Below are positions 1 to 64,000 of a DNA stretch of 64,000 nt, piece after piece; position 1 is the stretch's first letter, and each line of letters opens with the position of its first letter. The translations under genes were made by a program, and so were the position numbers. The notes below the pieces were generated by a model. It was not told the DNA's origin, searched no databases, and saw nothing but the letters and a program-made list of their open reading frames with translations. This DNA comes from a virus. Location: positions 86,767 through 150,766 of IMG/VR virus record IMGVR_UViG_3300048065_001187, one strand, 5' to 3'.

Positions 1-3
1 CAG

Positions 4-2361
4 ATGATCTCACAAGCTAAGTCTTTTGCGACATCCTTGAACGACGAAGAAGTAGAGCCTGCTCACTTACTATTGGTTATATTAAATTCAGGAGATGCTT
101 TAGTTGATGATTTCCTTGCTAGCTTTGGGTTTACTGCTGATGAAGTCAAGGCATTTGTCACTACTTTTTGTGGCTTAAAAAAGAATGAAGACAATGACGA
201 GCAAGCTAAATTTTCAGAAGATTTTGCTATTGTTCTTTCTAAGGCTCATGAATTTTCTCAAGAAATCAATGATGACTATGTTGGTATAGAGCATTTCTTT
301 TTTATATTTTTAAATTCTTTTGATGGAGCATTGCATAGCTTTTTTAAAGCTTACGATGTTGATGTTCAAAATTTAGTTAAAACATTTATTCTTTTAATAA
401 AAAGTAGCGATCTCAATTTCCCTCAGACGGCAGTTAGTAATAAAACAACTCGCCCGCATGTTGCTCCTCAAAACAACAAAGAAAGTACATTAGAATCTTT
501 TTCAGTAAATTTAAACAGGCTTTCTACCGAAGGAAAGATAGGAAAAATTATAGGAAAAGATTATGAAATTGAAAGAGTGTGCGAAATTCTTTCAAGAAAA
601 ACCAAAAACAATGCTCTACTTATAGGGGATCCTGGCGTTGGTAAAACGGCTATAGTAGAAGGCTTAGCACACAAAATAGTATCAGGCAAAGTGCCTCCAT
701 ATCTTTTAGATAAAGAAGTTTATGCTGTAGACTTAGCCTCAATGATTGCGGGCACAAAGTATAGAGGTCAATTTGAGCAGAGAATTAAATCTCTTCTCTC
801 TGAGTGCAAAGACAAATCTAATGTTATTTTATTTATTGATGAAACGCATACCATTGTTGGGGCAGGAGGAGCAGAAGGGGCAATGGATGCGGCTAACATA
901 TTAAAACCTGCGCTTGCAAGAGGAGAAGTCACACTTATTGGAGCTACCACCTTCCCTGAGTTCAAAAAAAATATCGAAAAAGATGTTGCCTTGACTAGAA
1001 GATTTGAACCAATACATGTACAAGAGCCAAGTGTTGAAGAAACTTACTTGATATTAAAAGGATTAAAGAAGTCTTATGAAGAATTTCATGATGTAAAATA
1101 TCCAGTAAAAGTACTAAACCAAATCGTCCAGCTTTGCGATCTATATCTTCCTAATAAAAAATTCCCAGATAAAGCTATTGATGTACTAGATGAAGTTGGC
1201 GCTAAAGTAAAGATCAGAAACTTGACGCCTCCGAAAGAAATTCTTAATCTAGAAGATAAAATCTATGGAGCGATTGACGCTGATCCTAAGAATAGTGCAA
1301 TAGAAGAAGGGTTAATGAAGACATACGAAGACCTTTTGAATAATTGGAAGGCCGAACCTATTGAGCCTATCTCTTCTGATGATATTCTTTCTGTTATTTC
1401 TCAAAAAGCAAAAGTTCCTAAGGAAAATTTGGTGCATGAAAAAGATGATAGAACAAAGTCTATTCAAAAATCTCTTTCTAAATGCATAATCAATCAGCCA
1501 GACGCGGTTTCCTGCATGAGTAGATCTATACTTAGATCTAAAATAGGCTTAAAAGATAATAAAAAACCAATTGGTTCTTTCTTATTTTTAGGGGCCACGG
1601 GAGTTGGAAAAACTTGGAGTGCTAAGATGTTAGCTAAACATTACTTCGGCTCAGAAAAGAATATATTTCGTTTTGATATGTCAGAATATTCTGAAAAAGT
1701 ATCCTCATCTAAATTAATCGGTGCATCACCAGGATATGTTGGCTATGAAGAAGGCGGCCTGTTGATAGAGAACTTAAAAAAGAAGCCTCATTGTGTTCTT
1801 CTTTTTGATGAAATTGAAAAATCTCACCCAGAAGTTCAACAACTACTACTACAAGCTCTTGAAGAAGGAGAGATTGAAGATAACAGTGGTAATAAAGCCC
1901 ACTTTAAAGATACCATAATTATCTTAACAAGTAACATTGGGTCAGAGTTAACCACAAAATCTACCTTAGGCTTCGGACCTTCTGCAGAATCTAACACATC
2001 GAAGATACATGACGCCGCAAAGAAGATACTTAGCCCCGAATTAATAAATAGGCTAGATGAAATTGTAGTATTTAATCACTTGGAAGAAAAAGATTTACAT
2101 AAAATATTTAAAAATCAAATAAGAAATCTACAAACCAAGTTAAAATCAAAAAATATTAAAATAAATTATTCAGATGAAGTACTGGAGTTTATGTGTCACC
2201 AAGCTGCGTCCGAAAAAATGGGAGCAAGACCTCTAAAACGACTAATACAGCAGAATATAGAGGATCAAATTGTAGATTATTATTATAATAACGATATTAT
2301 TTCCAGTGCTTTGTTTAATTTTACAGTCGTAGGAGAAGAAATTAGATACAATATATCATAA
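4..2361 (+). CDS. ClpA/ClpC-like AAA+ unfoldase (N-terminus probably outside window)
   Basis: Double-AAA+ Clp/Hsp100 ATPase of at least 785 residues. A Clp N-domain comes first, then D1 with Walker A GDPGVGKT near residue 207 and Walker B LFIDE near 277. A short linker of ClpC/ClpA size follows, then D2 with Walker A GATGVGKT near 530 and Walker B LLFDE near 600, and an arginine-finger NRLDE. The short middle region argues against ClpB. An L-G-F tripeptide after the D2 sensor-1 strand sits where ClpA/ClpC carry the ClpP-docking loop, so it may feed a host ClpP; no clpP is in the window. The N-domain seems to lack its first ten or so residues, so the true start is probably upstream of base 1 and the ATG at 4 internal. 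It directly precedes the fibre genes. Confidence 0.9.
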   Translation: MISQAKSFATSLNDEEVEPAHLLLVILNSGDALVDDFLASFGFTADEVKAFVTTFCGLKKNEDNDEQAKFSEDFAIVLSKAHEFSQEINDDYVGIEHFFFIFLNSFDGALHSFFKAYDVDVQNLVKTFILLIKSSDLNFPQTAVSNKTTRPHVAPQNNKESTLESFSVNLNRLSTEGKIGKIIGKDYEIERVCEILSRKTKNNALLIGDPGVGKTAIVEGLAHKIVSGKVPPYLLDKEVYAVDLASMIAGTKYRGQFEQRIKSLLSECKDKSNVILFIDETHTIVGAGGAEGAMDAANILKPALARGEVTLIGATTFPEFKKNIEKDVALTRRFEPIHVQEPSVEETYLILKGLKKSYEEFHDVKYPVKVLNQIVQLCDLYLPNKKFPDKAIDVLDEVGAKVKIRNLTPPKEILNLEDKIYGAIDADPKNSAIEEGLMKTYEDLLNNWKAEPIEPISSDDILSVISQKAKVPKENLVHEKDDRTKSIQKSLSKCIINQPDAVSCMSRSILRSKIGLKDNKKPIGSFLFLGATGVGKTWSAKMLAKHYFGSEKNIFRFDMSEYSEKVSSSKLIGASPGYVGYEEGGLLIENLKKKPHCVLLFDEIEKSHPEVQQLLLQALEEGEIEDNSGNKAHFKDTIIILTSNIGSELTTKSTLGFGPSAESNTSKIHDAAKKILSPELINRLDEIVVFNHLEEKDLHKIFKNQIRNLQTKLKSKNIKINYSDEVLEFMCHQAASEKMGARPLKRLIQQNIEDQIVDYYYNNDIISSALFNFTVVGEEIRYNIS

Positions 2362-2388
2362 TTTATTGTTCAAGTGAGCCATATTATA

Positions 2389-2397
2389 GTGTATAAT
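2389..2397 (+). promoter_or_regulatory. Putative late promoter of first fibre gene
   Basis: AGTGTATAAT with a perfect TATAAT at 2392-2397 and no recognisable -35 box. The ATG of the fibre gene follows after 7 nt, so the transcript would be leaderless. A related GTGTATA signal precedes the fibre gene at 14671. Confidence 0.5.
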
Positions 2398-2404
2398 ACT
2401 TATT

Positions 2405-5400
2405 ATGGCTGACAAAAAAATTTCTGAATTTCCTATATTTAGCGGCAAGCAAGACGACGATACATTTTACATTATAGCTAGTGGTGATGCCGAAAATAAT
2501 AAGGCACAAAATTATAAAATTAGTTTTACAGGGCTTGCAGACGAAGTATTTAAGACTTACCCAGAATACATAAGTGGGGCAACAGGAGCTTTTGCTGAGT
2601 CATTAACAATCAGCGGGCTCCCAGTTCTTACTGGGTTTGATATTGATGGAGGTAGCTCGATTATTGCTGGCACTACAGAAGAAATATCATTTGGAGGAAC
2701 AGATCCTAGTGATACTCGCGAAGTTTCTTTTCAGCAAGGTGGCGAAACCAAGCTAGCTATCAACGAAGATGGAGATGTTGAAATATCTCAATCTTTAAAC
2801 ATTACAGAGTCCGCTAATATTGCTGGAGGCTTAACGGTCCAGGAAGGTTCAACTACGATTTTAAATGGTCCAACCAAGATTAATGATACATTAACAGTTG
2901 ATGATGGAGTGTCAACGCTATTAGGGGGAGCTTTGACTGTCACTGATATAACCAGAATCGACGGTGCTACAACAATTAATAACACATTAACAGTTGAAGA
3001 CGGATCAAGCACAACTCTTGGCGGCACACTTACAGTCAAAGATGGAGCAACTTTAAGTAAAACATTAAGCGTTGCTGATGCTACCACTCTTAAGAGCACT
3101 TTGACGGTTGAGGACGGAAACAAAACAACCCTTGGCGGTGAGCTTACTGTTAAAGAAAAAGGTAGTTTTGCGAAGAATGTTAGTGTTGGCACAGATTTAT
3201 CTGTTGGCGGAGAATTGACGGTTGGCGGCACAACCTTAACGAATCTTTTAGCAGGGGTCAGCATTGATTCGCTGGAAGATATAGAAGATGTTACTCTCAC
3301 AAGCATAGCTGATGGTGATATTTTGAAATGGGATGGCTCTAAATGGGTAAATGTAGATGCTCTTGGAGATATTACCACGGCTCTTGCTGGGAAAGCTAAC
3401 TCAAGCCATGCATTATCTTCTCATTCGGATGTTAGCACAACAAGTGCTTCTAGTGGTCAAGTTTTAAAATGGAATGGCAGCGAATGGGCTCCTGCTGCTG
3501 ATGATGCTGGTTTATCTTCGGTAGAGTGGAGTCAAGTCAGCAACAAGCCTGCCACTTTTGATCCAGTAAGCCATACTCATGCGATATCTGACATTACGAA
3601 TCTAAGCACTCAATTGGATTCTAAAGCTAGCTCAAGCCATACTCATGCGATATCTGAGATTACGGATCTAAGCACTCAATTGGATTCTAAAGCTAGCTCA
3701 AGCCATACTCATGCGATATCTGAGATTACGGATCTAAGCACTCAATTGGCCGCTAAAGCTAACTCAAGCCATACTCATTCTTGGGGCGATATTTCAGGTG
3801 GAGATTTCAATTCTTTAAGCAATTTTAATACAACTATAAAATTTGATATCTCTGATTATCTTGCGGTTTCTGATTCGGGCGGAAACAATGTAAGAAAAAT
3901 TACCGTAGAAGATTTGATACAGCTCCACAATGCTGAAAAAACTAAAGAGCAGCTTGATGCCAGTGATACTGATGAGCAAACCCTACTTGATCCTACTGAA
4001 GCTATTGAAGTCGACCCTGATGAAGGAGGAGGGGTACAGGTAGAATTTGATGCTGTAGAAGGTCGATGTGTTTTAGCAAATGATCCACCCCTTACATTAA
4101 GTAATTTCAAACAATTAATCGATCCATTTGGTGGGTTAAAATTGAATCCTACATATGGCACACCTGATGGAAATGGTTGCAGATCCTATAGTTATACTAT
4201 CGCTGTTGATGATAGTGGTTCGGCGGCAACAGAATATACTTTACTTTTAGGTAAGCATGATGATATAGATATCAAAGGATCATCGACACCTGTTAGTGTT
4301 CGTGGCCATGCTTTGCATGGAAGAGATCCTAGTGATAATGATGGAGGATTTGGTACTGAAGGAAAAGTCTTTGATGCCAGTGCCACTGATACTTCATTTG
4401 TTACTAATCTTGTGTCTGCTGAGAATGATATCTACAAAGATAGACCTTTAGAAATCAATGGGCAAGTACGTACTATATCTTCTTACAATGGAACCACAAA
4501 AGTCGTAACATTAAGCAGTGCATTAACTAGTGCTCCATCAAATGATACTGCTTTTACGATAAAAAATACAATGAGTTATCATGGATTACTAGATCCTAAT
4601 GTTAACACCAACTTTATCTTTATGGGTTATAAGCCGCAAAATGATACCGGCCTTGGCACAGCCATTACTAGTTTTGATGACAATAGTTGGAAGCCTAGCG
4701 GTACTCAGACAAATGTGTATGTTGACAATGGATATGTTGAACGAGACACAATCAAGGCTAAAGAGTTTTTTGAATATAGCCCAACACCCGTAAAAAGAAG
4801 GTCGGATGACGGAGAGTTTGCTCCGTGGATGGTTGCTCAAGCACACAATAGCTCAACAGCTTACAAAAGATTAAGTTTAGTGACTAGTGGTGGAGTATGG
4901 TATCTAGCAACTAGATATGTTCCTGCGAATACATCTATTTCAAATACAATTTATTGGCAGGTAAGAGATGGAAATAGGCCTTGGGATTTTAATAGAATAG
5001 TAAAACATAATGGCAATTATTATATTGCAAAAAATCCAGGCGGTGCAGGAACTGATCATACAAATACTACTGATTGGCATCAATTGACTACAGATCAATT
5101 AAACAATCCAGTATTAGATGTGCCTTGTAACAATAGGGCTGAAGCTGTTTTTTATAATAGACATAACAGTGGTTTTGCTTTTAAATCCAGCCCAGACTCT
5201 AATGTTGTCGCTCAACCTTTTATTAGCTGGCAAGGTATTCGTACCTATATCAATGTTTTTCTTTCGAATGCCAGTAAAATAACGGTACTCGTACGAGACC
5301 CTAACTTACCAACTGATCATTATGCCGATTATAGTTATGTGGATCAAAAAAACGGCGGAGGGTCGTTGATGATCCATGGTGGTGTTTATATTGGAAATCC

Positions 5401-6718
5401 TCAATGTATTTTTTCTTTTTGTAGTCCAATTATTAAAAAACCAAGAAAATATAAAATAGATCTTTCTGCACAAACATCAACAGGCATACAAACACCGGGA
5501 TTTAGCCGTGGTAATATGCATATTTTTCTTTGGTTTACAGGACCAGGTCATTCACATACTACATTGTCGAATATATATTTTAAGATTTACGGCCAAAATG
5601 AGGGTGCAAGTGATGGACATGGTTCTTTTAATTTTATGCGTGTTGATACTGGTACATCAGGTGATATTTCTGGAGTGACTTATGATTTAACCGAGGCTGC
5701 AACTTCTGCATCTAATTATTTTACAGCTATTACTCTTTATGGCGGCACTACAGGCATGTGGAATTTGAACAACAGTAGTGCATACACTGCATACAGAACA
5801 CTTGGCCCTGACGGCACATTTTCATGGCAAAAAACCATGACCTTTGATACAGCTGCAGGAGCGGATGCAGGAACCACATCATCTTATGCCTTGGCGGAAC
5901 TAGAAGGCGCTTGCGGATTTAGTTCAGAAGTTCATGGCAATCAATATATTAGATTTAGATTTCTGGAGCTAACCAATGGGTGTGAAGGATTCAGGATTTT
6001 TCACTGGAACACTGCGAATTATTCGCACTTTACATCTAATGGTTTTAGATTTTCTCCGATAACCGCTAATTCAAGCACTCGATTGTTTGGAGACTTTGGT
6101 TCTTACGTATTTGCTGTTAATGCCAGCAATGGTACAACTCTATATCATGCCACCCCAGCGGCGGTTTTATCTAGTACAACTCAAGCATTAGATGAAATAG
6201 GAGATGGTAGCCAATATTTTATATGGCTTGCGGCAAATAAAACTTGGGCATATCTGCCAGTGATGGATGGACCTAATACTTCTGCAAATTATTATAATAA
6301 TAATATGGGTGAAATGTCGGGAACAAGTAAAGCTTATTGGCCATCTGCCCCTACACGCACAGGTACCAGTTATGCGGCATTTACAACAGATGTTACTTTA
6401 TATAAAGATTCAGCCACCACAACAAGCACTACCTTAACTACTTATTTCACGGGTGCGCCAATGTTAACTAACCAAACATTAATAAATATAGGCGCCAAGG
6501 CTTTTGCTATAGGCAACGACGGATTGTTCCTGGGTGATGCAGGAGGTGCTGCTGCTGGCAACATAACTAATGTGGTTAGCGGAACCTCAATAGTACCAAC
6601 CGTAAGCAGTAACTTTCTTGATAATTCAGCAATTGTAGCTCAATCTTTATCTGATAACATAGTGATTGCAACAACTAATGTAACCGCATTGTCAAGTAAA
6701 TCTTATACTGTATCTTAA
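2405..6718 (+). CDS. Large tail fibre protein with S-H-T-H repeats and carbohydrate-binding-like region
   Basis: 1437-residue virion adsorption protein. The start MADKKISEFP resembles phage fibre attachment regions. Residues about 130-280 form a repetitive beta-rich stretch built on T-L-T-V-E-D-G and L-G-G-x-L-T-V units. Residues about 390-460 carry three 22-residue S-H-T-H-A-I-S-x-I-T repeats typical of tail-fibre shafts. Around residues 830-900 there is a Y-Y-I-A-K-N...T-D-W-H segment resembling chitin-binding type modules. The C-terminal half is unassigned beta-rich sequence. It is first in a run of seven fibre-like genes with gaps of a few bases. Fibre assignment is secure; receptor and assembly role are unknown. 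Confidence 0.85.
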   Translation: MADKKISEFPIFSGKQDDDTFYIIASGDAENNKAQNYKISFTGLADEVFKTYPEYISGATGAFAESLTISGLPVLTGFDIDGGSSIIAGTTEEISFGGTDPSDTREVSFQQGGETKLAINEDGDVEISQSLNITESANIAGGLTVQEGSTTILNGPTKINDTLTVDDGVSTLLGGALTVTDITRIDGATTINNTLTVEDGSSTTLGGTLTVKDGATLSKTLSVADATTLKSTLTVEDGNKTTLGGELTVKEKGSFAKNVSVGTDLSVGGELTVGGTTLTNLLAGVSIDSLEDIEDVTLTSIADGDILKWDGSKWVNVDALGDITTALAGKANSSHALSSHSDVSTTSASSGQVLKWNGSEWAPAADDAGLSSVEWSQVSNKPATFDPVSHTHAISDITNLSTQLDSKASSSHTHAISEITDLSTQLDSKASSSHTHAISEITDLSTQLAAKANSSHTHSWGDISGGDFNSLSNFNTTIKFDISDYLAVSDSGGNNVRKITVEDLIQLHNAEKTKEQLDASDTDEQTLLDPTEAIEVDPDEGGGVQVEFDAVEGRCVLANDPPLTLSNFKQLIDPFGGLKLNPTYGTPDGNGCRSYSYTIAVDDSGSAATEYTLLLGKHDDIDIKGSSTPVSVRGHALHGRDPSDNDGGFGTEGKVFDASATDTSFVTNLVSAENDIYKDRPLEINGQVRTISSYNGTTKVVTLSSALTSAPSNDTAFTIKNTMSYHGLLDPNVNTNFIFMGYKPQNDTGLGTAITSFDDNSWKPSGTQTNVYVDNGYVERDTIKAKEFFEYSPTPVKRRSDDGEFAPWMVAQAHNSSTAYKRLSLVTSGGVWYLATRYVPANTSISNTIYWQVRDGNRPWDFNRIVKHNGNYYIAKNPGGAGTDHTNTTDWHQLTTDQLNNPVLDVPCNNRAEAVFYNRHNSGFAFKSSPDSNVVAQPFISWQGIRTYINVFLSNASKITVLVRDPNLPTDHYADYSYVDQKNGGGSLMIHGGVYIGNPQCIFSFCSPIIKKPRKYKIDLSAQTSTGIQTPGFSRGNMHIFLWFTGPGHSHTTLSNIYFKIYGQNEGASDGHGSFNFMRVDTGTSGDISGVTYDLTEAATSASNYFTAITLYGGTTGMWNLNNSSAYTAYRTLGPDGTFSWQKTMTFDTAAGADAGTTSSYALAELEGACGFSSEVHGNQYIRFRFLELTNGCEGFRIFHWNTANYSHFTSNGFRFSPITANSSTRLFGDFGSYVFAVNASNGTTLYHATPAAVLSSTTQALDEIGDGSQYFIWLAANKTWAYLPVMDGPNTSANYYNNNMGEMSGTSKAYWPSAPTRTGTSYAAFTTDVTLYKDSATTTSTTLTTYFTGAPMLTNQTLINIGAKAFAIGNDGLFLGDAGGAAAGNITNVVSGTSIVPTVSSNFLDNSAIVAQSLSDNIVIATTNVTALSSKSYTVS
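3571..3768 (+). repeat. Three tandem 66-bp in-frame repeats
   Basis: Three copies of a 66-bp unit (starts at 3571, 3637, 3703) with a partial fourth, nearly identical at DNA level. Each encodes 22 residues with the S-H-T-H-A-I-S core. This is a recombination-prone fibre-shaft repeat. Confidence 0.9.
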
Positions 6719-6721
6719 TTT

Positions 6722-9619
6722 ATGCCTAATAATAGAAAAATTACAGATCTTCCTAGTATTGTACCTAGGTCAGATTTAAAGTTTGTAGTCGCCACCGATG
6801 CAAACAATTTTTCTGTTTCTCTGGGCGACATTAGCACAAATATTACTGAGCAGCTTCCCGCTGATTTGATCGGACAAGATGATCTTATTGCAAGTGGTAA
6901 TTTTTTACATAATTATATAGATGATATCAATGACGCATTGGTCGCGGCTGATAATCTTTTAAATTTAGATTTAGATTCTTTAAGCGGGGCATTAAATACC
7001 ACCGAGTCTGAACTGCAAGACAAGATTGATATTGTATCAGGCGACTTATTTACTACTGGTCAGTATTTGTATACTGCTATTGAGACGGTTAGTGGAGATT
7101 TGCTTGCTAGCGGTACATTGATCAATCAAGGTTTTGATTCCGTTTATCAAAATATTGCATCTACTGGGGCCAGCCTCTCTGGAAGTCTTTCTGCTACCGG
7201 AGAGGCATTGAAATCGCAACTCGATCTAGTTGTTGACGAACAGGGAAATCTAAATAATCAATTATTTGATTCGTTTAATTCTCAATTTGGTGGAACATAT
7301 ATATATTTTTCTGATTTAGAAAATAAACTTGGGCCAACAATAAAAACTTTTTACGAGACCCCTACTCAAGATATATTTTTATCAGGTGTTACAGTTGATT
7401 CCGCTCGTCGCTGCAAGGCTTATCTTCGTTGGGATGGCCCAGCAAACGAGTACATGGGGACAGGATACATCAATGGCCAACAGATACCTTTTCAAAATAT
7501 ACGTGAATTAGGCACACAAACTCGTCGCTTTGAAGGTTTTATAGATAATTTAGATTTGCGGGGCAAGACAGAAATTACTGGTGCAGTTAATAACATAACA
7601 GGCTATATCAGCTTAAGAGAATTAGGTACTGGTCCTAGTGCTACATCCGTAGAAATAAATGATATTTTTTCAGCCACACCAAAAGCTGGTACAGAGTTAG
7701 GAAATGATGCATTAAAAGAAGGTGATGTTATTGATATACAAGTAACATATCCTAGTGGGCTTTTTGATAGCCACGATACTTCTGTTAGTGGCATTCAGGT
7801 TATGAATGAAGGTATATCAGATGGTACAAGTTTCGTGGCATATACTCCTGCAGTCTTAGGAGATGGTTCGCGTTTGTATACAGTGCCAGTAACTATTTCT
7901 AACCGAGATGGGATTGATCAAAATGTTAGTGTCAGAGCATTAAATAATTTTGGCTCAACGGGAATCATAAATGCATCTTCCAATGTTATTCCTTTGGATC
8001 AAACATATCCTGTTATCACAGCCGCTGATCCTTTATCTTATAATGGAAGGTCTGATGGATTGAGGCAAGGAGAGTCTACCACATTTACTAATAATATTTC
8101 TGATTTTGATGAGTTTGCTGATACTGTTAGTTATACTCCGATATTAACTGATGGATGCTTAGTGGACATCAACAACCCTGACACTTTTGAGGCGACTAAA
8201 ACTGTATCTTATGTACAGGGAACATTTACTGACTCAGATAATGTTGAAATTTATGCGGTGCGTAGTTCTAATGGTGCAAATGACACTGAATATGTTTCCG
8301 TAAAAGTAGCGAACGGTATGAGCGTTGAATCCTCAGAAATTATCACTCCAGCTATATCCACAAATTCTCCAAATTTAATTGGTACTACTGATTTAAAAGG
8401 TGGAGACACTGTTAACGTTGAAGTAGAAATTGATGTTAAAGATGTTGCTGCTAACACTATACAGATAAAGGTATTAAATTCTGGTATTTCGGATGGTAGT
8501 CAAACTTCTTTTTCTAGTTATAGTTTTGTTTCGGTAGCTGGAAATGTCTATAAATATACGATCCCAGTAAAAGTAACAAGTAGTAACTCAAGAAACGGCA
8601 ATCAATCAGTTATTATTCAGGCAAGAAATAGCTTTGGAGTTTTAAGTGCTGAATACACATCCGACAATACTGCCTCAGTTGACAATGTCGGGCCATCTAT
8701 TTCATTCAACAGCATTACTTATCCAGCTAATCAGCAAGCAATTAAGTCTGGCGAATCGGTGACAGTTGCTCACAGTATTTCAAATTATGATTCTGTCGCT
8801 TATGATAGCCCAAATGGGCAATTAACTATTGCTAATACTTCTGCGTTCGAATCCAATAAAGTTTGTGATTACAACTTAGGAGGGTACAACATATCGAGTG
8901 CCAACTTTAGAGCGACTGCCACAAAAACCACAAATGGAATAGTAGAATCTAATACTGAGGTTGTCTTTATTGCTAATACACCAATGACCTTAACAATCAG
9001 CGGCTTAGCATCCAAGTTAATTAGCTCTAATAGCGGGCAAAATTACAACTTTTCTTTAAATTCTAATCAAAAATACAATGCTTTCCCAACACTCAGTGTT
9101 GACTCTAGCCAAACAACTCCATCCTCACTGACACATACAAGTCAAAGCACCAATGGAACCAATTCTTTTCGGATTAATGTTAATGACTCACACACCAAAG
9201 GAATATTTAATTGGCAGGTTTCTGCATTTAATTTAGCGGGCATTGAAACAACCACGGTTAGTCCATCAACATATAATATTGAAGGATTTAACTCAAGGGA
9301 TATATTTGCTAGCCCCCAATCTTTATCTGCTGGGCTTGCTTCTATCGGTACATCAGTTACTAATCCAAATAATGTTGATCTAGAAAATACTAGTGAGGGT
9401 GGCACTGGTCCAAATGGTGGCACAATTTATACATACAAATCTATAGCAAATGGAACGCAATTAGATTTTACTTTTGATTTTAATAATGAATTTACCGTTT
9501 GCGATTCTTCTGGCGTGACAGATAGCAATGGCGATCATATATTTAATCTAGACGCACTCTCGAGAGCTGCTAATACAGATGTTAATAACCCTGCAAAATA
9601 TATAGTTAGCGAGGATTGA
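6722..9619 (+). CDS. Fibre/adhesin-like protein with coiled coil and Ig-like repeats
   Basis: 965-residue structural protein. Its N-terminus (MPNNRKITDLPSI) parallels that of the preceding fibre, suggesting both attach to a similar partner. Residues about 60-170 are a helical repeat region with recurring S-G-x-L and T-G motifs. From about residue 330 onward there are at least three Ig-like/bacterial-adhesin-like beta domains of about 140 residues, with recurring I-S-D-G-(T/S) and V-T-I-S/V-I-I-Q-A-R-N motifs. It starts 4 nt after the previous stop. Probably a host-recognition fibre component; no enzymatic motif seen. Confidence 0.75.
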   Translation: MPNNRKITDLPSIVPRSDLKFVVATDANNFSVSLGDISTNITEQLPADLIGQDDLIASGNFLHNYIDDINDALVAADNLLNLDLDSLSGALNTTESELQDKIDIVSGDLFTTGQYLYTAIETVSGDLLASGTLINQGFDSVYQNIASTGASLSGSLSATGEALKSQLDLVVDEQGNLNNQLFDSFNSQFGGTYIYFSDLENKLGPTIKTFYETPTQDIFLSGVTVDSARRCKAYLRWDGPANEYMGTGYINGQQIPFQNIRELGTQTRRFEGFIDNLDLRGKTEITGAVNNITGYISLRELGTGPSATSVEINDIFSATPKAGTELGNDALKEGDVIDIQVTYPSGLFDSHDTSVSGIQVMNEGISDGTSFVAYTPAVLGDGSRLYTVPVTISNRDGIDQNVSVRALNNFGSTGIINASSNVIPLDQTYPVITAADPLSYNGRSDGLRQGESTTFTNNISDFDEFADTVSYTPILTDGCLVDINNPDTFEATKTVSYVQGTFTDSDNVEIYAVRSSNGANDTEYVSVKVANGMSVESSEIITPAISTNSPNLIGTTDLKGGDTVNVEVEIDVKDVAANTIQIKVLNSGISDGSQTSFSSYSFVSVAGNVYKYTIPVKVTSSNSRNGNQSVIIQARNSFGVLSAEYTSDNTASVDNVGPSISFNSITYPANQQAIKSGESVTVAHSISNYDSVAYDSPNGQLTIANTSAFESNKVCDYNLGGYNISSANFRATATKTTNGIVESNTEVVFIANTPMTLTISGLASKLISSNSGQNYNFSLNSNQKYNAFPTLSVDSSQTTPSSLTHTSQSTNGTNSFRINVNDSHTKGIFNWQVSAFNLAGIETTTVSPSTYNIEGFNSRDIFASPQSLSAGLASIGTSVTNPNNVDLENTSEGGTGPNGGTIYTYKSIANGTQLDFTFDFNNEFTVCDSSGVTDSNGDHIFNLDALSRAANTDVNNPAKYIVSED

Positions 9620-9620
9620 T

Positions 9621-10916
9621 ATGGGTGCTTTTGAAGATTTCGTAAATGCTAACTTGGGGATTAGAAAGCCCTTAATTTTTGATTTTGCTCCTCCAACTGG
9701 TGCAGGAAAAAGCTTAAAAGCTGCCGGCGTTAGGGGGGCACATTTCTTAGATTTAAATAGTAATTTTCTTTACGAAAAAACTGGTGAAAATAATAATGTT
9801 GACTGGGTAAAGATTGCTAAGCTCGGTGATTCCAGGGGAGAGCCTGGCGGTACAGATACTAATATACAATTCGTTAGTGGCGATAAACTAGCAGGCTCAG
9901 AGCACTTAATATATAATTACGAAAATAATCAATTAAGCGGCACAAGCGGACACTTTGATTACTTTACTGCGGATGATGCGGTGTTCTCTAATGATGTGCA
10001 TGTTTCTGGGGACTTACATATCAGCGGTAAAACATATGTCAATGAAATCCTTGACTATACAGTTACCGGCACGATTAGTGGCCATAGCGGAATATATCAT
10101 TATCTGCAATCGGATTATATTACGGGTAATACTGGGCATTTTCTTGATGAAGTTATTGTTGGTGAAGCGGGCGAGGATGATGGAATCATATTGGATGGTG
10201 GTAATATTATTGCTGGTGGCAATTTTGAAATGTCTGGAGATCTTGTTGTCAGTGGCAGAAACGTTATTCAGGGTCTTGATGAAGTTAGTGGTTTCGCTAA
10301 GTCCGGCATTGATCGGCTGCAAGGAGGGCTAGGAGAAGTTAGTGGTTTCGCAGAATCAGGTATCAGTGGATTGCGAGATGGATTAAGTGGGGTCAGTGGT
10401 TTTGCGGAGTCTGGCATCAGTGGCTTGAATGATAATCTAGTTTTTGTAAGCGGGGAATCATTGGCAAATTTTGTTGCCCTAGGAGACGACATAGATGTCT
10501 TAGAGGACGATTTACTCATAGTAAGTGGTGAATCTCTTGCTAATACTATTGCACTTAGCGATGATATTACAATCGTTTCTGACGATGTTGTTACTATAAG
10601 TGGCCTTAGTACTGCAAATTTTGTGGCATTGAGCGATGATGTTTCTTTAATTAATTCCAGTTTACCTTTTTTGTTTTCTTTAGAAATTCCTCAGAATATA
10701 TCGTCGAGTGGTATTAAATTTCTGGATTTAGGCAATGGTACTAATTATATTATTCCCCCTCAAGTGCATGCAAACATGACATCTACTGGTTCGGTTTCAT
10801 ATATTTATGATTATTATATTCACGATATCACAACCACTGGATTTCATATTGATTTTAGCGATGTAATTTCAGAGAGTGGACATTCTATTGATCTTGCAAT
10901 CTTTAAAAAAGCATAA
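9621..10916 (+). CDS. Tail fibre protein with repeated V-S-G-F-A-E-S-G-I-S-G-L units
   Basis: 431-residue fibre protein. Residues about 95-200 are rich in S-G-H/S-G-D/L-H-I-S-G turns, a beta-solenoid signature. Residues about 215-280 hold three near-identical E-V-S-G-F-A-(E/K)-S-G-I repeats, and a looser I-V-S-G-E-S-L-A-N repeat follows to about residue 340. The C-terminal 90 residues look globular. It begins one base after the previous stop, so it is probably translationally coupled. The exact place in the virion is not determinable. Confidence 0.75.
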   Translation: MGAFEDFVNANLGIRKPLIFDFAPPTGAGKSLKAAGVRGAHFLDLNSNFLYEKTGENNNVDWVKIAKLGDSRGEPGGTDTNIQFVSGDKLAGSEHLIYNYENNQLSGTSGHFDYFTADDAVFSNDVHVSGDLHISGKTYVNEILDYTVTGTISGHSGIYHYLQSDYITGNTGHFLDEVIVGEAGEDDGIILDGGNIIAGGNFEMSGDLVVSGRNVIQGLDEVSGFAKSGIDRLQGGLGEVSGFAESGISGLRDGLSGVSGFAESGISGLNDNLVFVSGESLANFVALGDDIDVLEDDLLIVSGESLANTIALSDDITIVSDDVVTISGLSTANFVALSDDVSLINSSLPFLFSLEIPQNISSSGIKFLDLGNGTNYIIPPQVHANMTSTGSVSYIYDYYIHDITTTGFHIDFSDVISESGHSIDLAIFKKA

Positions 10917-10921
10917 ATATC

Positions 10922-11782
10922 ATGGATAGAATATTTAAATATAATAAAATTAATATAGGTGGCTCTTTACTTTATACAGATGCTGATGGAAATTTTTTGA
11001 TAGAAAATGATGCTGGAGAAATTATTTTTAATAGTAGCTCTAAAGTTTGGGAACCAAATAGGTTTTTAGATTTAGCTTGTTGGTATGATGCTTCGGATAT
11101 TGCTAGTATTACTGAATCATCTAATGTGGTTTCTCAAGTTAATGATAAATCAGGCAACGGATTTCATTTAAATGTAACAACTGCAGGCAAGAATGGGCCC
11201 AAAACAGGTATAGAAACACTAAATGGATTAAATGTTTTATCATGGGATTCAGTCGATCAGATTCTTGAAAACGATTCTTTTTCATTTGACCAAAACTCTG
11301 AACCATTATACCTGTCAGCTATTTTCAGATGCAATCAAGACAATGCTCAGGATTTTATTATTGCAGGAACAGAAAGCACAACGGCTGGACAAAGGATGGG
11401 TTTAAGAAGAATTTCGCCTGATGATTCATTGCAAATACTTGGCGGTAGTGGCGGGGGTGCAAACATTGCATTCGGTTCAGGTGCTGATACTGCTCCAGAA
11501 GGTCAAGATATTTTATTTATTATAAAATTCAACTCAACTAATTCTTACATTAGTATCAATGGAGAGATAAAAGCTCAAGGAAATATTGGTACGAACTCTT
11601 TTTCTTCATTAAATATTGGTGGCAATGAATTAGAGTCAAGCAACATGAAAGGTTATATCGCCGAATTAATTCTCTCACGAGGAGACTTTAAAACTGTAGA
11701 GACAGAAGGCTATCTTGCTCACAAATGGGGCTTAACTGCAAATTTACCGAATAATCATATATACAAATATAACAGGCCCTAA
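10922..11782 (+). CDS. LamG/concanavalin A-like lectin-domain protein
   Basis: 286 residues. A short N-terminal region (1-45) with a T-D-A-D-G-N-F-L hairpin is followed by one concanavalin A-like/LamG jelly roll (about 50-275). This carries the typical L-D-L-A-C-W-Y-D-A-S-D start, a D-K-S-G-N-G loop and a closing A-E-L-I-L...E-G-Y-L-A-H-K-W-G-L segment. Such domains bind glycans or cell-surface polymers. In this fibre cluster it is probably a receptor-binding tip or accessory lectin. The closing motif is common in Planctomycetota/Verrucomicrobiota proteins, which hints at host lineage. Confidence 0.8.
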   Translation: MDRIFKYNKINIGGSLLYTDADGNFLIENDAGEIIFNSSSKVWEPNRFLDLACWYDASDIASITESSNVVSQVNDKSGNGFHLNVTTAGKNGPKTGIETLNGLNVLSWDSVDQILENDSFSFDQNSEPLYLSAIFRCNQDNAQDFIIAGTESTTAGQRMGLRRISPDDSLQILGGSGGGANIAFGSGADTAPEGQDILFIIKFNSTNSYISINGEIKAQGNIGTNSFSSLNIGGNELESSNMKGYIAELILSRGDFKTVETEGYLAHKWGLTANLPNNHIYKYNRP

Positions 11783-11805
11783 ATTAAGTGTAACAGTATA
11801 AAGAG

Positions 11806-14628
11806 ATGAAAAATATCAAGAAAGTTAGCAAGTTGCCATTAGTAGTAGAGCCTAATACAATTTATTATAGTAGATTAACTCGTGAAATTATTTTAACTAC
11901 CAGCAGAGGAAAAGAAAAATTCCAAGCATTATACTTGCCAAAAGATGTTGATGCATTTAGTGTTGCTAAACATTATCCTTTGTATGCTACAGAAGCTTTA
12001 GCTAAAGCTAACTCTCCAACAGGTAGTGTTGTTGCTTATGGAGAAGCTGAATTAGGACCAGCTCCAGCAGGAATAACTTATCCAGTTTATATGCCAGCAG
12101 GATTATCTGTTAAATATTTAGGAGATTATGTCGATCCCGCTGGTGACGATGATGGAGATGGAGTTCTTAATTTCAGAGACCCTGATTTTGTTGGCCTTGA
12201 TGCATTGATTGATGCAGGATATAAAGGTATTGATCCATATACTACTCCGAATAATGTTACTTTAAACGTAAAAGACTACTTAGATAACCCAGATTCTGGT
12301 ACCTATAATGATACCGAGTCTGACATCGTAGTTTCTGTAGCTGTACGCGGTCTCATGATTGGCCCAAATGGAGAAAAGAAATTCTTTTTTGGCCCAGGTG
12401 CGGCTATTATACCTCCAGGCTATGTGCTTTTTCAAGATCAAGGAGCAACAGGCAGTCCTTTGCCTGCTCCAGTTCCAGCATATACAGGAGACCCATTTCT
12501 TACACAAGGATTGACACCCTCTTCGCTTTCTTCGGCTAATTATAATGGGACTGATCCATTCACTACTTCTAATAATGTAGATATAAACATTAAAGATTAC
12601 CTTTCCAATCCTAGCGGCGGTTCTTTAAATGACACTGGGTCTGAAGTTGTTGTTTCGGTTCAAAATTCAGGTATTATTGTTGGGCCAAACGGAGAAATAA
12701 AAGTTTTCTTGGGTGCGGGTGCTGCTGTAGTGCCAGACGGTTGGGTTCTTTTTGAAGACATTGGGTCAACGGATTCTCCTTTGCCAGAGCCCTCGCCAGC
12801 ATACACAGGCGACCCATTTTCTACTACAGGTGGAAATGTTGATATAACTGATTATATACAAAACCCAGATAAAGGCTCACATAATAGCACAGGTGGTCCA
12901 ATAGAAATCCATAGCTTGCAGTCAGGAGTGATTGTTTGTGATGATGGTTCAGTCACATTAGTTCCTCCTGGAATTATCACATTAAATGATTCCTGCACAT
13001 TTTTTAAGGATACAGGTAATACTGGATACCCTCTACCAGATTTAACTCCAGCATATACAGCTGACCCGATTACAGTAAACAGTCAAGATATCAATGTCAA
13101 AGATTATCTAAATGATCCAAATTCTGGCTATAAAAATACTACGGGTTTGCCAGTAGATATTAAGATCAACACAAAATCTATTGTTATCAAACCAGATGGT
13201 ACGGTTGTGACTTACAATCCACCAGCAGTTATCACCTTAGGGGTAGATGATATTTTAATTAGTGATAAAGAAGATAAACTATCTAAAGTTAGTGTTGAAG
13301 TTAACATAGAAGACTATCTTGACCAGCCAAGTTCTGGTTCAGCCAACACTACTGGCACAGACATCACAATAAACACAACAAGACCAGGTATTCTGGTTGG
13401 CCCTAATGGTGAAATTAAATACTTTTTGCCGGGCGACATTACTATACCAAAAGGTTGGGTAATATTTGAAGAGCTTTCAGGGAAAACCACACCTTTACCT
13501 TGGTCTGGTTACACAGGAGAAGATCCGTTTACGACTAGTCAGGGTGTTGATGTTAACATTAAAGATCATTTAGAAAATCCTGACGGGGGCTCAATTAATA
13601 ATACAAGTCAAGACATTGAAATTGATGTTACTGAAAAGTGCATACTTGTCTTGCCTGACGGTACAGTAACGGAAGTTGGCCCCGGAGTTATAACCATGAC
13701 ACCAGGCTCTGTTCTTTTCTCAGAAGAATCTAAGTTGGTTAAAAAAGCAGTTTCTGTAGGTCTGATAGACCCTCCTCTTCCACCGTCTGCGACACTAGCT
13801 ACTTCCAAACAATGGTTTGAGATTTCAAATGGAGACTTGATTTTGCGCACGGCGGTTTACGATTCGAGTGATCCTGCAGTAAGATTATGGGAAGGTAATG
13901 TTGAGGGCGATTATGTTCCTCTTGATGTGTCTGTGAGTTCTACCACTGACGATGCTCAATATTTTGAAATCACTACTGACGGTGATGTTACTCCACGATC
14001 TTCAAATACAACTCTTTCCGAAAGTCCTGCAGAAGTGACCGCAAGCAATGATACTCAACAAACCGCACCGGCTTCTCCCTCAAAAGGAACAGCGTATTAT
14101 GTTTATGGTGACGACGGAACCAATGGAGAAGGATATTATTATCCTGTTTATTTAGCTGATACAGGTTTATCTTCATACCATACTCATAGTATAGGTGGCG
14201 TAACTTACTATATGGAAGATTCAGATTCCAACCATGCGGAACCTTCAATACCTGCAAATAATACATTACCAATTGCCCCAAATACTTCACTTCCAGTTCC
14301 TCCTAAATTTAATGTGGGTGATACAACAACATATTATGCAGTAACTGTGTATATTACAGAAGCAATCAATAGTGAAGGTAAATATGGCATATCTTATAGT
14401 TCAGCAACTTCATCTACTGATAGTTACATATCGGAGTCACTGCTTGCAACTAATATTTCTGGTAATCCTATCACTGGAAGCTGGACACCTTTGTATTCTG
14501 TGGGAGATACCCTAACCTTAAATGGCAATTCAGTCACAATTAGCAGTTTAAAAACAAACTATTTATATGATGTGACAGATTCTTCAGGAAATACTATTTC
14601 AGATGTTCATGAAACATTACTTTCGTAA
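11806..14628 (+). CDS. Repeat-rich fibre-like protein with six DYL...P-N-G modules and a calcium-loop motif
   Basis: 940-residue protein of unassigned family. Residues about 105-125 include D-D-D-G-D-G-V-L-N-F-R-D-P-D, matching calcium-binding thrombospondin-3/EF-hand-like loops. Residues about 150-645 contain six degenerate 65-95-residue modules with a shared pattern: (I/V)-K-D-Y-L-x-N-P, then a short N-x-T turn, a beta strand, (G/K)-P-(N/D)-G-(E/T) and P-G-x-I/V. Most end in Y-T-(G/A)-D-P. The last 290 residues are Ser/Thr-rich. It lies between the lectin and another fibre gene, so it is probably a virion adhesion protein. No signal peptide is visible. Confidence 0.65.
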   Translation: MKNIKKVSKLPLVVEPNTIYYSRLTREIILTTSRGKEKFQALYLPKDVDAFSVAKHYPLYATEALAKANSPTGSVVAYGEAELGPAPAGITYPVYMPAGLSVKYLGDYVDPAGDDDGDGVLNFRDPDFVGLDALIDAGYKGIDPYTTPNNVTLNVKDYLDNPDSGTYNDTESDIVVSVAVRGLMIGPNGEKKFFFGPGAAIIPPGYVLFQDQGATGSPLPAPVPAYTGDPFLTQGLTPSSLSSANYNGTDPFTTSNNVDINIKDYLSNPSGGSLNDTGSEVVVSVQNSGIIVGPNGEIKVFLGAGAAVVPDGWVLFEDIGSTDSPLPEPSPAYTGDPFSTTGGNVDITDYIQNPDKGSHNSTGGPIEIHSLQSGVIVCDDGSVTLVPPGIITLNDSCTFFKDTGNTGYPLPDLTPAYTADPITVNSQDINVKDYLNDPNSGYKNTTGLPVDIKINTKSIVIKPDGTVVTYNPPAVITLGVDDILISDKEDKLSKVSVEVNIEDYLDQPSSGSANTTGTDITINTTRPGILVGPNGEIKYFLPGDITIPKGWVIFEELSGKTTPLPWSGYTGEDPFTTSQGVDVNIKDHLENPDGGSINNTSQDIEIDVTEKCILVLPDGTVTEVGPGVITMTPGSVLFSEESKLVKKAVSVGLIDPPLPPSATLATSKQWFEISNGDLILRTAVYDSSDPAVRLWEGNVEGDYVPLDVSVSSTTDDAQYFEITTDGDVTPRSSNTTLSESPAEVTASNDTQQTAPASPSKGTAYYVYGDDGTNGEGYYYPVYLADTGLSSYHTHSIGGVTYYMEDSDSNHAEPSIPANNTLPIAPNTSLPVPPKFNVGDTTTYYAVTVYITEAINSEGKYGISYSSATSSTDSYISESLLATNISGNPITGSWTPLYSVGDTLTLNGNSVTISSLKTNYLYDVTDSSGNTISDVHETLLS
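12256..13743 (+). repeat. Six protein-level tandem modules
   Basis: Six diverged repeats of about 65-95 codons within the 11806 gene. They are recognisable in protein (D-Y-L-x-N-P ... G-P-N-G-E ... P-G) but not strongly conserved in DNA, so the expansion is old. Confidence 0.7.
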
Positions 14629-14642
14629 AAAATATAAAAATT

Positions 14643-14651
14643 TGTGTATAC
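14643..14651 (+). promoter_or_regulatory. Putative late promoter of fibre gene 14671
   Basis: TGTGTATACT followed by TTATAAAGAGG. It shares the GTGTATA core with the signal at 2389. Unlike that case it is followed by a purine-rich ribosome binding site (AAGAGG) before the ATG. Confidence 0.4.
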
Positions 14652-14670
14652 TTTATAAAGAGGAAAAAAT

Positions 14671-15795
14671 ATGGCAACTAAAAACTTAATACCAAGATCA
14701 GACGGAGAAGGAGGAATCGGAAAACCAGGTGTTGCTTGGGGATCTGGAGTATTCAAGACTGGATCATTCCAAGAACTTACCGTACAAGGAAATGCTGTTT
14801 CAACAGGTAGCTTTACAGAATTAAATGATTTGAGCACCGCTGTCACATGGGCAAATGTTCCTGACGCTAATATCACAGAGAGTTCCGTCACTCAACACTC
14901 CGGGGCACTATCGATTGAATCTTCTCAGGTTAGTGATTTATCTTCTCAGGGATTTCTAACACTTCAGGATTCAGGCTCACTCGATATCGGAGCAGATCAA
15001 ATTGATTTTAATAGTAGTCTTATACCTGACACAAATGCGGCATACGATTTAGGTTCTGCAGAGAAAAAGATTAGACATTTATATTTAAGCGATAATTCTT
15101 TAAAGCTTGGAGATGTAAGCATATCTATAGATGCACAAGGTGACGTATCTATTCCTGCTGGAATTAAAGTGGGAGCTGCCTCAATAAAAGCAGACCCTAA
15201 TAATCCAGAAGTTGTATCTTTTAATAAAGTACCTAAAGTTTTAGACAGCGAAGGCAACCCTGTTACAATCTTAACCGCCGACAAATTAGGCCTTGGAACT
15301 TCTGCAGTTCTAAGCGGTACATCTCAGGATATTCAATTCAAATTGTTGACTGATGAAAATCGATTTGTGGTAGGAACCACGGGAGAAGGCGGGCTAGCTT
15401 CTGGTTGGTATCGTTTCAATGATTTTAATGTTAAAGGTGCCACCGATGTCGGGGCTCATACTTTAAACCCAGTAGATACTAGAATTTATTCTGATAGTGA
15501 TTCTTTTGTTTATATGACACGGGATGCATATGGCAACAGAGTAGCGCATTTAGTTGGTGGTGACGAGCAAGTTTCTCCTGCTAATAATATTGCTCTGGGA
15601 TTAGCTATCAAGATTGACAGTTCCGACACTCCTGAAGATATTGAATTTACACATACTGATGGAGAGCAATACTCTTTAGTTAATGGAGATAGTGACAGCA
15701 AAGGCGTTAACGGATTACCAATTAGACAAGGCTTTCAAGCTGCATCGATAGGTGCATACGCTCAACCATTACTCATTGACGGAGGGTATTTCTAA
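14671..15795 (+). CDS. Tail fibre/baseplate-associated structural protein
   Basis: 374 residues. The start IPRSDGEGGIGKPGVAWG and the internal A-Y-D-L-G-S-A-E-K-K-I-R-H-L-Y-L-S motif (about residue 125) are typical of phage fibre or baseplate-wedge proteins. In that motif a Y-D-L-G-S...W/I-R...L-Y-L beta turn recurs. The G-S-F-x-E-L-x-V repeats at residues 30-55 suggest a beta-solenoid shaft. Purine-rich AAGAGG lies 10 nt upstream of the ATG. Its TAA overlaps the next ATG (TAATG), indicating coupled translation with the tailspike. Confidence 0.75.
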   Translation: MATKNLIPRSDGEGGIGKPGVAWGSGVFKTGSFQELTVQGNAVSTGSFTELNDLSTAVTWANVPDANITESSVTQHSGALSIESSQVSDLSSQGFLTLQDSGSLDIGADQIDFNSSLIPDTNAAYDLGSAEKKIRHLYLSDNSLKLGDVSISIDAQGDVSIPAGIKVGAASIKADPNNPEVVSFNKVPKVLDSEGNPVTILTADKLGLGTSAVLSGTSQDIQFKLLTDENRFVVGTTGEGGLASGWYRFNDFNVKGATDVGAHTLNPVDTRIYSDSDSFVYMTRDAYGNRVAHLVGGDEQVSPANNIALGLAIKIDSSDTPEDIEFTHTDGEQYSLVNGDSDSKGVNGLPIRQGFQAASIGAYAQPLLIDGGYF

Positions 15796-18700
15796 TGGCA
15801 ACAGTATATTTAAAAAAAGTTAGCTCAAGTTCTAGATCCGAATGGGTATCTGGAACCTCTTATGTAGTAGGTGATAGAGTATGGATTGAAGATTCTTCAC
15901 TTGTCGTTAGTTACACCAACGTGTATGGTGACCAGAATAAAAATGCCATACGTACGTATGTATGTATAAAAGACACATCTTCAGCAACTTCTCCGTTAAG
16001 TAACACAACTGACTGGACAGAGGCGGGAACAAAAGAATATCCATATCATTCGGTAGGTGGAAATCTTACAGATTCCAGCATAAGTCCTGAGTCTTATCTT
16101 GAATCTACAAATGATAGAGCTCATAGTGATTTACATTATGGTTCGCTTTTCCATCATCTTAAGCGTGGAGAATCTGGATATTCATTGGGTAAATTAATTA
16201 TTCTCGCAGACGAAGAAAATCCTTTATTTATAGCGACCACAGCACTTACTTTTAATCAATTTGAAGTAGAGCCTGATCATTCAATCAAGAGAGTCAGGAT
16301 TCATATGAACGATGCAAGTATCGGATCGAATGTCGGCCATAATGATCCCGATAGTACTTTTGGCAGGGCAAAAAAATGCGATTTTTATTATTCAGGCAAC
16401 TTGCCCGCGAACAATTTTATAGGCGGGATATACAACAATCTGAATAAAATTGAATTTGATGAATGTTATTTTGGGGAAGCAACAAGGATCGGACTGTCAC
16501 CTATTAATAATCCTCAGATTAATATGGGTACGCGTAACTTTTTAGGACTTAATCGTTGCACTATTGATTTCCCTAATTTCAACACAGACTATATAACCTG
16601 GGATGCCCAGAATCACTCTAATGGGGTTTCTTCTTATATCAAAAATTCTACTATACGTTTTAAATCAGTTACTTCATCTTATAATATTTTGGTCTATACT
16701 TCCGTGATAGATATCGAAAATTCTATTTTTTATGCAAGTGAGCTACAACAAGATATATTCGGTTTCTCGAGTACGCAAGCTTATGCTGCAACTTCTGTGA
16801 AAAATTTTGTTGCTTACTTCAGGGATGAAGGAGCCTTTACATTTGATGAAAATGCAGGGGCATTTACTGGTACCGTTACTAAAATAGACCCTCTTTTTGT
16901 AGATGATTCAGGGGACTATCGCCTTCGTCCAAACTCTCCATTGATTGGGGGCTTTGAAACTTCAGCACGATCTAAACTAGAATCTCAATATCCTGATGGA
17001 AAGTGGTTTGATTCTAATGCGGCGGCTGGAGGCGATGGAAGTTGGGAAACCCCATATCATAGTTTATTTGATACTATTGATTCTTTTTCGGGAGTCAATA
17101 CGGCTACCGTATTAGTCAAGGAGGGCGACCACCCAATGTATCAAGGCTGGGATAACAGTATATCTGGTACACCAGCTCAAGTACACTCTAAAATTGAAAT
17201 TATTGGGATAAATAGTAATGTTCGATTTACCTCTGAAAATAATCTTAATAGCTATGTACAATTTTTTACTGGTGGCGGAACCTTTAATGATACAGAATTT
17301 TTCTATAAGAATATAGATTTTCATATAAACAATACCTCTAGTTATCTTAATCGAGGAGTGATATTCAATCCTAAAAGAAATAAATTATCACTACATCAAT
17401 GTAAAGTTAGCCAATCAAGCACGGGAGAAATAATGTCTGATTCAGTATTTTATCAAGCAGGAACCGATGCAGGCAATCCAGCAGAGATAGAATTGATTGG
17501 ACTCGAATACATAGCTGTCACTTGGAGGCCAAGCCATGTCGAAGGCTCTGCAATATTTAATACTGACTGTAAAGTTATAGCTAAAAATTGTACATTTTTA
17601 GAGCCAGAACGATCAATGCTACGAACAAATCATTCAGTGGTTAAAAGTATTTTTTTAGGCAAGCCACATAATCAATCGATTTTTGAAAATTGTATATTTA
17701 GAAGTGACATTGAGTATGGTACAGGAGGTTATGGTTCAAGGCAATTTTTTAGCCCTCAAGCTAATTTTTATAGCGGAATAAACTCAAACCTTGGTTTGTT
17801 TAAAAACTGTTCAATTTCTTCTAAATATGGCTCTTTTACTGATAATGCTAATTTTGATTTTAGATTATATAATCACCAAGAAAATTGCTCGTATGAAGAT
17901 CCTAAGTTTGTGAATGCAGCTCTTGGTTCAGAAGATATCAGATTGCAATCAAGTTCTCCATTGATTGGCGGAATTGCTGGCAATTCTTCCGAAGAAAAAT
18001 TGATAAAACAAGCTGAAGGGGAAAATAAAAGTTATATATTTTTTGATCCTAATGCTTCTGGTACAGGTGATGGCCTTTCCCTAGTAAATGCATGCACCGA
18101 TCTTCTTCGGGCTGTAGATTTATCAGATTCTGGCGGATATGTTTTTGTTGCGGATATGGATTTTTCTTTTAACGGCACTTTCACGGTACTTAAACCTATT
18201 ATATTTCAAGCCTTAAACCCTGGAAAAGCTACATGGAGACAAGTAGCCAGTAATGGTATTTTTTACCTTTATCCAGCTGCATCCCAGCAGAGTATTTGGA
18301 GGTCTGCGGTTGTAGATGAAGGCAACAGTTACACATCAGATACATTTAAAATTCATACTAGTAATTTACCAAACAGAGAGGGTAGTGTGCTAGGCTTTAA
18401 AATACTTGATTCATTCAATGATCCGGTTGAGATAATAAATCATACATATGTGGACAGTTGGCACTATATAACCCTTGAACGAGAGGCAGACTTAAGTGCT
18501 CACATGGTTGGTAATCAGTACATGCATATTCACAATGCATCTTCTTCGGATTATGGATTCAGGGACATGAATCTTATTGATTTCAACACTGATAACAATG
18601 CAAATGGTAGTGGAATTACGGTAATGACGCTTTCGTATGGCTTTGGACCTCTCCCGCTTGGAACTTTCATTTTTGAACGTAATAAATTATTACAAAATTC

Positions 18701-19163
18701 AAATTCAAGCATAGTTTCTAATTCAAAAACTGGGATCTGTTTAAGAAATGGTGGTGCTTTTACTCCGAAGTTCCTTGTGAAATCAAACAGTTTTTCACAA
18801 ACAAATTATCGAGACAATATCACAAACTATGTGAAGCCAATTTTCATTACTAGCACATACATTGCTTCTAATGGAATCGTTGAAAATAATTCTTTTTACT
18901 ACAACCACAATTTAGATGCTGCGGGTTATATCCATCTTGGCGGGACACAACCCGAATCTTTCAAAAATAATTTATTTGTTTACGTTAACTCTGAAAACCC
19001 AAATCAAACCAGCACCCAGAGTTATGACATAAATAATATTAATGGGAATTATTTTTATAACGCTCCCAACATTGCAGCAAACTCTTTAAATGTTATGCCT
19101 TTTATTGATCCTGAAGGTGGAGATTTTAGAATCAGGCCAAATTCTAATATTATAGGTGCTTAA
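15795..19163 (+). CDS. Beta-helix tailspike-like protein with N-terminal carbohydrate-binding-like module
   Basis: 1122 residues. Residues about 15-75 (W-V-S-G-T-S-Y-V-V-G-D-R-V-W-I ... T-Y-V-C-I-K ... T-D-W-T-E) match the carbohydrate-binding module 5/12 pattern of many fibres. Three right-handed beta-helix segments follow. The first ends near residue 395 and the second near 735 with D-P-x-F-V ... S-P-L-I-G-G, and the last ends the protein as F-I-D-P ... I-I-G-A. F-(D/F)-x-N-A-(A/S)-x-x-G-D-G introduces helices two and three. Such pectin-lyase-like folds bind or cleave surface polysaccharide. No catalytic pair can be assigned by eye. Confidence 0.8.
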   Translation: MATVYLKKVSSSSRSEWVSGTSYVVGDRVWIEDSSLVVSYTNVYGDQNKNAIRTYVCIKDTSSATSPLSNTTDWTEAGTKEYPYHSVGGNLTDSSISPESYLESTNDRAHSDLHYGSLFHHLKRGESGYSLGKLIILADEENPLFIATTALTFNQFEVEPDHSIKRVRIHMNDASIGSNVGHNDPDSTFGRAKKCDFYYSGNLPANNFIGGIYNNLNKIEFDECYFGEATRIGLSPINNPQINMGTRNFLGLNRCTIDFPNFNTDYITWDAQNHSNGVSSYIKNSTIRFKSVTSSYNILVYTSVIDIENSIFYASELQQDIFGFSSTQAYAATSVKNFVAYFRDEGAFTFDENAGAFTGTVTKIDPLFVDDSGDYRLRPNSPLIGGFETSARSKLESQYPDGKWFDSNAAAGGDGSWETPYHSLFDTIDSFSGVNTATVLVKEGDHPMYQGWDNSISGTPAQVHSKIEIIGINSNVRFTSENNLNSYVQFFTGGGTFNDTEFFYKNIDFHINNTSSYLNRGVIFNPKRNKLSLHQCKVSQSSTGEIMSDSVFYQAGTDAGNPAEIELIGLEYIAVTWRPSHVEGSAIFNTDCKVIAKNCTFLEPERSMLRTNHSVVKSIFLGKPHNQSIFENCIFRSDIEYGTGGYGSRQFFSPQANFYSGINSNLGLFKNCSISSKYGSFTDNANFDFRLYNHQENCSYEDPKFVNAALGSEDIRLQSSSPLIGGIAGNSSEEKLIKQAEGENKSYIFFDPNASGTGDGLSLVNACTDLLRAVDLSDSGGYVFVADMDFSFNGTFTVLKPIIFQALNPGKATWRQVASNGIFYLYPAASQQSIWRSAVVDEGNSYTSDTFKIHTSNLPNREGSVLGFKILDSFNDPVEIINHTYVDSWHYITLEREADLSAHMVGNQYMHIHNASSSDYGFRDMNLIDFNTDNNANGSGITVMTLSYGFGPLPLGTFIFERNKLLQNSNSSIVSNSKTGICLRNGGAFTPKFLVKSNSFSQTNYRDNITNYVKPIFITSTYIASNGIVENNSFYYNHNLDAAGYIHLGGTQPESFKNNLFVYVNSENPNQTSTQSYDINNINGNYFYNAPNIAANSLNVMPFIDPEGGDFRIRPNSNIIGA

Positions 19164-19187
19164 AGTTAAGTCTATTAATATTTTTTA

Positions 19188-19216
19188 TTGACAAACTATT
19201 TTTTTTGTGCTATATT
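19188..19216 (+). promoter_or_regulatory. Sigma-70-type promoter, leaderless
   Basis: TTGACA (19188-19193), 17-nt spacer, TATATT (19211-19216). The ATG at 19224 follows after 7 nt, so the predicted +1 is the start codon itself. Confidence 0.8.
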
Positions 19217-19223
19217 TTATAGC

Positions 19224-19763
19224 ATGTCAAATTTATTATACAAAACTAGAACTTATTTAGTTGGCCATATGCAATATCTTAGTGGTCGAGATTGGCGTAA
19301 AGAAGTCACAGATAAACTTAATCGCCTTGAAATAACCTGCTTCAATCCATACGAAAAACCATTCATAAAAGATGTCGAAGAAGATGAAGCTTCGCGTCAA
19401 GAAATGGAAACATGGATGAAAACTAAGCAGTATGATCGCGTAACTGAAAAAATGAAAACAGTACGATCTTACGATCTGAATCTCGTTGATCGTAGTGATT
19501 TTATTGTAGCTCATTTAGTTCCTGATGTTGCTAGCTGGGGGAGTGCCGAAGAAATCGTTACTGCTGTACGCATGAAAAAACCTATTTTTATCAGCATGGA
19601 AGGCGGTAAATCAAAAACACCTCTTTGGATGCTAGGAATGTTGCCCCATAAATTTATTTATAATAATCTTGACGAAGTCATAGAAATGTTGTATGCTATA
19701 GATAATGGCAGTAAACCAATTGATTCAGATAGATGGAGACTCTTAAGAAAGGAATATAGATAA
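19224..19763 (+). CDS. Nucleoside 2-deoxyribosyltransferase-like protein (DUF4406 type)
   Basis: 179 residues from the ATG at 19224. A TTG further upstream at 19188 is in frame but is the promoter -35 box, so it is rejected as start. The protein shows the nucleoside deoxyribosyltransferase-like fold: an N-terminal Y-L-V-G-H-M strand, F-N-P-Y-E, then D-L-N-L-V-D-R-S-D-F-I-V-A-H followed by S-W-G-S-A-E-E-I-V-T-A and K-P-I-F-I. The acidic S-A-E-E matches the catalytic-glutamate helix. Members exchange or hydrolyse nucleobases on (deoxy)nucleosides, so salvage or host-nucleotide scavenging is likely. It starts its own transcript. Confidence 0.75.
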   Translation: MSNLLYKTRTYLVGHMQYLSGRDWRKEVTDKLNRLEITCFNPYEKPFIKDVEEDEASRQEMETWMKTKQYDRVTEKMKTVRSYDLNLVDRSDFIVAHLVPDVASWGSAEEIVTAVRMKKPIFISMEGGKSKTPLWMLGMLPHKFIYNNLDEVIEMLYAIDNGSKPIDSDRWRLLRKEYR

Positions 19764-19840
19764 TGGAAATGACTTTATTTTTAATTTTTGTGTTCGGATA
19801 TATACTTTGCAAAAAAGGTGGAGACCTAAGAAAGTTTTAA
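19763..19840 (+). CDS. 25-residue single-TM peptide
   Basis: ATG overlaps the preceding TAA (TAATG). Encodes a hydrophobic helix (T-L-F-L-I-F-V-F-G-Y-I-L) followed by a basic tail C-K-K-G-G-D-L-R-K-F. One of several such nested membrane peptides in the window. Function unknown. Confidence 0.5.
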   Translation: MEMTLFLIFVFGYILCKKGGDLRKF

Positions 19841-19876
19841 TTTAAATTTTAGTAACTAACATTAACATATAATATT

Positions 19877-20128
19877 ATGTCAGATAAAAAAGAAAATACA
19901 GAGTGGAATGATCGCGAGATCGGTGCATTATGGGTAAACGTAAAGCAAGGCAGTAATGACAAGTACCTAACGGGGCAAGTCAATGGAGAAAAGGTCATCA
20001 TGTTTAAAAACAAGTACAAGGATGATAATCCTAAGGCTCCAGATTTCCGTATGTACAAGCAAAAAGATCAAGAAGGAGCTACCAAGTCTGCTCAAAAACA
20101 AGAAGAACCTGAAGTAGATCTTATCTAA
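19877..20128 (+). CDS. Small conserved protein, DUF736-like
   Basis: 83 residues. The core R-E-I-G-A-L-W-V-N-V-K...K-Y-L-T-G-x-V-N-G-E-K-V-I-M-F-K-N-K-Y and the P-D-F-R-M-Y motif resemble the small beta-rich DUF736-type proteins of plasmids and phages, with a charged C-terminal tail. Function is unknown. It overlaps the next start by one base (TAATG), so it is cotranslated with the UvsE paralogue. Confidence 0.55.
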   Translation: MSDKKENTEWNDREIGALWVNVKQGSNDKYLTGQVNGEKVIMFKNKYKDDNPKAPDFRMYKQKDQEGATKSAQKQEEPEVDLI

Positions 20129-21249
20129 TGAACAATAAGTACGGATTAGTTTGTGTTTCTAAAATCCTACAAGAAGAAGATAAATCAAATTCTTTTGTAG
20201 GCATCACTAGAAAAGCTTATGCTGAGCTTGCGTCAGAAAAAGGCGATCAAGAAGCAAAGAAAAAACTGAAAGATGAAATCCTTCATAATCTAAACTTAAC
20301 TGTAAAGATTATAGATTTCTGCCGTACTAATAATATTGATCACTATAGATTAAATACTTCTATCTTTGGCATCATAGCAGATCCTTCCTTTGATTTATCT
20401 GTCAATGATTTACCTCAGCGTGAAGATGTTCTTGATGCAATCAAAGAGATAGGAAGAACTTCTATTACAAAAGGGGTATCTTTATCCATTCAGCCTGATA
20501 AATTTTGTAAGCTGATAGACGATGACGATGGTGTTGTAGAGAAATCAATCAAGGAGTTAAATTTCTACTCTTGGTTTCTTGATGAAATCGGAACGCAGGA
20601 GAATATTTCTGCTCCGATCCATCTGCATCTAAACTCTCAGCCTGAAAAACAAGATCATGATTCTTACTGTGATTTCACTGATAGGTTTTATGAGAATTTT
20701 AAGGAACTTGATTCAGGAGCTCAGCGGCGTTTAGTTTTAAAGAATGCTGACCATGGTGTTTGGAGTGCGTTTAATTTATTTAAATATTTGCATGTCTATT
20801 GTTTTGAAGAACACGATTTTGGATTTCCTTTGGCATACAATAATTTATTTGATTCCTTAAACCCATCTAAAATAGATAACTCAGTTGTCGATCAACAGAT
20901 AAATGTAGGAGCATTTCACGAAACATGGAGCGGTGTTGTTCCTGTTTTTACTTGGACTGAATCTAAAAGTGCAGATCAACCAAGGGCATTTGCCCCTGAG
21001 CTTTCTGCTCATATTCCTGACTTTGGTTATCAAATCAAATGGGAAGTAGATGTCACTGACAAGGACATAGCTATACTAAAATTATTCTCTGAAGAAGGTC
21101 CAAGCAGAATTTCTGAAGAGGCTCTTCGTAAGATTACTCGTGGAAGATATCAAAAAGTAACCAACAACTATAATGCACTATATGAAGCGGCGAGACAAGT
21201 CAACATTGTTGCTGAAAACAATGACGATCAAATAGTTGGCGGACAATAA
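20128..21249 (+). CDS. Degenerate UvsE (UV-damage endonuclease) paralogue, probably non-catalytic
   Basis: 373 residues, alignable over almost its whole length with the intact UvsE at 42199 (shared start G-L-x-C-x-S-x-I-L, H-Y-R-L, K-W-E). UvsE is a TIM-barrel, multi-metal endonuclease that nicks 5' of UV photoproducts. Here most metal ligands are replaced. The S-H-P-D-Q-F histidine becomes Gln (about residue 122) and the E-N-E-D-K-G glutamate becomes Lys (about 205). In C-F-D-N-L-H-H the Asp becomes Asn and both His are lost (about 238-242), and H-W-S-E becomes T-W-T-E (about 275). Length is retained and no stops occur, so selection preserves it. It may bind damaged DNA or act as a scaffold. 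It lies just upstream of the tmRNA. Confidence 0.85.
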   Translation: MNNKYGLVCVSKILQEEDKSNSFVGITRKAYAELASEKGDQEAKKKLKDEILHNLNLTVKIIDFCRTNNIDHYRLNTSIFGIIADPSFDLSVNDLPQREDVLDAIKEIGRTSITKGVSLSIQPDKFCKLIDDDDGVVEKSIKELNFYSWFLDEIGTQENISAPIHLHLNSQPEKQDHDSYCDFTDRFYENFKELDSGAQRRLVLKNADHGVWSAFNLFKYLHVYCFEEHDFGFPLAYNNLFDSLNPSKIDNSVVDQQINVGAFHETWSGVVPVFTWTESKSADQPRAFAPELSAHIPDFGYQIKWEVDVTDKDIAILKLFSEEGPSRISEEALRKITRGRYQKVTNNYNALYEAARQVNIVAENNDDQIVGGQ

Positions 21250-21301
21250 GTGTAATATATTTCGGTTTTTTGGTATAAAAAATAGTTCTTTAACATTTTA
21301 T

Positions 21302-21669
21302 GGGCGTGTACTGGATTCGATTTAAATTGGATTAGTATACTGCAAGTAGGAGTTGCATCTGGCTCCTTAAAAAGGTGCAAAAGTTTACATGGCAATAAAG
21401 CACGTGTTAAGACCTTTGGTTTTCGTAAGACTGCCAAGGTCGCAATGGCAGCATAAAGTCTGTCACCTCGTAACTTTTGACGCAGATAAAAAGATTGCGG
21501 GGTTATCAATCTGCAAAACAGATAAAAGTTTTCTTGTATAATAAACTGTAAATAATTGAAACAAGAAGTTGGATGTTAATATCATAACTTTAAAAAAAAT
21601 TAACTAAACTTGTAGATGTATATTCTTAAAGGTTTAAAGACGGGAGTTCGACTCTCCCCACGTCCACCA
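21302..21669 (+). ncRNA. ssrA: tmRNA (transfer-messenger RNA, one-piece)
   Basis: Rescues stalled ribosomes by acting as alanyl-tRNA, then as mRNA for a degradation tag. The 5' end GGGCGTG pairs with 3' CACGTCC to give a seven-pair acceptor stem, including the G3-U pair used by alanyl-tRNA synthetase. CTGGATTCGA follows at the 5' side. The T arm GGGAG-TTCGACT-CTCCC and encoded ACCA end are present (CCA at 21667-21669). CTGCAAG near 21341 pairs with CTTGTAG near 21610 to form the long P2 helix. The tag frame runs 21400-21456, reading ARVKTFGFRKTAKVAMAA then TAA. Phage-encoded copies are uncommon. Confidence 0.95.
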
Positions 21670-21676
21670 TTTTACT

Positions 21677-22957
21677 ATGAATACAAACGAATTAAACAGA
21701 AGAGAATTTATTGCTAGAGCCGCCAAATCTTATTTGGGGGTAGGGCTAATGCCTTTGGTTGGGTCTTACATTCACGATAACGCATATGCCCTCACCCCGG
21801 GCACTCGCCCTGCAAAAGCACGGCATGTCATTTACTTGAATATGGCTGGAGCAATGTCGCATCTAGACACCCTTGACCCCAAGCCTCAAAGCCCCGATGT
21901 TCAAGGTCCAGTTGAAGCTATACAAACAAGTGTTGATGATTTATTTCTTTCTGAAAACTTACCTACAGTTGCTAGGCATATGCATAATGCCGCCATTGTT
22001 CGTTCAGTAACCAGTAATCAAGGTGCACATGAACAGGCTAGCTATCTTATGCATACAAGCTATCAAAAACGCGGCACAATTGTACATCCAACCTTTGGTA
22101 GCTGGGTTTCAAAACTTTCCGGCTCTATCAACAGAACTATTCCTGCGAATGTAAAGATCGGTGGGGGAGGAGGCGGAGCTGGCTTCTTAGAATCTCGCTA
22201 CGGAGCTTTACCTCTTAGAAATCCTAAAGCAGGGTTAGCTAACAGCTCAATGGCTGACTATTTAGACAGCACACAATTTAATGATAGAATAAAAGCTGCG
22301 GAACAATTAAATGCAGTATTTAGCGAGCAATATAATCAAAAACAAATTCGTGCTTATACTGATTTATATAAAGATGCAGTTAAATTAATGCAGAGTGAAG
22401 ATTTAAAGGCATTTGATATTTCTGCTGAGCCAGAAGCTGTGACTGAATTATACGGAGACAGTAACTTTGGTCAGGGATGCTTGCTTGCAAGAAGATTGAT
22501 TGAGAATAAAGTTCGGTATGTTGAAGTAACTCGCGGGGGATGGGATACACATGATAACAATTTTGATCGCGTGGCTGCTAATTGTGCAGATATTGATAAA
22601 GCATTAGGTGCATTACTTTTTGATTTAGAAATTCGTGGACTACTTAATGAAACCTTAGTTGTTCTTACATCTGAATTTGGGCGCACTCCTAAAATCAATC
22701 CAAGAGATGGTAGAGATCATTGGCCAAAAGCTTTCTCTGCTTTCTTTGCTGGTGGAGCAGTAAAAGGCGGCACAATATATGGTCAGAGCGATGATAAAGG
22801 TATGGAAGTTGCGGAAAACCCTGTAAAACCTGAGGATTTAAATGCAACAATAGCTTATGCATTAGGGTTATCGCTTAACGACATTCATTACTCTCCCTCT
22901 GGAAGACCTTTTCAAATTGCACACAAAGGTCAACCAATTCTAGATATATTAGCATAA
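21677..22957 (+). CDS. DUF1501 family protein with Tat signal
   Basis: 426 residues. The N-terminus N-R-R-E-F-I then a hydrophobic stretch (L-G-V-G-L-M-P-L-V-G) is a twin-arginine export signal. The remainder is a full-length DUF1501 domain of the alkaline-phosphatase/sulfatase superfamily: H-L-D-T-L-D-P-K, S-N-Q-G-A-H-E-Q-A-S-Y, G-G-W-D-T-H-D-N-N-F and T-S-E-F-G-R-T-P-K-I-N...G-R-D-H-W are visible. DUF1501 proteins are exported and abundant in Planctomycetota/Verrucomicrobiota, where biochemical function is unresolved. It begins 7 nt after the tmRNA 3' end with no clear ribosome binding site. Unusual as phage cargo; probably host-derived. Confidence 0.85.
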   Translation: MNTNELNRREFIARAAKSYLGVGLMPLVGSYIHDNAYALTPGTRPAKARHVIYLNMAGAMSHLDTLDPKPQSPDVQGPVEAIQTSVDDLFLSENLPTVARHMHNAAIVRSVTSNQGAHEQASYLMHTSYQKRGTIVHPTFGSWVSKLSGSINRTIPANVKIGGGGGGAGFLESRYGALPLRNPKAGLANSSMADYLDSTQFNDRIKAAEQLNAVFSEQYNQKQIRAYTDLYKDAVKLMQSEDLKAFDISAEPEAVTELYGDSNFGQGCLLARRLIENKVRYVEVTRGGWDTHDNNFDRVAANCADIDKALGALLFDLEIRGLLNETLVVLTSEFGRTPKINPRDGRDHWPKAFSAFFAGGAVKGGTIYGQSDDKGMEVAENPVKPEDLNATIAYALGLSLNDIHYSPSGRPFQIAHKGQPILDILA

Positions 22958-22961
22958 AAAA

Positions 22962-22985
22962 CCCCCTATTTCTAGGGGGCTTTAC
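22962..22985. terminator. Bidirectional rho-independent terminator
   Basis: Stem CCCCCTA/TAGGGGG with a TTTC loop (22962-22979), flanked by AAAAAA on the left and CTTTACTTTT on the right. It lies between the convergent DUF1501 gene and the minus-strand kinase fusion, so it can serve both. Confidence 0.85.
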
Positions 22986-23026
22986 TTTTGGAAAGCTAGC
23001 TTTCGCTAACGGTATTAAATAATTAA

Positions 23027-23833
23027 TTATTCAGGGCGTTTACCTAAAGGTTTTCCGTCTTGACCAATTTCACCAGCTCTAATTTTAGTCGCCGATACCT
23101 CTTGAAGCTCTTTACTTAACTCAAGTTGCTCAATATTGTAGCCTACGCCCCTTCCATAAAACACATCTGTAATATTAGGAAGTTCAACTACTTTTATTTT
23201 ATTCCCAAATTCAGAACATGCTGCATGTATTTCTGCTTTTACTTTTTCAAAATCATAAGGATTCTTTTCGTCTATACCAGCAACATCTCTTAATGCTATA
23301 CAGCATTGCCCTGTTCTTTTGATTGATTCTGCTACCAAAGTTTTGTGTCCAATATGAAACGGTTGATATCTACCTATGAGTAGTGCTGTTGGTGCTTGAT
23401 TATCCCATGCTTCTGTCTCATTTAATTTATCCATAACTTTATCTGCCCAATCGTCTGCATTGCCATCAGTCAATCTAATATCGTAGTTCAGGGGACGTTC
23501 AAACATTTTATTAGTATCTTCGTATCTACCTTCCATGATTCTATCAACCCATATTGTGAAGTCAGCCCCAAAAGCTTGCCTTGTTTCTTGCGTCGGGCAA
23601 ACGAAGTCGGCAATTACATATCCTCCACCTAATTTAGCCCAATCGCAAAGCTTTCCCATTCTTGTGGCATGCTTTATTCTATCTTCTGAGGAAAACCCTA
23701 GCTCAGAATATATGTCCTGCCTAACAGCATCTGCATTAAACCATGCGGCGTTTAACTTGTGAACCAATATTTCGGCAAGTGTTGTTTTGCCGGAACCAGG
23801 TAGACCCATAATTAAAATTTTTCTCTTAGTCAT
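23027..23833 (-). CDS. APS kinase-like domain fused to NMNAT-like nucleotidyltransferase
   Basis: 268 residues. The N-terminal half is a P-loop kinase with Walker A G-L-P-G-S-G-K-T-T near residue 10, then D-A-V-R-Q-D, L-G-F-S-S-E-D-R and C-P-T-Q-E-T-R. This is the pattern of adenylylsulfate kinase (CysC), which makes PAPS from APS and ATP. The C-terminal half starts L-I-G-R-Y-Q-P-F-H-I-G-H near 153 and ends with S-A-T-K-I-R, the HxGH and S-x-x-x-I-R signatures of NMN-adenylyltransferase-type enzymes. The order kinase-then-transferase is opposite to NadR. The acceptor could be a nucleotide in NAD salvage or sulfate metabolism. A CysQ homologue lies at 33030. Confidence 0.8.
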   Translation of the reverse strand: MTKRKILIMGLPGSGKTTLAEILVHKLNAAWFNADAVRQDIYSELGFSSEDRIKHATRMGKLCDWAKLGGGYVIADFVCPTQETRQAFGADFTIWVDRIMEGRYEDTNKMFERPLNYDIRLTDGNADDWADKVMDKLNETEAWDNQAPTALLIGRYQPFHIGHKTLVAESIKRTGQCCIALRDVAGIDEKNPYDFEKVKAEIHAACSEFGNKIKVVELPNITDVFYGRGVGYNIEQLELSKELQEVSATKIRAGEIGQDGKPLGKRPE

Positions 23834-23874
23834 GATTTATATTACATCCAAATCATAAAAGTTAGAAAAAAAAC

Positions 23875-23903
23875 TTGACTTTAAAATGAATCTTTAGTAT
23901 ACT
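23875..23903 (+). promoter_or_regulatory. Sigma-70-type promoter upstream of dut operon
   Basis: TTGACT (23875-23880), 17-nt spacer, TATACT (23898-23903), then 14 nt to the ATG at 23918. It drives the small gene and overlapping dUTPase gene. Confidence 0.75.
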
Positions 23904-23917
23904 CTGTATATTCAATT

Positions 23918-24130
23918 ATGAAAATTATTCGAAAAAATGTTATTAAAGGCTCAGATACCGTTTATGTAGTAACTCGTAACGGTAGAAGAGTTGAGGATAC
24001 TAATTATAAAACAAAGCATGAAGCGGAATATCGAGCAGATTGCTTACATGAAATGGTTAAACAGTATGACCACACATCTGTTGGAAAAATTGATATTGTT
24101 TACACATCAAGGCCTCATAAAATTTATTAA
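23918..24130 (+). CDS. Hypothetical 70-residue protein
   Basis: No family recognised. Mixed charged sequence with a likely beta hairpin (D-T-V-Y-V-V-T-R-N-G-R) followed by an A-E-Y-R-A-D helix. First gene of a transcript; its stop overlaps the dUTPase ATG (TAATG). Confidence 0.65.
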   Translation: MKIIRKNVIKGSDTVYVVTRNGRRVEDTNYKTKHEAEYRADCLHEMVKQYDHTSVGKIDIVYTSRPHKIY

Positions 24131-24558
24131 TGAAAGTAAAATTTAAAAAATTAGTACCGCATGCCCAGCCTCCTTCTCAGGCTAATTCTGGTGACGCTGG
24201 TTACGATCTAACGGCTACAGCAGTAAACTATCCTACTGTAAGCGAAGGTGTATTTACTGAAATTTGCACAGGATTATCTTTTGAGATACCAAAAGGTTAT
24301 GTAGGTCTTGTTTTTCCTAGGTCTAGCATCAGCAAGACTAAGCATTTTTTAAGAAATTCTGTTGGTGTTATTGATAGTGGGTATCGTGGCGAAGTAAAAC
24401 TTAGATTTTCTACAGACGAATCCAATACATCTTACAAGATAGGTGATAGGGTTGGTCAAATTGTATTTATTAAATTACCTAAAATAGAATTAATAGAATC
24501 TGATGCTTTATCTGATTCACAAAGAAGCAAAGGAGGCTTTGGTAGCAGTGGCTCTTAA
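24130..24558 (+). CDS. dut: dUTPase
   Basis: 142-residue trimeric-type dUTP pyrophosphatase, which hydrolyses dUTP to dUMP and PPi, keeping uracil out of DNA and feeding dTMP synthesis. All five motifs are visible in order: S-G-D-A-G-Y-D-L, P-R-S-S-I-S-K, N-S-V-G-V-I-D-S-G-Y-R-G-E, G-D-R-V-G-Q-I-V-F and the glycine-rich R-S-K-G-G-F-G-S-S-G end. Full length for the family. Translationally coupled to the preceding ORF by TAATG. Confidence 0.95.
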   Translation: MKVKFKKLVPHAQPPSQANSGDAGYDLTATAVNYPTVSEGVFTEICTGLSFEIPKGYVGLVFPRSSISKTKHFLRNSVGVIDSGYRGEVKLRFSTDESNTSYKIGDRVGQIVFIKLPKIELIESDALSDSQRSKGGFGSSGS

Positions 24559-24766
24559 TTACAATATAATAAATTATTGCTTAAATAAGTTTTGTCCTTA
24601 TTTAATTATCTCTTTCTTATTATTTTATAATTCTGGACTCGACTTATGGAAAGGTGGTATCATTTTTTTGGCCTGTTGTTTTGCTGACAAGTTTTCTTTT
24701 CGTGCAGGTTACAGTCTAGCGTATTGTCAAGCTAAAGGTATAGATTTAAATAAAGATGCTGAATAA
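24548..24766 (+). CDS. Small membrane protein
   Basis: About 72 residues from the GTG at 24548, chosen because AGGAGG (24531-24536) lies 11 nt upstream, inside the dut 3' end. An ATG at 24503 is in frame but deep in dut. Two hydrophobic stretches (Y-L-I-I-S-F-L-L-F and G-G-I-I-F-L-A-C-C-F) suggest a membrane hairpin. Function unknown. Confidence 0.5.
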   Translation: MALNYNIINYCLNKFCPYLIISFLLFYNSGLDLWKGGIIFLACCFADKFSFRAGYSLAYCQAKGIDLNKDAE

Positions 24767-25016
24767 TTTATTAACTAAGATGCAATCGTTCTCTCGTAGG
24801 CTTAAAAGAGCTATGTCAGGGCAAAGATACTACCTTATTTATCGTTGTGCCGATGGAAAAACAAAAACATATCTGATAGGAGATATTGATTTATATAAAT
24901 CTTTTGGTAATAAAAATGAAAGCAGGGACAACGCTGGATTCAGAGCCTATTGTTTTGCTAGAAAGCAAATCAGATCCTTCAGGCATGACAGAATAGTTTC
25001 CCTTACGAAGAAATAA
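24756..25016 (+). CDS. Small WYL-like domain protein
   Basis: 86 residues. A basic N-terminus is followed by Y-Y-L-I-Y-R-C-A-D-G-K-T-K-T-Y-L-I-G and ends with G-F-R-A-Y-C-F-A-R-K-Q-I-R-S-F-R-H-D-R-I. That ending resembles the I-R-T-F-R-x-D-R-I signature of WYL ligand-binding domains. Without a helix-turn-helix it could be a small nucleic-acid or ligand sensor. The family match is by eye only. Overlaps the previous gene by 11 nt. Confidence 0.45.
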   Translation: MLNNLLTKMQSFSRRLKRAMSGQRYYLIYRCADGKTKTYLIGDIDLYKSFGNKNESRDNAGFRAYCFARKQIRSFRHDRIVSLTKK

Positions 25017-25018
25017 TT

Positions 25019-25597
25019 TTGGATGCTTTTTTTAGTATTTGTTTCATTGTAGGTATATTTATATATCTATATGTTCAATATTTTAATACCCCGAAAGAAG
25101 ATAATTCATCCGAAATTGACACAATTTTAGAGCGAGAAAGGGATAAAGAAATATTTTATACCCAACAAATCAATAAATTAGGTGATGAAATAAATTTATT
25201 GAAAAACAAGTCAGCCGAACTTAATATCTTAAATACTAATCTTGAAAAATCATATAGCGAATTAGAAACAGACTATATAAAAAATAAAAACGACTTAGAA
25301 AATCAAATTTTTGAAATTTCTGAACAAAAAAAGAAAGTAACATCCCAAAAGAAAAGTAGTGAAGTACGACTTGGACATATTGCCGAAACTCTGGCACCTT
25401 TTCTCGATCAATTTGAATTTGATCCTGAAACTTGTGTCTTTCTAGGAAAACCTATTGACTATATATCTTTTGGAGACGATGAAATCACACTTATTGAAGT
25501 TAAAAGTGGCAAAAGCCAGCTTAATTCTAGGCAACGCCATATTAGAGATCAAGTAAAAGCTAAACTTGTATCTTGGAAAGAAGTAAGAATTAAATAA
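25019..25597 (+). CDS. Membrane-anchored Holliday-junction-resolvase-like endonuclease
   Basis: 192 residues with a TTG start (no in-frame ATG nearby). Residues 4-20 form a transmembrane anchor and about 30-115 a coiled coil. The C-terminal domain is a small PD-(D/E)xK nuclease: R-L-G-H-I-A-E-T-L-A-P-F, then P-I-D-Y-I-S-F and L-I-E-V-K-S-G-K-S, giving Asp and E-x-K. This matches the Endonuc_Holl family related to archaeal Hjc resolvases. Family members share the TM-plus-coil architecture. It could process phage recombination or replication intermediates at the membrane; a RuvB-like ATPase occurs at 38373. Confidence 0.8.
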   Translation: MDAFFSICFIVGIFIYLYVQYFNTPKEDNSSEIDTILERERDKEIFYTQQINKLGDEINLLKNKSAELNILNTNLEKSYSELETDYIKNKNDLENQIFEISEQKKKVTSQKKSSEVRLGHIAETLAPFLDQFEFDPETCVFLGKPIDYISFGDDEITLIEVKSGKSQLNSRQRHIRDQVKAKLVSWKEVRIK

Positions 25598-25620
25598 TTT
25601 TTATTAACACAAACATAGTT

Positions 25621-26274
25621 ATGAATACTACTAAAATCATTGTGACTGCCCTTCTAGGGTTTTTTATTAACGCCGCTTCTGCTCAGCAGAATTCAGCTAA
25701 CATCGGATATACTTCTGATTATTTTTATAGAGGTGCCGCAGTTGCTGAAGAATCAGTTCAAAGTTCGATTGGTGCAAGCTACGAACTTTCTTCTGTTACC
25801 CTGTCAGCAGGAGCCTTTACTAATCAGGCTGTAGAAAACGGATCAGATGTTTATATTCTTACTGCAGGAGCTTCAACAAGCTTTGCGGATGATTTAGTCT
25901 CTCTTTACGGTGGACTGAATCATTTTGAGGATGTAGATGGAGTTTCTTTGTTTGAGTTTGCTCTTTCTGCTGGCTTAAGCACCCCTCTTTCTCCAACTGT
26001 GAATCTTTATCGTTCATTTGATGATGATTTATTTACTTGGGAAATTGGCATTAGCCATAAGTTTGACCTTGAAGTTGTCGGTCTTTGCCTCCATGCCTTG
26101 TATGGTGAATCTGAATTGACTGAAGCACTTGAGTCAGACTATTTCACTGCGGGAGCTAACTTATCCAAAGGTATAAGTGATAATGCAGAAGTCGTTTTGT
26201 CTGCCGATTATGTTGATTCTGATATCACTCAAGATGAGTGGGTTTTTGGTGGTGCAGTTTCAATCAAGTTCTAA
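25621..26274 (+). CDS. Predicted outer-membrane beta-barrel (TorF-type porin-like)
   Basis: 217 residues. A clear Sec signal peptide (K-I-I-V-T-A-L-L-G-F-F-I-N-A-A-S-A) with cleavage near residue 21 is followed by alternating amphipathic strands and a terminal aromatic (S-I-K-F), as in Gram-negative outer-membrane barrels. The start N-I-G-Y-T-S-D-Y-F-Y-R-G and the recurring Y-G-G-L/S-A-G-L strands fit the small TorF-like putative porin family. A phage copy could alter surface receptors (superinfection exclusion) or permeability. It implies a diderm host. It is followed by a two-TM protein. Confidence 0.7.
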   Translation: MNTTKIIVTALLGFFINAASAQQNSANIGYTSDYFYRGAAVAEESVQSSIGASYELSSVTLSAGAFTNQAVENGSDVYILTAGASTSFADDLVSLYGGLNHFEDVDGVSLFEFALSAGLSTPLSPTVNLYRSFDDDLFTWEIGISHKFDLEVVGLCLHALYGESELTEALESDYFTAGANLSKGISDNAEVVLSADYVDSDITQDEWVFGGAVSIKF

Positions 26275-26293
26275 TTTAACCCTAATATAAAAC

Positions 26294-26545
26294 ATGAAAA
26301 ATACTATTGATCTAATCAAGTCCTTCGCAGGAGGTATTACTAGCGTATTGCTTTCCATTATTGGATTGCTTGTTGTTGCCCAAGTCGTATTCGGTGCAGG
26401 TGCACCTATCGATATCATCAGCAATCTTCAGCAAGTCGTAACCGGCTTTGTTGGTGAAGGAGCAAGTCTTGCAGGTATCATTACATTACTTCTTCTTGTT
26501 GCCCTTTTCCAAAAAGGAAATTGCTGCGACTCTGGTAAAAAGTAA
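26294..26545 (+). CDS. Two-TM small membrane protein (holin-like topology)
   Basis: 83 residues with TM helices at about 16-36 and 57-73 and a short charged tail ending C-C-D-S-G-K-K. Size and two-TM layout fit class II holins, but many phage membrane proteins look the same and no endolysin is adjacent. It follows the barrel gene by 19 nt. Confidence 0.5.
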   Translation: MKNTIDLIKSFAGGITSVLLSIIGLLVVAQVVFGAGAPIDIISNLQQVVTGFVGEGASLAGIITLLLLVALFQKGNCCDSGKK

Positions 26546-26554
26546 TTTTTATCC

Positions 26555-26583
26555 TTGACTTATTAGAGGGAGGCGGCTATAAT
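26555..26583 (+). promoter_or_regulatory. Consensus promoter of the methyltransferase operon
   Basis: TTGACT (26555-26560), exactly 17 nt, TATAAT (26578-26583). The -10 box lies at the centre of a palindrome (26565-26595). Predicted +1 near 26590 leaves a 27-nt leader, unlike the leaderless promoters elsewhere. Confidence 0.85.
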
Positions 26584-26602
26584 AGTCGTCTCCCTCTTTT
26601 AT
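26565..26602 (+). terminator. Palindrome: likely terminator of upstream operon and operator of downstream promoter
   Basis: A 31-bp near-perfect palindrome, arms GAGGGAGGCG and CGTCTCCCTC around CTATAATAG, followed by TTTTATTATA. In RNA from the upstream genes it forms a stem with U-tract, a rho-independent terminator. As DNA it overlaps the -10 box and is a good dimeric operator candidate. Confidence 0.7.
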
Positions 26603-26616
26603 TATATACCATAAAT

Positions 26617-28164
26617 ATGAATTACAAAGTTTTATCTCTTTTCTCGAATGTAGGTTTTGGTGAATTTTACTTGAACGATTTACCGCTTGATGTAGTTGTC
26701 GCAAATGAACTAGAGCAAGATCGTGCAAACTTTTATAATGTCCTGCATCCATCCACAAAGATGATTAACGGCGACATTACAGATAGTTCTATTAGATCTG
26801 AGATAATTTCTGAATGCAAGAAACGCGGGCCAATTGACATTGTGATGGCTACACCTCCATGCCAAGGTATGAGTCTAGCAAATGCAACAAAAAGCCCTAA
26901 CGATGAGAGAAACACCTTAATAATTCATGCTATGGATTTATTTAAAGAGGTTGGGGCTAAGTATATGTTAATAGAAAATGTGCCCAATATGCCAAATACA
27001 TATATTTCGCACAAAGACTATGATGAACCTGTAAAAATTTTAGATTTCATTAATGATTCTATTCCTGAGGGTGCATATTGTGTTTCAAAAGTTTTGAATG
27101 GTAAAAATTTTGGGACTGCACAAGAGAGAAAGAGGTCTATTACTCTAATTTCCACAGAATACAAGTGGGATCATCCTAAACCTGATGACAATATTTTGTG
27201 CCTAGACGATGTTATTCGTGATGAAGTCAAATTTCCTAGCTTAGACGAAGATTCTTCGGATATTCCTTGGCATTTTTTATCCAAACAAAACCCTCGACAC
27301 ATTGATTGGATGAAATATGCACCTTCAGGCAAGAGTGCTTATTTTAATGAGAAAGATCACTACCCTTGTCACGAAGAAGAAAACAAGAAAGGAAGCGGGA
27401 CTACAATAATTGAATATGTCAAAAAAACGAATGGAGAAAATGGTTGGCACACTAATCCTCCTGTTTTAATTGATGAACACGGAGTCGTTACTGACGCACC
27501 TTTTACAGAAGAGACTATAGACGGCAAAGAACTTTTAGCCATTGAGATACCCGAAGGATACAAACTAAAAAGAGAAATTTATGGATTTACTACTGCTTAT
27601 AAAAGAATGGATTGGCATAAGCCTTCTACAACAGTGACAATGACCAATGGCTCCATCTCAAGCCAAAACAATGTTCATCCAGGCAAGGAAAATGGTGATG
27701 GAACTTATTCTGACGCAAGAGTATTCTCGATTAGAGAGCTGCTTGCAGTTTGCGGCTTGCCGATTAATTTACTTGACGAATTTTGCGAAAAAAAGAAACC
27801 AAACACAAAGTATAAATATTGCTCAGGTAGTTGGGGATACCAATACCATCCTACTTTTATCAGGAAAGTTCTTGGTGAAATGTTTTTACCTAAAATGTCT
27901 TTAGAAATTATGAAAACCCTACCTTTATTCCAAGAAAATAAAATTATGCCTGAATTAAAAGAAGAAACGCTTAAAGATTTTGCACCTGCAAACTCGGAAA
28001 CTATCATTAAAGCCCAAGGCAATAGCCATGTAGAACTGATGCAGAAAGTGAAGAACTGCCGTCAAGAAAATATATTATTAAGATCTGAAAATAAAGAACT
28101 GAAACTTAAACTAGAGCAATTTGAAATTGAAAAGGCTGAATTAAATAGTATATTTGATGATTGA
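26617..28164 (+). CDS. DNA (cytosine-5) methyltransferase
   Basis: 515 residues. C5-methyltransferase motifs in order: motif I L-F-S-N-V-G-F-G near residue 7, catalytic motif IV P-P-C-Q-G-M-S near 82, motif VI E-N-V-P near 123, motif VIII A-Q-E-R-K-R near 168. The target-recognition stretch follows, then a W-H-K-P-S-T-T-V-T motif IX region near 330 and a C-terminal motif X-like end. The last 50 residues (E-N-I-L-L-R-S-E-N-K-E-L-K) are an extra coiled coil. It methylates cytosine C5 at an unreadable target and could protect phage DNA. It overlaps the next gene by 8 nt, the arrangement of a restriction-modification pair. Confidence 0.9.
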   Translation: MNYKVLSLFSNVGFGEFYLNDLPLDVVVANELEQDRANFYNVLHPSTKMINGDITDSSIRSEIISECKKRGPIDIVMATPPCQGMSLANATKSPNDERNTLIIHAMDLFKEVGAKYMLIENVPNMPNTYISHKDYDEPVKILDFINDSIPEGAYCVSKVLNGKNFGTAQERKRSITLISTEYKWDHPKPDDNILCLDDVIRDEVKFPSLDEDSSDIPWHFLSKQNPRHIDWMKYAPSGKSAYFNEKDHYPCHEEENKKGSGTTIIEYVKKTNGENGWHTNPPVLIDEHGVVTDAPFTEETIDGKELLAIEIPEGYKLKREIYGFTTAYKRMDWHKPSTTVTMTNGSISSQNNVHPGKENGDGTYSDARVFSIRELLAVCGLPINLLDEFCEKKKPNTKYKYCSGSWGYQYHPTFIRKVLGEMFLPKMSLEIMKTLPLFQENKIMPELKEETLKDFAPANSETIIKAQGNSHVELMQKVKNCRQENILLRSENKELKLKLEQFEIEKAELNSIFDD

Positions 28165-29035
28165 AGATTTTATACAAAATGTAAAGCATTTAAACCACTC
28201 TAATCAGCGAGACGGGGAATCTTACTACCATGCCTACTTGTGCGACAGTCAAAAAGAGCACATTGAAACAATAAGAAGATGTTTGAATAAACAAAAAAAT
28301 CTTTTTATTCCAACCGTCAAAAAGACTGAGGGCAAATTTAATAATAATAAATTCCGACAAGTTTTTAGTCTTGCTAAGTATTTAGATGATGACAAATTAA
28401 CTAGCCTAAGAACATTTCTTAGTCTTGGGGGCGATAATCAATCTGTGCCTTATTTGTTTGCGTCTATATTATTTAATTGTCATACCGAAAAGACTATTGA
28501 TTTTATTGTTAAAGCTGTTGGCTCCAATAATAATTTGCAAAAGCGTCACCCAATTCAGTTTGCATACGATTTAGTTACAGGATGGATTCCAGAACATTTC
28601 TTAGCTAATTGTTTTGATTTAGAAAAATCTGGCTGCGATAGTGATTACAAATTAGCCAAAGGTTCATCGATAAATGGCTCTCAGGATTTTATTTTCAAGG
28701 GAGAGAAGATTGAATTATCAATGGATTATACGGGCACTATAAAATATAAAAATAAATTCCACCTAAGATATAATAAATGGAATAAAATCCAAAAAGATAA
28801 AAGCAACCTATTGATTATATGTACTAAATCTTGGAAGTATTATTTTTATTCAGCAGATACTTATTTAAATAATATAAGACATAAATACTTAGATAGAATT
28901 GAATCGTGGAGTGATCGCCAATCTGTTGCTGGCTATGAACTCACAGACTGGGAAAAGCTAGAACCTATAGCATTAAACCCTTCAAACCTGTCGAACTCTT
29001 TTAATAATATACTTTCCTTAAAAAATGAAAACTAA
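28157..29035 (+). CDS. Candidate restriction endonuclease partner of the methyltransferase
   Basis: 292 residues from the ATG at 28157, overlapping the methyltransferase stop. No confident family. A region near residues 170-225 resembles a PD-(D/E)xK core: G-S-Q-D-F-I-F-K-G-E-K-I-E-L-S, then a hairpin, H-L-R-Y-N-K-W and a hydrophobic L-L-I-I-C strand. In type II enzymes the pattern is P-D-F...I-E-L-K. Here the Lys position is Ser, so activity may be lost or use a nearby Lys. Gene order and coupling support restriction function; sequence support alone is moderate. Confidence 0.45.
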   Translation: MIEDFIQNVKHLNHSNQRDGESYYHAYLCDSQKEHIETIRRCLNKQKNLFIPTVKKTEGKFNNNKFRQVFSLAKYLDDDKLTSLRTFLSLGGDNQSVPYLFASILFNCHTEKTIDFIVKAVGSNNNLQKRHPIQFAYDLVTGWIPEHFLANCFDLEKSGCDSDYKLAKGSSINGSQDFIFKGEKIELSMDYTGTIKYKNKFHLRYNKWNKIQKDKSNLLIICTKSWKYYFYSADTYLNNIRHKYLDRIESWSDRQSVAGYELTDWEKLEPIALNPSNLSNSFNNILSLKNEN

Positions 29036-29056
29036 AAAAATTTTCCAAAGGCAAAG

Positions 29057-29085
29057 TTGAATTATAGTGGACTATATATTATAAT
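29057..29085 (+). promoter_or_regulatory. Leaderless promoter
   Basis: TTGAAT (29057-29062), 17 nt, perfect TATAAT (29080-29085), then 7 nt to the ATG at 29093. Confidence 0.75.
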
Positions 29086-29092
29086 AAAATGT

Positions 29093-29299
29093 ATGGACGA
29101 CGATTTTGAAGAACCTAGCGGACCAAAAGATTACGATGAGCAGACTGATGCTTTTCGTTTTGATCTTGATGATTTAGTGGAAAGGTATCTTCATGAGTTT
29201 GATATTAATACAATAACAATGATAGGAGCATTACAAGAAAAAATTCAAGAGCTAGTAAATGATGGTGGCTTTGAAGCTGATTTAGATATAGATGAATAA
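29093..29299 (+). CDS. Acidic hypothetical protein
   Basis: 68 residues from the ATG set by the promoter; an in-frame TTG at 29057 is the -35 box. Strongly acidic (D-D-D-F-E-E ... D-L-D-I-D-E) with an amphipathic helical middle. Family unknown. Overlaps dNMP kinase by 8 nt. Confidence 0.6.
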   Translation: MDDDFEEPSGPKDYDEQTDAFRFDLDDLVERYLHEFDINTITMIGALQEKIQELVNDGGFEADLDIDE

Positions 29300-29861
29300 T
29301 ATAATTGGAGTTACAGGTTTTGCTCGTTCCGGCAAAGACACTTTTTACAAAGAGAGCTCAAAACTTTTGTCGCGTGCAAATTGTTTTCGTTATGCATTTG
29401 CGGATGCTCTAAAAGAAGAGTCTGATGATTTCTTAAAAAAGAATGTAGGTATTTCTGCTTTTACAGAAGACTCTGAAGATAAAGAATTGATTCGTCCCTT
29501 TCTTGTTACATACGGAACAGAGCTAAGACGGAAGCTAAATCCTAACTGCTGGATATCCAAGGTTGAAGAGATGATTGAGAAAAATCATCAACCTTCAGAT
29601 AAAAATTTTATATTCGTTACTGATGTGCGTTTTGAAAATGAAGCTCAGTGGGTAAAATCCATTGGGGGTATAATAACTAAGGTTAGCAGGGAAGGAGTGA
29701 AGGCCGCCAATCAGGATGAACATATACAATCTGCATTGATTGAAAAATATGTTGACCTGCATATTATGTGGCCCACTTATAAGCCTGGGGATATTTCACA
29801 AAGTCATACTTTGCTAAAGCCAGTTCTTAAAAAAAATTTCCGCAACTATGTTGAGTACTAG
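29292..29861 (+). CDS. Deoxynucleoside monophosphate kinase
   Basis: 189 residues. Phage dNMP kinase (T4 gene 1 type), converting dNMPs, including modified ones, to dNDPs. Visible are the P-loop G-F-A-R-S-G-K-D-T at residues 9-17, the F-A-D-A-L-K lid-substrate motif near 35, Y-G-T-E-L-R-R and F-V-T-D-V-R-F-E-N-E near 110. Works with dUTPase in nucleotide supply. Coupled to the acidic ORF. Confidence 0.9.
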   Translation: MNNIIGVTGFARSGKDTFYKESSKLLSRANCFRYAFADALKEESDDFLKKNVGISAFTEDSEDKELIRPFLVTYGTELRRKLNPNCWISKVEEMIEKNHQPSDKNFIFVTDVRFENEAQWVKSIGGIITKVSREGVKAANQDEHIQSALIEKYVDLHIMWPTYKPGDISQSHTLLKPVLKKNFRNYVEY

Positions 29862-29871
29862 TGGACTATAT

Positions 29872-30042
29872 ATGAAATACAAATCACAGAAAAAGTATCA
29901 TAAAACAGACAAAGGAAAAGAAGCTTTATCAAAAGCACAAAAAAAATACGATGAAGAAAATGCTGAAAAGCGCCGAGAACAAAAACGTGAGTATATGCGC
30001 AGAAAAAGAGCCGAAAACCCAAACTATTGTAAGTGGAAATGA
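29872..30042 (+). CDS. Small highly basic protein
   Basis: 56 residues from ATG 29872 (an earlier in-frame ATG at 29848 overlaps the kinase gene). About 40 percent Lys/Arg with a long charged helix (N-A-E-K-R-R-E-Q-K-R-E-Y-M-R-R-K-R). Probably binds nucleic acid. The upstream AGTGGACTATATAT also occurs near 29066. Confidence 0.55.
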   Translation: MKYKSQKKYHKTDKGKEALSKAQKKYDEENAEKRREQKREYMRRKRAENPNYCKWK

Positions 30043-30179
30043 GTAAATCCAAAAAATGTGGTAATAAGTGTGGCGTTTCTGGAAGAAATGGCAAAGGAGA
30101 TTCTCCAAGAAACAATCATTCTAAAAAATTTAAATCGAATTACGAAAAAATCAATTGGTCTAAAAAAACAAAAAAGTAA
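30039..30179 (+). CDS. Small basic Cys-containing protein
   Basis: 46 residues, start overlapping the previous stop (ATGA). Lys-rich with C-G-N-K-C-G near the N-terminus, too few Cys for a full zinc site. Function unknown. Confidence 0.45.
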   Translation: MSKSKKCGNKCGVSGRNGKGDSPRNNHSKKFKSNYEKINWSKKTKK

Positions 30180-30188
30180 ATTTAATTC

Positions 30189-30217
30189 TTGATCGAATAT
30201 TATTCTTGTGGTATAGT
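30189..30217 (+). promoter_or_regulatory. Leaderless promoter
   Basis: TTGATC (30189-30194), 17 nt, TATAGT (30212-30217), 7 nt to the ATG at 30225. Confidence 0.75.
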
Positions 30218-30224
30218 GTCATCC

Positions 30225-30539
30225 ATGAAAGCCTTAAAAAAAGAACCTGAAATTTATGATTTTGCACATTACTGGAAAGTTCAATATAAAGAAAACAGAT
30301 TAAATGGAGAAAAATTTAATTTCAGAACAATTATTTATTGTAGATCAAAAGCTTTTGCTTTTAATATCCTAAAAAAGAAAACTAGTGAAGATAATCCTGG
30401 TGCCACTGTTTCTTGCGTTGAGATATCAAGAATAGGCTCCCATTCTCGTTTTAATAACAAAAAACTATCAGTCGATGATTGGTTTCATATTAGAAATGCA
30501 TCTTTCCCTAATGAGGTAAATATTTTATTTAAAAAATGA
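30225..30539 (+). CDS. Hypothetical 104-residue protein
   Basis: Start fixed by the leaderless promoter; the in-frame TTG at 30189 is the -35 box. Alpha/beta sequence (H-Y-W-K-V-Q-Y-K-E ... T-I-I-Y-C-R-S-K-A-F-A) with a basic C-terminal half. No family recognised. Overlaps the sigma-like gene by ATGA. Confidence 0.65.
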   Translation: MKALKKEPEIYDFAHYWKVQYKENRLNGEKFNFRTIIYCRSKAFAFNILKKKTSEDNPGATVSCVEISRIGSHSRFNNKKLSVDDWFHIRNASFPNEVNILFKK

Positions 30540-31213
30540 GTGTTACCAAACAAGAAATAGATCGGTATGATGAATTACTTGCTAATTTCCAGCCTGATAT
30601 CAGATATATAATCAGAAGATTCAGAAGAAATTTCCATATACTTTCAGAAGAAGAAATTGCCTCGGAAGTCAATAAAAGACTCTCTATGTATAAGTCAAAA
30701 TATATCCAGAATGATAGAGCTTGTCTCACCAAAGAAGGTTTCAGTCGTTTTGTTTATGCTTGTGCGAGAAATGCTGTTTTTTGGACAATGAGAGGAACTA
30801 CCGGCAAAGATGAACGCTATAGAAAAACTTTTACTACTTGCAGCTTCATGAATCCTGATGAATCTGATGAATCTGGATCTGAATGGATTTTTAAAGTTAT
30901 GCTTTTAGCTAAAGAAGATAGTTTTCTACAGCAAATAGACGAACCTAATAACGTCGAGGTTATTTTAAAATGGATCAGGGATTATAGTGATTTCCTAAGC
31001 GACAAGGAAATGATTGTTTTTAACGACTATGTTTCAGGGAAGCCTCAAAGAGAAACTGCACTCACTATAAAAGAAACTAGACAATCAGTCGCAATTATAC
31101 AAAAAACTGTCGCAGAAAAGATTAGATCTCATATTAAAGTAAACATTAATCAAGATAATTCGGCGGCTAGAATTAAAAAAGGCTACGAATCAATAAATCA
31201 TTTGTTTGGATAG
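30536..31213 (+). CDS. Sigma-70-like factor (divergent)
   Basis: 225 residues. Residues about 15-95 resemble sigma region 2 (L-S-E-E-E-I-A-S-E-V-N-K-R-L, then F-S-R-F-V-Y-A-C-A-R-N-A-V-F-W-T-M-R). Residues about 155-205 form a region 4-like helix-turn-helix (L-S-D-K-E-M-I-V-F-N-D-Y...G-K-P-Q-R-E-T-A-L-T-I-K-E-T-R-Q-S-V). Probably redirects host RNA polymerase to a phage promoter class. The match is by pattern only, weaker than the ECF factor at 35584. Confidence 0.6.
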   Translation: MSVTKQEIDRYDELLANFQPDIRYIIRRFRRNFHILSEEEIASEVNKRLSMYKSKYIQNDRACLTKEGFSRFVYACARNAVFWTMRGTTGKDERYRKTFTTCSFMNPDESDESGSEWIFKVMLLAKEDSFLQQIDEPNNVEVILKWIRDYSDFLSDKEMIVFNDYVSGKPQRETALTIKETRQSVAIIQKTVAEKIRSHIKVNINQDNSAARIKKGYESINHLFG

Positions 31214-31237
31214 ATAATAAATTGTGTATATACTTAT

Positions 31238-31468
31238 GTGAAGTTTTCTTTTGGTGAAGTTGTAATGTTAATCGGGCTAGCCCTACTAGCTATCATCGCA
31301 TACAATCAATATAATCAGCTCGAATACGCAAAAGATACAATACAGATTCAACATGAGGCTATTAATAAGCAACAAGAGCTGATCAACCATCAGATAAGAT
31401 ATATTGGAATAATGGAGTCTCAGGCTGTCAATTCACGCCAAAACCCTATCTATAGAGGCCCATCATGA
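31238..31468 (+). CDS. TM-anchored coiled-coil protein
   Basis: 76 residues with a GTG start. TM helix at about 6-22, then a Q/N-rich coiled coil (I-Q-I-Q-H-E-A-I-N-K-Q-Q-E-L-I). TTGTTT-N17-TGTATA at 31202-31230 lies exactly 7 nt before the GTG, supporting this start. Spanin-like topology is possible but unproven. Confidence 0.55.
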   Translation: MKFSFGEVVMLIGLALLAIIAYNQYNQLEYAKDTIQIQHEAINKQQELINHQIRYIGIMESQAVNSRQNPIYRGPS

Positions 31469-31842
31469 CCTTAAGAGAGCTGATAGAGTCCAACAATTAC
31501 AAAAAAGTCTTCAATTACCTCTATCAAACTTATTTTAAAGGTAAAAAAAGCAGCATAGTAATAGAATTAGATTTAAAATTTTATAAATTATGGTCTGATC
31601 TGAAAAAGCTTAAAAAATCAAATCAAGATTTAATAAAAATTTACATAACTAAAACTCCAGGCGAAGACGGTTTTATAGATGTTTGTTTATTTGATGAAAT
31701 AAAAGATGAAATTTTACCTCTTGATTTTCTAGGCTCTCAAGATATAATAGATACAGAGGTTTATAAAGCATTGAATATTAATGATTACGAAACTTTGGCG
31801 CATATATTATATTATTTAAATAGTTTAGAAGATATTACATGA
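31465..31842 (+). CDS. Hypothetical 125-residue protein
   Basis: Compact acidic alpha/beta protein beginning M-T-L-R-E-L-I-E-S-N-N-Y-K-K-V-F-N-Y-L. No motif recognised. ATGA overlaps on both sides put it in the operon with the nucleotidyltransferase. Confidence 0.65.
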   Translation: MTLRELIESNNYKKVFNYLYQTYFKGKKSSIVIELDLKFYKLWSDLKKLKKSNQDLIKIYITKTPGEDGFIDVCLFDEIKDEILPLDFLGSQDIIDTEVYKALNINDYETLAHILYYLNSLEDIT

Positions 31843-32237
31843 AAAAAGTAGCAATTAGTGGTTATTTTGATCCAATTCACATTGGGCATTTAGAATATAT
31901 CAGGCTTGCGCGTGAGCTTGGAGATTATTTAATTGTAATTGTGAATAACGACAAACAAGCAGTCCTTAAGAAGGGCAAGTCTTTTATGTGTGAAGATGAT
32001 CGTCTGGCGATAGTCGCTCAAATCAAAGGGGTGGACGAAGCAGTTATGTCTATTGATGATGATGAAACTGTATGCAAGACACTTGATTTAATCAAGCCAG
32101 ACATCTTTGCTAACGGCGGAGATCGCAGTAATTCAGAAATTCCAGAATTTAAAATATGTAAAGAAAATGGCACTCAAGTCGTGGATGGATTAGGTAACAA
32201 GATCCGATCATCCTCAGAACTTACGGGCATCAAATGA
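31839..32237 (+). CDS. Cytidylyltransferase-like nucleotidyltransferase (RfaE domain II/TagD type)
   Basis: 132 residues, one complete HxGH nucleotidyltransferase domain. G-Y-F-D-P-I-H-I-G-H near residue 8 is the nucleotide-binding signature; the F-A-N-G-G-D-R near residue 88 resembles the L-V-K-G-G-D of HldE/RfaE adenylyltransferases more than TagD. I-R-S-S-S-E-L closes the site. It should transfer NMP to a sugar- or glycerol-phosphate, releasing PPi, which the next gene's enzyme would remove. Could serve modification of surface sugars or an unusual nucleotide. Confidence 0.8.
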   Translation: MKKVAISGYFDPIHIGHLEYIRLARELGDYLIVIVNNDKQAVLKKGKSFMCEDDRLAIVAQIKGVDEAVMSIDDDETVCKTLDLIKPDIFANGGDRSNSEIPEFKICKENGTQVVDGLGNKIRSSSELTGIK

Positions 32238-32743
32238 ATTTATACAATCTACCTACTCATGCTAAAAGTCCTCGAATCGTTAACGCAGTCATTGAAATTG
32301 AAGAGGGTTCAAAAAACAAATATGAATATGATGGAGATTTGGGGGTATTCATGTATGATAGATGTCTCAATTCTGCTATGGTTTATCCCGCAAGTTATGG
32401 TTTCATTCCTGGGACTTTATGCGAAGATGGCGATCCTTTAGATATAATGGTGATCAGCCCCGAACCTATCAAAAGAGCAACAGTTCTTGAGGCAAAAGTT
32501 CTTGGCGTTTTGGATATGGAGGACGAAGGAGAAAAAGATTACAAAGTTATAGCTGTGCCAAATTTTTATACCAGAAAATATAGCAATATCAAAGATGTAG
32601 AAGATAGTTTTCTTAAAATTGCAAAGAATTTTTTTGCTCACTATAAAGATTTGAGCATGAGTGGGGATCGAGTTAAAGTATTTGAGTGGCATCATAAACA
32701 ATATGCCTATGATATCATCGATAATAGGCTTACTAATAAATAA
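32234..32743 (+). CDS. ppa: Family I inorganic pyrophosphatase
   Basis: 169 residues, normal bacterial length. Signature residues: E-I-E-E-G-S-K-N-K-Y-E-Y-D near residue 17, Y-P-A-S-Y-G-F-I-P-G-T near 53 and the metal-binding D-G-D-P-L-D-I-M-V near 68. Hydrolyses PPi to phosphate and would pull the neighbouring nucleotidyltransferase, and DNA synthesis, forward. ATGA overlap with the transferase gene implies a matched pair. Confidence 0.9.
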   Translation: MNLYNLPTHAKSPRIVNAVIEIEEGSKNKYEYDGDLGVFMYDRCLNSAMVYPASYGFIPGTLCEDGDPLDIMVISPEPIKRATVLEAKVLGVLDMEDEGEKDYKVIAVPNFYTRKYSNIKDVEDSFLKIAKNFFAHYKDLSMSGDRVKVFEWHHKQYAYDIIDNRLTNK

Positions 32744-32744
32744 T

Positions 32745-32819
32745 ATGGAAACATTAATTGTAATTGGGGTACTAGCAATCCTTTACGGGGCCTGCGCTAA
32801 AGAAGCATATAAATGGTAA
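32745..32819 (+). CDS. 24-residue membrane peptide
   Basis: Begins 1 nt after the ppa stop. Single hydrophobic helix (L-I-V-I-G-V-L-A-I-L-Y-G) then A-C-A-K-E-A-Y-K-W. Member of the tiny membrane peptide set. Confidence 0.4.
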   Translation: METLIVIGVLAILYGACAKEAYKW

Positions 32820-32838
32820 ATAATGTGTAACTCTCTAT

Positions 32839-33033
32839 GTGAGAGGAGTCTTTGTATTACTAATTGTTATTTTATGTAGCAGTTGTATGGTCAAAAAAGC
32901 GCCACCCGAAGAAAAAGATTGGCTCAAAATTTACGAAAAAGAGCTACAAATCGCAAGAGAAAACAATGATATAGAGGCTTGGACTTATTTTTGGGGCGAA
33001 TATATAAAAGAGTTACAAAATAAGAATAAATGA
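32839..33033 (+). CDS. Small lipoprotein
   Basis: 64 residues, GTG start. Lipoprotein signal V-L-L-I-V-I-L-C-S-S-C with the lipidated Cys at residue 16, then a charged helix (W-L-K-I-Y-E-K-E-L-Q-I-A-R-E-N-N-D). The mature part resembles the lipoprotein at 57181, suggesting paralogues. Overlaps cysQ by ATGA. Confidence 0.65.
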   Translation: MRGVFVLLIVILCSSCMVKKAPPEEKDWLKIYEKELQIARENNDIEAWTYFWGEYIKELQNKNK

Positions 33034-33821
33034 AAATAACTAAAGAATTTATCGATAAGCTATTAATTTTTGGCGCCGAACTTTCTAAAGAAGTTTGCCA
33101 AATACAAGAGCTCGGCTTCGAAACTTTACAAAAAGACGATAAAAGTCCATTAACAGAAGCCGACCTTCATTCAAACAAAAGAATTTGTGAATTTTTGGCG
33201 GCGAATACAGATACTTCAAATATCATATCCGAAGAAAATAAAGAGGTTCAATATGAAGACCGCGCCAAATGGGATTATTATTGGCTCATAGACCCCATAG
33301 ACGGCACAAAAGAGTTCGTAAAGGGAGGGGATGACTTCTGCATTAATATTGCCCTATGCAAGGGCTCAGAGCCTATATTTGGCTATGTAGCTTGTCCAAA
33401 GAAGCAAGACCAATACTTCGCTATAAAAGATCGGGGTGCTTTTAAAAACGGCGAACCAATTTACGCCAAATATTCTTACAATCCTCAAGGCGAACCAATC
33501 AAAGTAGTTGCAAGTAAATCCCATTTGAATAAAGAGACAGAGGAATTTATTAATAATTTAAAAAAGAATCACGAGGTTGAGACCTTAAACATAGGTAGTT
33601 CATTAAAATTTTGCTTAGTAGCAGAGGGCGAAGCCCACATATATCCTAGGTTTGGGCCTACTATGGAGTGGGATACTTGTGCGCCGCAAATCATTGCAGA
33701 AGAGAGTGGCGCAGATGTCTGTATTGCAGAAAATAGTCAGCCATTAGAATATAATAAAAAGAATTTACTTAACCCTTTTTTTATTGTTTCTTGTAAAATT
33801 TTAAAATATTTCTTGACTTGA
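33030..33821 (+). CDS. cysQ: CysQ-like 3'(2'),5'-bisphosphate nucleotidase
   Basis: 263 residues of the inositol-monophosphatase superfamily. Metal-binding motifs are present: L-T-E-A-D-L-H-S near 46, I-S-E-E-N near 68, I-D-P-I-D-G-T-K-E-F near 89 (the K-E-F ending is CysQ-specific) and E-W-D-T-C-A-P near 210. CysQ hydrolyses PAP (3'-phosphoadenosine 5'-phosphate) to AMP, relieving inhibition of sulfotransferases and oligoribonucleases. Relevant neighbours are pyrophosphatase and, 10 kb away, the APS-kinase fusion. Its last codons overlap the next promoter. Confidence 0.85.
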   Translation: MKITKEFIDKLLIFGAELSKEVCQIQELGFETLQKDDKSPLTEADLHSNKRICEFLAANTDTSNIISEENKEVQYEDRAKWDYYWLIDPIDGTKEFVKGGDDFCINIALCKGSEPIFGYVACPKKQDQYFAIKDRGAFKNGEPIYAKYSYNPQGEPIKVVASKSHLNKETEEFINNLKKNHEVETLNIGSSLKFCLVAEGEAHIYPRFGPTMEWDTCAPQIIAEESGADVCIAENSQPLEYNKKNLLNPFFIVSCKILKYFLT

Positions 33822-33841
33822 CTATTTATTTTTGCTATATT
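33813..33841 (+). promoter_or_regulatory. Sigma-70-type promoter
   Basis: TTGACT (33813-33818) inside the cysQ end, 17 nt, TATATT (33836-33841), 9 nt to the ATG at 33851. Confidence 0.7.
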
Positions 33842-33850
33842 GTATAGCAA

Positions 33851-34099
33851 ATGATAATCAAAAAAGAATTAAAGAATGCAACCTTTGAGTATGATGAAGA
33901 GACTAAGTCGTTTACATTATCTAATAAAGATGCAACAATTCAATTAAATAAGGTTTATGCGTTTGCTTTTATGCGTTTCGTTGTTCGCATGGCACAAAGA
34001 AATTGGCTGCGCACAAAAAAAAGTATTGACAAAACAGTAGAAGATATAGTAGAATCAGAACACATTGATCATCCCGATCAAATGAAAATTTTTGAATAA
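33851..34099 (+). CDS. Hypothetical 82-residue protein
   Basis: N-terminal beta hairpin (A-T-F-E-Y-D-E-E-T-K-S-F-T-L) then a helix rich in aromatic and basic residues (F-M-R-F-V-V-R-M-A-Q-R-N-W-L-R). No family recognised. First gene of a small-protein transcript. Confidence 0.6.
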   Translation: MIIKKELKNATFEYDEETKSFTLSNKDATIQLNKVYAFAFMRFVVRMAQRNWLRTKKSIDKTVEDIVESEHIDHPDQMKIFE

Positions 34100-34101
34100 T
34101 T

Positions 34102-34281
34102 ATGAATCAGTTAGAAGTAGTATTAGCTAGTGATCACGCCGAGTTTTTTTATACAGACTCCGATGAAGTTGTCCCTGAGGGTGAACCTGTAGGAGTAGAT
34201 TGGACACACAACAATGTGGTCGATCTTTATTTATTTAATAACATCTACCATGAGTTCAAATATGAAGAAGGAGAATACTGA
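34102..34281 (+). CDS. Acidic hypothetical 59-residue protein
   Basis: Begins 2 nt after the previous stop. Contains F-Y-T-D-S-D-E-V-V-P-E-G-E-P and ends in Y-E-E-G-E-Y. No family recognised. Its 3' end overlaps the next gene by about 30 nt. Confidence 0.5.
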   Translation: MNQLEVVLASDHAEFFYTDSDEVVPEGEPVGVDWTHNNVVDLYLFNNIYHEFKYEEGEY

Positions 34282-34510
34282 CAACCCAAAACTATTCGAA
34301 TACAGAATTAAATATAATGCGGGGCAATATCATTCGATGCAAGATAGCTACCACTATTATAATGCAGAGAATGCCGAAGATGCTTTAAACTTTCATCTAG
34401 CTATGCTAGAAAAGCATAACCTACAGGTACAAACACTGTCTGTTGAGAAATATAATCCTTATGCAGACAAATGGGAAGATGAAAGTACTATTCTGAGTCA
34501 AGAGGCTTAA
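34250..34510 (+). CDS. Hypothetical protein
   Basis: 86 residues from ATG 34250 (34262 is an alternative; the in-frame ATG at 34214 is less likely because it lies deeper in the preceding gene). Pattern F-E-Y-R-I-K-Y-N-A-G...Y-Y-N-A-E-N-A-E-D-A-L-N-F-H resembles short sensory-like alpha/beta proteins in which an A-x-x-A-E-D-A helix follows a beta hairpin. Confidence 0.55.
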   Translation: MSSNMKKENTDNPKLFEYRIKYNAGQYHSMQDSYHYYNAENAEDALNFHLAMLEKHNLQVQTLSVEKYNPYADKWEDESTILSQEA

Positions 34511-34658
34511 CTATATACTCACCGATATGCTGACTCAGTATTCTAATTTGCTTTAATAAAGCCGCTTTTTTCTCTTTACTTTTTAATTTTTTAGCCTTAT
34601 CATATAAATATATTATATACTCAGGGCTAACTTTTTGTTTTATCTCTCCTTTTTTCAT
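34488..34658 (-). CDS. Small basic protein, minus strand
   Basis: 56 residues from M-K-K-G-E-I-K-Q-K (start ATG at 34658-34656). Lys-rich and helical (Y-D-K-A-K-K-L-K-S-K-E-K-K-A). Converges on the plus-strand gene with a 23-nt overlap. AAAAAAGGAG lies just inside the start. Uncertain. Confidence 0.4.
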   Translation of the reverse strand: MKKGEIKQKVSPEYIIYLYDKAKKLKSKEKKAALLKQIRILSQHIGEYIVKPLDSE

Positions 34659-34681
34659 AATAAATATAATACACTCAAATA

Positions 34682-35113
34682 ATGAATAATAAAGAACGCT
34701 TAATTTGGTTTTTAGCCGCAATCCTCGGTGGATTTTTATACAATACGCAGAGCAATAAGCTCAATGATTTCGAAATGATGGAGACGCAATATAGACTCAA
34801 TTCTTCAATCAAATCAGACCAAATATTAGATTTAATGCATGAGGTAAGCAATGCGAGAGATGGGTATTATCAACAAGGTTTCGAAGACGGCAAAAGTCAT
34901 GCAATGATTTCAGCGGTTAAAGGAGAACATCTTTATGATTATTCTGACGGATATCATGCTGCATTATCACAATTCGATATGAATCAAAAACTCGGAAATA
35001 AAGATGATGAAATTCATAAATTATTTATGGACGCACTAGACCAAATATCTGACTTAGAAGATGGTTATAATGATTTACTTGATTCTGTAGGTTCGGTTAA
35101 GGATGGAGATTAA
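34682..35113 (+). CDS. TM-anchored hypothetical protein
   Basis: 143 residues. N-terminal TM helix (I-W-F-L-A-A-I-L-G-G-F-L-Y) and a mostly helical acidic soluble part with G-Y-Y-Q-Q-G-F-E-D-G-K and D-G-Y-H-A-A motifs. Likely exported with N-in topology. Family unknown. Confidence 0.6.
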   Translation: MNNKERLIWFLAAILGGFLYNTQSNKLNDFEMMETQYRLNSSIKSDQILDLMHEVSNARDGYYQQGFEDGKSHAMISAVKGEHLYDYSDGYHAALSQFDMNQKLGNKDDEIHKLFMDALDQISDLEDGYNDLLDSVGSVKDGD

Positions 35114-35333
35114 ATCATCCCAAATTGTTTACTCTGAACATGGTTATGACGAATGTTTTGAATACAAAGATGGGGGCGGAAGAGTTCCCGATGGGAATGC
35201 GATTGGATATGAGTCCGATGATTCTTGTGCAAAACTTGTCCTTTTTGAAGATATTAAATATAGTAAATATAGCCACGATTATTGGGATAATATTGAGCTT
35301 GAACATGATATAGAAAGAGTAATAATACCATGA
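35103..35333 (+). CDS. Acidic hypothetical 76-residue protein
   Basis: Overlaps the previous gene by 11 nt and the next by ATGA. Contains D-G-G-G-R-V-P-D-G-N and many Asp/Glu/Tyr. No family recognised. Confidence 0.55.
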   Translation: MEIKSSQIVYSEHGYDECFEYKDGGGRVPDGNAIGYESDDSCAKLVLFEDIKYSKYSHDYWDNIELEHDIERVIIP

Positions 35334-35587
35334 TAAATTTTAGAAAAGGGTACGAGCCAAATAACCCAAAAGATGATTTAGTAAAAAAATTACAAAAAAT
35401 TTTAGATTTAGTTTATAACGAAGACTCAGAATATTACCCCGGATCATTTCACCCAGAGACAGATTTAGCGGAAGTTACCGATGCTATTTTTCAAATTTTA
35501 TTTAATCAAAATAACGAATCAGTTCATATTATAATTGATAAAAACCCAAATAATAGTCTTGATATGACCATTGACAAAATCGAATGA
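35330..35587 (+). CDS. Hypothetical 85-residue protein
   Basis: Acidic alpha/beta protein (L-V-K-K-L-Q-K-I-L-D-L-V-Y ... V-H-I-I-I-D-K-N-P). Overlaps the sigma-factor gene by ATGA, so it is cotranslated with it. Could be an anti-sigma or partner, but nothing in the sequence shows this. Confidence 0.55.
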   Translation: MINFRKGYEPNNPKDDLVKKLQKILDLVYNEDSEYYPGSFHPETDLAEVTDAIFQILFNQNNESVHIIIDKNPNNSLDMTIDKIE

Positions 35588-36129
35588 CTAATCGCCAAAT
35601 AATAGATGATTCAAAAGACTACTACAAAAAAATAGAGTTAGTCCGCCGCCCACTTCTAAATTATGCGAGATCAAAAATATATGGCGCGCAGAATGCTGAA
35701 GATATTGTTCAAAATACAATACTAATACTTTGTCAAAAAATAAATGATTTCGACGCAAATAAAAGTTTTCATGGTTGGGCATTCAAAATATTAAAATTTC
35801 AAATGAATAATTATTTTAGAAAAGTAAAAAGAAATAAAGAAGATTGCGTTGAATACATCAGTGACATATGCACTGAAGAATCAAATTCTGCTTTAGATAA
35901 AATTATATCGAAAGAAAAATTTGATGAAAAAATGATTAAGATTCAATCATTAAAATACAGACTGCCCCCAAGGCAATCAAAACTCTTTCGCTATATTTCA
36001 GATGGACTCTCAAGATTGGAGGCGAGAAAAAGTTTAGGTATGACAGAAATTAATTTTAATACAACCTATAGCCGTACAATAAAAAATGCCATAAAAATCT
36101 TAAAAAACGAAAGTGCGCAAGTTAAATAA
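35584..36129 (+). CDS. ECF-type RNA polymerase sigma factor
   Basis: 181 residues. Region 2 is typical: Y-A-R-S-K-I-Y-G-A-Q-N-A-E-D-I-V-Q-N-T-I-L followed by F-H-G-W-A-F-K-I-L-K-F-Q-M-N-N-Y-F-R-K (residues about 28-80). Region 4 near 125-170 has L-P-P-R-Q-S-K-L-F-R-Y-I-S-D-G-L-S-R-L-E-A-R. With the divergent factor at 30536 it gives the phage two candidate promoter specificities. Its last 17 nt overlap the HNH gene. Confidence 0.8.
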   Translation: MTNRQIIDDSKDYYKKIELVRRPLLNYARSKIYGAQNAEDIVQNTILILCQKINDFDANKSFHGWAFKILKFQMNNYFRKVKRNKEDCVEYISDICTEESNSALDKIISKEKFDEKMIKIQSLKYRLPPRQSKLFRYISDGLSRLEARKSLGMTEINFNTTYSRTIKNAIKILKNESAQVK

Positions 36130-36685
36130 TACCGCTCGAAAAGAAAAGATCTTAAAGCTTAGATCAGAGGGAAAAAGCTACAAAGAAATAGAATCTATTC
36201 TTGGTTGTTCAAAATCTACAATTTCTTATCATTGCGGAAATGGTAATGAAAAAAAGCGGGTTAAAAACGACATAAAGAAAAGGAAGCCAATTTGCAAAAA
36301 AGTTTCTAGTTTTAAAACAAGATGCTCTCGTGCAAATTATAAATTATTTCGATCTAAAGTAAAAACATTTAAAAGGCGCTCGCAATCAAAAGGTAACAAA
36401 ACAAATACTATAGTGAATAGTATATCAAAAAACTATACCTGTCAGGATGTAATTGAAAAATTCGGAAATAATCCAGTCTGCTACTTGACAGGCAAACCTA
36501 TAGATTTAGAAAAGCCCGAAACTTACAATTTAGATCATATAATTCCTGCGTCAAGAGGGGGTACGAATGATTTAAATAACCTAGGTCTTTGCATCAAAGA
36601 AGCTAATCAAGCAAAGGGTGATCTATTGATCAACGAATTGCATGATTTGTGTGAGCAAATATTACTTTGGAAATCTAAAAGTTAA
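36113..36685 (+). CDS. HNH endonuclease with N-terminal helix-turn-helix
   Basis: 190 residues, GTG start inside the sigma gene. Residues 8-45 form a HTH (L-R-S-E-G-K-S-Y-K-E-I-E-S-I-L-G-C-S-K-S-T-I-S-Y-H). A basic linker follows, then an HNH domain (C-Y-L-T-G-K-P-I-D, N-L-D-H-I-I-P-A-S-R-G-G, N-L-G-L-C, residues about 120-170). Fits a homing or group-I-like free-standing HNH nuclease, or a packaging-associated nuclease. Overlap with the sigma gene is unusual for a mobile endonuclease. Confidence 0.8.
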   Translation: MRKLNNTARKEKILKLRSEGKSYKEIESILGCSKSTISYHCGNGNEKKRVKNDIKKRKPICKKVSSFKTRCSRANYKLFRSKVKTFKRRSQSKGNKTNTIVNSISKNYTCQDVIEKFGNNPVCYLTGKPIDLEKPETYNLDHIIPASRGGTNDLNNLGLCIKEANQAKGDLLINELHDLCEQILLWKSKS

Positions 36686-37308
36686 AATATTATATACTGA
36701 ACATATTCTTGGTTTGGATAGTTCTCTAATAATATAAACTTATTTGTTTGCGGTTCAAATATAAACCATCCTTGGCTCGTAAGCACTAAGTTAACGGCAT
36801 GAAGACCGCCTGTTGCAGGGATTCTCCCAAATTCATTAACTTGTCTTACTACTACAATGCCTACTGCAAGTTCGTTTTTTGTGCCACTTTTAAAACTAGC
36901 TAAACTAATTGTTGATTTGTAAAGCATTGCATAGTTCTCGCAATCAAGAGATTCGCCTCCCTCTCCTAGTGACATTAAACCATTTTCAAATAATAATTTA
37001 TTAAACCAATTATTGAATTTCCTAAAGAAAAAATAGTCAACTTGATCGTATTTACTATCCCAAAGTAATAATTTAATATTCGTTGGAACTTTCATTGGTA
37101 CAGAGTTAAACGCTCTTTGCGTAGTGAAATGATATGCAAAATCTTTTTTAAATATTTTACTCGCTTTAGGGTCTTCTATTTTTGGAATATTTTTTAATTC
37201 ACTTAAATCTACTTTGTTGCAAGCTACCATCGAAAGACTCATGATCGCTACTAAGCATAACGATAAAATCCAAGATAATCTACTATTCTTCTTTATTATA
37301 TCTTTCAT
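36682..37308 (-). CDS. Lipoprotein with transglutaminase-like cysteine-protease fold
   Basis: 208 residues. Lipoprotein signal L-C-L-V-A-I-M-S-L-S-M-V-A-C (Cys 30). The mature domain carries a Cys-His-acid triad in the order of transglutaminase-like/papain-like peptidases: G-E-S-L-D-C-E-N-Y-A near 121, G-G-L-H-A-V-N-L-V-L near 168 and F-I-F-E-P-Q near 183. The layout recalls bacterial transglutaminase-like cysteine peptidases (LapG relatives), which cleave periplasmic targets. A phage-encoded, membrane-tethered protease of this sort is unexpected. It could clip an envelope receptor or adhesin. Confidence 0.7.
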   Translation of the reverse strand: MKDIIKKNSRLSWILSLCLVAIMSLSMVACNKVDLSELKNIPKIEDPKASKIFKKDFAYHFTTQRAFNSVPMKVPTNIKLLLWDSKYDQVDYFFFRKFNNWFNKLLFENGLMSLGEGGESLDCENYAMLYKSTISLASFKSGTKNELAVGIVVVRQVNEFGRIPATGGLHAVNLVLTSQGWFIFEPQTNKFILLENYPNQEYVQYIIF

Positions 37309-37480
37309 TTTCTCTCTCCTCTAGTTCTCTTTTAATTTGTGTTATTTCAGCCGCCGACATTTTTAAATATTGTTTCTTTGCAAGTATATACGCAGTCCTT
37401 ACTCTCAAATGAGGGTGAGCCATAAAATCCTTGTCCTCCAAGTGTTTTATTATTAAATAATTAATAACTTTCTCATCCAT
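37283..37480 (-). CDS. Small helical protein preceding the lipoprotein
   Basis: 65 residues from M-D-E-K-V-I-N-Y; upstream in-frame codons run into the opposite-facing promoter region. Contains H-P-H-L-R-V-R-T-A-Y and a charged C-terminal helix. Overlaps the lipoprotein start by 26 nt, so they form one operon. Function unknown. Confidence 0.5.
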   Translation of the reverse strand: MDEKVINYLIIKHLEDKDFMAHPHLRVRTAYILAKKQYLKMSAAEITQIKRELEERENERYNKEE

Positions 37481-37567
37481 ATATATGGGTACACACAAAA
37501 AAAGTATTGACATTCTTTTGGTTATTTGACAGACTACAATTTTATCAATCATAAATATATATACAAA

Positions 37568-37741
37568 ATGAATACTAAATATGTAAAATTAACTGATCTA
37601 TGGAATAACGGAGAATATGCCGAGCTTGGACATATTATAAATAAAGAGGAATGGAAGCCTAGCGAAGTCGCTAAATTTTGTTCTTATTTCGCTAAATATT
37701 GCGGTCTTAATCAATTAAATATTCTTTATAAGTTTCTTTAA
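37568..37741 (+). CDS. Hypothetical 57-residue protein
   Basis: Start at ATG 37568; the in-frame TTG at 37526 is part of TTGACA, a possible -35 box with a poor -10. Sequence Y-V-K-L-T-D-L-W-N-N-G-E-Y-A-E-L-G-H...W-K-P-S-E-V-A-K-F suggests a small helical domain. TAATG couples it to the next gene. Confidence 0.55.
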   Translation: MNTKYVKLTDLWNNGEYAELGHIINKEEWKPSEVAKFCSYFAKYCGLNQLNILYKFL

Positions 37742-38109
37742 TGGATAAGTTTGAATTAGCTTGGGATACATATGATTTCCATACTGCGATTGCTTGCGAG
37801 CTAGAAGGCAAGCATAGGTTGCTAGTAGATTCTTACCATAGATTTTTAGAAAATAATCTAAATCCTAGCCAAGCAAAGAAAACATATATTCGTAATAAAT
37901 TAAATAAATCCTTCAATTCGATACTTAGCACTTATAAAAAGCAACTAGATTCTATTGATGATTTAATTAAATATTATAAGACCGATAAAGATATTAGTAA
38001 TGTAAGAGAGTTGAATCCACAACTTTTATTTGATCTCAAGAATACTACCTCTACTTTAGTAGAAGAGTTGAAAGTATTCAGAAGAGAGATAAATGAAGTT
38101 TTGCGTTGA
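37741..38109 (+). CDS. Helical hypothetical 122-residue protein
   Basis: Almost entirely helical with heptad-like spacing. No family recognised. Its stop TGA is embedded in the next promoter's TTGACA. Confidence 0.6.
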   Translation: MDKFELAWDTYDFHTAIACELEGKHRLLVDSYHRFLENNLNPSQAKKTYIRNKLNKSFNSILSTYKKQLDSIDDLIKYYKTDKDISNVRELNPQLLFDLKNTTSTLVEELKVFRREINEVLR

Positions 38110-38134
38110 CAATGATTATTTTATTATATAGAGT
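38106..38134 (+). promoter_or_regulatory. Sigma-70-type promoter for RuvB-like operon
   Basis: TTGACA (38106-38111) overlapping the upstream TGA, 17 nt, TAGAGT (38129-38134), 9 nt to ATG 38144. Confidence 0.7.
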
Positions 38135-38143
38135 GCTGTTATT

Positions 38144-38371
38144 ATGAAAAGAGGAAGACCAAAAGGATATAGTCCATATGTTGAAATTAAATACGAAGAC
38201 CTCGCTGATTGGGTCGGGCGCAAGACAAAAGTGCCCGTCCCAAGAAAGTGGCTTCAAGCTCTGATGGGTGAAGAAATAGAAGAGGATGAAAATACTCTTG
38301 ACAATACTCCCAAAAATGAGCATACTGAAGAGATTGTGCCGAAGATTGAATATACATTAACAAAATTCTAA
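38144..38371 (+). CDS. AT-hook-like small protein
   Basis: 75 residues. The N-terminal K-R-G-R-P-K-G-Y is a canonical AT-hook (minor-groove binding), followed by a predicted helical segment (D-L-A-D-W-V-G-R-K-T-K-V-P-V-P) and an acidic tail. In an AT-rich genome it may be a DNA-binding accessory of the RuvB-like ATPase, which starts 2 nt after its stop codon. Confidence 0.6.
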   Translation: MKRGRPKGYSPYVEIKYEDLADWVGRKTKVPVPRKWLQALMGEEIEEDENTLDNTPKNEHTEEIVPKIEYTLTKF

Positions 38372-38372
38372 T

Positions 38373-39299
38373 ATGAGTAATTATTTTTCAGATTTAGTTG
38401 GTCAAGATGCAGTTAAAAGAAAGCTGACATTTTACCTTAATGCTTTCCATAAAACATCGCAAGCTCCATTTCTCTTGATGGCGGGTGCTAAAGGTTTAGG
38501 CAAAACAGAGTTCGCTAAAAACTTTGCCAAGAATCTCCACAATCAAGATGGTGAGAAGAGAGCATTTCTTGAATTAAATTGTTCAACCATAAAAAACAAT
38601 GAGCAATTCTTTGAGCAAATATTTTTGCCCTTGATTTGTGATAATGAGATAACTATTCTTTTTGATGAGTGTCACGAATTACCACAAGATTTGACAATGG
38701 CTTTCTTGAGTATTTTTAATACTGAATCAAATAGTCGTAAGAATTTTGAATGGAATGGAATGAATTTTGAATTTAATTTCATGAAGCAAACTTTTATCTT
38801 TGCCACTACTGAAACTGATAAAATATTTCCACCACTCAAAGATCGTCTTACCATAGTTGATTTTGAACCTTATAGTAAAAAAGAACTTGCAGAAATAGTT
38901 AAGCTTTGTGCCCCCGATATTTTCATAACCGATGAATGCATTCAAGAAGTCGCGACTACTATTCGGAGCAATGCTCGTAGTGCAGTAAAGCGTGCAAAGG
39001 AAATAAATCTTTATTGCGGGGCGAATGATAGTAATACTTTTGATGTTGATGATTTCAAAGAATTATCTGATACTATTGGTATTCTTCCTTTTGGATTGAC
39101 AAATACAGAGAAACAAGTATTAGAAATATTAAATGAGTGCGGTTCTGTGTCCTTAACAAGTCTCTCTGCGAAGCTAGGTCTTAGCCCTACCGCTGTTCGC
39201 AGGGATCATGAACTTTATCTCCTTAACAAAAACCTTATTGAAATAGATGGTAAACGTAAAATAACTTTTAATGGTAGAAAAATTTGCTCACAATTATGA
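38373..39299 (+). CDS. RuvB-like AAA+ ATPase with C-terminal winged helix
   Basis: 308 residues. Starts with S-D-L-V-G-Q-D-A-V-K-R-K-L as RuvB and clamp-loader ATPases do. Walker A is G-A-K-G-L-G-K-T near 38, Walker B I-L-F-D-E-C-H near 90, sensor 1 F-A-T-T-E-T near 133. The C-terminal winged helix (S-L-S-A-K-L-G-L-S-P-T-A-V-R-R-D-H, about 258-300) is in the RuvB position. RuvB drives Holliday-junction branch migration; a resolvase-like nuclease lies at 25019. No ruvA is present. A clamp-loader-like role cannot be excluded. Confidence 0.75.
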   Translation: MSNYFSDLVGQDAVKRKLTFYLNAFHKTSQAPFLLMAGAKGLGKTEFAKNFAKNLHNQDGEKRAFLELNCSTIKNNEQFFEQIFLPLICDNEITILFDECHELPQDLTMAFLSIFNTESNSRKNFEWNGMNFEFNFMKQTFIFATTETDKIFPPLKDRLTIVDFEPYSKKELAEIVKLCAPDIFITDECIQEVATTIRSNARSAVKRAKEINLYCGANDSNTFDVDDFKELSDTIGILPFGLTNTEKQVLEILNECGSVSLTSLSAKLGLSPTAVRRDHELYLLNKNLIEIDGKRKITFNGRKICSQL

Positions 39300-39469
39300 A
39301 TAAAGACGAAAGAGAAAAGCTACGACAAGAAGTTTATGAGCTTTGGTATAACGAAAAAGATGTGAATAAGAAAGAAACCTTGCAAAGAGTTTTAGATTTA
39401 ATTGATTTTACAAACCAATCCATGAAAAAACTCAGAGAAGTTTCTAGCATATTTTCATCAATGTTATGA
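39296..39469 (+). CDS. Small helical hypothetical protein
   Basis: 57 residues; ATG 39296 overlaps the previous TGA. Charged helices, no family. Overlaps the next gene by ATGA. Confidence 0.5.
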   Translation: MNKDEREKLRQEVYELWYNEKDVNKKETLQRVLDLIDFTNQSMKKLREVSSIFSSML

Positions 39470-39633
39470 AAGAACAAGAAAAAATTTATTTAAAATGTGC
39501 AGAAGAGCTAAATGAATTAGCTACTAGATTATTGCAACAAGTCAATAAAAATAAAGACTATACTCAGCAAATAAAGCAAGAATTAGAAGATGTAGAAAAA
39601 CAAATAAAATTGCTAAAAAAAATTTTAGAGTAA
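39466..39633 (+). CDS. Coiled-coil peptide
   Basis: 55 residues, single predicted coiled coil (L-L-Q-Q-V-N-K ... V-E-K-Q-I-K-L-L-K-K-I-L-E). Start overlaps the previous stop. Converges on the minus-strand virion gene with a 9-nt overlap. Confidence 0.5.
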   Translation: MKEQEKIYLKCAEELNELATRLLQQVNKNKDYTQQIKQELEDVEKQIKLLKKILE

Positions 39634-40461
39634 AGCGATATCAAAGTCAGCATTAACTGATCCATTATTACCATTAGCACTAATAACATTAAATATTATA
39701 TCTGATTTCGGCTCTAATTTTAATGGAAATGGGTAATCTTCTTGAATCGAATAATCTGTTCCTGCTGATGTTCTAGCAAGCACTCTAAATACTTTGTCTT
39801 TTTCTCTCACGTGTATGTCTATTGTGAATCCGATTGCCGATGAACTACCTGTGTTTTGTGCAGTAATTGTGTGCTTCAGTAAGTAACCTGTGCAGTCAGC
39901 AGGAATTGTGTATAAAGCCATTAATGTTTGATTGTTACCTGCTAAAATTTTAGCATACGTATTTACTGACCCTTTGATAGATATATCTCCAACCAAGTCA
40001 TCTACACCATTATTATATGCTCTAAAAACTCTTGACCATTTGCCCGAAAGAGCCAAAGGGGTAGTTCCTGTCAAAGTAATTTCTTCTTCTTTTTCTTCAA
40101 AATTCTCATTTAAACCTATGACAACAATTTTTTCGGTATCCGCGTTTTCTGATGAAACTATCGTTAAAGATTCCCCTGCATCGTTTGGAAATATATATTT
40201 CCCATTAGCTACTGATACTTCTGATGATTGATCGCAAATTGTATATGGTTGATCTTGGCTTACAGAGCCTGAGATTCGTTTAACACTTCCAAATTTATGT
40301 ACAAAGTTTTTCGCATTACTTAAAATGTAGCTTGACGTAATACTAGACTCTGATTGAGGAATCCAATTTGAGTCACTTTCATCCCACACATAATTAAAAT
40401 TTATATTTGTATTTCTTTCGTGTGCAAACGGATTTGTATTTGGATATTTTTGATTTGACAT
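39625..40461 (-). CDS. Virion-associated structural protein (decoration/fibre type)
   Basis: 278 residues. Beta-rich, with E-S-L-T-I-V-S-S, I-V-V-I-G-L-N-E-N-F-E-E-K-E-E-E-I-T-L-T-G-T-T-P and V-F-R-A-Y-N-N-G. This pattern is shared by many marine-phage structural proteins of head-decoration or tail-surface type. It is isolated on the minus strand among early plus-strand genes, far from the fibre cluster, and should be expressed separately. Confidence 0.6.
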   Translation of the reverse strand: MSNQKYPNTNPFAHERNTNINFNYVWDESDSNWIPQSESSITSSYILSNAKNFVHKFGSVKRISGSVSQDQPYTICDQSSEVSVANGKYIFPNDAGESLTIVSSENADTEKIVVIGLNENFEEKEEEITLTGTTPLALSGKWSRVFRAYNNGVDDLVGDISIKGSVNTYAKILAGNNQTLMALYTIPADCTGYLLKHTITAQNTGSSSAIGFTIDIHVREKDKVFRVLARTSAGTDYSIQEDYPFPLKLEPKSDIIFNVISANGNNGSVNADFDIALL

Positions 40462-40525
40462 ATTGCTTAATATATATTACACTTCTTTTTTTATGTTTAA
40501 ATATTTCAAATATTACAATTGGGGG

Positions 40526-40554
40526 TTGACATTAATCATTTTATTAGTTATTAT
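40526..40554 (+). promoter_or_regulatory. Sigma-70-type promoter
   Basis: TTGACA (40526-40531), 17 nt, TATTAT (40549-40554), 18 nt to ATG 40573. Confidence 0.7.
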
Positions 40555-40572
40555 GATATTTTTATGGGTTAA

Positions 40573-40722
40573 ATGAAATATGAAATAGATATATCAGAAG
40601 AAGATTTGGCAAATTGCTATACAAATCAATGGGTACTAGAATGGTGCAAGAAATATCACCCCGAAGCATTTGAAAAAGCAAAAGAGTTTATAAAAAAATA
40701 CATGGAAGAAGATGAAGAATAA
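40573..40722 (+). CDS. Hypothetical 49-residue protein
   Basis: Acidic helical peptide (N-Q-W-V-L-E-W-C-K-K-Y-H-P-E-A-F-E-K-A). Overlaps the downstream lipoprotein start by 11 nt. Confidence 0.5.
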   Translation: MKYEIDISEEDLANCYTNQWVLEWCKKYHPEAFEKAKEFIKKYMEEDEE

Positions 40723-41065
40723 ATGGTGGATATTATTATTGTTTACATTTGGTTGTCAATCGAGTAAGGTTGAAGAAGAAATTGATTTACCTCCACCTCC
40801 GCCATTACCTACGCATTTTCTCATTCCAAATGCTCCACCAAATTTTATACCCGATATAAGAGAAATCCAAATAAACTCTGTACCTCATCCATTTCGTATT
40901 TCGGGGACATATGTCGTTTGGGTTAATAAAAAAAAGTTGAACTTAAATAAGCACCAAGTCGATCAATTAGTAAAGCATTTAGATTTGTCAATGGAAATAC
41001 CAAAGAATACAGCCCAAATACATAGCGGAGAAGGATGGTTATTTCCTTTTGATATAGATGAGTGA
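40712..41065 (+). CDS. Small proline-rich lipoprotein
   Basis: 117 residues. Signal W-W-I-L-L-L-F-T-F-G-C with lipid Cys at 15, then a proline-rich linker (D-L-P-P-P-P-P-L-P) and a small beta domain. The linker would span periplasm or peptidoglycan, as in o-spanins, but the domain and context do not prove lysis function. Confidence 0.6.
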   Translation: MKNKWWILLLFTFGCQSSKVEEEIDLPPPPPLPTHFLIPNAPPNFIPDIREIQINSVPHPFRISGTYVVWVNKKKLNLNKHQVDQLVKHLDLSMEIPKNTAQIHSGEGWLFPFDIDE

Positions 41066-41468
41066 AAAAGATTTACCCGATAATGTCGCACCAAATCCTC
41101 ACTCATTACCTTATGCAAGTAATTTAGGCGCTCCTGTCATTCGCCCCGATCATAGTCTTGGTGGATGGAAATTAGGTGCAGTACATACTGCAAATAAACA
41201 CTACGAAGAGCGATTTAATAAATTAAAACAAGAGTTTGAGGGGTTAGCGGAAGATTACAAGTGGAATCAAATAATATTTAACGCAGAGATGCGCTTCAAA
41301 CCTGTTATTGGTAAGGAATATTTTTTATATAAAAAGAGTGATGGAAGTTTTTACTTGACTTTATTTGCCCCTCATGAGAAGATAGGTGGAAATGAAGGAT
41401 ACCAAGGTAAATTTAGACTTAATTATGATAATAGATGGGAGCAAATAAAATGTGGAACTACCGAATAA
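41058..41468 (+). CDS. DUF2452-like protein
   Basis: 136 residues matching the DUF2452 pattern: N-P-H-S-L-P-Y-A-S-N-L-G-A-P-V-I-R-P-D near residue 12, a helical middle, then F-K-P-V-I-G-K-E-Y-F-L-Y-K-K-S-D-G and L-T-L-F-A-P-H-E, ending W-E-Q-I. The family is a widespread cytoplasmic protein of unknown function in Gram-negatives. Probably host-derived. Confidence 0.65.
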   Translation: MSEKDLPDNVAPNPHSLPYASNLGAPVIRPDHSLGGWKLGAVHTANKHYEERFNKLKQEFEGLAEDYKWNQIIFNAEMRFKPVIGKEYFLYKKSDGSFYLTLFAPHEKIGGNEGYQGKFRLNYDNRWEQIKCGTTE

Positions 41469-41731
41469 TACAAACTAAACCTAAAGAATATGGGTTATAT
41501 GAAGTTATCTATAATGAAGATGGAGATATTTCTGCTTATACAGAAAACCCCGAAGTTATAGCGGAAAGCCCCGAAGATTTACTTTTGAGTCTTAGGCTTA
41601 TGCTAGATGATGCGCAAAAATCTTACAATAATATCTTAAAATCAGATGAAATAGAATTTGCCCCTCTTTACGATGAAAGTGAGATGAGTGAAGCAATGAC
41701 TATTGAAGAATTTAAAAACATAAACTCATAA
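41450..41731 (+). CDS. Small conserved protein (MWNYRI type)
   Basis: 93 residues from ATG 41450. M-W-N-Y-R-I-I...Y-G-L-Y-E-V-I-Y-N-E-D-G-D-I-S-A-Y-T-E-N-P resembles a widespread short bacterial/phage family of unknown function that starts this way, which supports this start over ATG 41435. Overlaps the DUF2452 gene by 19 nt. Confidence 0.55.
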   Translation: MWNYRIIQTKPKEYGLYEVIYNEDGDISAYTENPEVIAESPEDLLLSLRLMLDDAQKSYNNILKSDEIEFAPLYDESEMSEAMTIEEFKNINS

Positions 41732-41824
41732 GTAAAAACATTGTATCTACTACAATATCTCTTTCTAAAAAAAATAAAGATAAAGATACTATAATATACA
41801 AACTTCTTTCAAAATCAGCGTCCA

Positions 41825-41911
41825 CTACTTATGAGGATAGCATATTACTGCAATCGCTGAAACAATAGATAGCCACAGAAATACATCCCACAATTCCATT
41901 ATCAAGCTCAT
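41825..41911 (-). CDS. 28-residue membrane peptide, minus strand
   Basis: Start codon overlaps the stop of the upstream minus-strand gene (ATGA). Single TM helix (V-F-L-W-L-S-I-V-S-A-I-A-V-I-C-Y) followed by P-H-K. Same nested style as the plus-strand membrane peptides. Confidence 0.5.
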   Translation of the reverse strand: MSLIMELWDVFLWLSIVSAIAVICYPHK

Positions 41912-42141
41912 TTGTTTAATTTTTCGTAAATCTTGTGGATGTCTTGCCTTCTGTCTTCTAATAGTTTTGATGTTTGATCCCATCTTTCTGCATCTCTAGC
42001 GCCATTTTTTGCTAAACTTACCTCTATTTCTCTTAATTTTGTAGAAACTTTTTCTATTTTAATACTTTCTCGTTTTAAATAAAAAGCTATAATGGATACC
42101 ATCGCTCCAATCCCTAATATAATAATTTTTTCTATCTCCAT
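41908..42141 (-). CDS. TM-anchored coiled-coil protein
   Basis: 77 residues from M-E-I-E-K-I-I-I-L-G. N-terminal TM helix (I-L-G-I-G-A-M-V-S-I-I-A-F-Y) then a charged coil (L-R-E-I-E-V-S-L-A...D-R-R-Q-D-I-H-K-I). Topology resembles inner-membrane spanin subunits or XhlA-like proteins. Paired with the 28-residue TM peptide. Confidence 0.55.
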   Translation of the reverse strand: MEIEKIIILGIGAMVSIIAFYLKRESIKIEKVSTKLREIEVSLAKNGARDAERWDQTSKLLEDRRQDIHKIYEKLNK

Positions 42142-42163
42142 AATAATAAATACACATAAAGGC

Positions 42164-42192
42164 TTGACAAGAGTTTCTTTATAGGCTAAAGT
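42164..42192 (+). promoter_or_regulatory. Leaderless promoter of uvsE
   Basis: TTGACA (42164-42169), 17 nt, TAAAGT (42187-42192), 6 nt to ATG 42199. Confidence 0.75.
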
Positions 42193-42198
42193 ACAATC

Positions 42199-43206
42199 AT
42201 GACACAAATACTAGGACTAACTTGCATAAGTGAAATACTAAAAGAAAAGGATAAAGCAAAATATTCTTTTCGCACAATGACTCGCAAACGCTTTAATGAT
42301 TTGTGTAACCAAGAAGGTAGAGATGAAGCAGTCAATCAATTATCTGAAAGAATTTTGCACAATGTTATTGTTACTCAATATATTGTCAATCATTGTCATT
42401 CCTCAAATCTTAGGCATTATCGTCTTAGTTCTGCTCTTTTTCCTCTCCTTACCGACCAAACTTTGGATATTTCTCTTGAAGATTTACCGCACAAAGCAAG
42501 AATAGAACAAGAGCTAAAGTTAGTAGGTTTAATTGCGGAAAAGTTTGATATATCAATTGGTTCTCACCCCGATCAATTTAATGTTCTTGCATCTCCCGAT
42601 AGAGACAAAGTTAATCGTACAATAAACGAACTTAATTTTCAAGCAAGCGTTCTTGATATGATTGGTTTACCTCAAGATCATACTGCACCAATGAATATTC
42701 ATATTAACTATTCGCCAAAAGAAGATGAAACATTGGAAGTTGTTGCTACTAGATTTTTTCGCAACCTTTCTATGTGTGATAAAGGTGTTTACAAGCGTCT
42801 TACTATTGAAAACGAAGACAAAGGTTTCTTTAATGTAGATAACTGCATGGCATTTAGTGATTACTTGTTTAAAACATTTGGTGCAATGATCCCTGTTTGT
42901 TTTGACAACTTACATCATATGTGCAACCCATCAGAAGAGTCTTGTATTAAGTGGCAAGCCGAGCGTTGTGCATATACTTGGGTTAGTCAAGGGGATGGTG
43001 ACAGCAATTTCATTGCTCCTGTCTTTCATTGGTCAGAAGGCAATCCACAAAAACCTCGCTCTCATGCAGATTATTTTTCTTTTATGAATGCTCCACCATA
43101 CATTGCTATTGAACCTAACAAACCTGTGAAGTGGGAATGTGAAGTTAAGCAAAAAGACAAAGCAATTCAAGTCTTGCGAAATAATCTAGCAGAAAAAAGC
43201 GCGTGA
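42199..43206 (+). CDS. uvsE: UV-damage endonuclease UvsE (canonical copy)
   Basis: 335 residues. Nicks DNA 5' to cyclobutane dimers and (6-4) photoproducts, starting alternative excision repair. TIM-barrel metal ligands are intact: G-S-H-P-D-Q-F (His 123), N-I-H-I-N-Y, I-E-N-E-D-K-G (Glu 204), C-F-D-N-L-H-H (Asp 236, His 239/240), F-H-W-S-E-G (His 277), R-S-H-A-D-Y (His 289) and E-C-E-V-K-Q-K-D. A second, degenerate copy lies at 20128. A phage copy would protect genomes in sunlit water. Confidence 0.9.
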   Translation: MTQILGLTCISEILKEKDKAKYSFRTMTRKRFNDLCNQEGRDEAVNQLSERILHNVIVTQYIVNHCHSSNLRHYRLSSALFPLLTDQTLDISLEDLPHKARIEQELKLVGLIAEKFDISIGSHPDQFNVLASPDRDKVNRTINELNFQASVLDMIGLPQDHTAPMNIHINYSPKEDETLEVVATRFFRNLSMCDKGVYKRLTIENEDKGFFNVDNCMAFSDYLFKTFGAMIPVCFDNLHHMCNPSEESCIKWQAERCAYTWVSQGDGDSNFIAPVFHWSEGNPQKPRSHADYFSFMNAPPYIAIEPNKPVKWECEVKQKDKAIQVLRNNLAEKSA

Positions 43207-43280
43207 TCAATTATTTAATTAATATTTTATTTATTTTGGCAATCGTAGCATTTAGTTGTTTATTAATGCTTGACTCTTGA
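43203..43280 (+). CDS. 25-residue membrane peptide
   Basis: GTG start overlapping the uvsE TGA. Hydrophobic helix (Y-L-I-N-I-L-F-I-L-A-I-V-A-F-S-C-L-L). Its end overlaps the next promoter. Confidence 0.4.
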   Translation: MINYLINILFILAIVAFSCLLMLDS

Positions 43281-43298
43281 TTAACAATTTGCTAAGGT
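43270..43298 (+). promoter_or_regulatory. Leaderless promoter
   Basis: TTGACT (43270-43275), 17 nt, TAAGGT (43293-43298), 6 nt to ATG 43305. TAAGGT recurs at 53158, 53637 and 58980. Confidence 0.7.
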
Positions 43299-43304
43299 GT
43301 TGCT

Positions 43305-43784
43305 ATGGTAAAAATAATAGATGGCAATCTTCTTAATTTTCCAAATGGCATTGACTTTATAGCTCATTCATGCAACACTCATAATGTTATGGGGGCAGGA
43401 ATTGCTAGGGAAATAAAATATCGCTACCCTAATGCTTACTCTGCTGATTGTCATGCAATGATGGATGGTGATAATGTTTTGGGCGGTTTTAGTTTTTCGG
43501 TGACTGATGCTACTCAAAGCAAAGGTATCTACAATATGTATACCCAAGATAAAATCGGGGGCAAAAGAGCAGTTAATTATGAAGCATTTTATGTTGCATT
43601 GAATAAAGTAGCGGGTCATATCGAATGGCAATCCAAGCATGAAGAAGTAGAAAAGACTTTAGGCTTGCCTTGGGGTATTTCTTGTGGACTCGCAGGGGGA
43701 AGTTGGAATGTAATTTTTTCAATGATAAATGATATTTTGATTGACAGAAAGTTTAAAACATATATCGTTAAGTATGATGAATGA
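43305..43784 (+). CDS. Macro-domain ADP-ribose-binding protein
   Basis: 159 residues, a single macro domain. F-I-A-H-S-C-N-T-H-N-V-M-G-A-G-I-A near residue 18 contains the catalytic/ribose-binding Asn and glycine loop. I-Y-N-M-Y-T-Q near 77 and the distal phosphate loop I-S-C-G-L-A-G-G-S-W near 125 are present. Closest in style to Poa1/ALC1-like domains that hydrolyse ADP-ribose-1''-phosphate or de-ADP-ribosylate macromolecules. In a phage it could reverse ADP-ribosylation by host defences such as DarT, or recycle NAD products; this role is inference. Overlaps the GIY-YIG gene. Confidence 0.85.
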   Translation: MVKIIDGNLLNFPNGIDFIAHSCNTHNVMGAGIAREIKYRYPNAYSADCHAMMDGDNVLGGFSFSVTDATQSKGIYNMYTQDKIGGKRAVNYEAFYVALNKVAGHIEWQSKHEEVEKTLGLPWGISCGLAGGSWNVIFSMINDILIDRKFKTYIVKYDE

Positions 43785-44565
43785 ATTGGATTCTAGGTTT
43801 CTTGCTCCTTTTGGAGATGTCCTTCCTTGTTTACATCAGCATATAGTATCAAATTATCATCCATCGTTGCTTGATGATGTTTGGGATGATCAAGTGAGAG
43901 AGCTTGAATTATATATGAATGAATATGGAAACAAGAAGATTGCGCCTGCAAATTTTCACTTTGCACAAGATATAATTCTCTTATCTTTACTATGTTTGCA
44001 TACTAATTATCAATTTTTATCTAAAAATGATTTTAAAAAATGGATAAATTCTCGATATTACTTAAAAAGTTTTGATTTTCAACCTCAAAGTTACGCATAT
44101 ATTGAATTTTATATTCATCACGATAATAAAATGTTTTTCTACATAGGTAAAGGAACAGAAAAAAGGGTTAAACAACATACAGCGAATGGCGGTCAAAATT
44201 TATTTCATAAACAGCAAAGAGTTAAAGTATTCTCTATTGAGGTTTTAGCCTTTTTGGATTTCCCAAAATTACCATTTTTTTACGAAAATCTTTTTTATAA
44301 TCATTTTGCTTATTTATGCGAAGAGTTGCAATCAAATTTTGATTTTACTTTTGATCTTGAGTTTAAAGGTCGTCACTATTCTGATTATAATTACTCTGAT
44401 GACATGGTTGATTTGTTTTGTGCAAATTCAGCTTACTTGAAGTCTAAATTAGAAAAAACTGCTTCGGTTTTAGGAGAGATTCATAAGCAATATTTTTCAT
44501 ATGAATTTAGTAAAATCTCAAATGATATTAAAAAAGTCTTGACAGAAAATTTAAAACGTATATAG
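43774..44565 (+). CDS. GIY-YIG nuclease-domain protein
   Basis: 263 residues from ATG 43774. An N-terminal helical region of about 105 residues is followed by a GIY-YIG-like core: Y-I-E-F-Y-I then F-F-Y-I-G-K-G-T-E-K-R-V-K-Q-H (residues about 110-140), and Y-E-N-L-F-Y-N-H, whose Glu fits the catalytic acid. The C-terminal third is helical. Could be a homing, repair or DNA-processing nuclease. It overlaps the macro-domain gene by 11 nt. Confidence 0.7.
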   Translation: MMNELDSRFLAPFGDVLPCLHQHIVSNYHPSLLDDVWDDQVRELELYMNEYGNKKIAPANFHFAQDIILLSLLCLHTNYQFLSKNDFKKWINSRYYLKSFDFQPQSYAYIEFYIHHDNKMFFYIGKGTEKRVKQHTANGGQNLFHKQQRVKVFSIEVLAFLDFPKLPFFYENLFYNHFAYLCEELQSNFDFTFDLEFKGRHYSDYNYSDDMVDLFCANSAYLKSKLEKTASVLGEIHKQYFSYEFSKISNDIKKVLTENLKRI

Positions 44566-44566
44566 T
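44539..44566 (+). promoter_or_regulatory. Sigma-70-type promoter
   Basis: TTGACA (44539-44544), 16 nt, TATAGT (44561-44566), 8 nt to ATG 44575. Lies inside the GIY-YIG gene end. Confidence 0.75.
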
Positions 44567-44574
44567 TAGATACC

Positions 44575-45480
44575 ATGACTGATGTAAATACAAACGAACT
44601 TATCAGAAGTTCATATGTTAATTCAATTGGTGACCTTACTTTAAATCAGGATCATCAAACTATACAACAACGACTCAATGAAGCTAGCGAAAAAGACCAT
44701 CTCAAACAAGAGAGAGAGGAGAATGAGAGGATTAAAGCGGATTTGTTCAAAAGAATGGCAGACCTGAAAAGCAAAGAAGAATCATTGACTAAATTAGAGA
44801 ATTCATTAAAAACCAGGGAAATTGCGCTAAATTCCAATCAGCAATCTCTTCAGCAGAAAATAAATGAACACAAAAAGGAAAAGAAAAAATATGAACAAGA
44901 TACGAAAAAACAAATAGATCATAGAAATAAAATATCAGAAAACCTTAATGAAAGATCGAGATCGCTCAATCAAAAAGAAGAAAACCTTAAAGAAAAATCG
45001 CGAGTGCTTGATAATAGAGAAAAGAGATTAGAAACTAGAGAAGTTATCGCAAACCAAAATTCATTAGGAGTTCAAGTGCTTGAGCACAAGTTAACTGAAA
45101 TCGAAAGTAGGCTTACAGAAGGTTTTTTGGAGATAGATGAAAAAATTGATTCAATTACTTTACCTCAAAAGAAAAAGCTAACCAAAGAAAAAAGTAATCA
45201 CAATCAAATAGACTTTTTGAGTGATAAGCAAAGTATATCTTTACCCGAAGATTATGTATTCTCTTTGCAGGATGGTGAAGAGCTTGGTAAGTGCGAAAAT
45301 CTTCAAGATTTCATTAGCGGAATTGGTCGCGCAAAAATCACAGGCAACATTGATGACTTTCTTGCAGATTTCAATTTCTATTTCCACGATGAAGGCGAAC
45401 CTTTCTTTGAGGTCAATATCGCAGAACTCCACGAAAATACCCAAAAAGACCTAATTGAAACTTTTTTAAAAAATACTTGA
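44575..45480 (+). CDS. Coiled-coil protein preceding GHKL ATPase
   Basis: 301 residues. Residues about 35-195 are a continuous Lys/Glu-rich coiled coil (S-L-T-K-L-E-N-S-L-K-T-R-E, R-S-L-N-Q-K-E-E-N-L-K-E-K-S-R). The last 100 residues form an acidic globular domain (P-E-D-Y-V-F-S-L-Q-D-G-E-E-L ... F-F-E-V-N-I). No family recognised. It is adjacent to the GHKL ATPase with its own promoter; a structural partner is plausible. Its TGA forms part of the next -35 box. Confidence 0.65.
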   Translation: MTDVNTNELIRSSYVNSIGDLTLNQDHQTIQQRLNEASEKDHLKQEREENERIKADLFKRMADLKSKEESLTKLENSLKTREIALNSNQQSLQQKINEHKKEKKKYEQDTKKQIDHRNKISENLNERSRSLNQKEENLKEKSRVLDNREKRLETREVIANQNSLGVQVLEHKLTEIESRLTEGFLEIDEKIDSITLPQKKKLTKEKSNHNQIDFLSDKQSISLPEDYVFSLQDGEELGKCENLQDFISGIGRAKITGNIDDFLADFNFYFHDEGEPFFEVNIAELHENTQKDLIETFLKNT

Positions 45481-45505
45481 CTTATAAAAATTAACCATTT
45501 ATACT
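45477..45505 (+). promoter_or_regulatory. Promoter of GHKL ATPase gene
   Basis: TTGACT (45477-45482) containing the upstream TGA, 17 nt, TATACT (45500-45505), 12 nt to ATG 45518. Confidence 0.75.
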
Positions 45506-45517
45506 GATAATCATATT

Positions 45518-48217
45518 ATGAATAAAGACAAATTCCACTACATCTCCGATCAACTAGCTGATCTCGTATTAAAAAATAACTCATGTGCTTTCTTAACTCC
45601 TCAATTAATTAAAGAAGGTGTTTTCTCTTTTGATAAAAGAGGCGGTAAAGATTTCTACGGCACTCTTTTTGGAAGCACAATAAGGCTTTCTCTTAAAAAA
45701 GGATACCAAGGGGCTTCTGAAGGTAACAATGATATAGGTGTTCTAGCTTGCAGGGAATTGTTTGTTAATGCCGATGAAGCTTTACTTGAGCTTGATTATG
45801 CCTTATCTGATGAACAGGATTATAACAAGGTTCTTAAAGGCGGTAAATCTAAATATCAAATCTCTAGTATGATTGATGCTCAAAATAAATTTCCTGTTTC
45901 GGAAACTTTATCAAATGTTCATCAAAAGAGAATTAATGCAGTCCTCGTAGAAGGTAGCAATGAAAATTTAAGGGGTTTATGCGTTCAAGATTCAGGTATC
46001 GGTCAATGCGGAGATTCCTTTGAAGGTAACTTTACCTATAGCAATCGTCATTCTACAAAAGGTGGAATCAATTTTCTCACAGGTTTGTATGGCATGGGTT
46101 CTACTGCTATTACTCAATTTCAATCGCATGAAACATTAAGGTATAGAATGGCATTTTCTAGGCGTCATCATAAATTCGTAGAACCTTATGAATTAGAACA
46201 TAATTTCGGCAAACATATTCATTTTGCATTTAATCTTATATTGATTCCCGATTTATTTGAAGATGGGGGGGTTTTATCAGAACTTGATTGTCCTACATTA
46301 GATCGAGGATATAATTTTTATTCTCTTGAAATTGAGGTTGATGATGGTGTTTTCAAGCATCCAATTTGCAGTGAAAACTATAAATTTTCTCCATCTTACT
46401 CAGTTAAACCTGCTAAGAAAAATTGCAAGGGTTTAGAGCATGGAACTTTGGTTATGGTATCTGATGTTGATTTGCATACTAATTCTTCTCAAGTCTGCAA
46501 TGTTCAAGCAAAGCATACTTTCTATTCTACAGGAAGAGGAGTTAATTCTTTAGCTTCGGTTTTAAATTCAACGCACCCTAATTACTTAAACACTATAGGG
46601 CTTGATGATTATATGCAAAAAGCTACTCGCGCCAAATCTGCAAGCGACAATGGGGGCGGTAGTTCTCGTAAAATCCAAGGTCTTGAACAGATTGTATCCA
46701 AGGATGGATATGAGACTATTGATTTTGGTGAATTTAATATGAATTTATTTGGTTCAGTAGAGCCAATAAAAGTTCTTGGTTATTTCGATAATCGACCTGT
46801 TGAGGGTAATTACAAGCAAGATACCGCTATGAATGGTTGCAGTTTTAAACTTGGAGACTTTTATGCTTGTTTTGATTCTTTAACTAAAATTAGAACCAAG
46901 TACAAAATTCAAAAACCTTTGTGCGATTCAATCAAATTTATCTTTGATTTTAATAATTGTAGTGAAAAAACTAAGAGGAAATTGACACAATCCTCTCGCA
47001 ACAATCTTAATTTAGATAAATCCGAAAGGGATGAACTTACTGAAAGAGGTATCGACCAAATTCATAATCACTCTCGCATGAAAGAGCTTTTTGCAGAGTA
47101 TCCATCTGCAAGTAATGATAAGCTAGACTCTTTCAAGGAAGAGGATTTCGACCTACTTAGTCCTTTGTTTCTCGGCAATTGCAAGACAGAAGCACCGAAA
47201 CCTAAACCTAATTTAAACGCAACTTATGATCGTGAGTTAAAGTATATTCAGATCAAACCAACCACTTTACGGAGAAAACTTTTCAATAACGAAAAAGTAT
47301 CATTCAAGTGCATTGGCTCTGATTCCTCATCCTTTAACTTGAGTTTTATCCACAACGTTTATGGTTCGGTAGCAGACAAGCATCGTTTTGATATTGATAT
47401 TTCCATGTCGCTAGATCAAGGTAAAACATGGAACAATGCCGTTTCAAATACTCCAATCTGCGATAAGGATGGAGAGCTAGAGATAAAAGGTATTACTTCC
47501 CCGAATCAGAACGATCTTGATTGTGCCGATAAAACTTTCCTAATGAAAGTTAGCATTAAACCAAGAAATCAAGATAAATGGGTAAGTTCGGATTTTGTTT
47601 CAGCGCCGATAGATGTTCGTTGCATTTTTAACGAACCTCAAAACATTAATCATAGCGATCAACCTAGAAACAGGACTAAGTTCAGTTTTTCAAGCTCTGG
47701 CGGTACTGCACCTGCTTTGTGTCCTTTAGATGTAAGGATCATTAAGGATGCAAAGCAGTTTTATGACGCGGAAGGTAATCTCGAATATATGATTTCTTAT
47801 TCTGATGTAGATGATCAGACCAAAATTAGCCCTATGAAGGAAAACGATTTTGTCGGATTTTCTAATAGTCACGACAAGCAAACTATTGTACTGAATGGCA
47901 TTCATCAAGAGCTTTCTAGCAGGTTTCCTGATGACATTGAAAGGGATTTTGCCACAAACTATTTAGCCTCTAAGCTTAAAAGTGTGTGTGCTGAAATCAT
48001 TTCTAATCAAAACGAAGTGACTGATCTGTCTGCTATCAATAGTTCGTTTCCTGCTGAGATAGGAATGGCATTTCTATTGATAGATAAATCCATCAAGCAA
48101 GCAGTTCAAGCGCGTAGAGAGGTTGCCAACAAGAAGAACAAGCGCAAGGCTAAATCCAAGAAGCTTGCTCCCAAGAAGAAGCCTCTAGCAAAGAAGAAAT
48201 CCAAGCAATCTGCGTAA
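45518..48217 (+). CDS. GHKL ATPase with histone-like basic tail
   Basis: 899 residues. GHKL (gyrase/Hsp90/kinase/MutL) ATP-binding motifs: N-box C-R-E-L-F-V-N-A-D-E-A near 78, G1 V-Q-D-S-G-I-G near 157, G2 L-T-G-L-Y-G-M-G-S-T near 187. The middle region is large and unassigned, with a beta-rich segment near 600-740. The last 30 residues are Lys-rich (A-K-S-K-K-L-A-P-K-K-K-P), like histone H1 or nucleoid proteins. It differs from the rIIA-like GHKL at 59908. A dimeric DNA clamp or nucleoid remodeller of MORC style is inferred. The preceding coiled-coil gene may be a partner. Confidence 0.75.
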   Translation: MNKDKFHYISDQLADLVLKNNSCAFLTPQLIKEGVFSFDKRGGKDFYGTLFGSTIRLSLKKGYQGASEGNNDIGVLACRELFVNADEALLELDYALSDEQDYNKVLKGGKSKYQISSMIDAQNKFPVSETLSNVHQKRINAVLVEGSNENLRGLCVQDSGIGQCGDSFEGNFTYSNRHSTKGGINFLTGLYGMGSTAITQFQSHETLRYRMAFSRRHHKFVEPYELEHNFGKHIHFAFNLILIPDLFEDGGVLSELDCPTLDRGYNFYSLEIEVDDGVFKHPICSENYKFSPSYSVKPAKKNCKGLEHGTLVMVSDVDLHTNSSQVCNVQAKHTFYSTGRGVNSLASVLNSTHPNYLNTIGLDDYMQKATRAKSASDNGGGSSRKIQGLEQIVSKDGYETIDFGEFNMNLFGSVEPIKVLGYFDNRPVEGNYKQDTAMNGCSFKLGDFYACFDSLTKIRTKYKIQKPLCDSIKFIFDFNNCSEKTKRKLTQSSRNNLNLDKSERDELTERGIDQIHNHSRMKELFAEYPSASNDKLDSFKEEDFDLLSPLFLGNCKTEAPKPKPNLNATYDRELKYIQIKPTTLRRKLFNNEKVSFKCIGSDSSSFNLSFIHNVYGSVADKHRFDIDISMSLDQGKTWNNAVSNTPICDKDGELEIKGITSPNQNDLDCADKTFLMKVSIKPRNQDKWVSSDFVSAPIDVRCIFNEPQNINHSDQPRNRTKFSFSSSGGTAPALCPLDVRIIKDAKQFYDAEGNLEYMISYSDVDDQTKISPMKENDFVGFSNSHDKQTIVLNGIHQELSSRFPDDIERDFATNYLASKLKSVCAEIISNQNEVTDLSAINSSFPAEIGMAFLLIDKSIKQAVQARREVANKKNKRKAKSKKLAPKKKPLAKKKSKQSA

Positions 48218-48223
48218 TAGTTC

Positions 48224-48251
48224 TTGACACAAATCCTAAATTCTGCATACT
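48224..48251 (+). promoter_or_regulatory. Sigma-70-type promoter
   Basis: TTGACA (48224-48229), 16 nt, CATACT (48246-48251), 8 nt to ATG 48260. Confidence 0.65.
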
Positions 48252-48259
48252 GAAATACT

Positions 48260-48487
48260 ATGAATAGATTTGAATTAGAAGATGCAATGAGTGACCTTCA
48301 CCAAGTAGGTCAAGATATAGAAACAATCATATATGCCATTGGAGACTCTCCTATCAAGCATACTGAAGATCAATTATTGAATATGTTGATCGGTATGAAA
48401 CAGATGCATGAAACTCGTTATCAAAAAATGTGGAATATATTTGAGTGTTTAGTTAAAAAAGGAATCATATCAAACAAGGAGAAATAA
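48260..48487 (+). CDS. Helical hypothetical 75-residue protein
   Basis: Predicted all-helical (D-L-H-Q-V-G-Q-D-I-E-T-I-I-Y-A-I-G). No family. First gene of a small-protein transcript. Confidence 0.6.
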   Translation: MNRFELEDAMSDLHQVGQDIETIIYAIGDSPIKHTEDQLLNMLIGMKQMHETRYQKMWNIFECLVKKGIISNKEK

Positions 48488-48491
48488 AATA

Positions 48492-48830
48492 ATGTTATTA
48501 GAACTAGATAAAGAAGTAGAATTAAAAATCGTTGACCTTGCACTATCTCACATCAAGAAAGTCGAGGCTAACCCCGATGTAGTGACTGATGGAGATAATT
48601 TCGATTATTGGAATAGTTGTCCATTGAGTGATGGTACATTTGTTGATTATAATATTCATGAGTCAAACTTAGGTACGTCTTCGGATGAAGAGGATTATGT
48701 CAACGAATGGCATTGCTCTGCGTATCATGTTGATTCACCAAATGAAGAAAGGGATTACCATCAAGTTAATACTGACATTGAAAAATATATTTTCACATAC
48801 ATAGATGGAAAGATAACATATATAGATTAA
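48492..48830 (+). CDS. Acidic hypothetical 112-residue protein
   Basis: Good ribosome binding site AAGGAG about 12 nt before the ATG, inside the previous gene's end. Asp/Glu/Tyr-rich with W-N-S-C-P-L-S-D-G-T and E-W-H-C-S-A-Y. No family recognised. Confidence 0.6.
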   Translation: MLLELDKEVELKIVDLALSHIKKVEANPDVVTDGDNFDYWNSCPLSDGTFVDYNIHESNLGTSSDEEDYVNEWHCSAYHVDSPNEERDYHQVNTDIEKYIFTYIDGKITYID

Positions 48831-48831
48831 T

Positions 48832-49062
48832 ATGAAATATTTAATTCCGATTTTATTTTTGGCGGGTTGTGCAAGCGAGAAACCTTTGCAGACATTGCAT
48901 AATTACCCTATACTTGATCCTCATAATTGCCCACTACCAACAGATCAATATGATAACCCCGATTTAAAAGCACAGGCTAAAGCCCTTAATATTAGATATG
49001 TTGATTACTTACATCAAATTAATGCTAGAAAAACTGAAACGACTTTTGTCTTGGACAAGTGA
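48832..49062 (+). CDS. Small lipoprotein
   Basis: 76 residues. Short lipoprotein signal Y-L-I-P-I-L-F-L-A-G-C, Cys 13, then a mature segment with H-N-Y-P-I-L-D-P-H-N-C-P-L-P. Third small lipoprotein of the window. Overlaps a membrane peptide gene. Confidence 0.65.
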   Translation: MKYLIPILFLAGCASEKPLQTLHNYPILDPHNCPLPTDQYDNPDLKAQAKALNIRYVDYLHQINARKTETTFVLDK

Positions 49063-49130
49063 ACGATTTGTTGGCTTTTTTACTTATAATGATTATCTTG
49101 TCATTGAGCTTTTGGTTATTTTTTTCTTGA
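49059..49130 (+). CDS. 23-residue membrane peptide
   Basis: GTG start overlapping the lipoprotein TGA. Hydrophobic helix (L-L-A-F-L-L-I-M-I-I-L-S-L-S-F-W-L-F-F). Its TGA is inside the next -35 box. Confidence 0.4.
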   Translation: MNDLLAFLLIMIILSLSFWLFFS

Positions 49131-49155
49131 CGGCAATGCTACTTTCAGCTAGTGT
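49127..49155 (+). promoter_or_regulatory. Leaderless promoter
   Basis: TTGACG (49127-49132), 17 nt, TAGTGT (49150-49155), 6 nt to ATG 49162. Confidence 0.7.
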
Positions 49156-49161
49156 TTCATT

Positions 49162-49368
49162 ATGAGCAAATACAATCCAAAGAAAAAGAATACTTACCTG
49201 TTTAGCGTTCCTGCTACTTATGTCTACGAAGTAGATGCTGATAGCGAGGAAGAGGCTAGAGAATTACTAGAAGAAGAAGGGGGTATGGATATTGAGGGCG
49301 AACTTTGCGACATAACTCGCAAGGATTACCAAAATGCTATTCTTGAAGAAACATGGGAGAGTGAATAA
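49162..49368 (+). CDS. DpnD/PcfM-like small protein
   Basis: 68 residues. Beta hairpin then A-D-S-E-E-E-A-R-E-L-L-E-E helix: the pattern F-x-V-x-x-x-Y-V-Y-E-V-D-A-x-S-x-E-E-A is shared with the proteins at 52951 and 54247. Function unknown. TAATG-style overlap with the next gene. Confidence 0.55.
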   Translation: MSKYNPKKKNTYLFSVPATYVYEVDADSEEEARELLEEEGGMDIEGELCDITRKDYQNAILEETWESE

Positions 49369-49964
49369 TGAGCGGAGAAGGATTGTCAGTAAGTTTTAGA
49401 AGAACATCAATGACTGAAAAGTCAAACGCAGAACTTCTAAGAGAGTTTCAAAGCATCGTATATGCAAGTCTTGTTACTAGGCACATGAAATGGTACGGCA
49501 AAGATCATAGCGTTGACATATTAGAACATGGTGACGATAATCGCCAAAAATGGGAGCAAGAAAGTGTTGCCATAAAAGATAGTTTTAAATTTGAAATTAG
49601 TGTCTACGAATCTTGGTATGAAGATGCCGATTTATATGAGTCACATGAAAGAGAAGATAGTTTTGTTTCTCTTGCTAGAAAGTTTGCGGTAGATAATTGC
49701 TTGATGTATTTTTCCGAAGGTTTTCCTGCTGAATGGATAGAGACAGAAACTACTGATGGAGAAAAATGTTGGAATCATTACAATGTAAAACCCGATGATA
49801 AAAACATTGACAAGATATGCGAGATATGGCATGATTATGGTATGAGCATGGTTAAAGCAGAACAACATGGTCAAACTGATAACATGAAAAGTTTTTATTG
49901 GAAAAATGCAAGAAATCAAATAAAAGGATTAATGGGGAATAATCACATAAACCAATGTATGTAA
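49368..49964 (+). CDS. Hypothetical 198-residue protein
   Basis: Soluble alpha/beta protein, Trp/Tyr-rich (Y-E-S-W-Y-E-D-A-D-L-Y-E-S). No family or catalytic motif recognised. An alternative start M-T-E-K-S lies 14 codons in. Confidence 0.6.
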   Translation: MSGEGLSVSFRRTSMTEKSNAELLREFQSIVYASLVTRHMKWYGKDHSVDILEHGDDNRQKWEQESVAIKDSFKFEISVYESWYEDADLYESHEREDSFVSLARKFAVDNCLMYFSEGFPAEWIETETTDGEKCWNHYNVKPDDKNIDKICEIWHDYGMSMVKAEQHGQTDNMKSFYWKNARNQIKGLMGNNHINQCM

Positions 49965-50088
49965 TTCATTCCTGTTGTTATAGCGGTAACGATAACCCCA
50001 AGCATTAATTTTAAAATTTTAAAACATTGATAATCATTTAACATAGCAAACAAATAACGAATCAATAATACAACTAGATCATAATAAA

Positions 50089-50271
50089 ATGAATATTGAA
50101 ATAAATAATCAAAAATTACAAAATTATATTTTACTTGACAAAAACCTAAAGCCTAGTTATGCTAAAATTCAATCTGCGTATTTGACAGATAAAGAAGCAC
50201 AAACTAAAAATTTAGCTTTTAAAATGAATCGAACAAACAAGCAATATATATTAGAGAAGGATTGGAAATGA
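50089..50271 (+). CDS. Hypothetical 60-residue protein
   Basis: Asn/Lys-rich small protein after a 124-nt intergenic stretch that shows only a weak GTTAT/ATAAC inverted repeat. Overlaps the next gene by ATGA. Confidence 0.5.
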   Translation: MNIEINNQKLQNYILLDKNLKPSYAKIQSAYLTDKEAQTKNLAFKMNRTNKQYILEKDWK

Positions 50272-50540
50272 AAGTAGATAGTTGGTTAACAATTAGACAA
50301 GAAGATGATGAAGATGTTTTGTCTGCACCTATTATGTGGTTAGACGATATGTCCGAAGATGACCTTTTTCCTTCTGATGATTTAAATATTGATTGGGTAG
50401 AAGAAATGGACAAAGAAGGTGCTCCAATTATAGATGGCGATCATTTAGGCAGAGATATTTGCATAGAAGTAACTTGCCCATCGAAAAAACTTGACAAGCG
50501 TAGGGCGGTAGGTTATAATATAGACTTCGGTTGGAACTAA
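50268..50540 (+). CDS. Acidic hypothetical 90-residue protein
   Basis: Start at 50268 by ATGA overlap. Very acidic (W-L-D-D-M-S-E-D-D-L-F-P-S-D-D-L) with a more basic end. Strong acidity could mean DNA mimicry, but nothing more supports it. Confidence 0.55.
   Translation: MKVDSWLTIRQEDDEDVLSAPIMWLDDMSEDDLFPSDDLNIDWVEEMDKEGAPIIDGDHLGRDICIEVTCPSKKLDKRRAVGYNIDFGWN
50491..50519 (+). promoter_or_regulatory. Fully consensus promoter
   Basis: TTGACA (50491-50496), 17 nt, TATAAT (50514-50519), inside the acidic ORF; 23 nt to ATG 50543. Confidence 0.75.
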
Positions 50541-50542
50541 TT

Positions 50543-50824
50543 ATGAAAATATCAATTACAACAAATAATAAAGTATTTAGCGTTGAAGATGAATACGGAT
50601 TTGATTCCGTAGGCATACATGAGGCAGTAGAGATGTTCAAAGGTTTACTTGTTTGTGCGGGATTTCATCCTAGCAATGTGGATGATGCGTTCAATACGGA
50701 ATATACATGGTTCACAGAAGAAGAAAGAAATGATAATATGCAAGGTCATACAAAAAAAGAAGTTGAAGAGTGGCAAAATAATTTATTCAAACAAGACGAT
50801 AAAGACAACGACTATGTTTTTTAA
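50543..50824 (+). CDS. Hypothetical 93-residue protein
   Basis: Start M-K-I-S-I-T-T-N-N-K chosen over an upstream in-frame codon at 50531 because it follows the promoter and stop. Alpha/beta (F-D-S-V-G-I-H-E-A-V-E-M-F-K-G-L-L), acidic tail. No family. Confidence 0.55.
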   Translation: MKISITTNNKVFSVEDEYGFDSVGIHEAVEMFKGLLVCAGFHPSNVDDAFNTEYTWFTEEERNDNMQGHTKKEVEEWQNNLFKQDDKDNDYVF

Positions 50825-50826
50825 TT

Positions 50827-51090
50827 ATGAAAAATTTTAGATTCTTAGATAAAATGATAGACCGATTTTTATTATTTTTATTAGTTTGCGCGATTTTAAT
50901 TTTCTTTTTTTCTTGCAGTTCTAAGGCATCTATGTACCATATATATTTAGAGCATGATCCAAGAGAGCCATTGTACAGCACTTCTTCGCTAAAAGATGCT
51001 CATGAATACTATGAATACTACAAACCATTTCATTCAGATATGTACATACAAACGACTGAACAAGAAAATAATTTAGTAATTTTAAAATGA
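50827..51090 (+). CDS. Small lipoprotein
   Basis: 87 residues. Long hydrophobic signal (R-F-L-L-F-L-L-V-C-A-I-L-I-F-F-F-S-C-S-S) with lipobox Cys near 34, then a mature region H-I-Y-L-E-H-D-P-R-E-P-L-Y. Overlaps the next gene by ATGA. Confidence 0.6.
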   Translation: MKNFRFLDKMIDRFLLFLLVCAILIFFFSCSSKASMYHIYLEHDPREPLYSTSSLKDAHEYYEYYKPFHSDMYIQTTEQENNLVILK

Positions 51091-51287
51091 TACAAATAGA
51101 AGATGCAAACAATGAGAGTTATCACATTAACCCCAAAAATGTGGTATATGTTAAAGAACGAACTGACCCAATGAAGGGGGAGAAATGGTGGAAGATTACT
51201 TTTGTTAATGGCGAGCAATTACACACTCGCAACGAAGCAGGAGTGACATCTATAATTAACTCTATCAAAGTAAAAGTCAGGGTATAA
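51087..51287 (+). CDS. Small FlbD-like/beta-rich protein
   Basis: 66 residues. M-I-Q-I-E-D...Y-H-I-N-P-K-N-V-V-Y-V-K-E...I-T-F-V-N-G-E-Q-L-H-T resembles the short FlbD-type beta fold (I-N-P-x-x-I, F-x-N-G). Function unknown. Confidence 0.4.
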   Translation: MIQIEDANNESYHINPKNVVYVKERTDPMKGEKWWKITFVNGEQLHTRNEAGVTSIINSIKVKVRV

Positions 51288-51367
51288 TGGATTTTTTGCT
51301 TGCCATAGTTTTAGGTGTTGTGTTATTATGTATCTCAATTAATAACTTATGGAATAACAATGATTGA
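51287..51367 (+). CDS. 26-residue membrane peptide
   Basis: TAATG overlap with the previous gene and an 8-nt overlap with the next. Helix L-L-A-I-V-L-G-V-V-L-L-C-I-S-I then N-N-L-W-N-N-N-D. Overlap on both sides supports translation. Confidence 0.5.
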   Translation: MDFLLAIVLGVVLLCISINNLWNNND

Positions 51368-51650
51368 AAAAGAAATAATATTAAAAGAAACTACCGAGGG
51401 AGATTTGTTTTTTACGATACCCGATGAAATGCTTGAAAGATTAGGATGGAAAGAAGGGGATGATCTAAAATTTGAAGACAGAAATGGTTCAGTTTTAATT
51501 CGTAAAGTCAAATATGAAAGTGTTGAACTTGAATTTGATGACGAAGAATTACTCAAATATATGAAGTTTGCACACGAAAAAGGAATCACATTTAATGAAC
51601 TTTGCGAGGAAGCAATCAAGACAAAGTTAGATGAAACTGATTCTAAGTAA
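51360..51650 (+). CDS. AbrB/MazE-like DNA-binding protein
   Basis: 96 residues from ATG 51360. N-terminal SpoVT/AbrB swapped-hairpin: L-F-F-T-I-P-D-E-M-L-E-R-L-G-W-K-E-G-D-D-L-K-F (residues about 15-38) and V-L-I-R-K. The C-terminal helical part (Y-M-K-F-A-H-E-K-G-I-T-F-N-E-L-C) resembles antitoxin tails. No toxin partner is adjacent, so a transcription regulator is likelier than a toxin-antitoxin module. Confidence 0.7.
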   Translation: MIEKEIILKETTEGDLFFTIPDEMLERLGWKEGDDLKFEDRNGSVLIRKVKYESVELEFDDEELLKYMKFAHEKGITFNELCEEAIKTKLDETDSK

Positions 51651-51843
51651 AATATTATATTTTATCGGTGACTGCATAAGTAAGTTATTTTATTATAGAT
51701 TCTTTAAATGTTTATCGGGGTTTCTTTATCCTGTTTATAGTTGGGTGATGATTTTGAGTTCTGATCTTGACGCAAATGGAAAAATATGGAAGATAGTAAA
51801 GAAAAGGAAATTACATGAACGAACAAATTACAGAAGAGATTAA
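51631..51843 (+). CDS. Small membrane-associated protein
   Basis: 70 residues. Pattern I-G-D-C-I-S-K-L-F...F-L-Y-P-V-Y-S-W-V-M-I-L-S-S-D-L-D resembles a short phage family (G-D-x-I-S...L-Y-P-x-Y...M-x-x-S) of unknown function. Basic C-terminus. Overlaps both neighbours. Confidence 0.55.
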   Translation: MKLILSKILYFIGDCISKLFYYRFFKCLSGFLYPVYSWVMILSSDLDANGKIWKIVKKRKLHERTNYRRD

Positions 51844-52057
51844 CTATCGTAGAGGTTACGATAAAGGTTGGGCAGATGCACAAGAATATCTCGCTAAAAA
51901 GTTTGAAAAAATACTAGCAAAAAATTCACATCAATCTTATGACAAGGGTTATGAAGATGGTGCAAATCAAAAAGATAATAAACCTTGCGTGTGTGGATTT
52001 TGGGGCGCAAATAAATATGTAGCGGAATGGCATAAAGATTGCGAAAATGGCAAATAA
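51815..52057 (+). CDS. Hypothetical 80-residue protein
   Basis: R-R-G-Y-D-K-G-W-A-D-A-Q-E and Y-D-K-G-Y-E-D-G-A-N repeats around a helical core; C-V-C-G near the C-terminus. Similar G-x-x-x-G-x-x-D-G segments occur in the 34682 protein. Function unknown. Confidence 0.5.
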   Translation: MNEQITEEINYRRGYDKGWADAQEYLAKKFEKILAKNSHQSYDKGYEDGANQKDNKPCVCGFWGANKYVAEWHKDCENGK

Positions 52058-52093
52058 AAATGACAAAATCAAATTGGGAGTGCAGAAAGAAAA

Positions 52094-52198
52094 TTGAAAA
52101 ATAAATTAAAACTAATATACGAATTTTTTGGTTGCATTGTAGTGTTTAGTCTGATAATGTGTTTTCAATTAATCTATATATTAACAGGAAGAGAATAA
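52094..52198 (+). CDS. 34-residue membrane peptide (uncertain)
   Basis: TTG start; K-N-K-L-K-L-I-Y-E-F-F then hydrophobic G-C-I-V-V-F-S-L-I-M-C-F. Fits the set of tiny TM peptides, but the start is weak. Confidence 0.3.
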   Translation: MKNKLKLIYEFFGCIVVFSLIMCFQLIYILTGRE

Positions 52199-52202
52199 AA
52201 AC

Positions 52203-52406
52203 ATGAAAGAAATAATTTTAAAAGTTTTAAATGAAGTTGCGTGCGGAAATACAGGTACTTGTCAAATAAATTTACAATCAGAATCTGCACAAGAAATGAT
52301 TGCTAGTAAGCTAGAGCCTGAATTACAAAGATATATGCAGGAAATAGTTGAGTGTGCAGTTATGGGTGGATCAGATCAATGTTGCGGGGGTGGATACCAT
52401 GACTGA
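52203..52406 (+). CDS. Hypothetical 67-residue protein
   Basis: Helical with several Cys (A-C-G-N-T-G-T-C, D-Q-C-C-G-G-G). Good AGGAAGAG upstream. No family. Overlaps the next start by 8 nt. Confidence 0.55.
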   Translation: MKEIILKVLNEVACGNTGTCQINLQSESAQEMIASKLEPELQRYMQEIVECAVMGGSDQCCGGGYHD

Positions 52407-52620
52407 TGGGCAAATCCAAAACTTAATTAGTGCAAATAAAATTCTTGTTCAAGATGTTCTTACTAATAAATCTTTTACACAAGGGGATAGAGAGCAAGTT
52501 AGGGATAAAATGTATTTACTTACATTGCAGTTAGCTTTTTGGGTTGATAAAAACAATAAACAGCGTTTTTTTTACGATTTAAAAGATCATATTCGTTGGA
52601 TGTTGAAAAACTTTTCGTAA
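52399..52620 (+). CDS. Helical hypothetical 73-residue protein
   Basis: Start at ATG 52399, overlapping the previous stop; the in-frame codon at 52348 is deep in the upstream gene. All-helical with W-V-D-K-N-N-K-Q-R-F-F-Y. No family. Confidence 0.55.
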   Translation: MTDGQIQNLISANKILVQDVLTNKSFTQGDREQVRDKMYLLTLQLAFWVDKNNKQRFFYDLKDHIRWMLKNFS

Positions 52621-52627
52621 AAAAGAG

Positions 52628-52656
52628 TTGACAATGCCCCGAACTTTTACTAGATT
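52628..52656 (+). promoter_or_regulatory. Leaderless promoter
   Basis: TTGACA (52628-52633), 17 nt, TAGATT (52651-52656), 6 nt to ATG 52663. Confidence 0.75.
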
Positions 52657-52662
52657 GAGGGT

Positions 52663-52947
52663 ATGAGCAAAATTACATCACAAGAAATATTAACGCAAGA
52701 AGCGTTCCGAATTAAAGATTTAAAAGAATCTATTGCTGAATCTTACCCCGAAGCATTATTTGCTGATGGACATGATCATGCAATCTTGGGTTACTCTCAA
52801 GATGGTAGAGTGATCTACTCTTATAATAAAATAATAGAGGGATTAATGGATAGCATGACCCATGAAGAGGCAGTAGAATATTTTGATTTTAACATTGGTT
52901 GCGCCTATGTTGGCGAGTATACCCCAATCTATATGTACGAGGAATAG
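52663..52947 (+). CDS. Conserved-looking hypothetical 94-residue protein
   Basis: Contains D-G-H-D-H-A-I-L-G-Y-S-Q-D-G-R-V-I-Y-S and M-T-H-E-E-A-V-E-Y-F-D-F-N. This pattern is frequent in phage proteins of unknown function. Leaderless transcript. Confidence 0.6.
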   Translation: MSKITSQEILTQEAFRIKDLKESIAESYPEALFADGHDHAILGYSQDGRVIYSYNKIIEGLMDSMTHEEAVEYFDFNIGCAYVGEYTPIYMYEE

Positions 52948-52950
52948 ATA

Positions 52951-53160
52951 ATGAAAACATACGAAGTAGAATTAATGGCAACAACTTATAGAACCTATGA
53001 AGTTGAAGCAGAATCTCCCGAACAAGCCCAAGATATTGTCTTTAGTGAATTAGATGAAGACCACATGATTAGTACCGCATGGAAAGAAGAGGCGAAATTA
53101 TCTTATTGCGAAGAGATAAAAGAAGATTCCGAGCTTGACAAACTAAACCAAGACCTATAA
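52951..53160 (+). CDS. DpnD/PcfM-like small protein
   Basis: 69 residues: V-E-L-M-A-T-T-Y-R-T-Y-E-V-E-A-E-S-P-E-Q-A then an acidic helix. Paralogous in pattern to 49162 and 54247. Its TAA forms the first three bases of the next -10 box. Confidence 0.6.
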   Translation: MKTYEVELMATTYRTYEVEAESPEQAQDIVFSELDEDHMISTAWKEEAKLSYCEEIKEDSELDKLNQDL

Positions 53161-53163
53161 GGT
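53135..53163 (+). promoter_or_regulatory. Leaderless promoter built on a stop codon
   Basis: TTGACA (53135-53140), 17 nt, TAAGGT (53158-53163) whose TAA is the upstream stop; 6 nt to ATG 53170. Confidence 0.75.
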
Positions 53164-53169
53164 AAAGAT

Positions 53170-53457
53170 ATGAATAGAAATACAGAAATATTGCAACTAA
53201 GAGAATTACATGAAGTGGAAAGCTCACTTAACACTACAATAGGTCAGATTTATGAATATCCACCTGCTAAAAAAATTGCTGAAAAATTATTTGATTTAAA
53301 TGATGAGTTGAATGCTTTATTAAATAAAAGATCAGATATTTTAAATATGAATTTACGATTTGGATCAGTTGGCGTGGATACATCTCATTTAAACAATGAC
53401 GATTTTGGCGCTTTTATTCGGGGCGAAATAAATGAACATGGAGATAAATTAACATGA
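53170..53457 (+). CDS. Helical hypothetical 95-residue protein
   Basis: N-terminal helices (L-Q-L-R-E-L-H-E-V-E-S-S-L), end with V-D-T-S-H-L-N-N-D-D-F-G. No family. Leaderless start; overlaps the next gene by ATGA. Confidence 0.55.
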   Translation: MNRNTEILQLRELHEVESSLNTTIGQIYEYPPAKKIAEKLFDLNDELNALLNKRSDILNMNLRFGSVGVDTSHLNNDDFGAFIRGEINEHGDKLT

Positions 53458-53609
53458 AAGTAATTCGCACAATAATTAATTGGTTTTATCGCAAGAAAAA
53501 TGTTCGCTCCTCGAAAAAGCAAATGGATAAAATAATGAGCGAAGTTAATGCTGATTTCATGGATTACGATGGCATGGGTAACTACGGAAGATTTCCGCCC
53601 GAAAAATAA
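53454..53609 (+). CDS. Small basic protein
   Basis: 51 residues. I-I-N-W-F-Y-R-K-K-N-V-R-S-S-K-K basic region, then acidic D-F-M-D-Y-D-G-M-G. Start overlaps the previous stop. Function unknown. Confidence 0.5.
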   Translation: MKVIRTIINWFYRKKNVRSSKKQMDKIMSEVNADFMDYDGMGNYGRFPPEK

Positions 53610-53613
53610 ATAC

Positions 53614-53642
53614 TTGACAATAATAAATAAACGATATAAGGT
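53614..53642 (+). promoter_or_regulatory. Leaderless promoter
   Basis: TTGACA (53614-53619), 17 nt, TAAGGT (53637-53642). ATG codons follow at 0 and 6 nt; the second (53649) matches the usual 6-nt spacing. Confidence 0.7.
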
Positions 53643-53648
53643 ATGAGC

Positions 53649-54065
53649 ATGAAAAAAATTATAGGAGACGATTATCCAACTTACGAAGAATCTGTAAATC
53701 TTACTCTTGCAGAAAAACAAAAGGCTGAGGCTTTGACTTATCTCACAGAAGTAGAGAGCGAAATCAATAAGCAAAACATTGAAAGATTAATGAAAGAAAA
53801 TCTTGAGCTTAGACATCGCTTGTCTTGTATTACTGATGACATTGAAATTATTGATAGGCACATTAAAAATAATTGCAATAAAAGATTTAAAAGACCAAGC
53901 TTGAATAAAGATGGTAGTACCTATGCAGATAAAGCATGGCACAATGTTACAAATATAGAAATTGCTTGTGATTTAAATGATGACGAGCCATTATATTGGG
54001 GGAGTAAAATCAAAGGAGAACTCACCCAAGACCAAATCATGGAAATGGAACAACAAATACGATGA
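53649..54065 (+). CDS. Hypothetical 138-residue protein
   Basis: Start at 53649 by promoter spacing (53643 adds M-S). Coiled-coil centre (N-I-E-R-L-M-K-E-N-L-E-L-R-H-R-L), basic K-R-F-K-R-P, acidic end. No family. ATGA overlap downstream. Confidence 0.6.
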   Translation: MKKIIGDDYPTYEESVNLTLAEKQKAEALTYLTEVESEINKQNIERLMKENLELRHRLSCITDDIEIIDRHIKNNCNKRFKRPSLNKDGSTYADKAWHNVTNIEIACDLNDDEPLYWGSKIKGELTQDQIMEMEQQIR

Positions 54066-54250
54066 ACATCGACTATTCTTTATTAGAAAAACAAAGAGAT
54101 CATTTGCTCGCAATTTTGTGGCATGACTTCAAACCTCCACAAGAAAGAGAAGAAGAGCCTGTCCCACTAGATAGAGAATTAGGTTGGGGCATTGTACATT
54201 TACTAGACGATTTACTAGATCAAGACTATTACAAAAATAAAAAAACATGA
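54062..54250 (+). CDS. Hypothetical 62-residue protein
   Basis: Acidic, helical (L-L-E-K-Q-R-D-H-L-L-A-I-L-W-H-D). ATGA overlaps on both sides. No family. Confidence 0.5.
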   Translation: MNIDYSLLEKQRDHLLAILWHDFKPPQEREEEPVPLDRELGWGIVHLLDDLLDQDYYKNKKT

Positions 54251-54471
54251 GTAAGAAAAGAGAATATTGCGTTGGGATTAAAATAATCAATTGTTTTTAT
54301 GTCGAGGCAGAAAATAGAACTGAAGCAGAAGAAATTGTCAGGAGTTATGATCCTTACAAAACTCTTGACGATTGTGATTTTAATATTGAATATGCTGATC
54401 CTACAAATGGGCAAGTAGCATGGCAAATAAGAGCAGACGAAGTAGATTGGAATAAACTTAATAATGAATAA
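54247..54471 (+). CDS. DpnD/PcfM-like small protein
   Basis: 74 residues: V-G-I-K-I-I-N-C-F-Y-V-E-A-E-N-R-T-E-A-E-E-I-V then D/Y-rich end. Third member of this pattern with 49162 and 52951. Confidence 0.55.
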   Translation: MSKKREYCVGIKIINCFYVEAENRTEAEEIVRSYDPYKTLDDCDFNIEYADPTNGQVAWQIRADEVDWNKLNNE

Positions 54472-54673
54472 AAAAACTTTAGCATCACTCAAAAAAGAAG
54501 AAGAACTAAACCAAGAGATTGTAGATTCTTGGAAACATATTAAAGACCTTGAGGCAGAACTAGAATTTCTTTATGTAAGAGAACCGCATGAAGTAGAATA
54601 TATTGAGCGTTTAAAAAATGTGCTTGACAATTTATATCAAAAAGTAGAGAATGAAAAACATGAGATTAAATAA
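54464..54673 (+). CDS. Coiled-coil hypothetical 69-residue protein
   Basis: Helical, E/K-rich (W-K-H-I-K-D-L-E-A-E-L-E-F-L). Overlaps both neighbours. No family. Confidence 0.5.
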   Translation: MNKKTLASLKKEEELNQEIVDSWKHIKDLEAELEFLYVREPHEVEYIERLKNVLDNLYQKVENEKHEIK

Positions 54674-54863
54674 ATATCAAAAAGCTAGATTACTTGAACA
54701 TGAATGGGATGTTGTTGAAAACGACAATGGGCAAAACTGCTCATGGATTAGCGTAGAACCCGAAGATGGTGAAATTTTTCATATCGTAACTGAACTTTTT
54801 GGCTTGACAGGAGAGGGCAAAGATATTAAGTTATTGGTAGTAGGCACAAGAGAGGAATTTTAA
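54651..54863 (+). CDS. Hypothetical 70-residue protein
   Basis: Starts at 54651 or 54660. K-Y-Q-K-A-R-L-L-E-H-E-W-D-V-V-E then alternating strands. No family. Confidence 0.5.
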   Translation: MKNMRLNKYQKARLLEHEWDVVENDNGQNCSWISVEPEDGEIFHIVTELFGLTGEGKDIKLLVVGTREEF

Positions 54864-54865
54864 TT

Positions 54866-55063
54866 ATGAGAACAACAAAAGAACAACAACGAGACGAAGA
54901 ACCATCAATAGACGATATGCGTTATGACATTGCAGAACGAGAAGCAATGAATATGAATGTTAGTGAAATAATTGATCTTTTACTCGATGGGTGCATTGGA
55001 TTAAATGAAATGCCAAGCATTGAAATAAAAGATGAATGGAATCAAATTTTTAACTCAAAATAA
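54866..55063 (+). CDS. Conserved-looking 65-residue protein
   Basis: D-I-A-E-R-E-A-M-N-M-N-V-S-E-I-I-D-L-L-L-D-G-C-I-G resembles a widespread short helical phage family with the L-x-x-G-C-x-G motif. Function unknown. Confidence 0.55.
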   Translation: MRTTKEQQRDEEPSIDDMRYDIAEREAMNMNVSEIIDLLLDGCIGLNEMPSIEIKDEWNQIFNSK

Positions 55064-55070
55064 TATAAAT

Positions 55071-55274
55071 ATGAATATAAATCCCGAACATCAAGCTAAA
55101 GAAGAACAAATCAGAAACCTAGAGCAAGAACTTACTGAAACTCAAGAAGAAGTAATGCAATATCAAAACCTCGGAGATAATCATACTGCTAATGTATATG
55201 TCCGAAGGTGTGCGGAGATAAAAAAATCTATTGATACTTTAAAAATGGAAATTTCAGATAACAATGAATCTTGA
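55071..55274 (+). CDS. Coiled-coil hypothetical 67-residue protein
   Basis: Start at M-N-I-N-P-E-H-Q. Long E/Q-rich coil then an R-R-C-A-E-I-K-K-S-I helix. Overlaps the next gene by 11 nt. Confidence 0.5.
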   Translation: MNINPEHQAKEEQIRNLEQELTETQEEVMQYQNLGDNHTANVYVRRCAEIKKSIDTLKMEISDNNES

Positions 55275-55443
55275 ACAAGCATTTGACATCGTAATGAATG
55301 AAGCAGAAGTTTCTGCTCTTGGAGAAAAGAGTGATGAACACTTAAAAGTTCTACTCGCAACAGAAGTAATGCAAGCGTTTTACGAAGAGCATGGGCATCA
55401 CTTTGCCAACTTTTCCCTTGACAAAGCAGAGCAAGTTTCATAG
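55264..55443 (+). CDS. Hypothetical 59-residue protein
   Basis: Helical (A-F-D-I-V-M-N-E-A-E-V) ending F-S-L-D-K-A-E-Q-V-S. A longer opposite-strand frame exists but context favours this one. Its TAG begins the next -10 box. Confidence 0.55.
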   Translation: MNLEQAFDIVMNEAEVSALGEKSDEHLKVLLATEVMQAFYEEHGHHFANFSLDKAEQVS

Positions 55444-55446
55444 ATT
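55418..55446 (+). promoter_or_regulatory. Promoter built on a stop codon, with leader
   Basis: TTGACA (55418-55423), 17 nt, TAGATT (55441-55446) containing the TAG stop. ATG is 32 nt away; the leader ends CACAAACACAAGGAA, similar to the rIIA-like leader. Confidence 0.75.
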
Positions 55447-55478
55447 ACAATCATTAATCACAAACACAAGGAATAAAA

Positions 55479-56099
55479 ATGAATTACTTCACAAATACAA
55501 ATATCCGTTGGAAAACATGGTCGCCCGAAAATGTTATCTTTAAAAGCAATCAATTAGTCAAGAAGGTTTTACCCTCTGAACATATTTTATCATGGAAGAG
55601 TAAAGGTGATCGTGACCAAAAAATGTGTGAACGCACAGGTCACAAGGTAACTCAACCAAGCCCTTATGCAAATGCAAAACCATATACATATTATACCAAA
55701 GAAAACTACAAAGGTGTTATGGTTCAATTAAAAGATGTAAAGGATGACTTTCCATCTGCTAATATTGACTTTATTGATTGGACAGAACGAAAAGATAGTG
55801 TTGACAACCTAAAAGGTCATCTCGATGTATTGGTTTATCTTAATTCTTTTCATAGTAATTTTACATGGGATAAATGTGCCACAACAGGTAATTGGATCAA
55901 GACAAGCACAGGCAAAACTGCTCCATTACGAGAAGGTTATCGTATGTGTTATGGTGGACAGGGTGATGCTAATGCTATGGATTTTGATGAATTCCATGAG
56001 GTGATTCAAATAACAGAAATGATCAGAGATTTTCTTGTTGATGTTGTCGTTCCCTCAAAGAATGGTGAATTAGTTGAAGAAGATTTATTAGTAGCATAA
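55479..56099 (+). CDS. Hypothetical 206-residue protein
   Basis: Soluble alpha/beta protein with W-K-T-W-S-P-E-N-V-I-F, F-T-W-D-K-C-A-T-T-G-N-W-I-K and an acidic C-terminal helix. One of few genes here with a true leader and AAGGA ribosome binding site, so probably well expressed. No family recognised. Confidence 0.65.
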   Translation: MNYFTNTNIRWKTWSPENVIFKSNQLVKKVLPSEHILSWKSKGDRDQKMCERTGHKVTQPSPYANAKPYTYYTKENYKGVMVQLKDVKDDFPSANIDFIDWTERKDSVDNLKGHLDVLVYLNSFHSNFTWDKCATTGNWIKTSTGKTAPLREGYRMCYGGQGDANAMDFDEFHEVIQITEMIRDFLVDVVVPSKNGELVEEDLLVA

Positions 56100-56224
56100 T
56101 GCCAATTTATTATAGCGATGATGTATTATTATATGTTGGTGATCCAAAAGGTTTTCAAGATTACATAAAACAAGCAGAATTAAAAAAACTAGAAGAAGAC
56201 ACAACAAATTCTAATGATGACTAA
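56099..56224 (+). CDS. Hypothetical 41-residue protein
   Basis: TAATG coupling. M-P-I-Y-Y-S-D-D-V-L-L-Y-V-G-D-P then an acidic helix. Function unknown. Confidence 0.45.
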   Translation: MPIYYSDDVLLYVGDPKGFQDYIKQAELKKLEEDTTNSNDD

Positions 56225-56312
56225 TTTGCCCGAAATAGTACAAACAACAAGTTTACTCTTGGGTTTAGTTGCAGTAGTTGTTTTTCTTTTAATATTAGCA
56301 AGTCATGAATAG
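56214..56312 (+). CDS. 32-residue membrane peptide
   Basis: Overlaps both neighbours (11 nt and 8 nt). TM helix (L-L-L-G-L-V-A-V-V-V-F-L-L-I-L). Member of the tiny TM set. Confidence 0.5.
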   Translation: MMTNLPEIVQTTSLLLGLVAVVVFLLILASHE

Positions 56313-56487
56313 AATCGTAATGGATGATTATGACGCAGGGTTTATGGATGCGGTAAAATTATTAGAGAAAAAATTAGACGTAATGATTGAAAAATACGAA
56401 GATATTTTAAAAAAATATGACTACATAGAAGAAGCAAGGGATGTACAATTACTTCTTGATGTAAAGAGAAAACTTTTTGACGAATAG
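56305..56487 (+). CDS. Helical hypothetical 60-residue protein
   Basis: D-A-G-F-M-D-A-V-K-L-L-E-K-K-L and a second charged helix. No family. Confidence 0.5.
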   Translation: MNRIVMDDYDAGFMDAVKLLEKKLDVMIEKYEDILKKYDYIEEARDVQLLLDVKRKLFDE

Positions 56488-56489
56488 TA

Positions 56490-56518
56490 TTGACAGGGTT
56501 TGAGTTTTTGCTTAGTGT
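56490..56518 (+). promoter_or_regulatory. Leaderless promoter
   Basis: TTGACA (56490-56495), 17 nt, TAGTGT (56513-56518), 6 nt to ATG 56525. Confidence 0.75.
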
Positions 56519-56524
56519 GTTGAG

Positions 56525-56740
56525 ATGAATTACTCGATAATAGAAGGGTGTATTAGGCAAAGTATGGATTTACCAATAAATAAATCAGAGATAATAGTAA
56601 AACAGAGAGGCAAATTATGGGTGATTAAATCCCATCATGCAGAAAATATTAATTTATTAACTCGCAGAAAAACTCTTGACAGGGTTGATCTTTTATGTTT
56701 AACTGATCTTGGTTTTAAAATTAAATACGAAAATAAATAA
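56525..56740 (+). CDS. Hypothetical 71-residue protein
   Basis: Basic alpha/beta protein (E-I-I-V-K-Q-R-G-K-L-W-V-I-K-S). Leaderless. No family. Confidence 0.55.
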   Translation: MNYSIIEGCIRQSMDLPINKSEIIVKQRGKLWVIKSHHAENINLLTRRKTLDRVDLLCLTDLGFKIKYENK

Positions 56741-56752
56741 GGAGAAAATATT

Positions 56753-57181
56753 ATGGGATTAGATATGTATGCTTATGCTCGTCCACCTCGCAAGAGAAAT
56801 AGTGACGAAGATGTCTCAATTTGCGATTGGAGAAAACATAATCGCTTGCAAGGTTGGATGGAAGACTTGTGGGAAGCTAAGGGTAGACCAAATTGGAAAC
56901 CATCTGAAGAAGAGAATGACTTTAGTGGTGATTTTAATTCTGTTGAGTTGCAATTAACTAGGGCAGACCTTTATGATTTGCAAGATGATATTGTAAATTT
57001 TAATTTGCCCGAATCAAATGGATTCTTTTGGGGTAGTGATTCTTATTTTTGGCATAATGAAGATGGTGAACCATATCCCGATAACGAATATTATTACAAA
57101 GAACAAGATTTAAATTTTGTGGCAGAAGCACATAAAATGCTTGACAAGGGTTATCGAGTATTTTATACTTGTTGGTACTAA
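56753..57181 (+). CDS. Conserved phage protein (MGLDMYAYA family)
   Basis: 142 residues beginning M-G-L-D-M-Y-A-Y-A, with D-W-R-K-H-N-R-L-Q-G-W-M and an F-F-W-G-S-D-S-Y-F-W stretch. This family recurs in unrelated phages without known function. Strong ribosome binding site AAGGAG 9 nt upstream. Confidence 0.7.
   Translation: MGLDMYAYARPPRKRNSDEDVSICDWRKHNRLQGWMEDLWEAKGRPNWKPSEEENDFSGDFNSVELQLTRADLYDLQDDIVNFNLPESNGFFWGSDSYFWHNEDGEPYPDNEYYYKEQDLNFVAEAHKMLDKGYRVFYTCWY
57141..57169 (+). promoter_or_regulatory. Promoter of lipoprotein gene
   Basis: TTGACA (57141-57146), 17 nt, TATACT (57164-57169), 11 nt to ATG 57181, inside the upstream gene. Confidence 0.7.
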
Positions 57182-57495
57182 TGAAATATTTTACCTTAAC
57201 AATCTTACTTTTTGCAGGATGCAATCATTCTTCTAATCTTCAGCCCGAAGATACAAAAGTTTCTCGTTCAGTAGATATGCAAGAAGAAATAAATTATTTA
57301 CTATCCTTAGATGAAGCGTACAAAATGGAAGAAAAAATGTATTTAGAGGAAATAAGAAAAGCTCAACTAAATGATGATGAAATCGCATTTCAATTTTTCA
57401 TTAGAGAATACGCTAAAGTAAAAAGGTTAGATTTACCTGAATGGATCAAAAAAGAACCAAACTATGTTGAGGGTGGAGTAAATATAAAATATTAA
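57181..57495 (+). CDS. Small lipoprotein
   Basis: 104 residues from ATG 57181 (TAATG). Signal Y-F-T-L-T-I-L-L-F-A-G-C, Cys 14. The mature part M-Y-L-E-E-I-R-K-A-Q-L-N-D-D-E-I-A-F-Q-F-F resembles the 32839 lipoprotein, indicating a paralogous family. Confidence 0.65.
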   Translation: MKYFTLTILLFAGCNHSSNLQPEDTKVSRSVDMQEEINYLLSLDEAYKMEEKMYLEEIRKAQLNDDEIAFQFFIREYAKVKRLDLPEWIKKEPNYVEGGVNIKY

Positions 57496-57629
57496 TTTTG
57501 GGTTCACCTCTTTCTGATCCTATTCCTACGGAACTACCCTGTCTGATCAACTAAAAAAGACTAGAAAGTAATTCGATTACTACTATATCGGAGTTAGTCA
57601 TGGATACTCTCCATGCAAATATTTAAACT
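57496..57629 (+). other. Intergenic region with two hairpins
   Basis: 134 nt without an ORF, less AT-biased than neighbouring gaps. Perfect hairpins AGTAAT-TCG-ATTACT and CATGGA-TACTC-TCCATG precede the next ATG. Could be a structured leader or small RNA. Confidence 0.35.
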
Positions 57630-57890
57630 ATGAAAATAAAATTAGGATTAAGAGGAAGTTCAGATGCGGTAAATCATATTTTAATAAAAATAGATGATCT
57701 TACTTTAATGACTACTGAAAATTTATTTCTTGCGGGGGAAGAGTATAGAAATAAAACAGGAAAAAATATTGTGGAATTATTAGATTGTTTATCCAAAGAT
57801 CATGAAATATTAATTAAAGAAAATATAGCAAAGGAAGCAGAAAGAGAATTAGGGTTAAAAAACGGAGAATTACAAAAATATTCAAAATAG
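57630..57890 (+). CDS. Hypothetical 86-residue protein
   Basis: L-G-L-R-G-S-S-D-A-V-N-H-I-L-I-K-I-D-D-L then helices with A-G-E-E-Y-R-N-K-T-G-K-N. No family. Preceded by the hairpin region. Confidence 0.55.
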   Translation: MKIKLGLRGSSDAVNHILIKIDDLTLMTTENLFLAGEEYRNKTGKNIVELLDCLSKDHEILIKENIAKEAERELGLKNGELQKYSK

Positions 57891-57892
57891 TA

Positions 57893-57921
57893 TTGACACA
57901 CAATCAAAACTAATCTAATTT
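57893..57921 (+). promoter_or_regulatory. Leaderless promoter
   Basis: TTGACA (57893-57898), 17 nt, TAATTT (57916-57921), 7 nt to ATG 57929. Confidence 0.75.
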
Positions 57922-57928
57922 ACAAACC

Positions 57929-58162
57929 ATGAATACCGCACAAGCATTTATAGATAGTATTAACCAATCAATCGCCAATGCCGAGAAGATAGCAAACTCG
58001 ATCCCCAAGAAGGGTCTTAATGTTTATCTCGACAAATCAACTATGGTCATGCAAACATTCAATGATCCTAGTGCGTTTGCTCATGCCAAGAAAGTTACTG
58101 CAAGAGCAGGGCAATCAAGTTGTCTTCGCAATGTATTAGATGCAGGGGGAAGATTGCAATAA
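57929..58162 (+). CDS. Hypothetical 77-residue protein
   Basis: Neutral-to-basic (S-A-F-A-H-A-K-K-V-T-A-R-A-G-Q). Unlike the acidic neighbours, it has few Asp/Glu. Leaderless monocistronic unit. No family. Confidence 0.55.
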   Translation: MNTAQAFIDSINQSIANAEKIANSIPKKGLNVYLDKSTMVMQTFNDPSAFAHAKKVTARAGQSSCLRNVLDAGGRLQ

Positions 58163-58236
58163 AGCATGATAAAAGATGCAGAACAATAGTTTTGACACTC
58201 AAATACAAAGTTTTTACCCAAAACACATCAAAATGC

Positions 58237-58265
58237 TTGACATATCATGCAAATTAACCTAGTTT
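58237..58265 (+). promoter_or_regulatory. Leaderless promoter
   Basis: TTGACA (58237-58242), 17 nt, TAGTTT (58260-58265), 7 nt to ATG 58273. Another TTGACA lies at 58194 without a good -10. Confidence 0.7.
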
Positions 58266-58272
58266 CAAAAAT

Positions 58273-58536
58273 ATGAAACAACCAATATACGATGGCACAA
58301 ATGAAGATGAGTGCGAATATTACGACAATGTAATCATGGAATTACCAACATACGAAGAATATATAAAAGATATGTCATTAGTAGATCAAATAAAATTCTA
58401 TTTTGATGTTGACATTGATAACTATTTAGGTGATCCTTGGGAAATACTCGCAGAATGTGCAGTTGATCCACATTGGCTAAGTGAGTTTAAAGTTAATTTT
58501 AAAGAATATCTACAAGAAAGGGAATACATACAATGA
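58273..58536 (+). CDS. Acidic hypothetical 87-residue protein
   Basis: Asp/Glu/Tyr-rich (N-E-D-E-C-E-Y-Y-D-N-V). Ends in a helix. No family. ATGA coupling to the next gene. Confidence 0.55.
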   Translation: MKQPIYDGTNEDECEYYDNVIMELPTYEEYIKDMSLVDQIKFYFDVDIDNYLGDPWEILAECAVDPHWLSEFKVNFKEYLQEREYIQ

Positions 58537-58763
58537 AAGAATTAAAAGAAAAATTAAATAAAGTTATCTCCAAACAAGTTGAGATGGTAAACAAACATGG
58601 CTCAAATACTCTCTCTACTTGTGATCATTACAATTGGGATAAAGACATTTGGAATCATAGATATTCTATTGTTGACAAGCTAATTGATCTAGGTTTTAAT
58701 GTCGATACTCAAATGAATTGGGAAGTATTAGATATAACAATTACAAAGGAATTAAAACTATGA
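58533..58763 (+). CDS. Hypothetical 76-residue protein
   Basis: K-E-L-K-E-K-L-N-K-V-I-S-K-Q-V-E helix, then W-D-K-D-I-W-N-H-R. No family. Overlaps neighbours by ATGA. Confidence 0.5.
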   Translation: MKELKEKLNKVISKQVEMVNKHGSNTLSTCDHYNWDKDIWNHRYSIVDKLIDLGFNVDTQMNWEVLDITITKELKL

Positions 58764-58960
58764 AAGTAACAAATATTAGATATTTTAAAACAAACAAGGG
58801 GGTTGGTTATCAATGCAAAACTAACATTAAAGATGTAGAAATATGCAATGATGGCGCAGGTGGAGCAACTTATGTAGATGGAGATTTAAAAAAATTAATT
58901 AAAGAATATACTGAATGGGATTTAGAAGATTTAATTGATCAATACGAAAATAATTCTTGA
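58760..58960 (+). CDS. Hypothetical 66-residue protein
   Basis: Start at 58760 by ATGA overlap. G-V-G-Y-Q-C-K-T-N-I-K-D-V-E-I-C-N-D-G-A-G-G-A-T-Y beta motif, acidic helix at the end. Its TGA lies in the next TTGACA. Confidence 0.55.
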   Translation: MKVTNIRYFKTNKGVGYQCKTNIKDVEICNDGAGGATYVDGDLKKLIKEYTEWDLEDLIDQYENNS

Positions 58961-58985
58961 CACAATAATAAAAAGGAGATAAGGT
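58957..58985 (+). promoter_or_regulatory. Leaderless promoter on a stop codon
   Basis: TTGACA (58957-58962) containing the upstream TGA, 17 nt, TAAGGT (58980-58985), 6 nt to ATG 58992. Confidence 0.75.
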
Positions 58986-58991
58986 ACGAGT

Positions 58992-59165
58992 ATGAATATA
59001 AATCACATATACGAAGATAGTGCAATTGCAGATAAATTTTATTACGATAATTTCACAGGGACTTATTTCCTGCATGATGAGGAATGGGAAGAACCAATGG
59101 AATTTACTGAAGACGAATTAATTAACGAAGGAATTTATTTAAATGAATACTGCCAAAGAATATAA
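58992..59165 (+). CDS. Acidic hypothetical 57-residue protein
   Basis: Start fixed by the leaderless promoter. Y-E-D-S-A-I-A-D-K-F-Y-Y-D-N and E-E-W-E-E-P-M-E-F. No family. Confidence 0.55.
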   Translation: MNINHIYEDSAIADKFYYDNFTGTYFLHDEEWEEPMEFTEDELINEGIYLNEYCQRI

Positions 59166-59361
59166 TATAGAAATAGGCTTGACTCCAAGCGACATTCAAG
59201 CTATTCTCGATGGAGAAATGTCAACGCTTCACTTTTTACCAACTGATGATACTGATTACAAAGATAAGATTAGCGTTCATCTTAAACCAATTAGTGAAGA
59301 TGCAACTTTATCAGAGCAAATGAATTTAGTTGTTGACACATGGAGTAAAAAAGAGTTATAG
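59143..59361 (+). CDS. Hypothetical 72-residue protein
   Basis: I-E-I-G-L-T-P-S-D-I-Q-A-I-L-D-G-E-M-S-T...I-S-V-H-L-K-P: a strand-helix-strand layout with a charged loop. Overlaps the previous gene by 23 nt. Confidence 0.55.
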   Translation: MNTAKEYNIEIGLTPSDIQAILDGEMSTLHFLPTDDTDYKDKISVHLKPISEDATLSEQMNLVVDTWSKKEL

Positions 59362-59362
59362 T
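59333..59362 (+). promoter_or_regulatory. Sigma-70-type promoter
   Basis: TTGACA (59333-59338), 18 nt, TATAGT (59357-59362), 20 nt to ATG 59383, overlapping the upstream stop. Confidence 0.65.
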
Positions 59363-59382
59363 ATCGACATATTAATAACTAT

Positions 59383-59634
59383 ATGTTTACAAAAGGGAAA
59401 AATATCGACATGAATTACATAACAGAAAAAATCAGTTTTAATGTTCCACAAAATGGTGGAGATCAATATCGCTTGTATGAGTGTGTTGATCAAGTCGCAG
59501 ATTTAATTGATATGCATTTCGGTACTGCAATAGAAGATACAACTAACATTCACAATTTAATTGAAGAAGAAATTAAAGCAAGTAAACTTAGAGAAGTAAA
59601 ATATAATAGATTAGAAAATATAAATGGTGGGTAG
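59383..59634 (+). CDS. Hypothetical 83-residue protein
   Basis: M-N-Y-I-T-E-K-I-S-F (ATG 59410) is an alternative start. Helical (Y-E-C-V-D-Q-V-A-D-L-I-D-M-H-F). No family. Confidence 0.5.
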   Translation: MFTKGKNIDMNYITEKISFNVPQNGGDQYRLYECVDQVADLIDMHFGTAIEDTTNIHNLIEEEIKASKLREVKYNRLENINGG

Positions 59635-59637
59635 TAG

Positions 59638-59835
59638 ATGATTAAACAATTAGAAAACGCAGAAACTTTTAAAGAAATCTTTGATCTTTATGTGCAAGAG
59701 CTAGAGAAAACAGGAGAAAAAGTAACTTACAATAAATTTATAGTTAAAAATTCTCTTGACAATCTTGCCAACTTCTTAGATAATAGTCCACTTAGCGTAT
59801 CAACATGGGGAAAACTAGATAGAGAAAAAAGTTAA
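59638..59835 (+). CDS. Hypothetical 65-residue protein
   Basis: T-F-K-E-I-F-D-L-Y-V-Q-E-L-E-K-T-G-E-K-V-T helices. No family. Three nt after the previous stop. Confidence 0.5.
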   Translation: MIKQLENAETFKEIFDLYVQELEKTGEKVTYNKFIVKNSLDNLANFLDNSPLSVSTWGKLDREKS

Positions 59836-59843
59836 AAAAAGTG

Positions 59844-59871
59844 TTGACACAACTTAAACATCTGTCATACT
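59844..59871 (+). promoter_or_regulatory. Promoter of rIIA-like gene
   Basis: TTGACA (59844-59849), 16 nt, CATACT (59866-59871), 36 nt to ATG. The leader ATTAATCACACAAGGAA carries an AAGGA site and matches the 55479 leader. Confidence 0.7.
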
Positions 59872-59907
59872 GAAACCATATTTAATTAATCACACAAGGA
59901 AAACACA

Positions 59908-62211
59908 ATGATCATCACACAAAACAAATCCAAAGAAGTAGTAAGTTCACACGATTTCGAGCAAGTCAATTGCACAATTGATGCCGAAGATATGCGTTAT
60001 GTTGCTTCTCTTCTTCGTAACAACTATTCTAATACTCGTCTTGCAGTCGTTCGTGAGATTAGTGCCAATGCACTAGACGCCAATGCTGAAGCAGGAGTAA
60101 CTCGCCCAATCGAAATTAAGTTGCCAACTTCAATGAATCCAACATTTGCAGTTCGTGACTTCGGGGGTGGACTAAGTCAAGAAGATGTTTTCGGTCTTTA
60201 CTCTAAGTATGGCAAGTCAACCAAGCGCACATCCAACAATTATATTGGTGCTTTCGGTATCGGTAAATTTGCTCCACTTTCTTATGGTGACAACTTTACT
60301 TGCGTTTCTTTTCATAACGGACTAAAAACTTCTTACAATGTATTTGTCGATGAGAATGACGATACTAAGATCACAAAGTTGTTTGAAGAACCAAGCGATG
60401 AACCAACAGGTTTATCTATTGAAGTTGCAGTTTCAGAAGATGATCGTAAAGAGTTTAGAAATGTTGTGCAAAATTTCTTTCGTTTCTTTTCTGACTCTGA
60501 TATGCCAAAATTTCTCGGAGTTGAAGAAGACTTTATACAAACTCCTAAAAAAGTTTTATCAAGTAAAACTGATGAATGGTTCTTTGCGGAAGACGAGAAT
60601 CGTGGATATGGTTATAATTATTACTCTCATGTTCTTATGGGCAGAGTTGCTTACCCTATTGATCCAAATGCAATAAATGTAGAAAATTTTGTATCCAATG
60701 AAAGTTCTCGCAGAATAGTTCAACAACTTTTACAACAAAGTAATTTCTACTTTCGTGTTCCTCTTGGTTCAGTAAGATTGCATCATAGTCGTGAGTCGCT
60801 AGAATACAACAAAGCAACTCAAAAAGAAATTTGTGCGATTCTTTACAAAGTTAGTCAAGATATTCAAACTATTGCAAAAGAAAAACTTGCCGATAGTGAA
60901 GATTTATACGATGCAAAGAAAAACTACGCTCAAGTTGTTAATACTCTACCTTATCAAGTAAGAGGGGTATTCGAGAATAGTTTCGAGTGGAATGGTATCA
61001 GTATTACAGATTCCACATTTCAAAGAGATTATCAATTACAAGATGATCTAATTATTACTGATTACGAGAAAATTGAAGATAAAGATTCTCGCAATGGTTT
61101 CAAGGTAAAAGCCACTAAAACAAATCGCATTTATTGTCAAGACAATTATCTTGTGATGATTCAAGATGTTGATTCATCTCATGGTAACAATCTTAGAGTT
61201 CGCACATTGATGAATGGTTTACCTGACCTCAAAGGTGTTTATATTGTCCATGCAACATCCGAATGTGGTAAATCAGAAGTTTACGATAATTGGCAATTCG
61301 ATCTTGTTGACGCAAAACACAAGAGATATTCTTCTCAAGTAGAGAAGGAAAAGATTGTGCGCAACAAAGTTTCGGGTACAAGTCGTGCTTCTATTCCATT
61401 GTTCAAGATGAAGACTGACAAACCAAGTTATGCTTATCGCAATGCAGATTATTGGCAAAATGTCAATGAACCAATCAATTCACTTGAGCTAGACGAAGTT
61501 GAAGGTTCTGTCAATGGTAAAATCATTTATGTTCCAATCAAGAACTACAAAGTTGATAGTGAATCTTATGATCTTGACAGAGTTTACAAAATATGTAAAG
61601 GTATCCGCAAAAATGCTGAAGATAATTCAGACGAAAAAAATCTTCAATTATTCGGTGTTCGTGCAGGTGATGTAAAGAAATTGGATAAAAGCACATGGGT
61701 ATCATTCTTTGATTTTTATCTTGACTATTGCAAAAACATCATTCGCAAAAACAAGAAAGAATGTCAATCAGCATACAAGACAATTGAATTCCAAAAATCT
61801 TCTGATAATAACTTTAGTGAATATCGTTGGACTTATGGTCAATTGTTTACTAATGATTCGTTTGATATTTCTACGCTTGATGATAATCATTTATTTGCTC
61901 GTTGTGCAGAGAATTGGAATCTTCTCATGGAAGAGTCTACAACTGATCGTAAATTTAATGTTGCAATCAATGTAGTTAGTCTAGGTGATCAAGCATGGTT
62001 AGATGATGTATTGGATACAAAAGTTGATACTGAATCAGTTATGCAAGAGTTTAAATTACTTGATAAAAATTATCCTTTACTTAAAGTTGTCGGAAATCAG
62101 GTTAATTCTTGGGTAAATCTAAAGCAAGATAATGACAAGAATGTGACTAACCAAATTATTTTAGAATATATTTCCTTGTGTGATATGAAAGGGGGAGAGG
62201 GGAATGTGTGA
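59908..62211 (+). CDS. rIIA-like GHKL ATPase
   Basis: 767 residues. N-terminal GHKL domain: R-L-A-V-V-R-E-I-S-A-N-A-L-D-A-N near 45 (N-box), V-R-D-F-G-G-G-L near 83 (G1), Y-I-G-A-F-G-I-G-K-F-A near 112 (G2). The N-terminus M-I-I-T-Q-N-K-S and the order resemble T4 rIIA, a membrane-associated protein controlling lysis inhibition and resistance to Rex exclusion. The C-terminal two-thirds are unassigned. It precedes an rIIB-like gene, the T4 order. Codon usage is richer in C-ending codons than neighbours, consistent with high expression. Confidence 0.8.
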   Translation: MIITQNKSKEVVSSHDFEQVNCTIDAEDMRYVASLLRNNYSNTRLAVVREISANALDANAEAGVTRPIEIKLPTSMNPTFAVRDFGGGLSQEDVFGLYSKYGKSTKRTSNNYIGAFGIGKFAPLSYGDNFTCVSFHNGLKTSYNVFVDENDDTKITKLFEEPSDEPTGLSIEVAVSEDDRKEFRNVVQNFFRFFSDSDMPKFLGVEEDFIQTPKKVLSSKTDEWFFAEDENRGYGYNYYSHVLMGRVAYPIDPNAINVENFVSNESSRRIVQQLLQQSNFYFRVPLGSVRLHHSRESLEYNKATQKEICAILYKVSQDIQTIAKEKLADSEDLYDAKKNYAQVVNTLPYQVRGVFENSFEWNGISITDSTFQRDYQLQDDLIITDYEKIEDKDSRNGFKVKATKTNRIYCQDNYLVMIQDVDSSHGNNLRVRTLMNGLPDLKGVYIVHATSECGKSEVYDNWQFDLVDAKHKRYSSQVEKEKIVRNKVSGTSRASIPLFKMKTDKPSYAYRNADYWQNVNEPINSLELDEVEGSVNGKIIYVPIKNYKVDSESYDLDRVYKICKGIRKNAEDNSDEKNLQLFGVRAGDVKKLDKSTWVSFFDFYLDYCKNIIRKNKKECQSAYKTIEFQKSSDNNFSEYRWTYGQLFTNDSFDISTLDDNHLFARCAENWNLLMEESTTDRKFNVAINVVSLGDQAWLDDVLDTKVDTESVMQEFKLLDKNYPLLKVVGNQVNSWVNLKQDNDKNVTNQIILEYISLCDMKGGEGNV

Positions 62212-62233
62212 TCCCCTCTCTCTCACATTTTTT
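62191..62233 (+). terminator. Rho-independent terminator overlapping rIIA-like end
   Basis: Stem GAGAGGGGA (62195-62203) with TCCCCTCTC (62212-62220) around an 8-nt loop, followed shortly by a T tract. The left arm lies inside the coding region. Confidence 0.85.
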
Positions 62234-62243
62234 TAAAAAAGTA

Positions 62244-62272
62244 TTGACAGGTTATAGAAAACAGATTATAGT
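62244..62272 (+). promoter_or_regulatory. Promoter of rIIB-like gene
   Basis: TTGACA (62244-62249), 17 nt, TATAGT (62267-62272), 33 nt to ATG. The AT-rich leader has no strong ribosome binding site. Confidence 0.8.
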
Positions 62273-62305
62273 GACCATATTATTAATTACGAAATAAAAA
62301 ACAAA

Positions 62306-63412
62306 ATGAATCAAGTACCATATCAATTAACTGAAAATTCACTCACAATCTTTTGGGAAGGTAAACCTTATACCTTACGCAAAGATCATGTTAACTTCCA
62401 ACTTGCCAAGCAAGCTATTCTTGATGCTAGATACGATGATCTAGGTGATTTGCTCGATATTGCCAAAGCGGTTGAGAACTTTATCGAAGGTGACATTGAA
62501 GTCAAGGACGAAGTTGTTTACTACAAAGGTCATCGTTTGCACGGCGTCGTTGTAGATAAATTACTCGAAATGCTTCGTGCAGGAATGAAAGATTCTACTC
62601 CTCTCACCAATTTCATTACTCGCTTGCAGTCTAATCCAAGCGCAAATTCAGTAAATGAATTGTATGCTTTTATGAGTTATAAGTCTCTTGCCAATACTTC
62701 TGAAGGTAAAGTTTTGGGCTACAAAGGTGTACAATCTGATTATTGGAGTACAACAGGTAATGCCGATACAATTGTATTGCAAGGCGAAACCAATGATCGT
62801 CATCAAATTCTTAATGAAGTTGGCTCGACTATCGAAGTTGCTCGTAGATGCGTTGATGACAATAAGGATAATCATTGTTCTTTTGGTCTTCATGTTGGTT
62901 CATACGATTATGCTAATAATTGGGCAGGAGAGAATGGTAAATTGCTTGTTGTTGAGTTTGATCCTGCTGATGCAGTATCTGTACCAACTGATTGTGATTT
63001 TCAGAAACTTAGGGTATCTAAGTACAAGGTTATCTCTGATATTACCGATACTCGTAAAGAGTTAAATAAGCCTGTCTATGAGCCTAATAAGCCCATTTAT
63101 GGTTCAGATGATGATTTTGTAGATGAAGGCGTTTGGGATGATGATGATGATGAGGATTTTGATTATGTCGATCAAGAAAATGAAGATCACGATATGGATC
63201 AGACAGATAAAGACTTACATAATTCAATATCTAATTATATTACTAATAAGCACAACGATGGCTTGCATCCAACCTTAAAACATATCGCAGACCTTAGAGT
63301 TTGTAAAAATGAAAGCTTGACTTGCAAAGAAATTGCAAATATAGTTGAAGAATTAGGGTTTGAAGTTGAAGATAATGATGAAAGTCCCTTTTATTTATTA
63401 CGAGTATTTTAA
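62306..63412 (+). CDS. rIIB-like protein
   Basis: 368 residues. I-F-W-E-G-K-P-Y-T-L-R-K-D-H-V-N-F near 14, L-Q-S-N-P-S-A-N-S-V-N-E-L-Y-A-F near 111, G-K-V-L-G-Y-K-G-V near 133, C-S-F-G-L-H-V-G-S near 190 and F-D-P-A-D-A-V-S-V-P near 220 are the conserved string of phage rIIB-like proteins. After residue 260 there is an acidic D/E-rich linker and a small helical C-terminal domain. Partner of rIIA-like 59908; separate promoter and intervening terminator uncouple their dosage. Confidence 0.8.
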   Translation: MNQVPYQLTENSLTIFWEGKPYTLRKDHVNFQLAKQAILDARYDDLGDLLDIAKAVENFIEGDIEVKDEVVYYKGHRLHGVVVDKLLEMLRAGMKDSTPLTNFITRLQSNPSANSVNELYAFMSYKSLANTSEGKVLGYKGVQSDYWSTTGNADTIVLQGETNDRHQILNEVGSTIEVARRCVDDNKDNHCSFGLHVGSYDYANNWAGENGKLLVVEFDPADAVSVPTDCDFQKLRVSKYKVISDITDTRKELNKPVYEPNKPIYGSDDDFVDEGVWDDDDDEDFDYVDQENEDHDMDQTDKDLHNSISNYITNKHNDGLHPTLKHIADLRVCKNESLTCKEIANIVEELGFEVEDNDESPFYLLRVF

Positions 63413-63414
63413 TT

Positions 63415-63648
63415 ATGGAATATAATATTGAAAAAAGAATTATTGATGTAGCACTAGAACTTAAATCTACAAGTGAAGTTGTTGGTGAAGAAATGAGAAA
63501 GTTTCAAGAAACTAATCCAACGCAAGAAGAGATGGAGAAAAGAATGCCCGAAATCATGAAACCTAATCAAGATATTGCCACAAAGTTATTTTCTTTACTA
63601 GATGAATATGAGTTTATCAATGGTTCATCCGATAAGGTAAATGGATAA
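63415..63648 (+). CDS. Helical hypothetical 77-residue protein
   Basis: All-helical, Glu-rich. A further promoter-like TTGACT-N17-TATAGT (63317-63345) lies inside the rIIB-like gene. No family. Confidence 0.55.
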   Translation: MEYNIEKRIIDVALELKSTSEVVGEEMRKFQETNPTQEEMEKRMPEIMKPNQDIATKLFSLLDEYEFINGSSDKVNG

Positions 63649-63814
63649 GTTTATGGTCAAAGAGTATATGCGCAAACACATTGCAAGTATACGTGCCATA
63701 ACTATTGAAGATTTAGAAAAAGATTCGGGGCTAAATAAAGATACAAATCAAGATTCTAATGACGATATTATAGAAGATAATAAACAAGATTTAAAAACAA
63801 ATATTGAAGATTGA
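63641..63814 (+). CDS. Hypothetical 57-residue protein
   Basis: Basic start (M-D-K-F-M-V-K-E-Y-M-R-K-H), acidic Asn/Asp-rich end. Overlaps the previous gene by 8 nt. Confidence 0.45.
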   Translation: MDKFMVKEYMRKHIASIRAITIEDLEKDSGLNKDTNQDSNDDIIEDNKQDLKTNIED

Positions 63815-64000
63815 GTTTTTGTAATAATATAATAAAATTTGTTGTCGTAAAATGGGTATTGTGGCGAGGTTTTTTTGTTTCCCTTGGTTAATTTCATCAC
63901 CTGTTCAGTAATCACATAAAAGCTGAACATCTTTATAATTTCACACGCTCTCTCACATAATTACATTAATAATTCCATTAATCCATTATACAACATATAC
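63815..64000. other. No gene recognised at window end
   Basis: 186 nt, AT-rich, with a T7 run at 63871-63877 but no clear stem. A minus-strand frame from 63930 has no support. A gene beginning beyond the window may use this as upstream region. Confidence 0.4.

What the first reader, a model, noticed from the sequence alone, without database searches (positions are those of the whole stretch)
42164..58992. Widespread leaderless transcription from a uniform promoter class
At least thirteen genes have TTGACA/T-N17-TAnnnT with the start codon only 6-7 nt after the -10 (19224, 29093, 30225, 42199, 43305, 49162, 52663, 53170, 53649, 56525, 57929, 58273, 58992). With normal start-site spacing, the A of ATG is +1. 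This gives a rule that fixes several start codons and implies leaderless translation as the main early mode.
Basis: seen in the sequence. Interest (0 to 1): 0.75.

Follow-up and report, generated by a model that had tools for sequence, protein, structure and literature searches.

The report
Leaderless promoter array in marine phages
In this uncultured large phage and dozens of its marine relatives, many small genes have a standard bacterial promoter placed so that the message should begin exactly at the start codon, with no leader or ribosome-binding site, an arrangement known from single phage genes but rarely seen on this scale.

Summary
In the window, TTGAC lies 35 or 36 nt before an ATG that opens an ORF of at least 40 codons 17 times; about 1 is expected, and none occurs on the other strand at a strict profile threshold. 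Eleven of the 13 cited sites fit fully; 29093 and 30225 have only TTGAAT and TTGATC as -35. In 37 related viral loci the same distance histogram has a sharp peak (d=34: 5, 35: 180, 36: 87, 37: 27, 38: 68; background about 8) that survives collapsing to gene families. The aligned sites show CTTGACA-N17-TAnnnT, a pyrimidine before the ATG (84% against 46% in other genes), no Shine-Dalgarno excess, and only ATG starts (103 ATG, 0 GTG/TTG at gap 6). In UvdE orthologs the spacer is randomised while the geometry is kept. Leaderless mRNA is the best reading. "Main early mode" goes too far: about 19% of plus-strand genes and half of recognisable promoters show it, timing is untested, and leadered SD promoters and a phage sigma factor are present. 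Precedents are λ cI, φYS40 and Corndog. What is new is the scale, the clade-wide conservation, and a similar array in an apparently unrelated phage.

The parts
19188..19226 (+). leaderless promoter + ATG 19224 (TTGACA-N17-TATATT, gap 7); nucleoside 2-deoxyribosyltransferase-like gene
33813..33853 (+). near-leaderless promoter + ATG 33851 (TTGACT-N17-TATATT, gap 9)
   Evidence: family seen at d=35-38 in 8 loci
38106..38146 (+). near-leaderless promoter + ATG 38144 (TTGACA-N17-TAGAGT, gap 9, ATT-ATG subclass, predicted 3-nt leader)
   Evidence: family in 21 loci
42164..42201 (+). leaderless promoter + ATG 42199, UvdE-like UV endonuclease gene (TTGACA-N17-TAAAGT, gap 6)
43270..43307 (+). leaderless promoter + ATG 43305, macro-domain/phosphatase-like gene (TTGACT-N17-TAAGGT, gap 6)
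48224..48262 (+). probable leaderless promoter + ATG 48260 (TTGACA-N16-CATACT, gap 8); ortholog family conserved at d=36 in 24 sites
49127..49164 (+). leaderless promoter + ATG 49162 (TTGACG-N17-TAGTGT, gap 6)
52628..52665 (+). leaderless promoter + ATG 52663 (TTGACA-N17-TAGATT, gap 6); family conserved in 17 loci
53135..53172 (+). leaderless promoter + ATG 53170 (TTGACA-N17-TAAGGT, gap 6); family conserved in 16 loci
53614..53651 (+). leaderless promoter + ATG 53649 (TTGACA-N17-TAAGGT, gap 6); 19 of 20 family sites at d=35, supporting 53649 over the ATG at 53643
56490..56527 (+). leaderless promoter + ATG 56525 (TTGACA-N17-TAGTGT, gap 6)
57893..57931 (+). leaderless promoter + ATG 57929 (TTGACA-N17-TAATTT, gap 7)
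58237..58275 (+). leaderless promoter + ATG 58273 (TTGACA-N17-TAGTTT, gap 7)
58957..58994 (+). leaderless promoter + ATG 58992 (TTGACA-N17-TAAGGT, gap 6)
29057..29095 (+). cited site, weak: TTGAAT-N17-TATAAT, gap 7, ATG 29093
   Evidence: profile score 1.6
30189..30227 (+). cited site, weak: TTGATC-N17-TATAGT, gap 7, ATG 30225
   Evidence: profile score 6.5
55418..55481 (+). contrast: leadered promoter (TTGACA-N17-TAGATT) with AAGGA before ATG 55479
59844..59910 (+). contrast: leadered promoter (TTGACA-N16-CATACT) with AAGGA before ATG 59908 (RIIA-like gene)
35584..36129 (+). phage-encoded sigma-70 region-2 protein (181 aa), a possible second promoter-specificity factor

Best explanation
These are sigma-70-type promoters (CTTGACA-N17-TAnnnT) fused to start codons, so that transcription begins at the A of the ATG. 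The resulting leaderless mRNAs would be bound by the ribosome through their 5'-terminal AUG, by the 70S/initiator-tRNA route, without a Shine-Dalgarno site. The unit recurs at about 14-17 genes of the window, mostly small genes in the right arm, and is a conserved trait of a clade of large uncultured marine phages. It makes each gene's promoter and start codon one compact cassette of about 38 bp that can lie inside the end of the preceding gene. Shown: geometry, conservation, base preferences, lack of SD, ATG-only starts.
For: Window: 17 TTGAC sites at d=35/36 against 1.2 expected; profile trained on relatives only finds 17 starts against 0.74 expected, 0 on the minus strand. Relatives (684 kb): d=34: 5, 35: 180, 36: 87, 37: 27, 38: 68, background about 8, no peak on the minus strand; by gene family 6, 47, 38, 20, 27 against about 6. 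The sharp lower edge is what +1 = A predicts. Logo of 162 distinct d=35 sites: A at -11 91%, T at -7 93%, C at -36 60%, spacer unconserved, pyrimidine at -1 87%. -1 pyrimidine 84% against 46% in other genes, P 3e-30. SD-like motif 12%, equal to the ATG background of 11.6%; 31% after leadered promoters of the same genomes. Start codon at gap 6: 103 ATG, 0 GTG, 0 TTG. 261 of 1350 plus-strand genes against 6 and 11 at shifted distances. UvdE orthologs: -35 identity 96%, spacer 34%, N-terminus conserved 2-6 codons after the ATG.
Against: No transcription start has been mapped and the host is unknown. Genes can also be reached by read-through from upstream promoters, giving leadered copies. In d=37-38 sites +1 may lie 2-3 nt upstream (ATT-ATG subclass), so these would have a very short leader. 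A phage sigma factor exists and its promoters are unknown. A few TAAGGT/GAGG -10 boxes also resemble an SD.
Confidence: 0.87

Rival explanations
1. The promoters are real but the ATG at +1 is not the used start codon: transcription starts there and translation begins at a later codon behind a normal leader.
For: Leadered promoters with SD do exist in the same genomes.
Against: In UvdE orthologs the conserved LGLTC strand begins 2-6 codons after the ATG, leaving no room for another start, and in-frame stops often lie 6-12 nt upstream. The distance is locked in 47 families at d=35.
Confidence: 0.04
2. Genes are expressed mainly from upstream, operon-level promoters. TTGACA...TAnnnT is then a conserved regulatory or repressor site, or an SD-like element, and not a promoter.
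For: Some -10 boxes (TAAGGT, TTGAGG) resemble SD, and in some genes, for example 53170, the -35 lies inside the end of the preceding ORF.
Against: SD-like motifs are at background level. Spacer length, A-11/T-7, C-36 and the -1 pyrimidine follow sigma-70 initiation rules, not a protein-binding palindrome.
Confidence: 0.05
3. The leaderless promoters are read by the phage sigma factor (window 35584-36129) and so belong to middle or late expression, not early. (This concerns timing; it is compatible with leaderless mRNA.)
For: A Sigma70_r2 protein is encoded; the best-known mass leaderless phage, φYS40, uses leaderless mRNA for middle/late genes (PMC3594737).
Against: The consensus is that of a primary sigma with a clear -35; the phage protein has no detectable region 4 to read a -35; the left 87 kb with the structural genes rarely carries the motif.
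Confidence: 0.15
4. Chance in AT-rich DNA.
For: The generic scan finds no excess of promoter-like sites in the region (81 against 84 expected).
Against: The excess lies in the fixed distance to start codons, not in the number of promoter-like strings.
Confidence: 0.005

Closest known systems
Thermus phage φYS40 leaderless middle/late transcripts (reviewed in PMC3594737)
   Same: Many genes of one large lytic phage made as leaderless mRNA.
   Different: Thermophile host, middle/late class; experimentally shown, with IF2/IF3 changes. Here a full -35/-10 consensus, mostly small right-arm genes, clade-wide; sequence evidence only.
Mycobacteriophage Corndog (Cluster O) promoters PL1, PR2, PL2 (PMC4351075)
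   Same: SigA-like promoters predicted with +1 on the first base of the start codon.
   Different: About three promoters per genome, actinobacterial host; here about 14-17 in the window.
Lambda cI from PRM (cI named as a leaderless mRNA in PMC9031893; promoter detail from general knowledge)
   Same: Sigma-70 promoter giving an mRNA that begins at AUG.
   Different: A single gene in a lysogeny switch.
Leaderless mRNAs of bacteria such as Sinorhizobium meliloti (171 mapped, all AUG; PMC3616915)
   Same: AUG-only starts at +1.
   Different: Cellular genes; a minor fraction of transcripts.

Membership tests
Leaderless sigma-70-type transcription units | -35/-10 with 17±1 spacing placed so that +1 falls on the start codon | tested here: met
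Leaderless sigma-70-type transcription units | AUG as start codon | tested here: met
   103 ATG, 0 GTG, 0 TTG at gap 6
Leaderless sigma-70-type transcription units | no Shine-Dalgarno site upstream | tested here: met
   12% SD-like against a background of 11.6%
Leaderless sigma-70-type transcription units | initiation-site base preference (pyrimidine at -1, purine at +1) | tested here: met
   84% against 46% pyrimidine at -1
Leaderless sigma-70-type transcription units | mapped 5' end at the AUG | not testable with these tools
   no transcriptome held
φYS40-type phage strategy | IF2/IF3 balance altered during infection | not testable with these tools
   host and expression unknown
Early phage promoters | transcribed by unmodified host RNAP immediately after infection | not testable with these tools
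   consensus is compatible; a phage sigma factor is also present

The most novel reading that the evidence does not exclude
Fused promoter-start-codon cassettes are a general, repeatedly evolved phage strategy. Arrays of leaderless units would let large phages add small host-takeover genes that need no leader or SD and, after infection, favour 70S/IF3-independent initiation. It is seen in this marine clade and in an apparently unrelated 55% GC phage (L182) with about 20 such units in 13 kb and CA-rich starts.
Probability: 0.35. Interest if true: 0.75.

Novelty: new variant of a known kind. Interest (0 to 1): 0.52.

Why it matters
It gives an exact, testable rule for start-codon and promoter annotation in a clade of large marine phages with no close cultured relative in the collection searched. 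It also suggests that a sizeable part of their small genes is translated without Shine-Dalgarno or leader, which would make phage infection a natural system for asking why and when leaderless initiation is favoured.

Tried and rejected
Generic promoter scan: no excess, because it ignores the distance to the ATG. No cultured relative: megablast of the region found nothing, and the DNA polymerase, UvdE and tail proteins are below 60% identical to any listed phage. Host by MAG membership: polymerase relatives fall in bins of Flavobacteriaceae, Proteobacteria, Verrucomicrobiales, Halobacteriovorax and Woesebacteria, inconsistent and probably bin contamination; those genomes are not rich in the pattern. 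An alphaproteobacterial host was considered because CTTGAC resembles its promoters (recalled, not tested); the host stays open. Late-gene motif search: only weak AT-rich words.

Full report
What the window is. The window is the last 64 kb of a 150,766-bp IMG/VR virus record with tail genes, a DnaE-like DNA polymerase, DnaB, UvsX, ribonucleotide reductase, ClpA/B-like and RIIA/RIIB-like genes. It is a large tailed phage with no near DNA match in the phage collection. The region in question (42-59 kb) is a run of mostly small plus-strand ORFs.

Observation. All 13 ATGs are present. Eleven have TTGAC[ATG]-N17-TAnnnT ending 6 or 7 nt before the ATG; 29093 and 30225 have only TTGAAT and TTGATC. Counting every TTGAC against every ATG that opens an ORF of at least 40 codons gives 10 and 7 sites at distances 35 and 36 in the window, against about 0.6 per other distance. 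A profile trained on relatives, without the window or its near twin L104, recovers 17 starts (0.74 expected) and none on the other strand. The rest of the 150-kb record holds two more strong sites.

Comparative test. A search with the UvdE-like protein (42199-43206) returned 37 viral loci, most with about 20 kb of DNA. The distance histogram has a sharp onset at 35 and a tail to 39, and nothing on the reverse strand. Grouping genes by blastp similarity leaves 47, 38, 20 and 27 families at d=35, 36, 37 and 38 against about 6 per other distance, so this is not one gene counted many times. The onset at 35, and the near-absence of ATGs 0-4 nt after the -10 (5 against 204 at 5-9 nt), is what is expected if the ATG must lie within the transcript and +1 is its A. 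With N17 spacing, d=35 puts the -10 at -12 to -7, the textbook sigma-70 geometry.

Independent signs. (1) The base before the ATG is a pyrimidine in 84% of these genes and 46% of others, the known preference next to a transcription start. (2) SD-like motifs are at the background rate, but nearly three times more common after leadered promoters in the same genomes. (3) Among ATG, GTG and TTG the codon at gap 6 is ATG in all 103 cases, as in mapped leaderless genes of S. meliloti (PMC3616915). (4) Across UvdE orthologs the spacer is randomised (34% identity) while the -35 (96%) and the distance persist and the protein's conserved strand begins 2-6 codons after the ATG. For d=38 sites the triplet at position 35 is often ATT (ATT-ATG), so those genes may carry a 3-nt leader.

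How far the claim goes. About 19% of plus-strand genes in these regions (261 of 1350) and about half of strong promoters (204 of 390) have the leaderless geometry. Gene calls here are mechanical (longest ORFs), so these fractions are approximate. The remaining genes are operon members or leadered, some with SD. So leaderless initiation is a major mode, not shown to be the main one. 'Early' is plausible, since the consensus should be read by unmodified host sigma-70, but it is untested; the phage encodes a sigma-70 region-2 protein at 35584-36129 with no detectable region 4, whose promoters are unknown.

Beyond the clade. A capped pattern scan of viral contigs hit one 146-kb record of 55% GC (L182) with about 20 units TTGACA-N17-TACAAT-N6-ATGACC in 13 kb. 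No shared protein with the window was sought, so 'unrelated' rests on base composition and sequence appearance only. CA-rich sequence after the AUG, seen there, is reported to enhance leaderless translation (PMC9031893). In viral contigs picked with a shifted-gap pattern, d=35 was still about three times background (30 against about 10), so the geometry seems to occur at a low level in phages generally.

Against what is known. Leaderless phage mRNAs are known: λ cI (PMC9031893), φYS40 middle/late genes (PMC3594737), predicted Corndog promoters (PMC4351075) and one predicted in Adephagia (PMC11373665). This is a new variant: many units per genome, a complete sigma-70 consensus, small right-arm genes, conserved across a clade of marine phages. 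My literature search was limited to the open-access library, so an earlier description elsewhere cannot be excluded. 'Marine' rests on my reading of the metagenome and MAG sources and was not tested record by record.

Noticed in passing
window 35584-36129 (+): 181-aa phage protein with sigma-70 region 2 (E about 1e-11) and no detectable region 4; possible middle/late sigma factor.
   Followed up: partly
window 21302-21669 (+): Phage-encoded tmRNA gene (Rfam RF00023, 121 bits), missed by ARAGORN; also in relatives L119 and L124, with predicted tags not ending in the usual LAA.
   Followed up: partly
L182 1807-13931: About 20 leaderless promoter-ATG units in 12-13 kb of a 55% GC, apparently unrelated 146-kb phage contig, TTGACA-N17-TACAAT-ACACAC-ATGACC, before many small genes.
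   Followed up: partly
L377 3030-7850; L378 and L379 minus strand: Second subclass in relatives: near-identical cassettes AAAGTTTTTCTTGACTTTT-N..-TATGTTATAGGCATG before different tiny genes, some of them LTEREKIL paralogs.
   Followed up: partly
window 19211-19226 and 33834-33853: Short palindromes (GCTATA-TTT-TATAGC; TGCTATA-TTG-TATAGCA) spanning the -10 and the start site, possible operators.
   Followed up: no
window 21677-22957 (+): DUF1501 protein (E 1e-111), a family recalled as typical of Planctomycetes/Verrucomicrobia, unusual in a phage.
   Followed up: no
L009 4229-19726 and L010 2128-15142: About 30 tandem ORFs mostly of 190-370 aa in the record's middle; function not identified (one member tested in Pfam had no hit).
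   Followed up: no
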